From Neckera pumila (lineage: Eukaryota; Streptophyta; Bryopsida; Hypnales; Neckeraceae), in contig OZ018413.1 in assembly GCA_963969595.1 (NCBI GenBank), positions 11,646,211 to 11,710,210 of the forward strand: a stretch of 64,000 nt of DNA, read 5' to 3'. Shown here in pieces: positions 1-64,000 of the stretch. A model generated the notes under the pieces. It was not told where the DNA came from, made no database searches, and was given only the letters and a program-made list of their open reading frames with translations. The translations under genes were made by a program, and so were the position numbers. How positions within the stretch are numbered: the first letter of the stretch is position 1; every line of letters starts with the position of its first letter.

Positions 1-2
1 CT

Positions 3-269
3 CTTCATCATCACACCATCTTCCACACCGGTTCCAGCAGCCGTCCCTCGCAGCCCGTTACCGATCATAAACAAGCAGCTTCATCCAAATCTCAATCACA
101 CGCCTCCTCCACAGATTTTCCTCTATCACCTACTCCCCGAACCTGCTTACCTAAGCTAGCTTCCCAAGCCAACCCGCTCTCATTCCGCTTCAAACTCTCG
201 CATACGCCTTCCCTCTCGCAACTTCAAAATCAAACTAAACGGCGCACTAAACTACCTCTCCTTGCATAA
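3..269 (+). CDS. possible 3' end of a protein gene (partial, unrecognised)
   Basis: A plus-strand frame is open from the left edge through 88 codons to TAA at 267-269. The encoded stretch is low-complexity, rich in Ser, Pro, Thr, Gln and Lys, with no recognisable domain and a basic tail (QNQTKRRTKLP). Another frame is also open for 56 codons here, so openness partly reflects the C-rich composition. If real it is a disordered C-terminus whose start lies outside the window. The rival reading is untranslated leader of a minus-strand gene. Confidence 0.2.
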   Translation, partial: LHHHTIFHTGSSSRPSQPVTDHKQAASSKSQSHASSTDFPLSPTPRTCLPKLASQANPLSFRFKLSHTPSLSQLQNQTKRRTKLPLLA

Positions 270-705
270 GGACTCGAGAAACCGAACCCGCAACATGAAA
301 ACGAACAACAAAACAATATAAAGATTCAAGAACAAAAAACAAAAATAAAAACCTCCGACGACGACTTCGAAGGAAGAAGACAAGAAGCCGAACTGACTTA
401 TCCAAGAAAGTCGTGCTCCACTTCTCTCCTCACTACGACTGATGAGCATTCGAAGAAAAACCCGCGGCGCATTCGAAGGAGAAGAACGAATCAAAAAACT
501 AACCGAAAAACATGAGTCGGAGAACGAGCATTCGAGGAAAACGAACTGAAAGCAAGCAAGAAGTCCGGCGCGTAGATCGTTCAGTTTGTCACGCCTCCTC
601 GGTATCGTAACAAACGTGCCACACAGAGTTCCGGGTCGCTGAAGAGCCACTTCAGTTCTGTAAACTAATAAGCCTGAAATTCAGCGGGCGGTTAGTTTTC
701 CTGTG

Positions 706-733
706 AATGCTGCTGCTGCTGCTGCTGCTGCTG
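706..733. repeat. CTG/CAG trinucleotide run
   Basis: About nine uninterrupted CTG units lie inside the GC-rich edge island. They encode poly-Leu, poly-Cys or poly-Ala in one strand and poly-Gln, poly-Ala or poly-Ser in the other. Such runs are common in leaders and disordered coding parts of plant genes, and nothing here decides which. Confidence 0.9.
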
Positions 734-1067
734 CCAATTGCTGTGGTAAAAATCAACGACAAGGTCGAGGACAACGACGACGACGAAGAAGTTGCTGTCA
801 ATGCTGCTCGCTGCAGCAGCAACGCCTGCGCGCCACTTATTGCTCCCCTCACTCTTCCCACCCGTAACGCTGGCTCCATGACTCGGACAGGGTCACATTA
901 AATTAGAGACCACAGTAATTGAATCGCGACTATATTTACGCACTTGACTATATTTTACTCTTATCAGATTAATCATTTCCCGTACTGCCGAATATCCCGC
1001 CAGTTTCGGTCGTACACTCCGGGTTTCCAGCTCCGGCAAATTTACGGTCTACGGGACCAGGACTCCA

Positions 1068-1363
1068 CTTACGTGTACGTGTAGGTCAGTTTCGGAAATA
1101 ATTAGGGATCGTGTCTAAAACTTTAAAAATTGTATAACTATTTCTGAAAATCTGATTTTTTTTTTTTATTGTTGCTAATTCTGAATATCCAAAAAATTAT
1201 TCTTGAAAAAGTTTAGAAAAAAGAACACGTTTAAGTATGAATAGAAAAAATCAATCCAAAATTAGGAGTTGTCAAACAATTAGAAACAACAAAGTGCCAA
1301 AAGCAAAAAAAAAAAAAAAAAATCAAGCTACCGAATTGTCGAACTACCAAAAACTAAACTATT
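1068..1363 (-). repeat. dispersed repeat R1, copy 1
   Basis: The reverse complement of this stretch matches 40338-40614 over most of its length. Both share a block containing AATTAGCAACAATAAAAAA and another containing TTAGACACGATC. No terminal repeats, target duplication or coding capacity are visible, so the class of element is unknown. Copy 1 also carries a long A-run near 1305-1322. Confidence 0.7.
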
Positions 1364-1527
1364 TCGATACCAAAGTGCCAAAACTAACCTATGCTTACGG
1401 GTATACCAAGGGGCTCCTTCCGCTGCATTTCAATTGAACAATGCATTTGAGCATTAACGGAACCAATGGAATCCCGGGGTCTTGTGGAAATGAAAATGGA
1501 ATAAATTTCATTAGTTTCCTTTCATTA
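1364..1527. other. non-coding spacer before the Harbinger element
   Basis: No gene, RNA or repeat could be supported here. A 10-bp GGCTCCTTCC at 1409 recurs inverted near 5032, but without further similarity I do not treat it as a transposon end. Confidence 0.4.
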
Positions 1528-1660
1528 GGGCCTCGCACATGGCCCTCACACAGGCCGTTGGGGGTCGCGTGTGAGGGCCTAAAAGGCCGGGTTTGTCTGG
1601 TTTTGGGCAAATCAGGCAGCCCTCACAGCCCGTGAGGACTGAGCCCTCACGGGCTGTTTA
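1528..1660 (+). repeat. Harbinger left terminal and subterminal repeats
   Basis: GGG plus CCTCGCACATGG forms the putative terminal repeat after TTA at 1525-1527. It is followed by nested inverted motifs: GGCCCTCACAC against GTGTGAGGGCC (1541-1578), and GCCCTCACAGCCCGTGAGG with GAGCCCTCACGGGCTG (1618-1657). Repeated GCCCTCAC in both orientations within about 130 bp looks like clustered transposase or ORF1 binding sites; that role is inferred. Confidence 0.55.
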
Positions 1661-2034
1661 TTCTGCCCTTTTACCAGAAACTAGAAACAAGGTAAACTAA
1701 TAAGCCGGGCCTCCCCACCCACCCACCCACCCACCACCACCACCACATGTACTGAGTTTTCCTTCCTCACTTCCTTAGTTAAACTAGAGAGCAACTTCTT
1801 CACTTCCTTAGTTAAACTGGAGTTACAGTTAAACTGAAGAGCCATGCAAGTAAAGATAAGGTCTCTCTCTTTCCCTCGTCTCTCTCGTTTGTTTCCCTCC
1901 CGTATTGAAGACAAGTTTCGTTCAGTTCATTTATTTTGTTCAAGCCTTTTGGGAAGGGTACACAGAGCTTTTCAAGGGTTTGATTTCTTTCTTTCCTATT
2001 GTGAGGTAGCGGTTCTAGGTTTTGGGTTGTAGGC

Positions 2035-2871
2035 ATGATGGCGGGCCCAGAGGGAGGGTTATTGCATTTGTTGCCTTACGGTGAGGGGGATAGTTCTCAG
2101 GGGACTTAAGGGGGAAGTTCCGGAAGAGCTGGAAATATCAAGAGAGAGTGGACTGACAATACATTGAAGTATCTTGTAGATATTTGTGAAGAATTCTATT
2201 GGAAGTACGATCGGAAGCCTTTCATGAAATCAAATTGGGTGAAGTGGTCGAACAAGATGAACACACAGTTCTCCGAACATCCCCAGAGATCTTGGCAACA
2301 ATGCCGAGATAAATGGAATAAGATGAGGGCGATATACTTAGAAGAGAAGGTGAAGCAAGACCAAACGGGAGCACCACCCTCGACTTGGACCCCGTGGTAT
2401 GAGAGATTCGACAACATTTTTGGTGGCACTGCGAAGACCGAAAGAGTGCCACATGGTGTTGACCAAGGGGTTCGAACACAACATACTGAGCATGTGGTCT
2501 TGAGTGATGATGAGGGCAACAATCCAGGTTTTCCTCCTCCTCCTCCCGTTCCTGGTGCTAGTTCTTCACAGTCACCACGAACACATGCTATCAATCAACC
2601 GGGAGTCGCAGGGCAAGTGAATAAGAGCGCTTCAAAGAAGAAAAGGAAATTGGCGGCTGGAGATGAATCCATAGCCTCAGCCGTAAATAATTTTTCTAAT
2701 GAGATTTTAGAGGTAGAAAAAATGAAATTGTCCATGACAGAGAAGATGACGGACAAGATATTGGACCACGAGAGAGAGAGTAGGAAGATGATCGTAGAGT
2801 CACAATTGAAGATGGCAGAAATATTTGCAAATGCTTTGAAGTCCAAGGACTCCTCAGATGCCTCAAAGTAG
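2035..2871 (+). pseudogene. Harbinger ORF1: Myb/SANT-like DNA-binding protein, interrupted by one stop
   Basis: In PIF/Harbinger transposons ORF1 encodes a nuclear Myb/SANT (trihelix-like) protein that binds transposon ends and cooperates with the transposase. The frame opens with two ATGs (2035, 2038), runs 24 codons, meets TAA at 2107-2109, and continues open for 253 codons to the stop at 2869-2871. The DNA-binding region starts after the stop (EWTDNTLKYL, from 2146) and includes helix residues such as NWVKWSNKM and SWQQCRDKWNKMR. It is followed by a Pro-rich linker (FPPPPPVP), a basic nuclear-localisation-like KKKRK, and a charged C-terminal helix likely to form a coiled coil. No in-frame ATG lies between the stop and the first helix; the next Met (2224) would delete part of the domain. 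A 31-bp intron skipping the stop is too short to believe. I read it as a recent nonsense mutation. Confidence 0.8.
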
Positions 2872-3087
2872 ATGTTGCAGTTCAATAGTTACCTATGTTG
2901 AATAAGTTGAGAGCATTGGAATTTTGGTTCCAATTTTGTATGGAATTGATTTGGTTTGATTTGATTTGATTTGTTCCAATTCCTATTACATTGAATAAAA
3001 CATGCTTCTCATATACATTTATTTGTCCGTGTCCATGGGTAGTTCAATACATAGTTTTGAAAAAAGACATGTAAAATGTCATTATAG
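2872..3087. other. short spacer between the convergent Harbinger genes
   Basis: The spacer holds the 3' untranslated tails of both genes. AATAAA at 2994-2999 could serve ORF1, and a short TTGATTTGAT reiteration lies at about 2946-2972. No other gene is visible. Confidence 0.5.
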
Positions 3088-4281
3088 TCATTCATCATTG
3101 GGATTTTCAATAATCCACTGCCTAAACAATTGCTGTCTCAGGATTTCTCCTTGCCTTTTTGCATGTTCTCCATCTCTACCAACGGGCAATCTTCCATAGC
3201 CAAATCCGACATGTGGATCTCTTCGTTCTACTACATTACCTACCTGAGGCTCTGGTTGGTTCATCATTTCGCAATAGTTGTGTAACCAACAACAAGCTAT
3301 AGTAACCCTAGCAGCTCTATCAACTCTTGAATTGAAATGCTTCAGAATTCTCCATCTATTCTTCAATGTGCCGAACGCTTGCTCAATCACAATTCTTCCT
3401 GAGTTCATGGACTTGTCAAATCTTTTTTTCTGCAAATCATTGGGGGCCTTCCAATTCTTCATCAAATAGGTGCGAATGGGATAGGCAGAATCTCCAATCA
3501 AATAAGGGGTACATTGAATACCTCCAACCGAAACAACTGGTTCTTGTAAAATCTGTCGGTTTCTCAAATCCTTGTACAAACTTGACATTTTAAATTGGCC
3601 GCCATCATGGACTCCTCCAGGTTGGCCAGCACATACATTCCAAAATATTTTTTGTGAATCACATACCGCTTGTAGTACAATTGAGTTGAATTTCTTTCTA
3701 TTGTAAAAATTAGTAGCTGCTAAAGTAACTATTCTACTTGGACTCTCGGCTAATGGTATATGTGTTCCATCAATTGCTCCGCATACATTAGGCAAGCCCA
3801 TTAGTTCTTCGAAATCTGAGATGATGCCCCGAAGGCAGTCTGCACTTGGAATGCTAATGAAGGAACCAAATAATTTGTCTCCATCAGTAAGTACATCAAT
3901 CACAATGTCCACATATTTTCTAATTGTGGAAGCCCCAATCTTGAAACAATCAGCCATGTGTTCTGCGCTATGACCATGAGCAAATCTATAAATTACGCAT
4001 GCTACAATTTTTTTTATTTTCATTTGTGGCCTCAGTTGATAAAGAGTTGCACTTCTCAAGGAAGGAATCAACAAGTTTACCAAATTCTCAAAAGCAGCAA
4101 AACTCATCCTATAGAATTGTTTAAATTTATTCTGGTGCATTTCATCCGTGCATCTCCACACTACCCTTTCTACATAGTTCCAATGCATGGATTGCCTAGG
4201 CTCTACCCAAAAGAGATGTGGAGGATTTTGTTTCTTCCGGGAGGCAATACTAAACAAAAGTGGCAAAAATAAGAAACCCAT
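3088..4281 (-). CDS. PIF/Harbinger transposase (HARBI1/ALP1-like DDE nuclease)
   Basis: A 397-codon uninterrupted frame encodes a DDE-superfamily nuclease of the Harbinger type, which cuts and pastes the transposon with its ORF1 partner. Family signatures are in order. An N-terminal YRMSFAAFENLVNLL segment (about 57-71) comes first, then an HTH-like GASTIRKYV (116-124). The first acidic block is CGAIDGTHIP (D171), followed by GQPGGVHD (219-226), the second acidic block IGDSAYP (D264), and IEQAFGTLKNRWRIL (E300) before CWLHNY (331-336). D171, D264 and E300 are my candidates for the catalytic triad. The length is normal for the family, and an in-frame TAG lies upstream of the ATG at 4281. The first 25 residues are hydrophobic and unusual for the family, so the true start could be Met32. 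Domesticated relatives (ALP1, HDP1) exist, but the neighbouring ORF1 and inverted ends mark this as a transposon gene. All key residues are present, so the enzyme could be active. Confidence 0.93.
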   Translation of the reverse strand: MGFLFLPLLFSIASRKKQNPPHLFWVEPRQSMHWNYVERVVWRCTDEMHQNKFKQFYRMSFAAFENLVNLLIPSLRSATLYQLRPQMKIKKIVACVIYRFAHGHSAEHMADCFKIGASTIRKYVDIVIDVLTDGDKLFGSFISIPSADCLRGIISDFEELMGLPNVCGAIDGTHIPLAESPSRIVTLAATNFYNRKKFNSIVLQAVCDSQKIFWNVCAGQPGGVHDGGQFKMSSLYKDLRNRQILQEPVVSVGGIQCTPYLIGDSAYPIRTYLMKNWKAPNDLQKKRFDKSMNSGRIVIEQAFGTLKNRWRILKHFNSRVDRAARVTIACCWLHNYCEMMNQPEPQVGNVVERRDPHVGFGYGRLPVGRDGEHAKRQGEILRQQLFRQWIIENPNDE

Positions 4282-4659
4282 TGAAGTTCCTAAACCAAAT
4301 TTGAATACCTCCTAAGCTTTTGGTTTGAAACTTACAGAGTTGTTCATTTTCATGAACAACATCCACCATGTGACTACTACTTGCGCAGTAAAAGAAGGCT
4401 CCATATTGCCTTCTAAAACTCCCCTAAATTGTTTTGTTTCAAATTAAAATACGACTCCCAATCAAAAAATAAAAATACGACTTCCAATCTTAAATCCTAA
4501 AACCAAAAAAAATAAATTATTCACAACCCAATTAAGCACTCCTAATTAAAAAACAAGGAAAAAACCAAAAACCACGACCAAAAACCAAAGCTATCAACTC
4601 TTCCAAGAAAGAAAGAAATGCGTGAGGATCCATGCCTGAGGATCCATCCATGCCTGGCC

Positions 4660-4805
4660 TCGGGGGTTTCACCTGCCTCGGGGCTTTCACCATGCCAGCC
4701 AAGCAGGCGAAGCCCCCTGGAGGCTGCATGCGGCTGTGGGGGTGGGGGCCCGCCCTCGCATTGGGGCTCGGACGCAGCCCTCACCACCCCCCATGTGCGA
4801 GGGTT
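4660..4805 (-). repeat. Harbinger right terminal and subterminal repeats
   Basis: This is a GC-rich block ending in CCATGTGCGAGG (4791-4802), the inverted partner of the left end. Inside it GCCCTCGCATTGGGGCTCGG and GCAGCCCTCAC repeat the GCCCTC theme of the left side. Reading frames here are open only because the block is GC-rich. Confidence 0.5.
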
Positions 4806-6126
4806 CATTGTGGGGCAGCCATTGCTTCCAGGGTTTGAAACATTTTGTCGGCAATCAGGCCAATGAATCCCCTTTTCTCAAAAAGCGAAAATCATTGATG
4901 TTGCCAATGAAGTGGCCCTATGTTATGGGACCCATTCCCGTGGGATGCTTTTTATTTTTACTTTTATTTTTCCCCTGTGAGTAGAAAAGTCTCCATTCCA
5001 TGATCCATTCCACAGCAACAAACATGTGACTTGGAAGGAGCCAACAGGGGCGTTACCTGTGGATTTCAAGCAAATGAAGCCAAGAAGATTTGTGCATGTG
5101 ATACTTCTTGTGCATGGAATTGATACTTAAGGTAGATCAACCTATTACCACCCTGATTTGCAATTTGACTATCTTGGGGCTAATTCCATGAGAGACATAT
5201 ATTTTTCAGAGGTGTGCGCATGTTTCATGAATCAAACCCAAGTGAAATTATAATTTTCTAATCAAAATTGTAATTTCTGTGAATTTTTGAAGTGTTTTAC
5301 TAAAGCGTCCATGACTAGGGTCATAAACGCCCTAATAACAACCTGTAACCACCTTCTTATGTCCCTATAAGCATCTAGGTATTCACCAATCAGCTATTGC
5401 CACATTACCCTAAATGACATAAATGCACTGATTTTGTCAGATTTCCAGATAGAATTGGCTCACTTCTGGACAGATTTGGATGGTGGAATGGGTGGAAATG
5501 GGGCCAAAAACAGGGTGGCGGAAATGGGTTGGAGACGGAATTAGGCTGGTCTACCTTATTTGCGGTTCAATGGGAATTCTTTTTTTTCATTTCCTTCCTT
5601 GCTGGCTCTCTGGAGTGGACTGTAAGTTACTGTACATCACATGCAGGTTTACCCACTGAGGGAATGGGTCCCTTTTGAGTTGCCTCCTGGAAAAGGGGAC
5701 CCCAACAGTGTACGAAATTGTCTTATGTGGCTCCTCCACTGTCTTGTATGACTCCCCAACTGTTTTATATGGCTCCTCAAATGTTTTATATGGCTCCTCA
5801 ATCGTAGAATTAATTGATGCAGTAAAATGTCTCATATAGTTTGCAAAGTATAATGTATCTTCCCATTTTGTGGGATGGAGGACCATTGCCTGCCCAGTTG
5901 TACAATGTTATGTACGAAACAATATGGATATATGGATGCAAATATGCAACTAAGTAGGCATGTATGGATGAAAGATTATATATTCATCCCCCAAAGAGCA
6001 GTATAATCCCAAAGTTTTGTACTGTAGTAATTCCATGATTTCATTTATTCATTTATCCATCACCACATGTTCTTGCAAAAAACTTGTAAAACCGTTCAGA
6101 CATTTTTTTGGCAAATAATACCTTGG
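4806..6126. other. non-coding stretch
   Basis: No gene recognised. A short inverted pair, AAAGCGTCCATGAC then GGGTCATAAACGCCC, lies near 5302-5331. A Thr/Glu/Tyr-rich repetitive frame around 5690-5810 (minus) arises from near-tandem copies of a 20-24-bp motif built on GGCTCCTCAA and TGTTTTATAT; it is a minor tandem repeat rather than a gene. Confidence 0.4.
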
Positions 6127-6215
6127 TCTAGCCCCTAAAGGACCAAACACCGTTTTTTGACAACATAGTGAGTTTGGACCACGGTTTGGACAGCTCAGTA
6201 CAAACGAAGTTTTTA

Positions 6216-7157
6216 TTAACCCCTAAAGGTTTTTGACTATGTTTTCACCAAAATTGCTCCAAAACTGCCATTTCTAATACTAGTGCCAAACTTTAGAAAA
6301 AAGCATTTTCGGACACATGTAACCATAGGATCTTGTAGTAAATTTGTTTAAAAAGATGTAGAAAAAATTTCAGAATTTTCCACCGTGTAGATTGCAAGAT
6401 AATAGCATTTGAATTGACAAAAATCCATTTTTTGTCCGTGCAAAAGAACGGGCAGCTGCCCTTCACAAGGTCACATTTGTATGAAAAAATGTCCAAAATG
6501 GTGGTTATTCTTTGGATCCATTTTCCTAGACAAGTCGGATACATGCTTGAAAAAATTCAGATCATTTAGAATGGTACAACATACAGGAAAAAAATAGTAA
6601 GTAGGAAGAGATAGAGAATGATTTAAAACACTAAAATTGTTAAGAATTTATTTATGGAGTTGAAAAATGCCAATCCCAACGGTCGTTATGTTGTAGTAAA
6701 CAATCTACACTCAATGTTTTTATTTTTTTCAAAACTATTGAAAATTGAGTGAAATAAAGGACTTCAAAGTTTATTTTAGAGTTGAGATTCTATAACTACC
6801 CTCAAATTAAGAATCCTCATAACTTTTGACTCATAGATCCAAATGGAATGATTCAAAGCTTCCTGCCTACATATAAATCTAAAGAACAAATTTCAAATTT
6901 TTAATTTTTTAAAAAGTGATTTTTAAATAAGTTTTTCTTGCTGCCCGGGCTGCCCGCCGAGCAATGAAAATGACATATCATGCAATAACTTTTTAATCAT
7001 GTAGTCAAAAGTTATGAAAATTGTTGGGCCTTAAAGCTACACCTCAGGAAAATGTTGTTTGAAAATTTGAAAGAAAAAAATTAAAAACTCCGCTCATAGT
7101 GAGGTGCCCAAAAAAGCTATGTTCTCAAAAAAGCATGTTCATGGCTTTAGGGGTTAA
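6216..7157 (+). mobile_element. TTAA element, subfamily A, nested
   Basis: Ends TTAACCCCTAAAGG and CTTTAGGGGTTAA are complete. Head-to-tail it carries the family landmarks CTGCCATTTCTA, TTGCAAGATAA, CAATCCCAACGGT, CATAACTTTTGACTCAT and CTGCCCG. It interrupts the 6127-8942 copy exactly at TTAA. It is non-coding. Confidence 0.85.
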
Positions 7158-7200
7158 TTTTCTTTGAAATTTTCATGCAAGATGTGTCCAAGGAGTAGCT

Positions 7201-8132
7201 TTAACCCCTATAGTCCCATTGTCCCCTTGAGGGACAAAATGGATTTCATGTAGGCTCCTACAATTTCAATATTTGTTGTAATTTCTGAATTTTTTGTGAA
7301 GATAGAGAATCACATTACCTTTCTAAAAATGTAATTTTTATTTCGATCGATGCCCAGTAGCAAAAGTTATGGCAGAAAAACTCCAAATTTTAGTTCAGCG
7401 GGCAGAAAAGAACCCTCACAAAATCTTTAAATTAAATTTTTTTTAAATTTGCTTCATGCAGATTTTATTTTCATCTAAATGGGAAGCTTTGATTCATTCC
7501 ATTTGAATTTGTTATGCAAAAGTTATGGACAATCTTATTTTTTGGACAATTAGTTGGAGCATCTTCTTGAAAAAATAACTTCTAGGATTCATTTCTGAAA
7601 TCAATTTTAACAATTTTTAAGAAAAAAAGTTTCACAAAGTTAAGATTTCTTGTTAGAACAATCTCACCATTGAGATTAGTATACTTCAACCCTATCTTAG
7701 AGCTATTAATGATTTCATTTTTCCTTCAATTTTGAATCTACTTCTACTTAACAAATTTTCAATGAGTGAAAACTGAGTGTTTCTTTTCTGAATTTTTTGT
7801 CCTAGATTTTGAACTCAATTCCTCATCATATAAAATTAGAAATTCAAAATCATTAGAGCAAGAATTTTAAATTAAGAAGGTTCAAAGCCAAAAAATGTAG
7901 TTGAACCAGGTGCAAAAAAACTTGATTCCTTCACTTTAAATGCAAATATCTTGCAATATACACGGTCAAAATTTCTAAAATTTCTTCCACACATTTTTAC
8001 ACTAGTGTAGTACAAGATCCTATGGTTAAATATGCAAAAAACGCTATCAAATTTTTTTTTGCTCTTTGCTATAGAAATGGTAGTTTTGAATGATTTTTGA
8101 TGGAAAAAGGGCCTTGGGACTTTAGGGATTAA
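7201..8132 (-). mobile_element. TTAA element, subfamily B, nested
   Basis: It begins TTAACCCCTATAG next to GTCCCATTGTCCCCTTG and ends GGACTTTAGGGATTAA, with the head on the right. It interrupts the outer subfamily A copy at a TTAA that is intact and empty in the paralogues at 44679-44682 and 46832-46835. It is non-coding. Confidence 0.85.
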
Positions 8133-8954
8133 GGCCCAACAAATTATCATAATTTTTGACTACATGGTTAAAAAGTTATTGCATGATATGTAATTTTCAT
8201 TAGTCGGTGGATAGTTGGGGTAGCTCAAAAAATTCTTTAAAAATCACTTTTAAAAAAAATAAAAATTTGAAATTGGTTCTTTCTATTTATATATATGCGA
8301 GAAGGTTGAATCTTTCCATTTTGGTTAATGAGAAGAAAATTATGGGGATTCTCAATCTAAGGGTAGTTATGGAATCTCTACTCTAAAATAAACTTGGAAG
8401 TTCTTTATTTAACTAAATTTCCATTATTTTTGAAAAAGAACAAAAACATTAGGTGTAGATTGTTTATTACAACACTGCAACCATTGGAATTGGCATTTTT
8501 CAATTCCATATCTAAATTCTTAACAATTTAGTATTTTGAACCATTCTCAACTCCTTTCTACTTACTCTTTGTTTCCTATATGTTGAGCAATTCCAAATGA
8601 TCTGAAATTTTTCAAGCATGTAGCCAACTTGCCATGAAGAATGAATCCAAAGAGTAACCACCATTTTGAAGTTTTTTCATACAAATGTGACCTTGTGAAG
8701 TGCAACTGCCCGGATTTTTGCAGGGACAAAAAAAGGATTTTTGTGAATTCAAACACTATTATCTTGCAAGCCACTTGGTGGAAATCTCTGAAATACTTAC
8801 CACAACTTTCAAACTAGTGTATTACAAGATCCTACGGTTACATTTGTCCAAAAAATGTTTTTTTTCTAAATTTTTGTACTTGTACTAAAAAAAGCAGTTT
8901 TAGAGCAGTTTTATGAAAACATAGTGTTTGACCTTATATTAACAAATGCAGATC

Positions 8955-9882
8955 TTAACCCCCAAAAGAACCAACATACAATTTTTGGCTACATAGAAAT
9001 TTTGGGCAGGTACGTGTGACTAGGGATTTCAGTATTTTTGGCATAATTTTCAATAAAAGGTGGGGGCAAGGAATATCTTTCATATGCACTAAATTTCATG
9101 ACATTTGGTAATATGAGTCAAAAGTTATGGCCTAATATGCTACTTTTCTCTTAATTGGGCAATCCGGGCAGATCAGAAAAAATCACCTTTTTCAAAAAAA
9201 ATTGAAATTGATTTTTTAGAGTTATATACATGTCAAAAGCTTTGAATCATTCATTTTGATCAATGAGTCAAAAGTTATGAGGAGTTTTTGGTTGCGGGCA
9301 ACTATAGATTTCTTACTCTAAAATAAACTTTAAAGCTCTTTATCTTACTCAATTTTCAATATTTTTTGACAAAAAAAACACATAGGATGTAGATTGTTTA
9401 TTACAACATTGCAACCATTGGAATAGGAATTTTTAAATTGTATAACAAGTAGATTTTTAACAATTTAGTATTTTGAATCATTCTTTACTACTATCTACTT
9501 ACTATTTGTTTCCTATATGTTGAACAATTCCAAATGATGTGAAACTTTTCAAATATGACCAACTTGTCCAGGAAAGAGAATTTAAAGAAGTAACATCATT
9601 TAGGACACTTTTCATACAAAAGTTAGCTTGTGAAGTGCAGCTTCCATGTTTTTGGGAGGGCCAAAAAAATGATTTCAATGAATTTGAATGCTTATATCTT
9701 GCAATCTACGCGGTGGAAATTTCTAAAATTCTTACCATATGTTCTCAAGTCAACATACTACAACATCCCATGGTTACAAGTGCCTAAAAAAAGTTTTTTT
9801 TCAAAAACTTGATACTTGTTCTGAAAATGGCAATTTTTGAGTGTTTTCAGTGAAAACATAGTCATGGAACTTTAGGGGTTAA
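8955..9882 (-). mobile_element. TTAA element, subfamily A
   Basis: The right (head) end ACTTTAGGGGTTAA is intact. The left (tail) end reads TTAACCCCCAAAAG, slightly decayed. Internal landmarks are in the family order. Only 12 bp separate it from the preceding outer copy. It is non-coding. Confidence 0.85.
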
Positions 9883-10718
9883 ATAAATAATTTTCCTCCC
9901 CCCTCTAACACCGTTGATCTTGAAAAGAAATATGGATACCGATACCGATATAAGATACAAACATTTTGAGATATGTACAAGATACAATATGGTACAAATA
10001 CATATATGATAATATATATAAAAAGTACGGATACAAAATATTTAAGCCATTAACCTATATTATTTGCCTACAGGTTGGTCTAAAAAATATAAGTATGGTT
10101 GAAGGGGAAGGATTTAATAATGGATTTCTTTGGAATGCTCATAGGTCATATTATACTCAAATAGACCAAAAAGAAGTCACACAATATAAAATTGCAGTTT
10201 ATTTCTTTTTTAATTATATATTTTAAAATTCAATGAACTAATTATAATCAATCAACTTTTTTCTACTAGTCTTTCACCATAGGCTAAGATTGGCATGATT
10301 CTTTTATCAAAAAAAAAAAAAAAATTATCTAAAATTTTGATTAAAGTTTGAATATCAACTTGTCTTTTTACAATGGTAAGAAAAAATGCCTATTACCTAA
10401 TGAATATCAATGTGATTGATTCCAAAAAAATTACTTGATTATATAATCATATAATAAAGTAAAAAGGCCTATTCTACTACAATTTGAATACTTTCACATT
10501 TTGTTTAATGTTCAAAAGTAAAAACAATTGAAAGTCCTTATTGATATAAACGTCAACCCAAATGTTGATCATGTCAAAACAAAAAACATATATATTATTC
10601 ATCTAGAAGGCACCATATTAGAAATTGATTGTTTAAATTAATTATTTGAATAAATTAACAATCAGCGAAAAGGTAATGAACTAAAAAATATTCCCTATTT
10701 GTGTACAACATTTAATCA
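9883..10718. other. AT-rich stretch with GATAC-type degenerate simple repeat
   Basis: Between about 9930 and 10035 short GATAC, ATATGG and GTACAA motifs repeat irregularly; a similar inverse tract lies at 35215-35310. No gene is recognised, and the 86-codon plus frame at 9966 is low-complexity. Confidence 0.4.
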
Positions 10719-11635
10719 TTAACCCCTAAAGGACCAAGGTGATTTTCCTATCAAAAACCACTCAAAATTATTCTTTCAATTGCAAAGAGAAAAGAGCTTT
10801 AAAAATAGTTTTGCATATAAATCGTAAGATCTTATATTTGACTAGTATATGAATACGTGGAAGAAACTTCAGAAACTTTGACCATGTAGATTGCAAAATA
10901 TATGCATTTAAAGTGAAGAAAACAAGTTTTTTTGGCATCTTGCTTGATTAGATTTTGTGGCTTTGAATCTTTTTAGTTGAAATTTTTGCACTATTGATTT
11001 TGATTTTCTACTTATTTATATTAAGTAGTTGAGTTGAGAATCTAAAAACAAATTTTGGAAAAAAATCACTTACTTTTCACTCATTAAAAAATTGTTAAAT
11101 AGAGGTATATTCAAGATTGAAGAAAAAACAAAATTGTTAATAGCTTTTAGATGGAATTGAATCACAATAATCCGAACGGTGAGATTTTTTTAGCAAGAAA
11201 AACTAACCTAATCTAAAAAAAAAATTTGAACTTTTAAAAATTGCATTCAAAAATGAATTCTACAAGTTATTTTTTTAAGAAGATGCTTAGATTGCCCAAA
11301 AAACTAAGATTGTCCATAACTTTCTCATTAGTCCAATTTGAATGAAACAAAGCTTCATATGTAGACAAAAATATAATCTTTGATAAAAAAATTTGAAAAA
11401 AAATTATTTTGACTTTCTGTGATTTTTTTTGTACTGCTCGTTGAACTCCATTTTTGCTTATTGTGCCATTGCTTCCGGCATCGACTAAAATAAAAAAATA
11501 TATATTCACAAAGCTCTCGTAAAAATATACAACCTCAAAAAATCCTAAAAAAATATCACTAAAAATTGAGACAGTAGGAACCTGCACGGACCCAAATTGT
11601 CCCCCGAGGAAACAAATGGTCCTTTAGGGGTTTAA
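10719..11635 (+). mobile_element. TTAA element, subfamily B
   Basis: It starts TTAACCCCTAAAGGACC and ends GGTCCTTTAGGGG followed by TTTAAA, one base longer than the usual TTAA. It carries GTCCCCCGAGG near the tail, as subfamily B does. It is more diverged inside than most copies and is non-coding. Confidence 0.8.
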
Positions 11636-11985
11636 AAACCTTGTAGACAAATGTATATTAGAGAAGTATAAAAGTTTTGGATAAAACTATTCTCTTAAAT
11701 CGTTGTATTGTAATATAGTCCTTGCCATAGATGATTTATGTCCTTCCAAGGATTTTTCCAATGAACTCTTGTGTCTCCAACTATCAAATGGATGGTTATA
11801 TCATCCATTCATAAATTTATTATAAAGATGACAACATCAATGTAATTAATAAATTCAAAGGTTGGTGGAATTATGAGAATGGACTCTAGTCCTTTGTTTG
11901 GAAAGTAATGGTGGTCTATTTGAATGTGATTTGACCCTCATGACCCTTAATACTAAATGGCTCCTACATTTTCCAAAAAAACTAT
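11636..11985. other. non-coding stretch
   Basis: AT-rich, no gene or known element recognised. Confidence 0.35.
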
Positions 11986-12274
11986 CATTAGAAGAGATTT
12001 GAGGGCATTAGAAGGCCGTTTCAGGCCTGTTCCCAATGCTGTCCCGATTCTGTGAACAGCCGATACAGGCTGTCAGAATTTTTTTTTTCAAAAATAAAAA
12101 TAAAAATAATTTTTTTGCCCAAAATATCATTCTAAGCAAAAAAAAAAAAAAAATTCTTTCGAAAATGATGTGGCACTGTCTCGACCACGTTAGTCAACAG
12201 CTTTCCTGCGTTCCCGCAATTTGGGAACGCAGGATAACTCGCGAGCTCTTGGAGGCCTCAAATCTCTTCTAATG
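11986..12274 (+). mobile_element. MITE family M (CATTAG ends), copy 1
   Basis: Inverted ends CATTAGAAGAGATTTGAGG and CCTCAAATCTCTTCTAATG enclose about 250 bp. Near the right end is a strong hairpin, TCCTGCGTTCCC paired with GGGAACGCAGGA (12202-12234). Copies 2 and 3 carry the equivalent hairpin at the left end, so they are inverted. No target duplication is clear, so the superfamily is open. Confidence 0.8.
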
Positions 12275-12334
12275 TTTGAAAATTCATATTCCATACAAAT
12301 GATATTTTCTATTAGAAACAAAATAACTTCCCTC

Positions 12335-13227
12335 TTCACCCTTTAAACTCCTTGACTATGTTTTCACTGAAATCACTCAAGAATTGCCATTTTTAGTTCA
12401 AGTACCAAATTTTGAATCTTTTTTTTTTTTTTACATATGTAGTTATAGGATCTTGTTGTAATAGACTAACTTGAGAACATGTAGAAAAAATTTAAAACAT
12501 TTCCACCGTGTGGATTGAAAGATATAAGCGTTTGAAATTACAAAATTGCTATTTTGGTTCCTGTAAAAAATCGAGCAGCTGCACTTCACAAGCTTGCTTT
12601 TCTATTAAAAAAAAATGGCCAAAATAGTGGCCATATACTTGAAAAATTTCAGATCATTTGGAATTGTACAACATATAGGAAAAAAATAGTAAGTAGAAAG
12701 AAGTAGAGAATGATTCAAAATTCTAAACTGTTAAGAATTTAGTTATGGAATTGAAAAATGACAATCCCAATGGTTGCATTTTTGTAATAAAAATTAACAT
12801 CCTTTGATTTTATTTTATTAAAAAAATATTGAAAATTGAATAAGATAAAGGACTTCAAAGTTTATTTTAGAGTAGAGAATCCATAACTGCCCGCAAACAA
12901 AAATTCCTCATAACTTTTGACCCATTGCTTTAAATTGAATGATTTAAAGCTTTCTAAGTATATATAACTCTAGAATACCAATTTCAAATTTTTGTTTATA
13001 AAAAAAGTTTTTTTTTTTATATGCCCAGTCTGCCCGCCCGTAACATATTAGGCCACAACTTTTGATTCATATTTGCAAATGTCATAAAATTTTATTCACA
13101 TGAAAGATATTCTTTGTCCTCAACTTCTATTATAATTTGGGCCTAAAATATGAAAATTTCAAATCATAGGTACCTGCCCAAAATTGCTATGTTGCTAAAA
13201 ATAGCAGGTTGGTCTTTTAGGGATTAA
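12335..13227 (+). mobile_element. TTAA element, subfamily A
   Basis: The left flank has decayed from TTAA to TTCA (12335-12338) and the first bases are altered, but CTCCTTGACTATGTTTTCAC follows as in other A heads. The right end is CTTTTAGGGATTAA. Landmarks are in order. It is non-coding and older than the intact copies. Confidence 0.75.
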
Positions 13228-13713
13228 CTTTGTAAAGATGCTGCTGATTTAAAAGGTATGATGGATGACTTCCTTGCTATTCTTCAATGTAGGATCAAAG
13301 AATGCACCTATTGGTCCAATGATTGGAATATTTGGGTGATTACCTTCATCATAGAGGGCCTTGTCTTTTGAAGGTTAACCTTTAAAGGACACTTAAGCCA
13401 ACAAAAAGTGGCAATGGATGGCTTCATTGTTCAGGAAACAAGGAATGCACCTATTGATTCAATAATTGGAGCACAAGTTTTGGTGACTACCTTAGTCACG
13501 GGGGCCGTGTCCTTCCAAGATTAATTCTTTGTAAGGTACAATCTCCCATTACAAACCATTGTCCCATCGTCATTCAATAGGGTTTCTTAAATGCAAGTGA
13601 GGCTAGTATTATTTTTCAACCATTAGGTTTTAGTTTCCAACCATCAATTCTACCATTCTTGTCTCGACACATGTGTTTCATTTGGAGTGCCAAAGTGAAC
13701 AAGAAATAGTCTC
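13228..13713. other. non-coding stretch with a diverged direct repeat
   Basis: Two loosely matching blocks (about 13253-13375 and 13410-13520) share GATGGATGACTTCCT-like, AGGAATGCACCTATTG and GGGCCTTGTCTTTTGAAGGTTAA-like wording, suggesting an old duplication. No gene is recognised. Confidence 0.4.
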
Positions 13714-14624
13714 TTAACCCCTAAAGTTCCTTGATTGTGTTCTCACCAAAAATGCTCCAAAACTGCCATTTCTAGCACAAGTACCAAATTTTTGAAAAAT
13801 ATCATTTTTGGACACAACCATACAATTTTGTAGTACTTTGGTTTGGAAATGTGTTGAAAAAATTTCAAAAATTTCCATCGGGTAGATTGGAAGATATTAG
13901 CATTTGAAGTGGCAAAAGTCCTTTTTTGGGCCGTGCAAAAAATCGAGCAGCTGCACTTCACAAGGTCAAATTATTATGCAAAAAATTCTAAAATGATTGT
14001 GCTTCTTTGAATTCATTCTTCAGAGCAAGTTGGCTACATGCTTGAAAGTTTTCAGATTATTTGGAATTGTACAACATATAGGAAAAAAATAGTGAGTAGA
14101 AAGAAGTAGAGAATGGTTCAAAACACTAAATTGTTAAGAAGTTAATTATGGAATTGAAAAATGCCAATTCCAATGGTTGCAATGTTGTAATAAACAACCT
14201 ACATTGTACAATTTTATTTTTCTTGAAAATTATTAAAAATTGAGTGAAATAAACAACTTCAAAGTTTATTTTAGAGTAGACAATCCATAACTGCCCGCAA
14301 ACTAAAAATCCTTGTAATGTTTGACTCATTGATCAAAATGGAATGATTCAAAGCTTTCTACATGTATATAAATCTAATAAACCAATTTCAAATTTTTATT
14401 TTTGAAAAAAGTAATTTTTTTTTATCTGCTCGGACTGCCCGATTACAAAAAAAGTAACATATTAGGCCATAACTTTTGACTTGTATTTCCAAATGTCATG
14501 AAATTTGGTGCATATGAAAGATATTCCTTGTCCCCACCTTCTATAAAAATTTCAGCCCAAAATATGCAAATCTCCAGCTACACGTACCTGCCCAAAAAAT
14601 GCATGTTGGTCCTTTAGGGGTTAA
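13714..14624 (+). mobile_element. TTAA element, subfamily A
   Basis: Complete ends: TTAACCCCTAAAG and GGTCCTTTAGGGGTTAA. Landmarks are clear: CTGCCATTTCTAG, CCAATTCCAATGG, CAAAGCTTTC, GGACTGCCCG and CATAACTTTTGAC. A good reference copy, 911 bp, non-coding. Confidence 0.88.
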
Positions 14625-14847
14625 GTGATTGGAATGGAGAGACTCTATACATTGGACATAGGTCAATGAATCCCCATCATTTCTATAGATGCACCTCTGA
14701 AAATATTTGTTTTGCCTTGCACTGCTCCTAATCCCGTTGTAGTTCCTTATTTGGTCAATTATGGGTGGTTCTACCTTACCCAAAATTTCTCACTTTTTTG
14801 TGATCCAAAATCATGTATACCTCACCTCCAACATATTCTCCAAGGTA

Positions 14848-15180
14848 TAAGGTAGGATGCTTTAAAAGCGACCGGCTTCTTCAAATCAACCCTACAAAAT
14901 GGTACTGAACAGATATGAGTTGGTCTTTAAATGGACCACTTTAGTCATTGATTGGACGCATTTTGGGAAACCTAGGGTCACAAATAGGTACCTACAACAA
15001 AAATCTTAGAAAATTCATAACTAATTGAAAAATGCTTCAAAAAATATGAAAGCACTTGTGTTACGTTCTTCATTGATTTTTCTTTCTCTAAAAAATGAGT
15101 GAAATTTTTTTTCTATTCATACAAACCTACAAAAAGGTGGACCAGCCCTTAAATGGTCGCTTTTAGAGCATCCTACCTTA
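14848..15180. mobile_element. MITE with TAAGGTAGGATGCT ends
   Basis: TAAGGTAGGATGCT at the left and AGCATCCTACCTTA at the right are perfect inverted ends. The similarity extends inward (AAAAGCGACC against GGTCGCTTTT). GGTA flanks both sides (14844-14847 and 15181-15184) as a likely short target duplication. It is non-coding; the superfamily is not assigned. Confidence 0.75.
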
Positions 15181-16148
15181 GGTATGATTCATTGGCAAGT
15201 TGCTTGAATGATAACTTAACTTACGTTGACACACACACTTTACCTCACCTAACGCCACACAAGTGTTGCAAATTGAACGACACTTGGGGATGAGGCTCCC
15301 TCCCCTCCCCTCCCCTCCTCTCCTCTTGGAATGCGAGCGTGGAGTGTGAGTGGAGTGCATCGTCCTGACAGTAAGTTGCAACAAGCCAATTCCCATTCTA
15401 TACTAAACTACGAAGCTTAGCTTGCTTGTAGAACTCCCTCCCTTGGGCCAACGTTCCAACTTCCGTCCCCACTTTCAACCTGACCAAGGTCCAACGGTCC
15501 AACTTCCACCTGAAGAACCGATCTGTGCAAATCACTTAAGAATCAATGTCGCCCTTGCTTTTCCCAAAGAGTGGGTTTTCAGGTCTTTTCTTTTTCCTTT
15601 TTTTTACACAAGGAAAGGACTGGAGGTATGATTTGAAGTACACTGAACTCCGTGTAGAAGAAGATAAAGTTACAGACAGAATGTGGAGCAGGCAATACAG
15701 CCTCTCACAAGGCTGGGCTAGGCTGGGCTGGGGGGAGAAAATTCTATTTATTACTGACTGCACTAAATTGTCAACTAAGGTACACACTTAATGTTGGTGG
15801 GTAAGCCGGTGAGGTAAACTGGTCTTAAAGCGACCTTTGCAATGAAATTTCGTTTCATTTGGGTAAAAAAAAAAAAGAAGAAGAAAAAAGAAAAAGTGAC
15901 CCTTTACAAGCTGATTGCCTTTCGAGGGGAAGCTAATCTCCTTGAGAAACAATTTTCAGTACATTTTGGGTAGGAAGAAAAATGGAATTGGGGTCTAACC
16001 CAAGTCGTTTTGTGGAATTAGTTATGAATTTTTGAAGTTGAAACACTATGGTCACTAAACGCGACCACCTCCTGAAATGAACACTAATACTACATCAAAG
16101 AAAGCAAAATGTACTCCTATGTCATGTTTGATTTCAGAACATGGTTGC
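15181..16148. other. non-coding stretch, moderately GC-rich at 15200-15530
   Basis: It contains a CCCTC run (15300-15325), a C+A-rich block with repeated CCAAC/CCAACTTCC, and an AAG-rich run near 15870. GGTCTTAAAGCGACC (15820) and GGTCACTAAACGCGACC (16050) resemble the ends of the preceding MITE and may bound a decayed relative. No gene recognised. Confidence 0.35.
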
Positions 16149-17081
16149 TTAACCCCTAAAGGACCATTGTCCCTTCGGGGGACAAATGCATTTTTGGGCA
16201 GGTACCTACGGGCTGAAATTTTCTTTTGATTTTTTGAAACTTTTTTTGGAGGTAGAAAAGCTGATTAGCTTCATGGGAATATAAATGTTTTCACAATCGG
16301 TGCTCGGGAACAAAAGTTATGACCAAATAAGCTCAAAACAAGGGACGATGGGCAACAAAAAAAATTTGCAATTTTTTTTTTTTTTTTTTTAAGTATTTTT
16401 TTTCTCATAGATTATATTTTTGTCTATCTAGAAAGATTTGATTCATTTCATTTGGATTTTGTATGAGAAAGTTATGGACATTCTTGTTTTTCGGGCAGTT
16501 AGAGCATCTTTTTGAAAAAAATACTTGTAGGATTCATTTCTAAATGCAATTTTTCAAATTTTTCAGATTTGTTTTTTTTGCATGGTTTAGTTTACTTGCT
16601 AGAACAATCTCACCATTGGAATTAGTGCATTTTAATCTCACCTAAAATATATAAATATTTTAGATTTTCCTTCTATCTTGTACCTACTTCTACTTAACAA
16701 TTTGTTTAATAATGAAAATTAAGTTTTTTTGAACTTTTTTTTTTGGGCTAGATTCTCAACTCAATTCTCCAGTATAAACTATTAAAAGCTCAAAACTCTG
16801 TAGTGCAAAAAAATAAAGTTAAAAATGTTCAAAGTCAAAAAATCTAGTCCCACAATGTGCTGAAAAACTTGTTTTTTTCACTTTAAACACAGATATCTTG
16901 CAATCTGTGTGGTCAAAAATTCTGAAATTTTTTCCACATACTCTCATACTAGTTAGGTGTAAGACCCTACGATTAGATGTGAAAAAAAAAGCATTTTTCA
17001 AAATTTTTTACTCTTTGCTATAGAAATGGCAGTTTTGAGTGTTTTTTGGCAGAAAAAAGGCCTTGGTCCTTTAGGGGTTAA
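16149..17081 (-). mobile_element. TTAA element, subfamily B
   Basis: Complete ends TTAACCCCTAAAGGACC and GGTCCTTTAGGGGTTAA, 933 bp. Its tail carries GTCCCTTCGGGGGACAA, a hairpin-capable motif shared by B copies. Its sequence around 16335 is the uninterrupted site for the CACTA MITE found in the 41218 copy. It is non-coding. Confidence 0.88.
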
Positions 17082-17664
17082 AACCCTAAGTCTAATACCA
17101 CCATGGATCATCACTCAGTGCACATCTTTAAAATCAGTATATATGTATGTAGAAGAAACAATTTTAGACTTAATCAACCAAAAAAGAATTGGGCCCTTGA
17201 TAACTTTGGCATACGGTATCTAAATGTGCTGGAGTCTTTGATGTGTTGGAGTCTCCTTCCACTTACCAACAAAAAAATCAATGAAAATAACAACTAGGCA
17301 TAGTGGCTAGTCTAATAATAGTAACTAGGCATAGTAGAAAAAAATAGTATTATCCACCTCAGGCCCCTTTATATGACACCCTCTCAAGTGGGCACCCAAA
17401 AAGCCGCCACGTTTTGCTAATGTGTATAGTTGCTATCATAGACAAATCAAATTCTTGTATTTCCTTGTGGTCAAGTGAAAGGAGGTTCCAATGCACAAAA
17501 GAATGCAACATTTGGATACCAAATGAAAAAGTTAGAAAGAGTAAAAAAAAAATTGGGTAGAGGTTTTGAATCATTTCTTCTACATAGGTACATGCTGATT
17601 TTGGAGATGTACACAAAGTAATGATGGCTGTTTTAGATAGGATGTGGTTTTGCAACTGCCCACC
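17082..17664. other. non-coding stretch with a diverged inverted repeat
   Basis: Similar words (GTACATGCTGATTTTGGAGATGT-like on one side and ACATCTTTAAAATCAGTATA-like on the other) occur inverted around 17120-17215 and 17480-17610, so a decayed palindromic element is possible. No gene is recognised. Confidence 0.4.
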
Positions 17665-19506
17665 TTAACCTCTAAAGTCCTAAGGCCTTTTTTCCGTCAA
17701 AAAATTATTCAAGACTGTCATTTCTAGTGCAAAGATAATTAAAAAATCAAATGGTACTTTTTGCATATCTAAGAATGGGATCTTGTAGTAGACTGATATG
17801 AAAATGTGTGGAAAAAATTTCATACACTTTGACTTCATAGATTGCAAGATAAATGCATTCAAAGTGAAGAAATCACGTTCTTTAGCACCATAGCAAACTA
17901 GTTTATGAGGCTTTTGAATCTTCTTAGTTTAAAAGTTTTGCATTGTAGATTTTGAATTTAAATTTTTTATCATGAAAATTTGAGTAAAGTTTAAAAAATA
18001 AATAAATTAAAATGTTAAAAAATAATGTAATTTTCATCCTTTTAAAAATTATTAAGAAGAAGAAAGTATATCAAAGAGCAGAAACTAAATCATTGAAAGC
18101 TCTAAGACAGAATTAAAATACACCAATTCCAATGGTGAGATTGTTTTAACCCTTAAAAGCTCGTTGTCCCTTTGGGGGACAAATATGTTTTTGGGCAGGT
18201 ACCTACGGGCTGAAGTTTTCTCCTGATTTTTTGAAACTTTTTTGAAAGGTAAAAAAACTGATTAGCTTCATGGGAATATAATTTTTTTCACAATTGGTGC
18301 CTGGGAACAAAAGTTATGACCAAATAAGCTCAAAATAGGGGACGGCGGGCAGCAAAAAAAAATTGTATTTTTTTTTTTTTTTGTAGTATTTTTTTCTCAT
18401 AGATTATATTTTTGTCTATCTAAAAAGCTTTGATTCATTTCATTTGGATTTGTTATGAGAAAGTTATGGACATTCTTGTTTTTGGGGCACTTAGAGCATC
18501 TTTTTGAAAAAAATAACTTGTAGGGCTCATTTTTTAATGCAATTTTTCAAATTTTTCAAATTTTTTTTTTGGCATGGTTTAGTTTACTTGCTAGAACAAT
18601 CTGACCATTGGGATTAGTGCATTTTAATTCCATCTAAAATATATGAATATTTTAGATTTTCCTTCATTCCGTACCTACTTCTACTTAACAATTTTTCCAA
18701 TAATGATAATTAAGTTTTTTTGAATGTTTTTTTTTGGGTAGATTGTCATTTCAATTCTCCACTATAAACTTTTAAGTCTCAAAACTCTGTAGTGTAAAAA
18801 TTTTAAGTTAAAAATGTTCAAAGTCAAAAATTCCAATCCCACAATGTGCTGAAAATTTTCCCTTTTTTACTTTAAACATAGATATCTTCCAATCTGTGCA
18901 GTCAAAAATTCTGAAATTTTTTCCACACATTTTCATACTAGTTAGGTGTAAGATCCTATGGTTAGATGTGCAAAATAAACATTAAAATTTTTTTTTTCAC
19001 TCTTTGCCTAAAAAATGGCAGTTTTGAGTGTTTTTTGGTAGAAAAAAGGCCTTGGGCCTTTAGGGGTTAATAACCAAATTTTTTTCAATAGAATTTTTTC
19101 TTTTTAAAAAATGTGAAAATTGAGGTCAAAAACAAATATTATATATTCTTTTCTCAAAAGAAAACTACGATTGGCCCCTAAAAAAGATGTTCCATAACAT
19201 TTACATCACAAATCCAAATGGAATGAATAATAGCTTTCCATGTAGACAAAAATAAAATCTATGAGAAACAAATTTTTAAATTTTTATTTCAAGTTTTATT
19301 GGATTTTTTTCCTACCCACCGATTTCCATTTTGGACTTATTGTGGTATAACTTTTTCTCCTGGCACCAATTGAAATAAAAATTGTACTTAGAAAGCTAAA
19401 AGTTTTTCTATCTTATGAAAAAGTTTCAAAAAGTATTGCCAAAAATTGAGCTTATGAGAACCTTTGCAAATCCATGTTGTCTCCTAAATAGACACTAGGA
19501 CTTTAA
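17665..19506 (+). mobile_element. TTAA element, subfamily B, split by a nested copy
   Basis: The head starts TTAACCTCTAAAGTCC and the decayed tail ends GGACTTTAA near 19506. The element is interrupted at 18146 by a complete B copy. Without the insert it is about 920 bp, the normal size. It is non-coding. Confidence 0.8.
18146..19070 (-). mobile_element. TTAA element, subfamily B, nested
   Basis: TTAACCCTTAAAAGC at the left and GGCCTTTAGGGGTTAA at the right. It lies in the TTAA of the outer element just after that element's CAATTCCAATGGTGAGATT landmark. It is very similar to the copy at 16149. Non-coding. Confidence 0.87.
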
Positions 19507-20065
19507 TAAGAAATTATATGACAAATATTGTAACCAGATTCATGAGAATGGGCATCCCAATCAAGAACACAATTGAATTTAATGTTGTGACTATCACATT
19601 TATTGATGTGGCTCCCAGTAGACAAACAAATGTGATATTATAGATAAGCAAACAAAATATTTATCAATAGTTGTATTGGGTCAAGAAGTTTAAATTCAAG
19701 GTGATTGCAAGAATGACTTGTCAATTTTATTCTACTTTAGCATGTTTTGGCTAGTATTTATTATACTATGACCATTTGGAAAAAAATATTAAAAAATAAA
19801 ATAAAATAATTATATTTAGTATAATATTAAAAATAATATATCACCAAAATTTTGAGACCTAAAAAAAATGTAGGTCAAAAGTCATTCAAGAAATAGAACG
19901 GCATAAATTTTGAAGAAAATAGACACTTTGACGATGTAATTTGTAAGAACTAGGAAAATAATTTTATAAAAGAAACTAAAAATTGGTCATTTTGGAAGAA
20001 TTCATGGTGATGAGATTTCACCAAAAGGATGTTCTTGAAACCATCTTCAATGTCTTGAAATCACC
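19507..20065. other. non-coding stretch
   Basis: AT-rich, no feature recognised. Confidence 0.35.
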
Positions 20066-22034
20066 TTAATCCTTAAAGTACCAAGCCGCATTTTTTTGGC
20101 AACATAGCAATTTGGGCAACTCGCTACAAATAGAAAAATACACTATATTTTTTTAATTTAGTTTTAGATGTGGGGACAAGGAGTACCTTGCCACTCCACC
20201 AAAAAAAAATTCATTTTGAATTTGTCCATGAAAAGTTATGGAAAAAATGTTGTTTTTAATGGACAAAGGAGGCAACATGGGCAAAGTTCTTTACACTAGA
20301 GCAAAAACTGCAATACCATGAACCAAAGAGCTTGGATAAGGCTATGGACAAGCTTTTAGCCCAGGGTCATGCCTGGTACTTCTCTGACATTTTATTGAAC
20401 TCATAAACTTGTCACAATGTACAAAGAGGTGGTAGCAGGGAGACAAATGCTTTATAGCTTCATGTGGCCAAATGAGTGGTTAATGCTAACTACCACATTC
20501 AAACAAAAAAGAAAAATACCCACAAAATTCATTGAATCAATTATCAATCTGTCATTTGATAAACTCCCATACCAAAAAATTTAAGGCAAATTGATACAAT
20601 TGCTTCTTTGACACTTGTTGGAATGATGGGTGGAGAGGTCATTTTTATAATCAAATTCATTGTCCCTCACACATCCTCAAAGGATATGGAATAATTTGAA
20701 GATGAGAGCTTGACCATTCATTGTCAAAATATAGATATTATGTTCAAAGTAGAATTTTAGACCTCATTTTGTCATAGTGGAACAACGTGTTTCAAAAATC
20801 TTTAAACTAAAAGAAGTTGTTAAATAAAGCTAAATTTAATCTCCAGAAATCCGTTTGTGGTTTTGAGCCTCCAAAAAAAGTTATAGACAAAATTTAGAGA
20901 GGATGCTTGAAAATGTCAATGAAAATGTCCCTTGCAATCCCTCTTTGAAATTTGTCTATAACTTTTGAGAAGAGACTCTAAACCTCAAACAGAATTTTGG
21001 AAATGAAAGTTAGTTTTTTTTACTTCAAGTTTTTAAGAAAAAAGTTAGTCTACTATGCCAAAATGAGGCCTGAAATTCTAATATGAATACAATTTTCTAC
21101 TTTTCACTTAACTATAAGCAGTTGAGCTCCTAGTAATTCTAATTCACATATCCCACTTGGGCTGTTTACCTACTACTACCCCACTTGTATAAAGATCCTC
21201 TCTTCTCATCTTGAAATATACAGTGCTATTGGCTTTACAAGTTATGGAAGATTGGCATCTTATATTTTGATATAATTGAAATTTAATGGTAAACATTCAA
21301 GAGTTATAATTTATGTAGCAAAGAAATCTTCAAAATTGAAGGAAAAGAAAATATCTTTAAAACCAAGGAGAACTTTATCCAATGCTAGACTACAGTAAGC
21401 CTAACCTAGCCTCCTCCCGTGCCAAAGCCCAATAGGCACAACTGCCCTTTACTTTTGTTTGGATACAGATTTATCAAGCTTGCCAAAGTTTGATATTTTG
21501 GGCAATTTTTGTTTTTATTTTTTCCTCCTCTAAAGCTAGTTGAAATCTAAAAATCCACCATTCACATTTTGAAGAAATGATTTATGTGCAAACAATAAAT
21601 TGTTGAAAAAAAGGCTTTGTATGAGATTTTTCTTCAACCTAGTTTCCTATTGGAGTCTTTTGGCACATGTTCTCCAATTTGAAATGTTATAATTTTTTTT
21701 GAGCATGAGGACAACTTTATCAAAAAAGTCAAGAAAAAAAATTTAAGCAAAAAATAGAGTTAACTATTGAAAAAGCCTCCCCAAATCAGAACTACCCGGA
21801 ATTTGGATGCCCCCCATGCCAAAAATTGTTTTTTCAACTTCAGATACTATAATTTCACAATCTATACGGTCAAAACCTCCCATTTTTTACTACAACATAA
21901 TGAAATAGTCTAACACTAAGTCTTATGGTTAGATGCAATAGGATTTCATTTGTCATTTTTGGATGGCCTTTGCCATCAAAACGACCCATTTTGTGTGTTT
22001 TTGGTGAAATATAGTCAAAGTACTTCAGGGATCA
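20066..22034 (-). mobile_element. old TTAA element, subfamily A, with insertions
   Basis: The left end reads TTAATCCTTAAAGTACC and is followed by the A-tail wording (GGCAACATAGCAATTTGGGC). The right end reads GGTGAAATATAGTCAAAGTA then CTTCAGGGATCAA, a decayed A head. The extra length is partly explained by a palindromic element at 20740-21205. It is among the oldest copies in the window. Confidence 0.55.
20740..21205. mobile_element. palindromic foldback element P, partial copy
   Basis: The arms share AGAATTTTAGACCTCATTTT with its inverted counterpart, and AGTTATAGACAAAATTT with AAATTTGTCTATAACTTTT. The right arm continues to TAAAGATCCTCTCTTCTC, but the left arm lacks the outer 120 bp seen in the 33069 copy. 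It lies inside the old A element. Confidence 0.65.
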
Positions 22035-24307
22035 AGATAGACATCTCTAAGTAAAACTTCAAATTTATACATGTCATGTTTCAAAAGTTATTGCAAAGGA
22101 AAACTTTGGCACTCTCCTTGTGACAAAGAAACAATACTTGTGTTTCTTGCAATGATCTACCTCATTTTTGGAACATTTCTAACATAGAATTTGCACTAGG
22201 TATATATGTAGACAAATTTATCCCATTGAGGTCCTTGGTTTGGTATTACATATTCTTTTTATATTATCTATGAAACAATAGTTGGGATTTTATTTTTGCT
22301 AAATCCAACTTGAATCCCAAGACCCATTCTTTTGGTGCTGAAACTTCCAATAAGAGTATTGCCCTATAAGTGCAATGGACTTGGAACTTAGTGTTAAGTC
22401 TGAATTTTCAACTTCCCACCTATCAAATTTTGAAAATTTAATGGAGCTTGGAGATGTAGGATGTAATGAATATTGGCTCTTAGTATCACCTACAAAATTT
22501 GTACTAATACCTTAATATTAATATTTAATATCTTAGTATTAGATTATTAGCCTTGGACCAAAAAAAAAGGTCTTGTATTAATAGGAGATACATGTCATGA
22601 GGTTTGAATAGAAATCTACTTGGAAAGGAAGTCAATGCTACAAGGATATAGCCTTTCATTGACTAGTTGCTTGATTTTTGGTAGTTAGTAGTACAATATA
22701 ATAACATTTTAGCCTACATTAGTTTAGAACAATATACTTTAGGTCAATTAGTATTGCACAGACTAAATGGATATATGAGAATGTCTTTATTTGTCTTACT
22801 AGTGAAGGTGCACAAAATAATATTTCTACAAAAATAAATGAAGGGATACGTAATATAATACAATAATATTTTATTCTACACTAATTTAATCCCTATTAAA
22901 GAGGGGGGTCAATTGCTAGAACTAAAGATTATGCTGCGAGGCATTCTATGAAAATGGATAATATTTCATACTTTGTTATAATTTTGAATAAGTAGCCATA
23001 GGATCTTATACTCAAATCAATTTCAAATTACATGTAAAAAAGACAAATTTAATCAAATTGGTCAATTCTAAAATTATAGCATTCAAAGTTACAAAATTCT
23101 TTGGGGCTCACATTGTTTTTAATAGATGATTTGTGTTTATATTCATTTATAACTTCAAAATGTTATACCAAAGGCAAAAGGATAAAATGCCCCTAAATTA
23201 ATTTATTGAAAGCTATAATCAAGTGTAAGATACAAAGATAGAATGCAAAAAATCAATTTAAAATTTGAAAGTATTTCAATTTGAACAAATCTTTACAAAA
23301 TAACAAGTCGTTAAAGAGCTAATCACAATTTAGAAGTCACGCCTTCAACATTGTTTGCTTACCATTGTTCATTGGCTCATATAGGCTAATTTTGCTTACA
23401 ATCAATTCAAATAAACTTCCACATAATTACACTATCATATACGTTTTCCATTTGTATTTTCTACATTAAAAGTAAATATAAAATATTATTTTCTATTCTT
23501 ACTTTCATTTTATATCAAAATACTAGATTATTCTAATGTACATTTTAATTGAGATAATTTTAATTACCCTTATATCTTTAAGAACTATAGTACTTTGATT
23601 TTTTACCAATTTTTTGGAGAAACTTGTCATCTATAGGAAATAGTTTTCTTCATATTAAACACTACAATTTTATCAATTATATGAAGGAAAATATAAGAAT
23701 TGGAAGGGTCTATTTTGCAACTATAATTTCTAGATCTAGAGAAAATTTAGTGTCTTTTCAATTAAGGAAGTTGAAGGAAAAGTAATTTGAGGGAATCAAT
23801 AGAAATCTTTGGAATTCAATTAGTTTCCAAAATAATTAAAGGTCATAAAGATTTGGATTGGAATTTGAATTTCAAGAAATGTGAGTTGAAAGAGTCCATT
23901 GTGCCACTATAGGGTCCAAATCTTAGAGGTGGGGGTATTGACAAACATAGAATTTAGCGCCAATTCTTGATCAACATATACCTCAAAGTCCAACATAATG
24001 AGTTCATAGTTGCCAAGACTTTCATGTCAATTGAATTTTAGAGACTTTAATCCTTGAAGGCCGAGACTATAAATATTTTTTCAAACTTCATTTTGTAAGT
24101 AGTAAGTACCTATATGTGATTTTTGTATTTATTTTTTGGCGATAAGATCATATATTCCTTCTAAAACGATAGTTGTAAGAATTTCACATTATTTTGAGAA
24201 AAACTTGAAATTATCATAGATTCTAAAATTAAAAATGAAACAATTCATATCAAATGCAATTGATGCTCAATTTTTTTGGAAATTTCTATGGACAATTTCG
24301 TTAAAAT
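22035..24307. other. AT-rich non-coding stretch
   Basis: No gene, RNA or repeat end could be supported. Direct words such as ACAATATAATAACATTTTAG and ATACAATAATATTTTA (22693, 22859) hint at an old local duplication (about 22690-22930). Confidence 0.35.
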
Positions 24308-24589
24308 CATTAGAGGAGATTTGGAGGTCTTGGAAGACTATAAATTCCCCTGCATTTCCAAACTGCAAAATGCAGCTGCAGCAGCTGGCTAACGTGGCAC
24401 GATGAATGCTAAGTCATTTTTGGATTTTTTTTTTTTTTTTGCTTAAAATGATATTTTGGTAAAAAAAATTATTCTTTTATTTTTTGGGGAAAAAAAATCT
24501 GAATCGCCCATATTGCCGTTCACTGAATTTGGCCAGATTGAGGAACGTGCCTGAAATGGTCTTGCAAGGCCTCTGAACCCCCTCTAATG
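24308..24589 (-). mobile_element. MITE family M, copy 2
   Basis: Ends CATTAGAGGAGATTTGGAGG and CCCCCTCTAATG. The internal hairpin (CTGCATTTCC with TGCAAAATGCAG, about 24350-24380) is near the left end, so it is inverted relative to copy 1. A long T-run follows it, as in the other copies. Confidence 0.75.
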
Positions 24590-26682
24590 TGGCGGTATTT
24601 CAAGTGTCACTTTGACGGTGTGCCATTTTTACCATCTATAATTGGTATAGATTTCAAAACAGACATTTTGAACCATCTAGAATAGATATTGATTTAAAAT
24701 GGCTATTCTGAACTCTTTCACGCCATTTTAAAAAAAATATTGCTATTTTCATGAAATTGCCCATCTCTCCAAGTTTATATTATAAAATCAAACATCATGT
24801 TGCATATATTTTAATTCTATTATTCTAATATTAGAAAATCAGCACCATTTGGTGCAAATCCTTTATTCCAAATTGTTGGTCAATTTTTTATAATTTTGTT
24901 GTTCTAGATTCTTTTCGAATTATTATTGTACTTGCATTTTTGTGGAAAAAAGGCATGATTGCACACAATCTAATCACATCTACATGTCTTCTTTTTGAAT
25001 CAAAGTTTTTGGTTCCAAATTTGTAATTTTGATTTACAAAAAAAAACTATACCTCAAGTGTTGCACCATTCCACCTAGCCACCAACCTGCACTCCCATTT
25101 CCACCTTCTTTTTTGCAAGTGTAGGACCTAAAATTTGATTTAGAAAGAAGAAAACTCAATAAGATTAAATTACATGTAATCATGCCTTCTTGTCATTCCA
25201 CAAGAAAAGAAGTAGAATAATAATTCAAAAAATAATCTAAAATACAAAACTAATTAGGGACCAAATAGAAGATGACATTTTGTAACTATTAACTACTAAG
25301 ATAATTCTAACGTCTTGTAAATAGATATTTTCTTCCACAATACATTGTGTATTGCCATCTGTTATCAAATCATAAACCTAAAATTACACAAAATTTGCAC
25401 CAAAATTATTCTCAAAGCAACAATGATTGTGCACAAGTACAGAGACGTGAGCCTAATTCTAAGTATGTATCTATAACTATTTGAAGGTGTTTATAACCTA
25501 TGTGTCTGTAATATAGGTACATTATAATATGAAAAGAGTCTATAACATAGATACCAATAATTATAGAAGGTGCTTATAATATAGACTTGTAGGCTCATAG
25601 GCTCATAGATTCTATGCTCAAAATATGTCTCCTAATTAGGACTATACAACGCATCTAGTTTTTTCTTCTTTTTTCTTTAGACTAGATGGAATGCAACCAT
25701 AGATCTTTTAGTTAATCTTAAGAGTAGGCACTTCAAAAAAATTCAAAATATTTGAATGCATGATTTAGCAGATACTTAAGTACAAAGTCTTAATTTAGTC
25801 AATGAAAAAGAAGGCAATACACTATGGAAATCATGTCTAAGTAAGAATATTTTTGAAATTATTTTTTGCAATTTTTGTAATTTTTTCAAATTAAAAGATA
25901 AGAGATTTGAAAATGCTTATCTAAAATTTCACAACATCTCTATGATTTACCTGATGATTTATCAATTTTTTGGATAGATCTTGCAACATTTGCATTGACG
26001 CTAGTGAAATTATGAGAGTAGTTTTTGAAAGAATCACAAGTCATGTGAGTGGGCATATATCCTTTACCTGAACTCCTTAGATCTACATCCAATACAAGGT
26101 GACAACAATTTCATTGGTTGGTTAAAAGTTTTTGCCTAAGTCCATCTCAAAATTCAATGAAAAAATTGCCATTAGATTTAATATAGTCTATATTTTTTAG
26201 GACGGTTTCTTATTTTCAAGAAATCCAAAAAGAAAATGAATGGATAACTCATAATAGATAAACAACAACCAAAATATAATCACTTTGGCCACCAGGTGTT
26301 AAAACATATTTGAATAGGTGTTAATATTTGCTAAAGGCAAACGCTAAAAAAGTTAACCATTGCACTTCATATCATTTGTTCAAACTTAACACCTAATGGA
26401 ATTGAAAAAAAACTAGTCCATCTAATTTATTGAGTGGTGGTAAAATAGGCCACCCTTAGCTATTGCGGCTTCTTTACTTTATCATTTCCCTACTATAGAA
26501 ATGGTCCTACAATGGCAATGTAAGAACTTAATTTAAATTTTTCATTTTTTAATAATGAACAATGTTTTGGGGGCATATGAAGGCTTTGGATTGTTTTAGA
26601 GGCTTCAATACAATCATATGTTTCTTGAATGTAAGATTATTAGAAGATTTAGTCATTCTAGGCCTTGACATTGTAACCATTC
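24590..26682. other. AT-rich non-coding stretch
   Basis: No gene recognised. TATAGGTACATTATAATATG-like words repeat loosely around 25480-25620. Confidence 0.35.
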
Positions 26683-27324
26683 TTAATCCCTAAATGCCCA
26701 AGGTACCCAAATTTGGTGTTTGCAAAGCTTTGAAGTTAAATAAAACCTAACCAAGTTGCTATTTTTAGTAGTTTATATTTTTCAAAAGTTCTTCTTGAAG
26801 TTTAATTTTAGCATCAAAAATATGATCTTGAAAATAAATGATAGTGATTTTTCTATTCAAGTTTTTGTACAAGGGTACCCATTGCAATCTTGACTTCCTG
26901 TAGTGTTGAGAGCTCTTGGAAATGAGCCTTTAATACACTAAATCTTGGAGAAAAATCACATTCAAAATTCATTTAAAAAAAATGTAGAGTAGATTTTAAT
27001 AAGCCATAAATTGATTGGGGTTATACAAGTTAGGTCCTTTAACCTCATATTTTTTTGGTCACCAACTTTTTAGATTTGACTTGTATAAAGAAGATTGAAA
27101 GATTTATGCAGTTTTAGCACCCTCATGGTTGAACATTATAATCTTTCACTCCATAAGTGATATTGTTGTGTTTTCTTTTCCTATGAGATCTCTAACACGG
27201 CCAATTTGAAATTGTACAGTTACAATTCAAAAAAATGATACAATTTATCAAAATGTTGGCATTTTGTTCAATTTAGAGCAAATTCCAAGAAGCCCAAAAC
27301 AGGCCTTGGGCATTTAGAGGTTAA
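26683..27324 (-). mobile_element. TTAA element, subfamily C
   Basis: It starts TTAATCCCTAAATGCCC and ends GGGCATTTAGAGGTTAA. The interior is homologous, in opposite orientation, to 28803-29368 (shared ATTTAGAGCAAATTCCAAG, GATTGAAAGATT and GAGCTCTTGGAAATGAG). It is shorter than A and B. Non-coding. Confidence 0.8.
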
Positions 27325-28802
27325 ACCATTGTGTTCATTTTAGATTAGTGAGATGACCATTATAAATTACTTTCACTTCGTTCTAAAGGTGCCCAAGTAG
27401 CGCATATAGGCTTCAAAAAATCATAACTTTTTCGTACTTTGTGAGAAACATGATTATGCTTCCTATAACTTTGTGTACTACTTTTGTACTTGTGAAAAAA
27501 TATTAATACTTCCTCAGACTTCTGACCCCCAAAAGATTGGAGGGTGTTTTGGAAGAAGAAGAGTCCAAAACTGCTAATTTTTGATGCATTGTCCAAAAAA
27601 AAATTAAAATTTATTTTTAGAGTTCCAACTATACAAAAGTGTATTTAAACAAATTAGGCCATGTGCGGATAAAATTCATCCCATTTGGCTGCGTGTATTG
27701 AAAGATTATAACGCTGTAAATGAGAAAAAAACTTTTTTCATTCTTACAAAGCAAGATTTGCAAACTTTGAGCCTTCTCGGAGTAAAGTTTTTTTTCTACA
27801 CAAAATGGAAGATTTTGACCATTTATAAGTATATGATGTTAGGTTCACTTCTAAAAATTTTTAGTAGCAAATATGGAGTCTAGCTAAGTACTCTAAAGTC
27901 TAAATCACCTTGCTACGTAAAGAATTTAAGTGAATTGGCAATACACTAGTCATTTTTTGATGATTTCTTGTGCAATGAGGATATTTTTTATTTGAAATCT
28001 AAACAGTGAAAAGTTATAGACAAAAATATGGAATATGAGGGAAATTTTTCAAAAAATTTGACTTCATTGATTGCAAGATAATAGGGCTTGAAGTTAGAAG
28101 AAAAAGTTTTTTCTTGAAACTACCCCGACATAGCTAAAAAAGTTTGATACAAAAATTTGAATACAAAAATTTGTTTTTAATGGACAATTTTATGCCATAT
28201 TTTATTAGTTACAAACATGCCAAATTAAAAAAATTGATGTGCACTTTTGCAAAAGATGCCCCAAAGATGCCCAAATTGCCCATACTACCAAAAAAATTAA
28301 AGGTAGCATAGCTTTTGATTCAAGCACGCAATAAAAAAAACATATTATTACTAAGGTGGTACAAGTTCACATTTTGCGTCAAAATTTTGTGAATATCTGA
28401 CCAAAATTGACTTCATAGGAACCTACTTGAATTTTCAATTGTTTGTTCAACAAAAAATTGGCCTTCAAGGGAGTTAAAGATTAGATCATAGATTGCACTC
28501 TCAATAGATTGGCTTAACTAACATGGATGATTCTCTCTAGCTTGCAATAGCTCTAGAATTTCCTAACAAGTAGATACTTGGAGATTAGCAAGCTCATGAC
28601 TTACCCCACATTTGATTTTCTAGTAGAATAAGGTAATTACATCTAATTTTGACTGCTTTCTGAAAACCCATAGTCTTGATTTTTGCCTAAAATAAACTTC
28701 TACTATTCATGAGTCAATACTTCTATGGTTGGTTGCTCTAAACCCTATTTCCAGCGCTTTGAAAAATTTTAGTTTATTCACATGTTATTCAAAAAATGCA
28801 TT
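27325..28802. other. non-coding stretch containing a decayed TTAA element
   Basis: From about 28030 to TTAA at 28474-28477 the wording matches the copy at 42387-42952 (CATAACTTTTGATTCAAGC, GAACCTACTTGAATTTTCAA, then GGCCTTCAAGGGAGTTAA as a decayed tail). The left end is not found. No gene is recognised. Confidence 0.5.
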
Positions 28803-29368
28803 TTAACCCCTAAATGCCTAAGGCCTGTTTTGGGCTTCCTGGAATTTGCTCTAAATTGAATAAAAAGCCAACATTTTGTTAAGTTGAATCAATTTTTTTG
28901 AATAGTAACCATACAAATTCAAACTAGACATGTAAGAGATCATATAGGAAAAGAAAATACAACAATATTATTTTAAGGATTGAAAGATTATAATGTTTGA
29001 TCATCAAGGTGTTAAAACTATGAAAATCTTTGAGCTCTCTTTTTGCATGTCAAATCTAAAAAGTTCAAGACCAAAAAAATATGAGGTTGAATGGCCTAAC
29101 AGATATAACTCCAATCAATTTATGACTTCTCAAAAGCTACTTTACAATATTTTTAAATGAATTTCTAGTGTGATTTTTTCTCCAAGACCTAGTGATTTGA
29201 GGCTCATTTCCAAGAGCCCTCAACACAGATTTTTTATGCTAAAACTAGACTTTAAAAAGAATCTTTCAAAAAATATAAACTGCAAAAAAGAGCAATTTGG
29301 TAAGGTTTTATTTAACTTCAAAGTTTCTTTGAAACCTCATTTGGGTACCTTGGGCATTTAGGGGTTAA
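28803..29368 (+). mobile_element. TTAA element, subfamily C
   Basis: Complete ends TTAACCCCTAAATGCC and GGGCATTTAGGGGTTAA, 566 bp. Its right TTAA (29365-29368) is also the left TTAA of the next element. Non-coding. Confidence 0.85.
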
Positions 29369-30295
29369 CCCCTAAAGGACTAGGGCCTTTTTTCTGCCAA
29401 AGAACTCTCAAAACTGCTATTTCTAGAGCAAAGAGTAAAAAAATCTGAAAATTGTTTTTTTTGCACATCCAACTGTAAGATCTTATAGCTAACTAGTATG
29501 ACAATGTGTGGAAAAAACTTCAAAATTTTTGACTGCACAGATTGCAAGATATCTGCGTTCAAAGTGAAAAAAACAAGATTTTCAGCACATTGCGGGACTA
29601 GATTTTTTGACTTTGAACATTTTTAACTTAAATTTTTTGCACTACAGAGTTTTAAGCATTAAATCTTCCTAGTGAAGAATTGAGTTCAGAGTCTAGGAAA
29701 AAAAAAGAAACTCAAAAAAACTTAATTTTCGTTCTTAAAAAAATTGTTAAGTAGAATATAGTACAAGATAGAAGGAAAATCTAAAATATTAATATCTTTT
29801 AGATGGAATTAAAATGCACTAATCCCAATGGTGAGATCGTTCTAGCAAGAAAACTAAACCATGTGGAACTTTTTTTTTCAAAAAATTGCAAAAATTGCAT
29901 TCCAAATTGAATCCTACAAGTTATTTTTTTCAAGAAGATGCTCTAATTGCCCGAAAAACAAGATTGTCCATAACCTTCTCATAAAAAATCCAAATGAAAT
30001 GAATCAAAGCTTCCCAAATAGGCAAAAATATAATCTATAAGGGAATTTTTTTTTTCTTAAAAATTAAATTTTTTGCAAATTCTTTTTGCTATCTACTCTC
30101 CCCTGTTTTGAGCTTATTTGGGCATAACTTTTGTTCCCGGGCACCGATTGAAAAACAAATTATATTCCCATGAAGCTTATCACTTTTTCTATCTTTAAAA
30201 AAGTTTCAAAAAATCACGACAAAAATTCAGCACGTAGGTACCTGCCCGAAATCCCATTTGTCCGTTGAATGGGCACTTGGTCCTTTAGGGGTTAA
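29365..30295 (+). mobile_element. TTAA element, subfamily B, sharing a TTAA with its neighbour
   Basis: Complete ends TTAACCCCTAAAGGACT and GGTCCTTTAGGGGTTAA. Landmarks: GCTATTTCTAGAGC, GATTGCAAGATATCTGCG, AATCCCAATGGTGAG, GGGCATAACTTTTGTTCCC, GTAGGTACCTGCCCG. Reference copy for subfamily B, 931 bp, non-coding. Confidence 0.88.
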
Positions 30296-31171
30296 GAGAA
30301 TCTAAAATCCCCTTTTGATTGCCACCAATAAGTTTATCAATACAATAATGGGAACCATGATAAATTGCTTATTTGTGCAATTTTAGGTGTAGTTACTTTA
30401 ATAACTCTAAAAGTAACTCCTTTCTTTGCGTGTACTTTCAACATGCGCCTAGACTTGCCAGGATTGTGATTGAAACTTAGAAAAAAGAACCCTAACCAAC
30501 CAACAAAATATGGCAACTTTTACACTACAGGACCTGTACAAACTCGGTAAGTTATGTCAAGGAATTGCAGTCCCCTCCGAAGCAGACTAACTTAAGCTTA
30601 CATAAGGTAACTGACCTTTAATTGCGCAGTTAAGCAATTCAGCATGATTCAGCATGGTTTTGACTATTATATTGAAAATAAAATTTGTGGAGTCTCATTG
30701 GTAGTCAAAATGGGATTCTAGATTCTCTTAGAATTCATTTTTTGGACACTGTGTGAATAAACTACAAATTTCCAAAGTGCTAAGAATAGGTGTACCCAAA
30801 GCAATCATAGAGTCATATGAATAGTGGGAGTACATTTTAGGCAAGAATATCCACTCTGCGATTTTAGGAAGTGTGCGATTTTAGGTGTAGTCACCTTAGT
30901 TACATGGCCTTGAAGTTTTTGAAAATTTAATGCCATGCATAAAATATCTCTTGGTGTTGCATGTGTAGTACAGACCCACTCCAAGTCCAAAAAGTGAAAT
31001 TGAAAATAAAGGATGCTAAATTCTTCGTCTGAAGTGGGACCAGCAAGGTGAATTTATCCTGGGAAAACGCAGGAATTTTGAATTTGCCACACATGATAAA
31101 ATTTGCAAATTTTGAATTCATATTTGCAATCAAAGCCTCCAAAGTAGTGAGGAGAGGTGAAGAATACATAA
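30296..31171. other. non-coding stretch
   Basis: GTGCAATTTTAGGTGTAGT (about 30376) and GTGTGCGATTTTAGGTGTAG (about 30871) repeat with similar downstream wording, suggesting an old duplication. No gene is recognised; the frames at 30805-31284 are short and unrelated to known proteins. Confidence 0.35.
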
Positions 31172-32080
31172 TTAATCCTAAAAGACCAACACGTTTAGAG
31201 GCCCAATATTGCTTCAAAATACTCGTCCTCAAAGTAAGGTCAAAATCTTCATCAAAATTTAGTTTTAAGCAAATTCAACCGTAGGATCCTTTGGTTAACT
31301 TGCTTAAGTACATTGTACCAAAAAAATTCAAAATAAATATCCGCAGAGATTGCAAGTTCAGTGTGCCTAAACTTCAAAATGTAAGCTTTTCTAGCCCTTC
31401 CAAAAGGTGAAGTTTTGTCTTTCAACATTTTTAGGAAAAAATAAAAATGTCCTATAACTTGTGCATTTTAGTCAATATGTTGAAAAATGGGTTGAAACTA
31501 TACGAAGAATTTTAACCAAAAAAACTTTTATATTCATCTTTTTAAAATTTTTAAGTAGAAGGTGTTATTGAATGAAAGATAAAACTAATATGCTAATAAC
31601 TTTTGGAAGAATTTGAGAATTGTTAATCCCAACGGTGAAAATGTTCTTATAAACAATCAATATCCTTTATTTGAAAATTTTATTTGAAAATGTTCAAAAT
31701 TGAAAGCGAAAGACGACTTTATATGTTTTTTCTACCTTCATTGCCCGCAAAATGAAACTCTTCATAACTTTCACCTCAGTATTTAGAATTGAATGTTTCA
31801 ATTTTTTTGGTAGGTATCAATATATAAAATTCCATAAAAATTATTTTTTACTTTTTTAGAATGTATTTTTTGCTGCCCGATTTGACATTGCAATTGAAAA
31901 AAAACTTGTAATTTTTGCAATATTTATCGAAATGACATAAAACAAAACTTTACATGTGAATTTTGACAAGTAGCATTTAATCTAAACAAATTCATGCAAA
32001 ATTTCAAATTATATATTCAATAAAGCCTTTCCAAGTTTTCAAAAAGCCTAAGGTAGGTTCTTTGGTCCATTAGGGGTTAA
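31172..32080 (+). mobile_element. TTAA element, subfamily D
   Basis: It starts TTAATCCTAAAAGACC and ends GGTCCATTAGGGGTTAA. The sequence is far from A and B, yet the landmarks occur in the same order: CCGTAGGATCC, GAGATTGCAAG, TTAATCCCAACGGTGA, CATAACTTTCACC, GCTGCCCGA. 909 bp, non-coding. Confidence 0.75.
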
Positions 32081-33068
32081 TGCAGCGCAAAATAGTTTCT
32101 TTTTACATTTATCCCAGAGAACACAAAATTTACCATGCTTGTCCCTCTTTGAATGGAGGATTTAGCCTCTTGCATTGAAAATAGTTGGAAACCAAGTCTG
32201 CAGTCTGCTATTAGTGCTATGGGCAAGCTCTCTTGTTGTAATTTAACCCCTTTACAATGTTAGCAACCCAAATTGGTCTACAATTTTGGATACCAAAAAG
32301 TTTACATTATTCTCAATGCCTGTGAGAAGCATTCAATAAACATCCTTTATAAAAATAAAAAACCTTAGAAGTTTGACCCTATCCCTCTTCTTTAATAGGA
32401 AGACTATCCAATAGAACTTACTTGGTTATCTAAAAGTCTAAGTCCATTTATTCCAAATTGCAGTCATTCATAGTGACACAATAGTTCAGAAGTAGTCACA
32501 TCATGATCAACTTAATGTTAATTCCTTTCTTCTTAAAAGATAAGATAGTCATGTGTTTCATGTGAACTTTGTCAAAACAATACAAAGATTTTAATTGAAC
32601 CGTCTAATGCCAAGTAGCTGAGTATGCATGTATTGTAAACCGTATGACTTCTAATATCCTAAAGGAATTAACTCAAGCTCTTCACCTTCCAAGGTTGTAT
32701 GTCTTTGAGGAGACACCATAGGGCCAAATGAGGCTTGACTCATTGCACTGGCATGTCAGGCTAAGTATTTTCCTCCCCCACAGGCATATGGACTTGCCAA
32801 AAATGCCCGGCCACTTCAATTTTGAAGAGAAGACGGGCATGGGGAGTCCCATGGGGTTTGACTCCACTTTTTACCTTGACTTTGAGTTACTGACGCCCTC
32901 AACTTGCACTAAAATGTAATTAAAAGAGTTTAATTGCCAAGAAATTCCCTTCATTTGTACAAAAAAAAAATTAATTAATCAATTTCGACTACAAGAAAGA
33001 TTCCTTTACTTGTATCTATCAAAATTGGAATGAAAGTATTTTCAACTTTTGTTGAATCCCAAGTGAAA
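32081..33068. other. non-coding stretch with a GC-richer patch at 32690-32900
   Basis: The patch contains GACTTGCCAAAAATGCCCGG and GACGGGCATGGGGAGTCCC and is open in several frames for about 60 codons. I recognise no product and find no element ends. Confidence 0.35.
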
Positions 33069-33659
33069 AGAAGCTCACTATATACACACATGGTGGTAGG
33101 AGGTAGAACAGACAATGTGGGATAAGTAAATTAGATGTAGTAGGAGCTCCACCACTCATAGTTTATTCAAAAGTAGGAATTGTGTTAAAAGTAGAATTTT
33201 AGACCTCATTTAAACATAGTAGCTTAACTTCTTTCAAAAAACTTTGAACTAAAAAAAATTGGTGATTCAAGTTAAATTTCATCTCAAAAATCCGTTTGAG
33301 ATTTTGAGTCTCCAATCAAAAGTTATAGATAAATTTTAGAGAGAATGTTTGAAAATGTCAAAAAAACAATCCCTTCCAACCTGCCACTCTGAAATTTGTC
33401 TCTAACTTTTGATTGGAGACTCAAAATCTCAAATAAATTTTTGGAGATGAAATTTAACTTGATTCACCAACTTTTCTTTGTTCAAAGTGTTTTGGAAAAA
33501 TGACTTGACTATGCCTAAATGAGGTCTAAAATTCTACTTTTTACACAATTCCTACTTTTGAATAAACTATGAGTGGTAGAGCTCCTACTACATCTAATTT
33601 ACTTATATCACATTGATTGTTCGACCTCCCACCACCCCATATGTATATAGTGAGCTTCT
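33069..33659. mobile_element. palindromic foldback element P, full copy
   Basis: An imperfect palindrome of 591 bp. AGAAGCTCACTATATA at the left end pairs with TATATAGTGAGCTTCT at the right, and similarity runs to a centre near 33364 (for example AGTAGGAGCTC with GAGCTCCTACTAC, and TTTTGAGTCTCCAATCAAAAG with its inverse). Its transcript would fold into one long hairpin, a possible small-RNA source. Non-coding. Confidence 0.85.
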
Positions 33660-34166
33660 CTACTATCTCAAAAATTCAAATTAGTTTAGAAATGCCTTTA
33701 AAACAATGCGATCTAGTTTTCAATGAACTAAGTAAAAAAAATTGGGTTTAATTTTAAAACCATCAAAATCTTTTGCATTACATATTTGACACCCATCACA
33801 TATTTGACGCCCCTGTTTGGAGCGTTAGCAGTGGGACAGAGGAGGAGTGATAAAGCCCCACTCACAAAAGCTCCACTTGGCACCCTCCTTGGCAAGTCTG
33901 CGGTGGCGATGCTTTGACTTACTTACATGCACTTTGAACTTGGAAGGCATAAGTTAAAGAGATGGGACAGAAGTCCCGGAAGGGTTCATCAGTCGAGTTT
34001 TGGCTTTACGTCTTGAATAGAGAATCTGTTGCCTACAAAAGTTGAAGCTTAGATTTGATGGAACTGGAGGTCATAACAAACCAAATGGAGGACACTCGAT
34101 TGCGCCACTGGGCTGTGACAACAACAGTGAACCAAGTCTCAACAATGAACCCTGAAACACCAAGCT
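33660..34166. other. non-coding stretch, GC-richer from 33800
   Basis: No gene recognised. The short frame at 34055 runs into repeat R2. Confidence 0.3.
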
Positions 34167-34246
34167 GGTCACCGTGGAAATCAACCTTTTTTTGTACGGT
34201 GTGCATCATTTCCTTACAAAAAAAACCAAGAGTACCCTGTGGAGGT
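34167..34246 (+). repeat. dispersed repeat R2, copy 1
   Basis: GGTCACCGTGGAAATCA followed by a CCTTTTT tract, TACGGTGTG and ATCATTTCCTTA matches 43278-43360 in the same orientation. The upstream flanks are loosely alike. It is probably a fragment of a larger element. Confidence 0.65.
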
Positions 34247-34441
34247 CAAATTATTGTGCAAGATTGACCTCCCCTCTTTTGACAAAATTTCAGGGATGAA
34301 CATCTATACTTTTGCCTTACATAAAAGGATTCTTTGTCATCCAGTAGGTACTTAGTATTCGTAGCGTCCTTTTAGGGTTAAACTCCCAAGTATTCCTAGG
34401 ATCCTAGCCTTAGGGGACAAAATTTCAACAAGGTTTGCAAT

Positions 34442-34861
34442 GTTAGAGCACCCTTAGTCCTAGTACGGTATAGAGCCATTGTATCGATATATTCCAAGTC
34501 TCGTGAGGAGGCCACAAAGTTGAAGAGGCGGAAAGAGTTCACAGCCCTCCAATCCGTAGACGTTATTTGGAACCCTGCTTGCATTGAATCCATCCTTTCA
34601 CTCCTTTGACGTGGCCAAGGTGGTGTAGCTACAATGCGGGATGTCACTCAATTGTTGCTATAATTGTGCTTAGCCAACGAGTGTAGAGCAACTTGGAGGC
34701 CACAACAAACATTGTCAATTAATCATGTGAGGGCTTTAAAAGTGACGTGCCTTCAAAGAGAACGAGAGCAAGATGACAATTGCATTCGGGCAAGCTTTAG
34801 TTGTGAACTTGGGACCCACTTCCAACTTATCGTAGTCAGCCTTCATAAAGGCCGGACTTAA
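34442..34861 (+). pseudogene. decayed unrecognised reading frame
   Basis: One plus frame stays open for long runs over 420 bp, broken by TGA near 34610 and TAA near 34658, and ends at TAA 34859-34861. The region is GC-richer than its surroundings. The predicted peptides (for example SREEATKLKRRKEF and CELGTHFQLIVV) match nothing I know. It could be a relic of a transposon gene or chance in GC-richer DNA. Confidence 0.2.
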
Positions 34862-35060
34862 GATGCTTGTATGCACTCGTTGATGTATTTTTTGGGCAAT
34901 ACAAACTCACAAGTCCTAAGTGTCTCTTCAAAATTTTTATTATTCATTGGTCCTTGTTGTAGGTTGTATTGTTGAAGGTAGATTGTTGTGTACCTATATT
35001 TTGAACAAATAGTGAGGAACAAGTTCCAGATCAAATTATTTTTCAAAATCCCTCATTTTA

Positions 35061-35120
35061 TTTTACGTGTGTGTGTGGTGGTGGTGGTGGTGGTGGTGGG
35101 TGGGTGGGTGGGGGGTGGGG
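35061..35120. repeat. GTG/GGT simple repeat
   Basis: A GTGTGT, GGTGGT and GGTGGGTG run that gives a spurious Val/Gly-rich frame. Confidence 0.9.
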
Positions 35121-35663
35121 GGTCGAAAAATAATTTGATCAGAAAATCTCAAAATCCCAATACCCCCCCTCAGTCTTGTATTTTTGAAAACGAAGTCATT
35201 TGACAATCAATATGGGATAATCCGTATCTGTTTTCCATATCTATTTTTTGTATCCATTTTCATATCCATATCCATATGGTATACATACAGTATCATAATA
35301 TTTGTATCAGGATCAACGGCAGGGAAGGGATTGTTTTTATTTTTTTTAAAAACGATCAATAGCTATTAATTTGGGGGGGGGAGGGGGGGGGGGGGGCTAA
35401 TTAATTGAGCAAGAAGTGTTCCCTTCTTTTTATGGGATAGTTAAAATAGGAAGCCTAACAGGCCAACATTGGATGAATGACACCCTTTTTATGAATTTTT
35501 TTCAATCAATGAGTAAGATATAGTACATTTGAGCCTCCATAAGGTCAACATATAAGTTATAGACCTAAAGGTGTCCAATAAGCACTCAAGTACATTTTTT
35601 ACTACTTAAACTCATTCATTTTAGTCCAAATGGATTGGTAACTAAACTAAAGGTAAACAAATG
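35121..35663. other. non-coding stretch with a poly-G run
   Basis: ATCCATATC-type degenerate repeats lie at 35220-35310 (inverse of the 9930-10035 tract) and a G-run at 35371-35396. No gene. Confidence 0.4.
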
Positions 35664-35925
35664 CATTAGGGGAGGTTTGGGGCATTTGAAAGCCTACAAG
35701 TTATCCTGCGTTTTCAGACTGCAAGAACGCAGGATAATTATTGGCTGATGTGGTTGAGACAATGCCACGTCATTTTTGAAAGAAAAAAAAATGCTTAAGA
35801 TGATATTTGGGAAAAAAAATTGAAAAAAAATAAATTTGCTAGCCCGTACCGTTGTTCACAAAGTCAGACCAGATTGGGGAATCGGCTTGAAACGGTCCTC
35901 TAGAGGCCCCAAATCCCCTCTAATG
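35664..35925 (-). mobile_element. MITE family M, copy 3
   Basis: Ends CATTAGGGGAGGTTTGGGG and CCAAATCCCCTCTAATG. The hairpin TATCCTGCGTT paired with AACGCAGGATA (35702-35737) is at the left, so it is inverted relative to copy 1. GATGTGGTTGAGACAATGCC matches copy 1 inverted. Confidence 0.8.
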
Positions 35926-37280
35926 CATCTGTGCAGATATTTTTTGGACACGATATGAGTAATCTATAAAATTTGTAAGGTGCTAATCATTGATTTATTT
36001 GTAATTGATCCTTTGTTCTCACATTCAAACCACCAATATCAAAAGCAATAATTTGAAAGGTTCATTATTGGATAAAAGTCAAATTTGGTGTTGTTACTTT
36101 ATATCATAATAAATCTAAAATCTCTATTAAATGTATTCTTGCTACATCCACAAAAGTTTTAGAGAAATGAACTCAAAGGATAATATTTGTATAAGTGCTT
36201 AAGGTAATTAGAGACCCTATTTCCTGGATACATAATTCTTGTATTATACGCAGGGATCATTGGCATTAAAAAGGTTTAAGGGATGGCTTTTGTAATATTT
36301 ATATCAAATTAAAAAGACCAAATTAAAAAGAAACTAAATGTAGAAAATATTAGGTCCTATACATATTAGAAAAAAACTCATAGTATATATGAAGAATTTA
36401 AACACCTATGCATTGTTTCTAAAAATCCATACAAAAAGTTCTCTTTAATTAAAATTATATTTTATCAAAAAGCCCCCAAAGTTGGATAGCTTGTCCTATA
36501 ATACATGTATTAAAATTACTCATATAATTAGGATTTAAATGCTATTATTGTCCTCAAAAAACATTCATTCATGTATATGATTACATTTTTGGATTCTTTA
36601 TTAAAAGGGCTACAAGAATTTTTTGTATTAAACAAATTTTGTCCTTTGAGATTGGACTAAAATGCATTATAAGTGATTATAATCAAGGCCATATAATATG
36701 GGGAGTTGCGTACTCGGGCCCTATTTGTGCTACTTTATAGCCATGACTCTATGTATCAATGAAGGACATATGAAAGTTGACAATATATACTACGGAAGCA
36801 TAGGGTGTACATAGGGTGGATATTGAATTATAATACAAATGGAGGCTCATGTATTACTTAGTACAAGTCAGAATATGCTAAAGCAAATGCTTGTATAATG
36901 ACCATTAACTTCCACACAATCTATATACATCTAGGAAGAATGATGTTTTTAAGGGTGTTTGGGTTGAAAGCAATTTACAAATGCATTCATGATTCTAGTA
37001 ATTAGCTTTCTACTATGGATATATTGAATGCTTGTTTAAGTATTTGAAAAAAAAGTGCAAGGAATTAGGATACATCCTCTACATTGACATCCTACCAAGA
37101 CAACATGTACGCATATTCCATTCATGTTGAGGTTTTAGAGCGCATTGAAAAAAAAATCTACAAGTCCTTGTGATTGACGCAATAAATCTATACCAAAAAC
37201 TTCAAAAAAAATTGTATTTAATACTTACAATTGATACTCACAAAATTGGAATTTAATAGGGAAGATGACTTAGAGGTTAA
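35926..37280. other. AT-rich non-coding stretch
   Basis: No feature recognised. Confidence 0.3.
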
Positions 37281-37511
37281 TTAACTCTTTAAGGATCAAA
37301 CATTCAAATTTTGAATTATAAATGAATGCAAACATGCTCCAAATACAAAATATCTATATTTTTTCGTCCATCTAAACATTTGTAGATTCTTGTATTTGTT
37401 CTCCGGCATTTGTTTGGCATAGATTTTTCAAACCTTCATTTTGCAAGTTTTCTACTGCTCAAAGGGCTAAGAATGTCTCATTTCAAGCTTTTAGGTTTAA
37501 AAAAAATGCCC
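37281..37511 (+). mobile_element. partial TTAA element, subfamily E, copy 1
   Basis: It starts TTAACTCTTTAAGGATCAA and is followed by TTCAAATTTTGAATTA, as is the next copy. The right side is cut by copy 2. No tail found. Confidence 0.45.
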
Positions 37512-38214
37512 TTAACCTCTTAAGGACCAAGTCTTCAAATTTTGAATTAAATGTGAATCCAAATATATCCAAAGGATACAAATTAAAATGCATTTTACAT
37601 CCATCAATTTTTTTGAAGATTTTAATGTTCACTCTTTAGCATTTGTACAATATAGATTCTAAAGATTCTTCTTTAAAAATAGGTGATTGCAAGCAACACT
37701 TCATGTTTTTGGCTCAAAAGCGCAGTTTTTTTGCCACAAAACTGGCAATATTATGCAATTCTACAAGTACTATGTATCAATAGCCCCTAATACATATCTA
37801 AATCGACAATTCAAGGCGCTTGCAGATTTAACCATTAATTCAATACTATGCAGCTCTTTAAACTATTACAGGGTACTACATAAGCCATTAGGAGAAAAAA
37901 TAGAAGAAAAGAGGTTTTTGAACCTTATCATTTTTAATAATTCAAAAAACATTCAAAAGAATTCCATAAAAAAAGCTATTTTGCTAGAGAAGATTGTGCT
38001 TGCAGTGCACCAAAGAATTTTTATAGGAATTTTTTCCCTCTTTATAGCTTTTATACAACCCCATGCGTGCAACCAACATGTTGCTATTTTCATTAAAAAA
38101 AACTCATTGTCAAACCTTATAATATTAGTAGACCTCCAACATGTCCAATTTGTAGCTTTAAATTTGCATTTTTGGGTCAAAAATAGGACTAAAACCCTCT
38201 GAAATGACCAATAT
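37512..38214 (+). mobile_element. partial TTAA element, subfamily E, copy 2, with a long open frame
   Basis: It starts TTAACCTCTTAAGGACCAAG, close to copy 1 for about 170 bp. A plus frame inside it is open from 37687 to 38202; with an ATG start (37753) it is 149 codons. The peptide is Lys/Ile/Asn/Phe-rich with no domain I recognise. It is the longest open frame in the AT-rich bulk, but nothing else supports coding. The tail end was not found, so the right limit is arbitrary. Confidence 0.4.
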
Positions 38215-38600
38215 AGACATCCAATTGGGGGTAGGTTAAAAATAGTAAACTAATTTGAAAAAAATTTAAATAATTACTCAATGTTTGCAACTATAGCATG
38301 TACCTTCTTTCCAAATTTCATGCAAAATAGACAAACAATGCAAAAGTTATGAGCAAAAAAACACCCATTCGAGGGCAAGGGGGAGAAAAAATAGGACACG
38401 TGTTTCTTGCAATCATCCAAATATTCTATAATACAAGGGTGTTTGTATGTCTAGCTTCAAAAAAGTAACCATTAGTTTGAAAAATGACCCTTCAAAGATG
38501 ACTTGAATAAAAAATTAAAATTAAAATCTTCAAAAATCCATACCTTAAGTTAGGTTGTTTGTGTTTAATTTGTCTTGTTTGTTTTGTTTATTTGATACAC
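38215..38600. other. non-coding stretch
   Basis: No gene or element end recognised. TTGTTTG and TTTGTTT reiterations lie at 38560-38595. Confidence 0.3.
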
Positions 38601-38619
38601 TAAGATCTAACAAACCGTG

Positions 38620-39070
38620 AGGTGTCCGGTGGCATTCTTGATACCACTTGAAAGCTCTTGGCAAGGAAGGGTGCATGGACTTTGTTTCATGGCGTTTGGA
38701 CCTATGGTGTGAAATTTATTGAATTTTAAAAGTTTTTTATAAATTCATTAAATTATCTTTTATTTTGGAAAAAATATAAGTTTCTCATTCCATGTCCAAA
38801 CGCCACAAAACAAAGTCCGTGCACTCTTTTATGCGTAAGGCTTTTTGTTTGTGTTAGTTTCGTGACGCTTGGACCTAAAATGGAAAAGTTATGGATCTTT
38901 TTATTTTAAAAATTGAATAAAATTGTCTTTCATTTTGGAAAAAACATAACTTTTACATTGCATGTCAAATGCCACAAAACAAAACCCTTGCACTCCTTTG
39001 TGTATAATGCTTTCTATTTGTACTAAGAAACGCGACCTCTCGCACTACAATGTAAAAGTTATTGAATTTC
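38620..39070. repeat. palindromic/tandem repeat cluster R3
   Basis: Related blocks occur three times in alternating orientation: GCACGGACTTTGTTTTGTGG-like with GGCGTTTGGACCT, its inverse CCAAACGCCACAAAACAAAG, and a third with AAATGCCACAAAACAAAAC. Between them runs TTTTATTTTGGAAAAAA and similar. A related fragment lies at 52430-52515. The nature of the element is unknown. Confidence 0.6.
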
Positions 39071-39371
39071 AAAGTTTTAACAAATTAAAAAGTTAAGAAA
39101 ATTATTTGTGCTTCTATTTTTATTGTGGCAATGGCATAGGGCACACTAGTCACTACAAAATTAATAGATTACAACTTAATGTTTTGAATTTAAAACAAAA
39201 AATTTATTGAGGTTTAGTCACAAATATTTATTCTACAATCAATTATAGAACAAATTTTTAATTTTTAGCTTCAAATTTTATTGTAAAATAGTGGTTTGTG
39301 AACTAGTTGATCCAACCATATGCCAAAATTATATATGGATTGATATTACATCTATTGTGTGGGAGGCATTA
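39071..39371. other. AT-rich non-coding stretch
   Basis: No feature recognised. Confidence 0.3.
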
Positions 39372-40303
39372 TTAACCTCTAAAGGACCAAGGCCTTTTTT
39401 TTGCCAAAAAACTCTCAAACTGTCATTTCTAGAGCAAAGAGTAAAAAAATTTAAAAACTGTTTTTTTTTTTGCATTTCTAACCGTAGGATCTTAGACTTA
39501 ACAATTATGAGAATGTGTGGGAAAAATTTCAGAATTTTTGACTGCATGGATTGCAAGATATTTGCGTTTGAAGTGAAAAAAATAAGTTTTTCAACACATT
39601 GCAGGACTAGATTTTTTGACTTTGAACATTTTTAACGTAAATATTTTGCACTACAAAGTTTTGAGCTTTAAATCTTCATAGTGGAGAATTCCTTTGAGAG
39701 TCTAGGAAATAAAAAAGAAAATAAAAAAAACTTGATTTTCATTCTTAAAAAAATTGTTAAATATAAGTAGGTACAAGTTAGAAGGAAAATCTAAAATATT
39801 AATATCTTTTAGATGGAATTAAAATGCACCAATCCCAATGGTGAGATTGTTCTAGCAAGACAACTAAACCATGTTAATATTTGTTTTATGAAAAACTGCA
39901 AAAATTGCATTCCAAAATGAATCCTACAGTTATTTTTTTCAAAAAGATGCTCTAATTGCCCGAAAAACAAGATTGTCTATAACTTTCTCATAAAAAATCT
40001 AAATGAAATGAATCAAAGCTTTTCAAATAGACAAAAATATAATCTATAAAGAAAAAAAAAACTCTTAAAAAAATGAATTTTCTTGCAAAAAATTTTGCTA
40101 CCCCTTCTCCCCTATTTTGAGCTTATTTGGGCATAACTTTTGTTCCCGGGCACCGATTGGAAGAAACATTGTGTCCCACAAAGCTTGTCAACTTTTTTAT
40201 CTTCAAAAAAAGTTTCAAAAAATCACAACAAAAATTCAGCCCGTAGATACATGCCTGAAATCCCAAATGTCTGCCAAAGGAACAATGGTCCTTTAGGGGT
40301 TAA
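39372..40303 (+). mobile_element. TTAA element, subfamily B
   Basis: Ends TTAACCTCTAAAGGACC and GGTCCTTTAGGGGTTAA, 932 bp, landmarks in order and close to the 29365 copy. A 114-codon frame starting in the left flank runs through the head; the equivalent frame is broken in sister copies, so it is not a gene. Confidence 0.87.
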
Positions 40304-40337
40304 ATTATCATTCTAAGTTGCATATTATAATACCAAG

Positions 40338-40614
40338 CATAGTTTCTTTTTTGTAATCCAACAATTTGGCAGCTTGATTTGGATTCTGCACTTTGTTTAT
40401 TTAAATTTTTCAGCATTCCTAATTTTAGATTGATTCTCTTTATGCGTAAATGTGTTCCTTTTTCTAAATTTTCTCAAGAATAATTTTTGCATATTTAGAA
40501 TTAGCAACAATAAAAAAATTTCAGATTTTTAGAAATAGCTGTAAAATTTTTAAAATTCTAGACACGATCAAAATTTTCCCTACTTATATCCAAAACCAAC
40601 CTACATATATGGTA
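40338..40614 (+). repeat. dispersed repeat R1, copy 2
   Basis: Matches the reverse complement of 1068-1363, for example AATTAGCAACAATAAAAAA and AGACACGATC. It lies just outside the right end of a TTAA element. Confidence 0.7.
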
Positions 40615-40850
40615 CATCTTCACAATTTTGGAAATTTGGACTTTCATATGGTTCTTGAGGGGGCAAAAAATGACTTGAATAAATAAGAGATTATTTCAAC
40701 AATTTTATAATATAAGAATTAGAAATTAAAATACAAAACTCAATGAAAGAAGATTCTTATAAAAGTTACAAAACATACAATCTACAATCAATTTTAGAAG
40801 GATTATTTTTTCAATAAATTTGTTTCAAATTTTATTGAAGAATATTGATA

Positions 40851-41143
40851 CATTAGAAGACATTTGAGGCCAGTGGAAGATCATTTTAGGCTTGTTCCCG
40901 TTCTTGTTCCCCCCGCAGTGAAGGAAGGCCTTGCTGTCAGAAAAAAAAACCTAAAATTAAAACAAAAATAATAATAAATAATAAATAAAATTGAAACTTT
41001 TTTATTTTTTTATTTTTGAAGAAAAAAATTAATTTATATGCATGGCAGGGTCTCAGTCACATCATATTGTTGCAATGGTGCAGTTCTCTTGTTCACCGTA
41101 GCTTGAGAACTTGCAGGCTTCTGTTGGCCTTAGATGCCTTTAA
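40851..41143 (+). mobile_element. MITE family M, copy 4 (decayed)
   Basis: The left end CATTAGAAGACATTTGAGGCC is clear; the right end is worn (GGCCTTAGATGCCTTTAAC). Internally it keeps the TTAGGCTTGTTCCC wording and the long A/T-rich middle of copy 1. The hairpin is decayed. Confidence 0.55.
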
Positions 41144-41217
41144 CAATTTAGTACTAATCTAATTGTATAAATATGATCTCTAAATCTCATTTTACTACTT
41201 TTGTATAAACTTCATCA

Positions 41218-41630
41218 TTAACCTCTAAAGGACCGTTGTCCCTTCGAGGAACAAATGCGATTTTGGACAGGTACCTATGGGCTGAATTTTTGTCTTGATT
41301 TTTTGACACTTTTTTTGAAGATAGAAAAACTGATAAGCTTTGCGGGAGTATTATTATTTTTTCAATTGGTGCTTGAGAACAAAAGTTATGTCCAAATAAG
41401 CTCAAAACACTAGAAGAACATTGCGTCGATTTCAACAAAACCAACTTGACGTGTTTGTTGTGTCCAATGCAAAATCTACATTGTTCAACTTCTTTCAATG
41501 CAGATTTTGTGTTTGACACAACAAACACATCAAGTTGGTTTTGTTGAAATCAACGTTGTTTTCTTCTAGTGAAACAAGGGAGAGGGGGCAATAAAAAAAA
41601 ATTGCAAATTTTTGTCTATCTGGAACCACC
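41218..41630 (-). mobile_element. TTAA element, subfamily B, truncated and carrying a CACTA MITE
   Basis: It begins TTAACCTCTAAAGGACC and follows the B tail (GTCCCTTCGAGG, GGTACCTATGGGCTGAA), but similarity stops near 41630, so the head half is missing. At 41408-41571 it is interrupted by a MITE. The frame at 41569-41802 starting in the remnant is unrecognised. Confidence 0.75.
41408..41571. mobile_element. CACTA-type MITE, 164 bp
   Basis: CACTAGAAGAA at the left and TTCTTCTAGTG at the right, with AAA on both sides (41405-41407, 41572-41574). The whole element is an almost complete hairpin; inner arms include GATTTCAACAAAACCAACTT and its inverse. The sister TTAA element at 16335-16349 reads CTCAAAACAAGGG, which is the empty site, so both the borders and the 3-bp duplication are confirmed within the window. 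Confidence 0.93.
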
Positions 41631-41639
41631 TATTGGTTG

Positions 41640-42386
41640 GTTTGATAAAATAATTTGTCTTTCTGTAGGGGAGTTTCTACTTCATTTAGAGAATGTACCA
41701 AGTCCAATTGAAATATGGTGTTCAATTGCAAAATTCATTAGCGGGTTCATTAGGGTTGATTGCTCTTGTCAAGTTAATAAAACATCTTCAATACTAGGCT
41801 AATAATGATTGATATTAAGTATGTGTCAAATTATCAGCTATTAGACAATATCGCTTACAAAAATTTCATTTCAATGCCTAAGGTATGCAAACCCAAAATA
41901 GCATGGTGGTGAAATACATTATTCCACAATCTTAAGTAATGATTTTGGACAACCATTGCAAACATATAGGGAGTTAAAGAAACAAATTAGAATCCAAATA
42001 GACAAGAATAGTCCTTCCTTAGCTAGAGACAACAACGGGATGCTAAATATTTTTGCTTTGTATTTAATATACAACATCCAAAGTGTGTGTGTGTGTGTAT
42101 TCTAAAAAATGAGTGGACTAAAGTGCATTGGAAAACTCTCTAATTTGCGCTTCTATTGCACCTTGACAATTGTGAATGCAATCAATGTAGAGATGTGCAA
42201 TGACCAAAAAGATGGCAATGAACTATTCTACTTTATCTGTGTTTAGTTCATATATATCATAGGCAACATTCTAATGTGGTGGAAATGAGATTCATAATTA
42301 GCATTACCAATATTATAGCTTGTTTAAAATAATTGAATCTACTTATGTGATTCTTATCTAGAGTTCTTGATGTTTCAAATAATTTA
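41640..42386. other. AT-rich non-coding stretch
   Basis: A GTGTGTGTGTGTG run lies at about 42085-42099. The open frame to 41802 matches no protein I know. Confidence 0.35.
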
Positions 42387-42952
42387 CAACCCCTATAGGA
42401 CTAGGGTATATTTCAAACAAAAATTGTCAAAAAATACTTCATTTCAAGGCAGTAAGAAAAAATAGAAAAGAAGTTTTTAACAGTTCAACTGTGTAAAAGT
42501 GTGCTAGACTACTGTAGAAATGTATAGAAGAAATTTACGTAATTTTTTACCATATAGAGTTCAAGATTACAATATTTGAAGTTAGATGAAAAAAAATTTG
42601 ACGCAACCCGAAAGGGTCAATAAACTTCAACTCCTCCTAGAATGAGATTTTTGCACTACTTTTTAAAGATTTTTTTTAATTGCATCCTACATTATGTTAG
42701 TTACATTCTTGCAAAATTCTCCAAGTAAAAGATGTTTTATCAGAGTCTGCTTAAACTACCCAAAAAATTTCAAGCAACATAACTTTTAATATGGGCAACC
42801 AATTGCAAAAAAAATTATATTCCCCCAAACGGAAGTACTTGTTCACACCTTGTTTCAAAATTTTCAGAAAAATCCATCCAAAATTGCCTTTGTAAGAACT
42901 TACTTGAATTTTCAAGTAGTTGATCACGACCACTTGGTCCTATAGGGGTAAA
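42387..42952 (+). mobile_element. TTAA-family element, small diverged subfamily
   Basis: Ends CAACCCCTATAGGACTAGG and GGTCCTATAGGGGTAA are inverted repeats, but both TTAA flanks have decayed. The interior resembles 28030-28477. It is about 565 bp and non-coding. Confidence 0.65.
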
Positions 42953-43277
42953 AAGCAAATGGATAAGATATTTGAAGCATCATGCATTCTTTGTGGGTCC
43001 AAATGCATTCACTACTTTAGTATCTACCATAGTTGTACATTCATAACACTTTTATATCAGCACTTTCATGTTCGGCCTTTTTTTTTTTTTTTTTTTTAAT
43101 AACAAATGAAACGGAATTTCAATGCTCGGCCTTTGTATCCAGAAGTACATGTGGAAATTGAAAAGTGTCCAATTTTCATAGAGTACAGAATCTATCATGA
43201 ATTGGTGCATCATTCATGGAGTTCAGTTGCACAACTAATTTATATGCAAACACTGATTAACCCGGGAACGTCGGACA
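42953..43277. other. non-coding stretch with a T-run
   Basis: T-run at 43078-43098, flanked by GTTCGGCC and GCTCGGCCTTTG words. No gene recognised. Confidence 0.35.
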
Positions 43278-43360
43278 GGTCACCGTGGAAATCATCCTTT
43301 TTGGTACCGTGTGAATCATTTGCTTAAAAAAAAGTCAAAGAGTTCACGTGGCAGCTGAAG
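43278..43360 (+). repeat. dispersed repeat R2, copy 2
   Basis: Same wording as 34167-34246 (GGTCACCGTGGAAATCA, TACCGTGTGAATCATTT, then an A-run). Non-coding. Confidence 0.65.
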
Positions 43361-43535
43361 AAACCAAAGATTGGTTCCTCTGTATAGGTGTAGGGTTGTG
43401 TTGGTAGCTAGGTTTAATTCCTAATGTGTTTGACTTCTCTAGGGCTCTGCCCTTGGTTTCTGCCGTTTGTTCTTGTTTTCTCTTGGAATAAACTCCGGGT
43501 TTAAACCTCTTTGTCCAAACTTTATACTTTCTATA

Positions 43536-43703
43536 TTCCCTGTGTTCCAAAATGATCTTTTAGTTGCTCAAAAATAATCATTTTTGTTCTCAAAGATTTA
43601 GTGAATGGATAACAGTTTCCTTGAAATATTTAGAAATGGGTTACTTTTAGCCTTAATTATGAACATTTTGTCCAACTAGAAAATCATTTTAGGACAGAGG
43701 GAG
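43536..43703. mobile_element. Stowaway-like MITE (Tc1/mariner), 168 bp
   Basis: The right end, read inward, is CTCCCTCTGTCCTAAAAT, the classic Stowaway terminal sequence. The left end TTCCCTGTGTTCCAAAATG is its imperfect partner. TA flanks both sides (43534-43535, 43704-43705), the known target duplication of this class. Non-coding. Confidence 0.9.
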
Positions 43704-44547
43704 TACCAAGCTGTCCTACTATGAATTTATTTGGTCTATTTTCTAAGTATAATAGAGCTTGTAATATTTATATAAAAAAAACACATCAAGCTTGGGATGT
43801 CCTACAAAATAATTAGTTTCATATGTTTTGCATGAATAAAAGGGTTTATGTTGTTTTTGCGTAAAAGAATGCTTTGATAATGATTTATGATAACAAGTAG
43901 GCTTTTATTTTAGAAAATAAAAAGAGGTTATTTAGGAGACAATTTTTTTTAGGATTTAGGATTACTCCACTTGAAGTAAAATCAATTGAGCTCAAGCAAC
44001 AAAAGAATATCACAAAAACTTACAATATTTATTTTTTAAATTAATTTCTTTTGGAATATTGTTTTGTATGATGGAACTCAATTTTTAATCATTTTCGAAA
44101 GAAAAGGTGTATAGGATTTGGTTTATTTGCTAAAACAATTTGTCTATTAGGAATGATGTGCTTCAATTCTATCTAAGAGTTATTAACAATCTACATGTTC
44201 TTTTCATCTTGTCTCAAGTTTCTTTATTTGAATTTTTTTTCCTAGATTTTCAATTCAATTTTCTATTATACAATTCTTAATCTCACAATTTTGTAGTTGT
44301 AAATTTCACAAAGTCTTATAATCTAGTATGGAAAGGAGAAAAAAAAATATATATATCTTTACTTTTAGCACTAATATCTTGCAATTTACATCATTACATT
44401 TCTTCCACATTTTCATACTAGTCTAGTGCAAGATTCTATGGTTTGATTCTTTTGCTCTTTGTGATAGAAATAATAACTCTAGAGTGTTTTTTGGTAAAAT
44501 ATAGTGATGGAGCCTTACAATTTTACCCTATAACGTCACTACAGTCA
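43704..44547 (-). mobile_element. decayed TTAA element, subfamily B, within non-coding DNA
   Basis: From about 44090 to 44525 the wording follows a B head read inward from the right (GATAGAAATAATAACTCTAG, ACTAGTCTAGTGCAAGATTC, TTGCAATTTACAT, GTGCTTCAATTCTATCTAAG). Neither TTAA end is intact. The part before about 43950 is unclassified. Confidence 0.5.
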
Positions 44548-45030
44548 TTAATCCGTAAAGGACCAAATAGTATTTTTTGGCAATATAGCAATTGTGAGCA
44601 GCTCATTAAGAAGTACGAACAAGATTTTTATTTTATTTTCTTTGAAATTTTTACATATCATGTGGTCAAAGAGTAGCTTTAAGGTACAACAACTTTCACA
44701 ACTTTTGATTATATGGTTAAAAAGTTATTGTATGAGATGTAGTTTCTATTGCTTGGTGGGCAATCTGGGAAACTCAGAAAAAAAACACTTTTTGAAGAAA
44801 TAAAAATTTGAAATTGGTTTTTTAGATTTGTATGTACATTATAATATGTACATATAAATTTATATGTATCTGGAAAGCTTTGAATCATTCCATTTTGATT
44901 AATGAGATGAAAGTTATGAGGAGTTTTGGTTAGCAAGCAATTATGGGATTTCTACTCTAATATAAACTTTGAAATATTTTATTTAACTCAATTTTCAATA
45001 TTTAAAAGAAAATAGAAGAATTGAGTGTAC
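44548..45030 (-). mobile_element. TTAA element, subfamily A, tail half only
   Basis: It starts TTAATCCGTAAAGGACC and follows the A tail to about 45030, where similarity ends. It preserves GTAGCTTTAAGG with an empty TTAA at 44679-44682, the uninterrupted form of the site used by the 7201-8132 insertion. Confidence 0.75.
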
Positions 45031-46028
45031 AGTGACTAACAAAGCTGTAAACAAATTTTAAACATTTTCATTTCGAACAACCATACCATAAACATCAATG
45101 AACAAAGTTCAAAAATAGATCTACAAAAGTTGTTGTGTGCAACATATTACACATTACCATGGAAGTTTGTAGAAAAAATTAGTTGTGATTTGAAAAAAAA
45201 TTAGTTGTGCCTTGAAATGTTTGTATACATCATTTTCAGATTGTTATATACAAAATTTGAAGGAAATTGACATTTACATAAATTAAAGTATCAACAATTT
45301 GACAAACATAGAAATGATGTTGATTCTCATACTATGTAAATTTTTGGGGGAATTGAGAGCACGGGATTGCATTAGCTATTGTAAAGAGAGTATAGATTGC
45401 AATATGGACCATTTTTACATCTTCGTGCCTTTGCATTTGAAATATTTGTTGAAATGGAGAAGCTGTTTAGCTTATATTTTACAGCCATATAATGCATTTT
45501 TAGGTTCAATTTTTTGTATGAAGACTAGAGCTCACGATGTGCATAATTGACCTAGAACCACCCCCACCCCCCAAAATTTATCATTGTTTGTTTCATCAAA
45601 ACCCTGAAATCTGCCAAAAAATACACGGACATTCATAAATTTTCAGATTTGAAGGGAGGAGTTAAAAATTACTTCTTTTTGAAATCCAAGTGACTTGATC
45701 TTGCAAATGGTAAGCGTTCTTATTCTAAGGTTTTAGGAGGGTGTACTCTAACAAGTTAACTAAAGGATCCTATAGTTGGATTTGTTAATGAACAAATATA
45801 GATGAAGATTTTAGCTTTGCTTTGGATTTGAGTACTTTAAAGCAATTTTGGGCCTAAAAACATCAAATGCATTTAGGGGTTTAGTATCCAATGAAAGATA
45901 AAGAATTCTTCTATAGAGGACAAAAGTACAGAGTTTCATCCTTGAAAGTTTATGTGAGAAGGGGAGGTCTTGCCAATAGTTTGACATCCAATGAATTCTC
46001 TTTGTTTTGTTGTTTTTGTTTTTGTTTT
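45031..46028. other. non-coding stretch with one decayed TTAA-family end
   Basis: GCATTTAGGGGTTTAG at 45869-45884 looks like a worn subfamily C end; the other end was not located. Small open frames (45299, 45891) are unrecognised. Confidence 0.4.
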
Positions 46029-46958
46029 TTAACCCCTAATGTATTTGACTATGTTTTCACCCAAAAGGCTCCAAAAGTGCCATTTCTAACACAAGTACCA
46101 AATTTTAGAAAAAAAGCATTTTTGGACACATGTAACCGTAAGATCTTGTAGTGCAATGGTTTGAGAAGATGTGCAAAAAATTTCAGAATATTCCACTGTG
46201 CAGATTGCAAGATATTTGTATTTGAATTGAGAAAAACCCTTTTTTTGTCCCTGTAAAATCCAGGTAGCTGCACTTCACAAGGTCACATTTGTATGAAAAA
46301 ATGTCCAAAATGGTGGTTACTCTTTGGATTCATTTTTGAAGTCAAGTTGGCATTATGCTTGAAAATTTCAGATCCTTTGAAATTGTACAACGTAAAGGAA
46401 AAAAATAGTAAATAGAAAGAAGTAGAAAATGAATCAAAACCCAATATTGTTGAGAATTTAATTATAGAATTGAAAAATGCCAATCCCAATGGTTGGAATG
46501 TTCTAATAACCTATCTACATCCAATGTTTTTATTTTTTCTTCAAAACTATTGAAAATTGAGTTAAATAAAGGACTTCAAAGTTTATTTTAGAGTAGAGAT
46601 TACATAACTACCCACAAACTAAAACTCCTTATAATTTTCATTGCATTAATCAAAATGGAATGATTCAAAGCTTTCCATGTATATGTAAATCTAGAGAACC
46701 AAATTCAAATTTTTACTATTTTAAAAAGTGATATTTTAAGGATTTTTTGAGCTGCTTGCCGAGCACTGAAACTACATATCATACAATAACTTTTTAACCA
46801 TGCAACCAAAAGTTATAAAAATTGTTGGGCCTTAAAGCTTCTCCTTGGAAAAATGTTGTGTGAAAATTTCAAAGAAAAAAAAGAAAAACTCCATTCATAG
46901 TGAGCTGCCCAAAATCGCTATGTTGCCAAAAAACGGTGTTTGGGTGTTTAAGGGTTAA
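46029..46958 (+). mobile_element. TTAA element, subfamily A
   Basis: Ends TTAACCCCTAATG and GTTTAAGGGTTAA, 930 bp, landmarks in order. It preserves GGGCCTTAAAGC (TTAA at 46832-46835), an empty version of the site occupied at 7201. Non-coding. Confidence 0.87.
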
Positions 46959-47756
46959 TTATGTTTGGTCTTGATTCATCCATGAAGCAAAGTTCATCTC
47001 CAACATGTATATCACAAACTTATAAAATTAAATTATTTTTTTCACTAATAGTTTTTTTATAACAAATAATAAAAATTCTTGCCTTTACCAAATTGCATTT
47101 GTGCATACCACATATTTTAAATAATAGATAAATATTAATCTTACAATTTTTTCTATAAATACTTAGTGCTATCCAAATCATTCTATTTTGTTCATACAAA
47201 CAATTTGAATTTAAAAAAGTAGTCGCCAACCTCTTAAAAACCAATAAAGTACAAAAAACATAAAGGCCCCTTCATCAAAGTCATCAACATTGTATGTATC
47301 ATATTTCATCTATGATACTACTAGAAATGTCATACATGCTACTTAAGCAACCTACTCAAAAATTTCATTTGCTTATAAATAAAGACCAACCTTAATCTAA
47401 TAATGGAATTAGGAACACTTTAATTGGAGAGTTGAGCCCATTAATACTTGAGGCTATATTGAAGCATATTTGTTTTCAATGCTAAGGAGATGAAGATCTT
47501 AATACGACCCCAAAGGAGAGATTTAGGGACCTAATTATTCTCCTGAAGCCATATTCTACATTATTTTCTAGTGCGTTATAGTATATGATCAATTCATTAA
47601 AAATATTATTTTCAAAGAATGAATTGAGTTCGTAGTATAAGGACCTTAAAATTGTCTCCAACTTCTCCACCAATTAAAAAATTAGAAAATATCATTTAGG
47701 CCTAAAGCCCTAAAAACTTCTAATTTTATAGACTTTCAAAATTCTTAAGTAACTCC
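46959..47756. other. AT-rich non-coding stretch
   Basis: No feature recognised. Confidence 0.3.
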
Positions 47757-48671
47757 TTAACCCCTCAAGGCCCAAGGCCTTTTTTCTGACAAAAAACACC
47801 CAAAACTGCCATTTTTTTAGCAAAGAGTGAAAAAAAGTGAAAAATGTTTTTTTTGCACATCTAACCATAGGATCTTAAACCTAACTAGTATGAGAATGTG
47901 TGGAAAAAATTTCAGAATTTTTGACCACACAGAGTACAAGATATCTGCGTTTAAAGTGAAAAAAACAAAATTTTCAGCACATTGTGGGACTACATTTTTT
48001 GACTTTGAACATTTTTAACTTAAAATTTTTACACTACAGAGTTTTGAGCTTTAAATGCTTATAGTGGAGAATTGAGTTGACAATCTACCCAAAAAAAAAA
48101 AATTCAAAAAAACTTAATTTTCATTATTGTTAAGTAGAAGTAGGTATGAGATAGAAGGAAAATCTAAAATATTCATATATTTTAGATGGAATTAAAATGC
48201 ACTAATCCCAATGGTCAAATTGTTCTAACAAGTAAACTTAACCATGGAAAAAAAAATTCTGAAAAATTTGAAAAATTGCATTCAGAAATGAATCCTACAA
48301 GTTAATTTTTTCAAAAAGATGCTCTAATTGCCCCCCAAACAAGAATGTCCATAACTTTCTCATAACAAATCCAAATGAAATGAATCAAAGCTTTTTAGAT
48401 AGACAAAAATATAATCTATGAGAAAAAAAAATACTAAAAGAAAGAAAAGTGCAAATTTTTTTTGCTGCCCGCCATCCCTTGTTTTTAGCTTATTTGGTCA
48501 TAAGTTTTGTTCCCGGGCACCGATTGTGAAAAAAATTATATTCCCATGAAGCTAATCAGTTTCTCTACGTCCCAAAAAAGTTTCAAAAAATCAAGAGAAA
48601 ATTTCAGCCCGTAGGTACCTGCCCAAAAATGCATTTGTCCCCCGAAGGGACAACGGGCTTTTAGGAGTTAA
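47757..48671 (+). mobile_element. TTAA element, subfamily B
   Basis: Ends TTAACCCCTCAAGGCCC and GGCTTTTAGGAGTTAA, 915 bp. The tail has GTCCCCCGAAGGGACAA, the B hairpin motif. Non-coding. Confidence 0.85.
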
Positions 48672-49597
48672 ACAATATCTTTTGAAATACTTTCTATCAA
48701 AGCAAGGATAAAATCATAATTTGTTTCATTACTTTTATAGATGTAAATGTAGGATATTTTGGATAACTTGTTAAAATATATCATTTTATGAAATTTGAAT
48801 GACATTTCCCACTAATTGCAAGATTATAATGCCTAAACTTCATAAACAATTATTTTCTAGCTTTTTCCAAAGGTGAATTTCTTTGTGAAACTTTTCAACT
48901 ACATTTTTTAAATTGGAATGACATAAAGCAAAGCTTTACACAAGTGAAGTATAATTATATGGAACTATTCTAGAAATTTAATCATGGAACTCCGATAAAA
49001 TTGCAAAACATCCTTTGGATGACTTCTCCTAAGATTGTAGGATACTAGGATGGAAAAAATTGTTTCTTCCCCCATATTGGAAGTTGTTTGAGTATATTTT
49101 TTGTGAATAGTATTTCAAATCCCCTCATTATAGTACTTCATTGACTTTTTTAAGAAGAAGATGTTGAATCCATGGATCACCCTTGCAATGTATTTTAGCC
49201 ATTTTTTGCTATTTATTCTTAATGTAAATTTTAGCCACAAAAATAATATTCTTTGAATTTGTATCCAAATTATAAAATGATGCTTATCAAGTTTAATTTC
49301 TACTCCAATTGGAAGTTTTAAAATTCGTAAATCTCAACATTTTATAGCAATATGACTTTTGGGCCTATAACCATGGTTTGTTGATTTTCTAATTTTAAAG
49401 TGACATAGTAACTTTTGGTTTGTACAATAAATGTTATAAACAATAATATACATTTGTGGTGAAAATTTCAGATTTTTCAAGTACGTTTTGTATTTGATAT
49501 GAATGTTCTTCTTTTAAAAATAAACAAAAATCATAGTAACCAGAGCTTGCTCAAATTTGTAGCAAATCCATACTATTGCTTGGTTTTCTAGGGATTA
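48672..49597 (+). mobile_element. decayed TTAA element, probably subfamily D
   Basis: ATTGCAAGATTATAATGCC followed by TAAACTTCATAAAC and CTTTTTCCAAAGGTGAA mirrors the D copy at 31346-31415. TTCTAGGGATTAA at 49585-49597 is a plausible worn tail end. The left end is not identifiable. Confidence 0.45.
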
Positions 49598-49914
49598 ATC
49601 CTTTAGATCCCAAATATAATATATGAGAAAAATGATTTTAGATACTTATTTATTAAAACATGTAAGTCCATTTACAAATTTCGACCATAGAAAGTTGAAA
49701 TGGGCTTAACCATGTTATGTTAAATTTAATTTGGTGTGCAACAACGATGTACTTTATTCTATGTTTTCTGTATTATAAGGATACAGTTGGAAATTTGGAT
49801 TGTCTATATTGCAAGGCTTGTAGTTGGCTTGCAGTTGAAATCCTTGTGCATAACTCTATGGCTCATTATATTGCCTCTATAGCCTCTTTATATTGCAATC
49901 ATGTACAAATTATT
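49598..49914. other. non-coding stretch
   Basis: No gene recognised; the 102-codon frame starting at 49717 runs into the tandem duplication below. Confidence 0.3.
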
Positions 49915-50062
49915 CCTCTCCCCTCCCACAATAAGGCAAATCAAGATGTGAAATTAGACATTCTAACATGTCTAAGTAGTATACACTTCCTCTCCTCTCC
50001 CACAATAAAGAAAATCAAGATGTGAAATTAGACATTCTAACATGTCCAAGTAGTATACACTT
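49915..50062. repeat. 74-bp tandem duplication
   Basis: Two adjacent copies, each containing AAATCAAGATGTGAAATTAG and AACATGTC, differ at only a few positions. Recent local duplication; non-coding. Confidence 0.85.
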
Positions 50063-50496
50063 AACATGTATACATTTTCTCATTCATTTTAAATCTATTG
50101 AATTTCAAAATTAAAAGATACAATCCATATACATATCAACTATAATTCACCTAGCATGAACACATGTACTTATTACATAATATGAAAGTCAATGCTAATA
50201 GCTAAACATCATATATTCATAGATTCTTTTTTAACATGCAAATTTCACTACATTCAATATAAATATAATAAAAAGAATAATACAGAGTAATATAGACAAT
50301 CACATAGAGTAATATATTACTAGTATTAAATTATAAGTGTATTGCTACTACACATGGTGATATTTATAGACCTTCCATAACTTGATGCAACAGTTTCAAT
50401 AGCATTTAATGTAGTGCACAATTTCTAACATCCATTCAATTTGCACTAAGTTCTAGACCTGAATCGATTTCACGTTAATAAAAATTACATTCAAAA
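50063..50496. other. AT-rich non-coding stretch
   Basis: No feature recognised. Confidence 0.3.
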
Positions 50497-50807
50497 TTAC
50501 ATGCATGGAGTGGCTGCACTTGGGTTCAAGGATCTCTACCCATGACCACGTCTGGAACGCCTGCTATTCTATCCTCAGTCACGTAAGCTTACATGCTTGG
50601 AGTGTCTACACTTAGGTTTGAAGGGTCAAGGACCTGCATCTTTTGTCCCCATGACCACATCTGGAGCGCCTGCTATTCAATCCTCAGCACGTAAGCTTAC
50701 ATCCTTGGAGTGGCTACACTTGGGTTTGAAGGGTCAAGGACCTGCATCTCTTCTCCCCATGATCACGTCTGGAACGCCTGCTATTCAATCCTCAGCCACG
50801 TAAGCTT
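50497..50807. repeat. three tandem copies of an about 108-bp GC-richer unit
   Basis: Units start at 50497, 50589 and 50697 (92, 108 and about 110 bp). Each carries GGAGTGGCTGCACTTGGGTT-like, CCATGACCACGTCTGGA-like and ACGCCTGCTATTC, then ends CACGTAAGCTTA. The repeat makes an open frame (50597-50803) with repeated peptides; I do not regard it as a gene. It lies downstream of the 51.4 kb gene. Confidence 0.85.
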
Positions 50808-51448
50808 AATCTTACTTCAAATGTTTTAGCTCAATGGAAAAGCCTTCTAGCTAACCACCACAAATATTCTAGAGTAATGCTGTAACCATCGTAACTCTGA
50901 AGACTGGATTTCTACACCAAAATTCGCATCACAGAGCCCTGAACAAGTAGATGCCTGCTCAACACTGCAGTCAGAACTCGAAAAAGTGAGATGCAAAAGA
51001 CTCTACAATGCAAGAATCAATACATAACATTCCTGACTGGAGAGCTCAAAACCAAACCAAGTCAGATGCATGAGGAACAATCTCCTTTGAATCCATGAAC
51101 AGAAAGCCTCATACATACACAAAACGAAAATACGTTGTTCTCAGCATTAATTCCTTCAGCTTGCACCGAAAATTGTCCTTCCTATAATTGTACCCTAGTC
51201 GGAGCAAAGAGTAGGTCTGGTATCGAGCTTCCAGACCGCAACGCTTCAAAATCCCCATCCCCACATAATTAGGGTTTGTTTTTTAAATACACTAAAACGA
51301 CGATCAGAAATAAACGAAGATCATAAGTACAAGGATCTGAACTTTCATAAACCTCAAGAGCATCTATCAAAAGAAATATACTGACCTAATATCCAACTCC
51401 ACAACAGAGGAAGAAAGCTGGCAAGCGGATACATTCTCCACTGCCAAA
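50808..51448 (-). other. 3' flank / probable 3' untranslated region of the 51.4 kb gene
   Basis: Downstream of the stop at 51449, the minus strand continues with transcript-like, less AT-rich sequence. A possible splice donor (AG then GTCAGT) lies about 65 nt after the stop, so a 3'-UTR intron is possible. No second gene was recognised. Confidence 0.35.
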
Positions 51449-51841
51449 CTATTGCTTCTCCTCTTTCATAGCCACCTTCTCCGATTTTCCTGCTTCGACC
51501 TCCCTTGGCTTCACATGTTCGCCTCTGAAATACAAGAACAGCTGAGATTTCAGTATGCGCCTAGAAATCCTACATCCAGGCACCCTAAACCCGCACGGGA
51601 ATCGCGAAATTGAGAATATATATGCTAGGGGTGAAGAAAACCTAAATCCAGGATTATGTATGCTAGGGTTGAAGGAGCAGAATTTTTACTTGGACGTAGA
51701 CGCTTGTTCCTGCTCTAGCCAGGTGCGCACTTGCTTCAGATTGCGCCGAAGATTCACAGCCGACCGTCGTACGTCGCCCTTGAGCAAGACGAATCCAGCG
51801 CCTACCGCGGCGACTGTCAAGAGAAAATTGCTCAACGCCAT
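51449..51841 (-). CDS. small single-pass membrane protein, two exons, 75 aa (conserved plant family, function unknown)
   Basis: The CDS joins exon 1 (51841-51690) to exon 2 (51524-51449) across a 165-bp intron with a GT donor (51689-51688) and a TTTCAG acceptor ending at 51525. The spliced frame is exactly 76 codons including TAG. The protein begins MALSNFLLTV; residues about 4-20 are a hydrophobic membrane segment. A basic amphipathic stretch follows (KGDVRRSAVNLRRNLKQVRT), then WLEQEQ and a Lys/Glu-rich soluble tail ending KEEKQ. Its size, start and layout resemble a small uncharacterised plant protein family whose members, from memory, also begin MALSNF; no function is known to me. The ATG context (GCGATGGCG) is good, and exon 1 lies next to a CpG-rich leader. 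Without splicing the frame ends after 51 codons at a TAA overlapping the donor. The donor is preceded by A rather than G, the one weak point. Confidence 0.8.
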
Positions 51842-52060
51842 CGCTTGGCACCGCCTCTTCCTCCAATTTCAAGAATTAATTCCGCAAATTCACCACGCCT
51901 CGAAACTGGTGTTGCAACCCTGTTGTGGCATGCCCTGCAATCGAGACGAGAAACCCTGCAATCCAGAAACCCTAATACGAACGGGAGAGGGAGCGTGTGA
52001 ACGACGTTCACCACGGCGTTCCCAATGGGTGACTTTTGTGTATTAGTGCCTTTTGCATTG
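51842..52060 (-). promoter_or_regulatory. leader/promoter of the small membrane protein gene with a telo-box
   Basis: On the gene strand this CpG-containing region includes TTAGGGTTT (AAACCCTAA on plus, 51967-51975). This is a telo-box, an element typical of plant housekeeping and translation-related genes, and CAGGGTTTC follows downstream of it. It ends in the good start context of the gene. The transcription start and TATA box were not resolved. A long plus-strand open frame over the same bases (51555-52046) is a shadow of this gene. Confidence 0.5.
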
Positions 52061-52175
52061 CGAAAAGTGAGATCTAAAAACTAAAAATAGAATATTGATT
52101 GTTTTTGTTTTGACCATAGAATCGTGTATCCTACTTCTCAAAATGACTAGTGTGCCTTGTGTCGTTGCCACAACT

Positions 52176-52412
52176 AAAATCAAAGGAAAAGTAATTTTCT
52201 AACTCTCGGTTCCACTCCCAGTTCTACTCCTAAAAGCAAGAACGCCACCAAAATCAAAGCAAAAGTAATTTTCTAACGCCCGGTTCCACTCCCAGTTCCA
52301 CTCCTAGAAGCAAGAACACCACCAAAATCAAAGTAAAAGCAATTTTCTAACTCTCGGTTCCACTCCCAATAGCAAGAACGCCACCAAAATCAAAGTAAAA
52401 GTAATTTTCTAA
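52176..52412. repeat. 74-bp tandem repeat upstream of the small gene
   Basis: Units start at 52176, 52250 and 52324 with exact 74-bp spacing, and a last partial unit at 52386 follows a 12-bp deletion. Each has AAAATCAAAG, AGTAATTTTCTAAC, CGGTTCCACTCCCA and AAGCAAGAACGCCACC. The location, just beyond the leader of the 51.4 kb gene, could place it in its promoter. Confidence 0.88.
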
Positions 52413-52429
52413 TTTTTTAATCAATAAAT

Positions 52430-52515
52430 ACTTTGAAATTCAATAACTTTTGCACCACCGCTCCAAACGCCACGAAACCAAGCCGGTGCACCCCTCCTCG
52501 GCGAGAGCTTTTTGA
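52430..52515 (+). repeat. R3-related fragment
   Basis: GAAATTCAATAACTTTTGCA, CCAAACGCCACGAAACCAAG and GGTGCACCCCTCC correspond to blocks of the 38.6-39.07 kb cluster. It is GC-richer than those copies. Confidence 0.55.
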
Positions 52516-52566
52516 CGGTACCAAGCACGCGGCCGGGGGACGCACGGTCAGGGAGTTGTCCACGCT

Positions 52567-52728
52567 ACAAACAAAACAAAACAAAACAAAACAAAACAAA
52601 ACAAAACAAAACAAAACAAAACAAAACAAACAAACAAACCAAACAAACAAACCAACAAACCAAACAAACCAACAAACCAAACAAACAAACAAACAAACAA
52701 ACAAACAAACAAACAAACAAACAAACAC
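52567..52728. repeat. compound AAAAC / AAAC microsatellite
   Basis: About a dozen AAAAC units change into irregular CAAAC/CCAAAC units and then a regular AAAC run, about 160 bp in total. It generates long spurious Asn/Lys/Thr/Gln and Cys/Leu/Phe/Val frames on the two strands. Confidence 0.97.
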
Positions 52729-53209
52729 ATTTAAGGTATTGATTTGGACAGTTGTTAAATTAATGCAATTATTTTGTCTTCACTTTTTGTGATTGCAGTC
52801 AAAGACCAATACAATGCACAACAATAATATTTTGAGTTTTTACTACTTTGTACAAACAAAGGCCTAACATTATAGTAACTTAGGGACATTGCAAACAAAA
52901 ACTAAGAATCTACATTTGTTTTAATAACAATATTTACCAAAGGTAATAAATTTGCAAGAGTTAATGTCATGTATTTAATTTCTAAATGAAGTATGAGAAC
53001 TAGATTCTTAAACCTCTATATGACACCATCTTTTTACTTTTAGGATGAGTTCATGTTTCAATGTTTTCTATAAATCAATCTTAAATCATTTAAGTTAAAA
53101 TTTCTTAATAAAAAGATTATCTTCCTAATATCTTAGAAGACTAATAAATTACATTGTGTGGCTATTTAAACCTTCATGTGACTCTTTTTGAACTATGTAT
53201 TGGGCTTTG
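52729..53209. other. AT-rich non-coding stretch
   Basis: No feature recognised. Confidence 0.3.
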
Positions 53210-54140
53210 TTAACCCTAAAGTTCCATGACTATGTTTTCACCGAAAACGTTCAAAAACTGCCATTTTTAGTACAAGTACCAAATTTTTGAAATTTTTTTT
53301 TTTTGATACATATAATTGTAGGATCTTGTAGTATGCTGACTTGAGAACATATGGTAAAAATTTCAGAAATTTCCACCACGCTGATTGCAAGATATATGCA
53401 TTCAAATTCACTGAAAACTATTTTTTTAGCTCTGCAAAAAAAAGGGCAGCGACACTTCACAAGCTCACTTTTCAATGAAAAAATGTCCAAAATGATGGTG
53501 CTCCTTTGGATTCTTTTTCCTAGATAAGTTGGCTAAATGCTTGAAAATTTTCAAATCATTTGAAAACGTACAACATAGAGGAAAAAAATAGTAAGTGGAT
53601 AGTAATATAAAATGATTCAAAATACTAAATTGTTAAGAATTTAATTATGGAATTGAAAAATGCTAATCCCAATGGTTGCAATGTTTTGATAAATAATCTA
53701 CATCCTATGATTTTATTTTTTTCAAAAATATTGAAATTTGAGTAAGATAAAGGATTTCAAGGTTTATTTGAGAGTAGAGGATCCATAATTGCCCACAAAC
53801 TAAAAATCTTCATAACTTTTGACTCATTGATCAAAATGGGATGATTAAAAGCTTTTTACGTGTATATGATTCTAGAAATCCAATTTCATATTTTTGTTTT
53901 TGAAAAAAAAAGTTTTCTCCTTATCTGTCCGGACTGCCCAGTTACAAAAAAAGTAACATATTAGGTCATAACTTTTTATTCATATTTCCAAATGTCATGA
54001 AATTTAGTGCATATAAAAGATACTCCTTGCGCCTACCTTTTGTTAAGATTTCAGCTTAAAATATGGAAATCTCTAGTCACATGTACCTGCCCAAAATTTC
54101 TATACAACCAAAAAACGCATGCCGGTCCTTTAGAGGTTAA
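53210..54140 (+). mobile_element. TTAA element, subfamily A
   Basis: Ends TTAACCCTAAAGTTCC and GGTCCTTTAGAGGTTAA, 931 bp. Very close to 13714-14624 throughout, with all landmarks. Non-coding. Confidence 0.88.
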
Positions 54141-57042
54141 GCATCACAGTAATCCTTGACATTTTTTAATATCTCCTAGAAGATCATTGATTTTATTGAA
54201 GAACTTGAGGACATTATGATAGTATGTATTAAAAGCAAAAAGCAAAAAACCTCAATATTGTCAATATAAGACTTAAAGCCTTGTAGACAAACTTATTTTG
54301 TACTTATTCATGTATTACATGTATCTTGTTGAGTTATCAAGTCTATTTGAGGAATAACACTTTTGCAACCATTTTGGTTTTGCTAGCTTTTTCACTTTGA
54401 ATCTTTGTAGCTTCAAACATCATTTTTTTTTCCTTGACAACTAAACGCGAAAATTCTTTAAAATCAAATAGTGGTTTGAAAAGTTTTGGTCAAGTTCTAT
54501 TGTATAATTGTCAAAGGGTTTGTATGTCAAGAATTTGGATTTTTGTTAAAAATTCGGGAATACATTTTGTACACAATAATTAATTTGGGAGCACTTTCTA
54601 TAAAGTATTGAGTGCTTTTGGCTTCAAAAAACACTATAACTATTAAAGAATCAATGAAAGAGTTCTATTTTGAATTTTTTGTTATTTGTGGAGTAACTAG
54701 CCATCTATACTTCATCCTTGTCACAAACCTTAGTCATAAAAATTAGATTTTCTTGTAGTGCCGTATGCTTATTTTCAACCTAAGCACATACATCACTCAT
54801 AAAATAAAAAATAAATTCCAAATTCTCTAGTTTTGTTGAATTTTGAAGTTGAAACACATCCACAAGAATCCTAGAATTTCTTTTGCTTTGCTTTGACTAC
54901 TTGGATTTCAAAAACAATAAAGAAATTGATACAAAATCTTGGTATGTATTTTACAAAAGGCAAGATTAAAATTCTATAATTATAATTTTATTCTCTAAAA
55001 TATCCAATCTTGATCCAAATATGACCATTTCATGTATTTTTGGAGATTAAATTGCAAAGAATTTAAAAAATCAATTCTAGCAATTACCATTAAGCTGAGT
55101 TTGTTTATGTTTAAAGCTTACCAAATGACCTGCAAATGTCATTTAGTAAGCTTTGAGCACCCATGAAAACCTTATGTTGTTGACGTGTATGAAATTTTAT
55201 AAAACTATAGAATAGTAAAGCCAAAACCAATTTATGTGCCTTTCATGCATTCTATAGAATACCCATATAACCTTAAATCCTAAAATCCTAAACACTCTTA
55301 TTCTAAAATCTTAAACCTTGCATCATTCTAAAATCCTAAACACCTATGTCACCCCCTCCAAAGTCAAACCTAAAGTCATCCCTGTAGACTGTAGTCAAAC
55401 ATCCTATACCTCACAAATAATCCATTTTAGAAGATTTGGATCACAACATTGAAATCCCCATACTAATTTATGTGCCTTTCATGCATTTTATAATATCAAA
55501 TTTACTTTGATTTTTTGAAATTTGTTTAGAAGGTAAAGGAATGTGGTCTAAATTTTATTTTATCCCACAAAACCCAAAAATACTAGTATAGGGATTTTTT
55601 TACAGAAGAAAGGTATAAACAGTCTATTGTTACATAATTAATGTCACTTTTCAAATAGTATTATATTTAAAAATCAAATATACTTGGTTTGGGGCTTTAC
55701 AATATACTATGTTCTTATTTTCAGAAATAATAATTTGGTAATCAACCCATTTCCGATGCTATATAGACTGGACTGGATTAAATGCTATCCTAATCGTGCC
55801 TAATATTCTACAGGGTGGTCCAATATTCAAAACAATGATTCAAGTTTGGTCAATTTGTCATGCAAATGTATGTTCTATCACCTAATCAAAATGCCAAGAT
55901 AATATTCTGAAATAATATACACATAGTTCTTAATTATCACCTTTAATTTATATTATGGTTAAATTGGTCTAGTCAATGTTTCCTTTTATAAAGCCACCTA
56001 TCTAGTTGCACCTAATGCAAAATGTGTATCAATTTCGTGAACTACGTCAATTTAGTCAGTATGTAAGAAGTATGTGGTTAAGATTTAATACGAGTGTCTA
56101 TTTTTCTTTTTTCCTTTTTTCCTTGTATTTAGTTTAATTTTTCCAATGCACCCACAAGATTAGAATCTAGATACAAACATAGATCCAATATTTACTTATG
56201 CTCAAACATTGACCCTAAAACCATACACAATTTATCCTAAACCCTGGTAATCACTAATCAACTACATGGAGACTTAGTTAACTTGATTCAATACATGTAT
56301 CCTCTTCTTTCACCTATGAAATGTGAGGTTTGGTGTGACAAAAGAGAAGTTGAGAATAGATGATGTGGTCAGCCTTGCATCTAAGTGGGAAGAAAATTAG
56401 CGAGAAGTGAAGATGAATCTCTGGAAATTCATACCAAGGTCATCTACATCCGCAACAATTGTATGGCAAACTTCAAATTGCCTCAAGGAAATACAGTGGA
56501 TACTTTCAATTGGAATCCCAACTCACACCTTATTCTCTCTTTCAAGATCAAACCACAAAATTAAAATGCAGAATAGGAATACCTACAAGAATTGCTTAGC
56601 AACAATGCAAACAATCACACACCACTCACAACTTGCAGTTCTAACTCCAGACTTACAACTAGCAACACTCAAGGCAGACAAGAAGTACAAAAATAACAAT
56701 AATATAATATTAATAAATGTCAAAAGCACAAATGAGTATAATACAAGTGCCAGTGTTTTTAATTAACCTATTTATAACACTTTTTTGACAATTATAACCT
56801 TCATCAAGGATTATTGCGGTTGTCTATTTTTATTTTTATTTGTTTTAATTAATTAATTAATTAATGTTGCTTCTATTTATTTCTATCCATATGATAATAT
56901 CTCTAACCCATTTTAGATTTATTTTTCTATTTTAAAGTTATTAATCTATTTAGTTATTTATAAATATCATATGACTCTTCTTATTCTAGAAATTTTAAAT
57001 AGGGGATTTTCTAATTTAATTTATTACTATATAGCCTCCTAC
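54141..57042. other. long AT-rich non-coding stretch
   Basis: I see no gene. AAAGCTTACCAAATGAC with GTCATTTAGTAAGCTTT forms a hairpin at about 55113-55154. CCTAAA-containing words recur loosely at 55272-55345. TTTATGTGCCTTTCATGCAT occurs twice (about 55231 and 55470). The plus frame of 119 codons at 56407 has no domain I know and ordinary composition. Confidence 0.4.
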
Positions 57043-57353
57043 AAAGTTGTCAGGATGTCCAGATGTCCAGAGTCCAAGGACGCTGGCCCTTGGACGTCCC
57101 TAGGCATTCGGTCGAACCCCGACCGCCCGTCCAGTGGACAGTCGGATGGGGGATTGAACGGGCCTTCAGACGGTCGGTTGAAAATCAGACGGACCTTTGG
57201 AAAGGCAGTCGAAGGTCGGACGGGCATTTGGACCGGCAATCGGAGGTCGGACGGGAAAGCAAGAGGTCGAACGCAAGGTCGGACGGCCAATCGGTCTGTC
57301 AAGCTCAAGCAAACGGGCAGTCAACAGTCCGACTATCTGATCGACCAATAGTT

Positions 57354-57960
57354 AAAATATACCTCATAATATATCATTGGAAATGTATTGTCAAAAGCTT
57401 TCCAATGGTATACTATGTGTCCAATTTGGACAAAAAATCCGATGGTGAGAACCTTTCAAAGATTCAGGTCGGACACGAGGTCGGACGAGCGGTCAGCCGT
57501 CCGACCGTTTGATTGTGCAAAGATTAAAATATGCCTTCTAATATATCATTGAAAAGGTATTGTTGAGAGCTTTCCAATGACATATTATGTGTCCAATTTG
57601 GACAAAAACTCCATTGGTGAGAATCTTTCAAAGATTTAGGTTGGACACGAGGTCGGAAGCAAGGTCAGCCATCCGACTGTCTGACCGTCCGAAGACTAAA
57701 ATATGCCTCATAAAATATCATTTGAAAGGTATTGTCAAGAGCTTTCCAGTGGTATATTATGCATCTAATTTGGACAAAAACTCCGACGGTGAGAACCTTT
57801 CAAAGATTAGGGTCAAACGGGTAGTCAGCCATCCAACAACTTAAATATGTCTTATAATACACCATTGAAAAGGTATTGTCGAGAGCTTTCCAATGGTATA
57901 TCATGCATCCAATTTGGACAAAAAATCTAACGGTGGGATCCCTCCAAAGATTAAGTGCTA
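57354..57960 (+). repeat. 172-bp tandem subrepeats in the left arm
   Basis: TAAAATATGCCT-like starts occur at 57354, 57526, 57698 and 57842 (spacing 172, 172, 144). Each unit reads CATTGGAAAGGTATTGTC, AGAGCTTTCCAATGG, GTCCAATTTGGACAAAAA, GGTGAGAACCTTTCAAAGAT, then GGTCGGAC-type variants. CATTGGAAAG with CTTTCCAATG and TCCAATTTGGA are themselves inverted, so every unit can form hairpins. Confidence 0.85.
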
Positions 57961-58711
57961 ATTATTAGTGTAATTCTTGTAATCTTGTAATCTTTATCTG
58001 TACTTAAAAAGATCACGTTTGTCATTATTTAGTTAGATGGGTGGCTCGCTTTGAATTGGATTATCAAAACCTTTGTATGCTTGATTTGTATTATATATTA
58101 CTAAGACTCTGACCATATATTTTTCCCTCTTTCAATTCAATCGATATTAAAATCGTTATTGTAATCTATAAGGTTAGAAAAGTATTATAACTTTCTAATT
58201 GTAAAATCATTTGTACATGCACTATTTCTTATTGCTACCACATTTCTTTGGCTATAAGATTGTGGCATATATTGATAATTCTATTTATGTTAAGATTTTT
58301 GGTCCTATTAGTTGATATTGACAATAGTATTGGAATTTTTTTGTGAAGTTAAAAAAAACTATTTTTTAAGGTGAAACCTACTTGTAATCATTAAAGTATG
58401 ACATACTTATCCCAATCATTAGTTTGAAGGTACCCATACTACAAAGTGACATTGTATAAGATTTTAGAATATAACATTGTCTTAAATGTCAAATTATGGT
58501 GTGATGACATTAATATATGTTAAAACGTGTGTTGTAAAATTATGAAAAAATCCACAATGCATGTAGAATGAGTTGTAATGAGTTACAATGCATTGTCCAA
58601 GGTAAAATAAGTCACTTATTGTGATAGGCAATATATGGTCGGCATGCCCATCTTTGATTTTTAGAATGATCCACAACCAAGAAAGTCATAATTTAGTTTG
58701 GACCAAAAATC
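57553..58711 (+). repeat. foldback left arm
   Basis: Inverted partner of 60645-61803 without gaps. Identical peptides read out on opposite strands at the two places (for example 57587-57844 plus and 61512-61769 minus) are a by-product of this identity, not conserved genes. Confidence 0.95.
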
Positions 58712-60644
58712 ATGAATACCTTCAAGAAACCAGCATTATGAATTAAACTTTTGATCTCGAAATTTAAATAGATTGATAAGATTCACCTACCTAATTAAAA
58801 AATGATGAACTTGATCTTTTAAGGTAAAGATAATAACTCCAAGAATGCTACAAATAACAAGAACTACACTAATGGTCAACAACTAATCATTGGAAGGATC
58901 CCACCGTCGAAGTTTTTGTCCAAATTGGACGCATTATATACCATTGAAAAGCTCTGAACATTACCTTTCCAATGGTATATGATAAGGCATATTCAAGTCG
59001 TCGGATGGTCAAACGGTCGGATAGGTAGTTGGACGGTCGGCCATATGGGCGGACGGCTGGGTCAACCCCAACCTTTGGAAGGATCTCACCATCAGAGTTT
59101 TTGTCCAAATTGAACGCATAATATACCATTGGAAAGACCTCAACAATACCTTTCCAATGGTATATTCTAAGGCATATTTAAGTGGTCGGATAGTCAGACG
59201 ATCAGACGACTAACTGCCCGTCCGACCACCTGTCCAACCTATTTGACCGCCCATCCAACTTCTTGTCCACACACACACACCCCAGCCTTGTGTCCGACTT
59301 CTCGGCTTGCTTATCCGCCAAGCCTTCTGCATAACAACTATTTGCCCGTCCGCCCTGCCGTCCATCTTTATCGAAAATATTGGATTTTCAAAAGCACAAA
59401 TTTGCTTTCAAAGACTGCTATTCAATGTTATAAGCATCTAATGTACATTAATGTATGCAAGGAAGGATAATTGAAGTTATTCTTCTACAAACTTAAGTCT
59501 ATAGTCTAAATGCTATGCTTTAAATTTTATATCCTAAATCCTATATTATAAACCCTAAACTTTGAACCTTATATTATTTACCAGAAACATTGGTGGAGTG
59601 AGCAAAATATATTTGGCCTTCAAATCCCTTTAAATGTCATTATCAAAATATACTTCATATGAACCTCATGGATTTATTCATTTATGTTTCCAATGTGTTC
59701 TTTGTTTTCTTCATCAATTATTATGTATCAATGTACAAAGTGGAACATGCAATTATAACCTAAAGTATTTCTTTAAGTTTTGTTGTAAAATGCATTGATA
59801 GTGTAAAACACCAAAGTAAACAATCTAAATACAATACAAGCAATTATACTATTTTATTATTCTATTAGGAGATCCTATTAAAATTGCTTTAAGCACTTCA
59901 ATGTAATTTAATGTAGTTTAATGTAGCTCAAAATTAAATATTGCATTCATACAACCAAAATATAATTGAAGTTATTTTCCTACATCCTAAATTGTAAACT
60001 ATCAGCAATATATCCCATATCAAAAATATTGGTGCTTTGGTAGTAAAGAAGGTGATTGATCTTTAAATATGATAACCCCTCATGTATAACAATTATGGAC
60101 CTTATTTATGTACATATTTGTTATGTACTTCTACATTAAAAATAATATCATCAATTCATCTTGTTGTAATATGCAAATGTGAAATATGCAATTTTGATTT
60201 GAAGGGTTACTCTAAATTTGGGCTTAAGATGCATACCAAATTCAAAGGATCAATACTATTAAACTACAATTGTACAATTAATTTTATACTTTTATTAGAT
60301 GGTGCTATATTGGAGAAATGGAGAATCACCCATCTCCACATGAGCTCGTGAATTTTTTTCAAAACCAAACATGTGTATTATGTAATATTGATTGATTTTT
60401 CAAAACAATTGCATTTTTATGCTTCAAATGAGAGTATGGATTTCATTGAAGTAAATCAGTAGATTATAATTGAATAAAGAAAAATGCTTGAATGTTTATA
60501 ATCTAAGTAATGATGGCATTGAATATCACTCACATAATTAATATTTGTATTTTGGAATATGTTGTCATGGTGAATTTAATAAGTCTATTCAAAGGTCTAG
60601 GTAAAACATTGGATTTATAATGTGGATTTTTGGATGGACGGAGG
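58712..60644. other. foldback spacer with an older inner copy of the end sequence
   Basis: Between 58850 and 59370 the minus-strand wording of the arms recurs in diverged form (GGATCCCACCGTCGAAGTTT, TTGTCCAAATTGGACGCAT, then GGTCGGA-type and GTCCGACC-type words and a short AC run at 59272). The remainder, 59371-60644, is AT-rich; no transposase or protease domain was recognised. Confidence 0.65.
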
Positions 60645-61803
60645 GATTTTTGGTCCAAACTAAATTATGACTTTCTTGGTTGTGGATCATTCTAAAAATC
60701 AAAGGTGGGCATGCCGACCATATATTGCCTATCACAATAAGTGACTTATTTTACCTTGGACAATGCATTGTAACTCATTACAACTCATTCTACATGCATT
60801 GTGGATTTTTTCATAATTTTACAACACACGTTTTAACATATATTAATGTCATCACACCATAATTTGACATTTAAGACAATGTTATATTCTAAAATCTTAT
60901 ACAATGTCACTTTGTAGTATGGGTACCTTCAAACTAATGATTGGGATAAGTATGTCATACTTTAATGATTACAAGTAGGTTTCACCTTAAAAAATAGTTT
61001 TTTTTAACTTCACAAAAAAATTCCAATACTATTGTCAATATCAACTAATAGGACCAAAAATCTTAACATAAATAGAATTATCAATATATGCCACAATCTT
61101 ATAGCCAAAGAAATGTGGTAGCAATAAGAAATAGTGCATGTACAAATGATTTTACAATTAGAAAGTTATAATACTTTTCTAACCTTATAGATTACAATAA
61201 CGATTTTAATATCGATTGAATTGAAAGAGGGAAAAATATATGGTCAGAGTCTTAGTAATATATAATACAAATCAAGCATACAAAGGTTTTGATAATCCAA
61301 TTCAAAGCGAGCCACCCATCTAACTAAATAATGACAAACGTGATCTTTTTAAGTACAGATAAAGATTACAAGATTACAAGAATTACACTAATAATTAGCA
61401 CTTAATCTTTGGAGGGATCCCACCGTTAGATTTTTTGTCCAAATTGGATGCATGATATACCATTGGAAAGCTCTCGACAATACCTTTTCAATGGTGTATT
61501 ATAAGACATATTTAAGTTGTTGGATGGCTGACTACCCGTTTGACCCTAATCTTTGAAAGGTTCTCACCGTCGGAGTTTTTGTCCAAATTAGATGCATAAT
61601 ATACCACTGGAAAGCTCTTGACAATACCTTTCAAATGATATTTTATGAGGCATATTTTAGTCTTCGGACGGTCAGACAGTCGGATGGCTGACCTTGCTTC
61701 CGACCTCGTGTCCAACCTAAATCTTTGAAAGATTCTCACCAATGGAGTTTTTGTCCAAATTGGACACATAATATGTCATTGGAAAGCTCTCAACAATACC
61801 TTT
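60645..61803 (-). repeat. foldback right arm
   Basis: Inverted partner of 57553-58711. The only mismatch I noticed is G at 60705 against the A expected from the left arm (58651). It includes the subrepeats in inverse order. Confidence 0.95.
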
Positions 61804-62070
61804 CCTATGGTTTATTATGAGACATATTTTAGTCGTCAAATGGTCAGATGGCGGACCGCACATCCGCTTGAGCCCGGCTGACCAGCCGCCTGTCCGACCT
61901 TGCGTCCGACCTTGCATTCAACCATCTGTTTGACCTCACGTCCAACCTTGCGTCCGACTTCCCGTCCGACCACCCATTTGCCATCCATCAGATGGCGGAC
62001 TCTGGACGTCGTCCGCTACGTCCTAATTTGGACGTGATTTTGCCCCGAATGTTAAAATGTGACAATCCTG

Positions 62071-63046
62071 GCCTCCTACTTAGGCCATAGATGTCCCCGT
62101 CAATGATACTTGGGTCTCTTGTTCTACTCTTGGTCTTGTTGGCAAATTCGCTTTGAAATTATTTTGTTAGATGCTTTCTTGGTTTCTCTGTTACGCTTAA
62201 GCAATTTTGGGTTGTTAGTGCATTAGTACTCAATCCATTTTGTTATAAGAACATAATTGGTCGTGGTGAATTTGTTAATATAGCAAAGGTTTGTTGCCCA
62301 TCAAAAGTGAGCAACTGTTTTCGGAGAACATACGGCACAAGATGTTGGAGTATCAAATGCTCTTGGTATTTTTAGCTAGTTATATTCTACAAAATCAATT
62401 GTGGCATTCCGGTTCCATTCATGTTGTCTTTCACATGGGCAAAGTGGTTATTAGTTACCACCGGTATTGAAATATCCTACTACCAATTTGAAGATATATG
62501 TAGATACATTTTATTATATGGTGCGTCTTCTGTAACTGATAACCTATAATCTGTATAGATAGATTGAAATTTAGCCTAGAATTTTGAGATGTATTAGTTC
62601 CATTTTTGATATGTTAATTTTAGTCTTTTACCTATGGGAAGTAAGCCGTAATGCTAATTGGGTGTTTTAGCGTGTCCAAGTATGAAAAGATGTTAAGTGG
62701 TGGAAGGAAGCTAGATGGTTATTCTGAGTTGGCGACGTCGTATGGAATGGGATTTAAGGAGTTGCGTTGTTCCTATTTGGTAGTTGGAAGTTGAAAAGGT
62801 GTTGAATGTTAAATATTTAGCTTTTTTCCAAGTCGGTATTGTCACCCACTGCTAGTGAGAATGTACAAGTGTAGCAAATGTTGGCTGTTTTTGTTGCGTA
62901 ATTTTTTTGCAATTTTTTTTTTGCAGTTAAATTGCTTATTGGATTTGTAATTGCATTTAGTTGTGTTTGATTATGTGCTGTGGAATGTAAAATTTATACA
63001 AGCTGAATGTTGAAAGTTGTCTTGTGCTGTATAAGTGTGCATTTGC
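62071..63046. other. non-coding stretch after the foldback element
   Basis: Somewhat less AT-rich, transcript-like wording (T-rich tracts, GTTGTTAGTG) but no open frame of note and no splice model I could support. Confidence 0.35.
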
Positions 63047-63986
63047 TTAACCCCTAAAGGACCGAGGCCCTTTTTCTACCAAAAAACATTCAAAACTGCC
63101 ATTTCTATAGCAAAAAGTAAAAAAAGTTGAAAAATGTTTTTTTTTCACATCTAACCAAAGAATTTTACACCCAACTAGTATGAAAGTGTGTGTAAAAAAT
63201 TTCAGAATTTTTGACCACATAGATTGCAAGATATCTGCGTTTAAAGTGAAAAAAAACAAGTTTTTCAGCACATTGCGGGACTAGATTTTTTGACTTTGAA
63301 CGTTTTTAACTTAAAATTTTTGCACTATAGAGTTTTGAGCTTTAAATCTTTGTAGTGGAGAACTGAGCTGAGAGTCTAGGAAAAAAAAATTCAAAAAACC
63401 TTAATTATCATTCTTTAAAAAATTGTTAAGTAGAAGTAGATACAAGATAGAAGGAAAATTTAAATTATTCATATATTTTAGATGGAATTAAAATGCACTG
63501 ATCCCAATGGTCAGATTGTTCTAGCAAGTAACATAAACCATGCAAAAAAAAGAAAAACTGAAAAATTTGAAAAATTGCATTCAAAAATGCATCCTAGAAG
63601 TTATTTTTTTTCAAAAAAATGCTTTAATTGCCTAAAAACAAGAATGTCCATAACTTTCTCATAACAAATCCAAATGAAATGAATCAAAGCTTTTTTAATA
63701 GACAAAAATATAATCTATGAGAAAATATATATATATAAAAAAAAATCAAATTTTTGTCCATTTCTTTTTGCTGCTTGGGCTTCTCGCTGTCCCCTAGTTA
63801 GAGCTTATTTGGTCATAACTTTTTTTCCCGAGCACCGATTGTGAAAAAAATTATATTTCCATAGAGCTTATCAGCTTTTTTATCTTCAAAAATAGTTTCA
63901 AAAAATCACGACAAAATTTCAGCCCATATGTGCTTGCCCAAAAACACATTTGTCCCTCCAACGGACAACGATCCTGTAGGGGTTAA
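63047..63986 (+). mobile_element. TTAA element, subfamily B
   Basis: Ends TTAACCCCTAAAGGACC and GATCCTGTAGGGGTTAA, 940 bp; landmarks in order, with an ATATATAT insertion near 63727. Non-coding. Confidence 0.87.
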
Positions 63987-64000
63987 TTGGAATTATTGAG

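Follow-up and report, generated by a model that had tools for sequence, protein, structure and literature searches.

The genome analysed here holds thousands of short copies inserted at TTAA, a very large piggyBac MITE population in an unexpected host, a moss. Judging from sequence comparison, we consider it highly probable (about 0.95) that these copies are non-autonomous piggyBac transposons (MITEs), presumably mobilised in trans. The host had been described beforehand as a plant, correctly. Pfam searches of open frames from the window and the sampled stretches did not identify it further, but a LEAFY exon places it among the mosses, sharing 103 of 106 residues with PDB 4bhk, whose source organism we take to be a moss. 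The 339.5 Mb genome contains 12,107 exact occurrences of a 17-letter element end (0 in the reversed control), and piggyBac-derived A/B sequence makes up ~12% of the sampled DNA. Within the window (the whole 64,000-nucleotide stretch that was analysed) TTAACCCCTAAAGGACC is matched 35 times when up to 3 mismatches are allowed, where shuffled sequence leads one to expect 0.18 matches and gives 3 at most. Exact searches with the A-type end gave 0 matches in viral contigs (23 and 19 letters) and in bacterial and archaeal contigs (23 letters), while Rfam at gathering thresholds gave no match in the window and 15 of 19 sampled stretches.

Sixteen non-coding elements of the window are complete with both ends readable (eight of type A, six B, two C), alongside others that are interrupted, divergent or truncated. 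A length of ~0.93 kb is typical of types A and B, and ~0.6 kb of type C. Type A elements lie at 7201-8132 (−), 10719-11634 (+, divergent), 16149-17081 (−), 18146-19070 (−), 29365-30295 (+), 39372-40303 (+), 47757-48671 (+) and 63047-63986 (+), and type B elements at 6216-7157 (+), 8955-9882 (−), 12335-13227 (+), 13714-14624 (+), 46029-46958 (+) and 53210-54140 (+). The two short type C elements (26683-27324, − and 28803-29368, +) are similar in terminal sequence and 83% identical over 426 aligned bases; the latter has a TTAA in common with the left end of the A element at 29365-30295. Three complete elements are nested: 6216-7157 and 7201-8132 split an older B copy whose own ends are decayed (6128-8946, −), and 18146-19070 splits an older A copy with a decayed right end (17665-19505, +). 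Together with these two interrupted hosts and two divergent relatives, one aligning along A and B (31171-32080, +) and one of only 567 bp (42386-42952, +), the complete elements number 20, in line with the ‘about 19’ near-complete copies of the preliminary description. Truncated elements comprise the terminal 190 bp of an A copy (41218-41407, −) and part of a B copy (44548-45017, −).

The same description saw a single family with the same ends, a view that has to be given up, as there are at least three families (A, B and C) that have ~12 terminal bases in common and are alike to about base 17. A and B additionally match in co-linear blocks over their length, and neither has open frames beyond those of shuffles. 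Window ends start with CCC, followed by C at 28 of 32, a departure from the CC[C/T]T motif given for piggyBac that speaks against the assignment. With TTAA excluded, the perfect inverted ends span 14 bp both in the A consensus and in PB1, one of the full-length elements described below, and the B consensus has 9 bp.

Exact TTAA adjoins 30 of the 32 ends of the complete window elements, most of which were first found by a pattern that includes TTAA, and the two exceptions, TTTA on the right of the divergent A element (11631-11634) and TTCA on the left of a B element (12335-12338), agree with the earlier statement that the borders are TTAA or a decayed form. TTAA stands at both flanks of the A elements starting at 16149, 39372, 47757 and 63047 and of the B elements starting at 8955, 13714 and 46029, as it does by eye for that at 53210, where the left end is one C short and the script scored GTTA. 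In all sampled DNA including the window, 37 near-full A/B copies picked by similarity have exact TTAA at 60 of 68 readable ends and at both ends in 25 of 31 copies; the other eight ends read TTTA (three), TTAT, CTAA, GCAA, TTCA and GTTA (one each). Over the ten bases beyond TTAA, the commonest base reaches at most 15 of 32 window ends. The proposal that TTAA is a duplicated target and not part of the element is upheld by the nested insertion at 7201-8132, where two of six B relatives cleanly lack the insert and show just one TTAA; at this nested site, the only one whose relatives are informative, TTAA thus predates the insertion. At the other two of the three nested sites TTAA occurs in no relative. 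The flanks of 14 A and B copies show 2 changes in 112 bases against 12.0 expected from terminal branches; we do not read this as constraint, since those branches reach back beyond the insertion and A/T bases changed less. Elements show no sign of a preference for inserting next to one another (3 shared TTAA against 2.0 expected).

The earlier description named, as a finding that would overturn its piggyBac-like assignment, full-length relatives with a transposase of another superfamily; the opposite was seen, and the assignment is supported: full-length relatives with matching ends encode a PF13843 (DDE_Tnp_1_7) transposase (E 4.7e-81). Genome-wide, 116 PF13843 matches were scored among 873 candidates (best E 4.6e-80), with matches in 0 of 14 control genomes. 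Of at least 116 transposase loci, nine were read. Five of the nine showed both ends, and all five complete elements have the transposase between matching ends and a TTAA target. Three are PB1 copies of 5.63 kb, namely the element at L028:881-6514 and those at L029:1024-6654 and L030:579-6208 (98.8% and 98.9% identical to it), each flanked by TTAA on both sides, with TTAACCCCTAAAGTCCC ends and a piggyBac transposase inside. PB1 ends read ...AAAGTCCC rather than ...AAAGGACC. The remaining two are PB2 copies of 5,371 bp (L032:990-6360 and L033:856-6226, 98.9% identical to each other), both with TTAA on either side, the frame of the former being split by a stop. At L031 the right end is exactly TTAACCCCTAAAGGACC, and this is the sole transposase locus with exact GGACC at that position; no left end was recognised within the sampled stretch.

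Open frames of 886-999 codons are present in three lineages, and the three catalytic D residues and the W are retained in all six host representatives. These cluster with 25 uninformatively named database proteins and are split from another 25 at 100/100. As to the C-terminal cysteine-rich domain of piggyBac transposases, Cys-rich tails are visible by eye, and the Pfam zinc-ribbon search gave no match in the L028 protein. Among solved chains the transposase has sequence relatives in piggyBac (6x67, E 2.7e-35) and piggyBat (9c0f, E 1.6e-23).

The short elements resemble the full-length ones well beyond their termini. Positions 1-201 of type A align with the right 211 bp of PB1 (73% identity), 834-929 with its left 96 bp (74%) and 447-527 with an internal PB1 block (75%); positions 1-205 of type B align with the right 216 bp (69%), and B gave no match to the PB1 left end past the terminal bases. 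With type A ends 73-74% identical to those of PB1, A and B resemble cut-down versions of piggyBac. A piggyBac transposase supplied by full-length elements at other sites of the genome would recognise the common ends (CCCCTAAAG...), cut out the short copies and paste them into TTAA, which would thereby be duplicated. A and B would be old internal-deletion derivatives; type A would have kept an internal block together with stretches akin to the left end (~100 bp) and the right end (~210 bp), with the coding part gone.

Two other TTAA-duplicating groups were considered, Sola3, raised in the preliminary description, and Kolobok, which that description does not mention. Kolobok termini are given as 5′-RR in PMC6004289 and PMC9587614, as against 5′-CCCC here, and the transposase encoded by full-length elements whose ends match is that of piggyBac, leaving this assignment barely conceivable. 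Sola3 elements with a mere piggyBac resemblance at their ends would likewise duplicate TTAA, and a review table has Sola (Sola1) for the moss Physcomitrella; the likeness of type A to piggyBac-transposase-encoding elements over ~210 bp at the right end and 96 bp at the left makes this very improbable, and a Sola3 source appears superfluous when the complete elements carry what is by sequence a piggyBac transposase. MITEs of PIF/Harbinger (Tourist, 3-bp TWA target) or Tc1/mariner (Stowaway, TA) might also sit in TTAA by chance, as plant MITEs are mostly placed in these and other known plant superfamilies, and the window itself has a PIF/Harbinger transposase and a Myb partner. Yet the outermost TTAA base, which a 2- or 3-bp target would leave free, is intact at all 32 window ends and changed in at most three of the eight misses of the wider set. 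All four bases are nearly fixed, at odds with a TWA duplication and with a TA duplication flanked by free bases, and no element end (up to 5 mismatches) occurs at 1-6127, around the PIF gene; we give chance placement almost no credence. No PIF transposase was found in viral contigs.

A variant of the piggyBac explanation, and not an alternative to it, has A and B moved by a now-extinct piggyBac lineage, with the present full-length elements as cousins that have ceased to move them. In its favour, the sampled full-length elements include no direct parent, as they reach just 69-75% identity with A and B over the regions in common, and copies differ by a mean K of 0.27 within A and 0.28 within B. 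Against it, few of the transposase loci have been read, the closest A pair differs by a K of only 0.096, and the right end at L031 matches exactly. We regard extinction as a serious possibility, though the less probable course; several piggyBac lineages are candidates for having driven A and B.

Like piggyBac and piggyBat, the moss elements have TTAA duplication, short inverted ends starting with CCC, DDE_Tnp_1_7, and three catalytic D residues plus W, but the known chains have 594 and 578 residues whereas the moss frames reach 999 codons. The complete moss elements measure 5.4-5.6 kb, and the end is CCCCT, compared with CC[C/T]T in piggyBac; PMC2872659 describes the inverted ends of piggyBac as 12-19 bp long with a CC[C/T]T motif and also contains a CCCC-starting family. 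The coral CMITEs described there, which are piggyBac MITEs, are likewise non-coding, with TTAA, short CCC-starting ends and co-resident piggyBac, but are ~100 bp long with an expected 18 to 737 copies per family, against ~930 bp and thousands in the moss. Xenopus T2-MITEs (PMC6004289) are similarly abundant and long-lived TTAA families but have a terminal AGGRR motif and are placed in Kolobok. The Tourist and Stowaway MITEs of plants are also short, non-coding and bounded by inverted repeats, but use TWA and TA targets and other transposases.

The earlier remark that reports of such families from land plants are rare is reasonable, though there are exceptions. A survey covering 207 plant genomes placed MITEs in five superfamilies and one special group, none of them specific for TTAA; four superfamilies are named in a plant MITE review, and piggyBac is absent from a land-plant table; another review includes PiggyBac among angiosperm MITE superfamilies, two papers give plants as piggyBac hosts, and a fern repeat table has 1,230 PiggyBac elements. 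It is an evenly balanced proposition that mosses have a deep piggyBac clade of their own in which transposases are large, that at least two lineages, PB1 and PB2, whose copies are ~1% apart, moved recently, and that derivatives of this clade occupy roughly one eighth of the sampled DNA. If so, this would count among the largest piggyBac MITE amplifications, and a land plant would possess a native piggyBac system that perhaps still works. The A/B coverage suggests that plant MITE schemes can overlook or misfile a major repeat class, and the full-length elements with long open frames would provide a native excision system, TTAA-specific and potentially seamless, for testing in plant biology.

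Self-comparison and consensus searches recover 16 complete short, non-coding, TTAA-flanked elements (MITEs) in the window: eight of type A and six of type B, each of about 930 bp, and a type C pair measuring 642 and 566 bp. The window also holds two older copies split by later insertions, along with two divergent relatives and some truncated pieces. The terminal sequence TTAACCCCTAAAGGACC is matched 35 times in the window at up to 3 mismatches, against 0.18 matches expected. The longest frames in the A and B consensus sequences (85 and 91 codons) are no longer than those found in shuffles (95% of shuffles: 91 and 98 codons). The window also carries a PIF/Harbinger transposase (DDE_Tnp_4) and, as its partner, a Myb/SANT frame (2110-4311), the closest named relative of the transposase being from the fern Adiantum nelumboides, and a large structure (57264-61912) with inverted arms of ~1.3 kb (57482-58787 and 60569-61866, 96% identity) and tandem repeats of ~172 bp. 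Two related self-complementary (fold-back) repeats lie at 33069-33659 and 20706-21211, the former aligning to itself in reverse-complement orientation (84% over ~590 bp).

Exact TTAA borders 30 of the 32 ends of the complete window elements, with the outermost base of the motif unchanged in all 32, while at positions outside it the commonest base reaches at most 15/32. Because most window copies were first detected with a TTAA-containing pattern, a similarity-based count is fairer: among 37 near-full copies in all fetched DNA including the window (L001-L004 and L006, which overlap other loci, being excluded), exact TTAA is found at 60 of 68 readable ends and on both sides in 25 of 31 copies. 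A nested insertion gives the state of the site before integration. The type A copy at 7201-8132 interrupts an older B copy. Of six other B copies, those at 6216 and 46029 carry the sequence of its joined flanks with one TTAA, and the remaining four have TGAA or TAAA; the TTAA thus pre-existed the insertion and was then duplicated. Two further nested sites, with TTAA in the host copy and in 0/6 and 0/8 relatives, are only compatible with a TTAA target. At pure TTAA sites a 4-bp duplication is formally indistinguishable from a TA duplication inside TTAA; the outermost base hardly varies, and this makes TTAA as a whole the recognised target.

The exact 17-mer end occurs 6,010 + 6,097 times in the whole assembly (339,505,838 bases, 18 contigs), its reversed control 0 times. 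In 19 stretches of 10 kb taken at round coordinates on contigs C1-C10 (six on C1; 190 kb), A/B-like sequence makes up 12.2% and gives 16 alignments longer than 700 bp, from which we extrapolate to roughly 28,000 A/B-like copies genome-wide, an estimate rather than a count.

The piggyBac transposase profile PF13843 gives 116 scored matches among 873 candidates in the genome (best E 4.6e-80) and a signal in 0 of 14 control genomes. Nine transposase loci were read. Three, at differing places and each flanked by TTAA left and right, are complete elements of one lineage, PB1 (L028:881-6514, L029:1024-6654 and L030:579-6208; 5,630-5,634 bp), with ends TTAACCCCTAAAGTCCC, L029 and L030 being 98.8% and 98.9% identical to L028. 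Two are complete elements of a second lineage, PB2 (L032:990-6360 and L033:856-6226; 5,371 bp, 98.9% identical), with ends TTAACCCCTTGGGG / TTAACCCCTTGAGG and likewise TTAA on both sides. At the other four loci (L031, L034, L035 and L036) the right end alone was recognised. Adjoining elements with one common TTAA occur at window 29365, L010 2187, L011 5775, L032 990 and L033 856; for MITE ends such sharing is at chance level (3 observed, 2.0 expected), and both PB2 copies (L032 990, L033 856) are inserted at the TTAA of a MITE.

The open frame of L028 spans 894 codons (638 from the first ATG), those of L029, L030, L033, L035 and L036 span 655, 621, 999, 959 and 886 codons, and that of L032 is broken by a stop. 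The 875 submitted residues of the L028 product match PF13843 at E 4.7e-81 and, by sequence, 6x67 at E 2.7e-35 and piggyBat 9c0f at E 1.6e-23; the three catalytic D residues and the W are retained in all six host representatives. Between L028, L033, L035 and L036 the catalytic parts are 33-40% identical, and the first 330 codons have no detectable similarity among these four lineages (best E 0.14). With the catalytic part of the L028 transposase as query, 50 proteins were found, and in a tree of these with the six host representatives, its root placed at the midpoint only, a 100/100 split groups the host representatives with 25 uninformatively named database proteins (P0066-P0090), across from the other 25, which include two mollusc PGBD4-like proteins. 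We would guess that P0066-P0090 are moss proteins. Since the search depends on common short words and similar length, the lack of named plant proteins among the relatives is not evidence of absence.

The short elements resemble the long ones at their ends. A 1-201 aligns at 73% with the right 211 bp of PB1, A 834-929 at 74% with the left 96 bp, A 447-527 at 75% with an internal block, and B 1-205 at 69% with the right 216 bp; some of the best-conserved A/B blocks (e.g. AGATTGCAAGATAT) are located in the right end common with PB1. These matches make internal deletion from piggyBac elements the most plausible origin of A and B. Their direct parent is none of the PB1 copies and was not found at any of the nine transposase loci.

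As a host marker, C4:10560165-10561152 encodes a LEAFY DNA-binding domain, of which the exon is identical at 103 of 106 positions (manual count) to PDB 4bhk, which we take to be Physcomitrella LEAFY, and clearly less similar to 2vy1, presumably that of Arabidopsis. At the position occupied by H in 2vy1 and by Q in 9fwy it carries D, which we assume to be a moss mark. Elsewhere in the moss genome, L024:1874-3988 (minus strand) holds a frame of 705 codons encoding AAA and DUF7025 domains.

The family, described preliminarily as piggyBac-like or Sola3-like, is genuine: a moss hosts a piggyBac MITE system of very high abundance, and its full-length partners look recently active. A plant MITE survey recognises five superfamilies plus a special group, not one of which is TTAA-specific (PMC12550479), a review names four superfamilies (PMC12595863), and a land-plant table gives Sola1 for Physcomitrella, with piggyBac absent (PMC9033089); our literature search, covering sources in part, did not turn up a piggyBac family described from a moss. 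Against novelty, one review places PiggyBac among angiosperm MITEs (PMC10004981), it appears in a table of fern repeats (PMC6890710), and two papers give plants as hosts of piggyBac-like elements (PMC8086355; PMC10813416). MITEs of the piggyBac kind are already known; the surprise lies in the moss host and in the scale.
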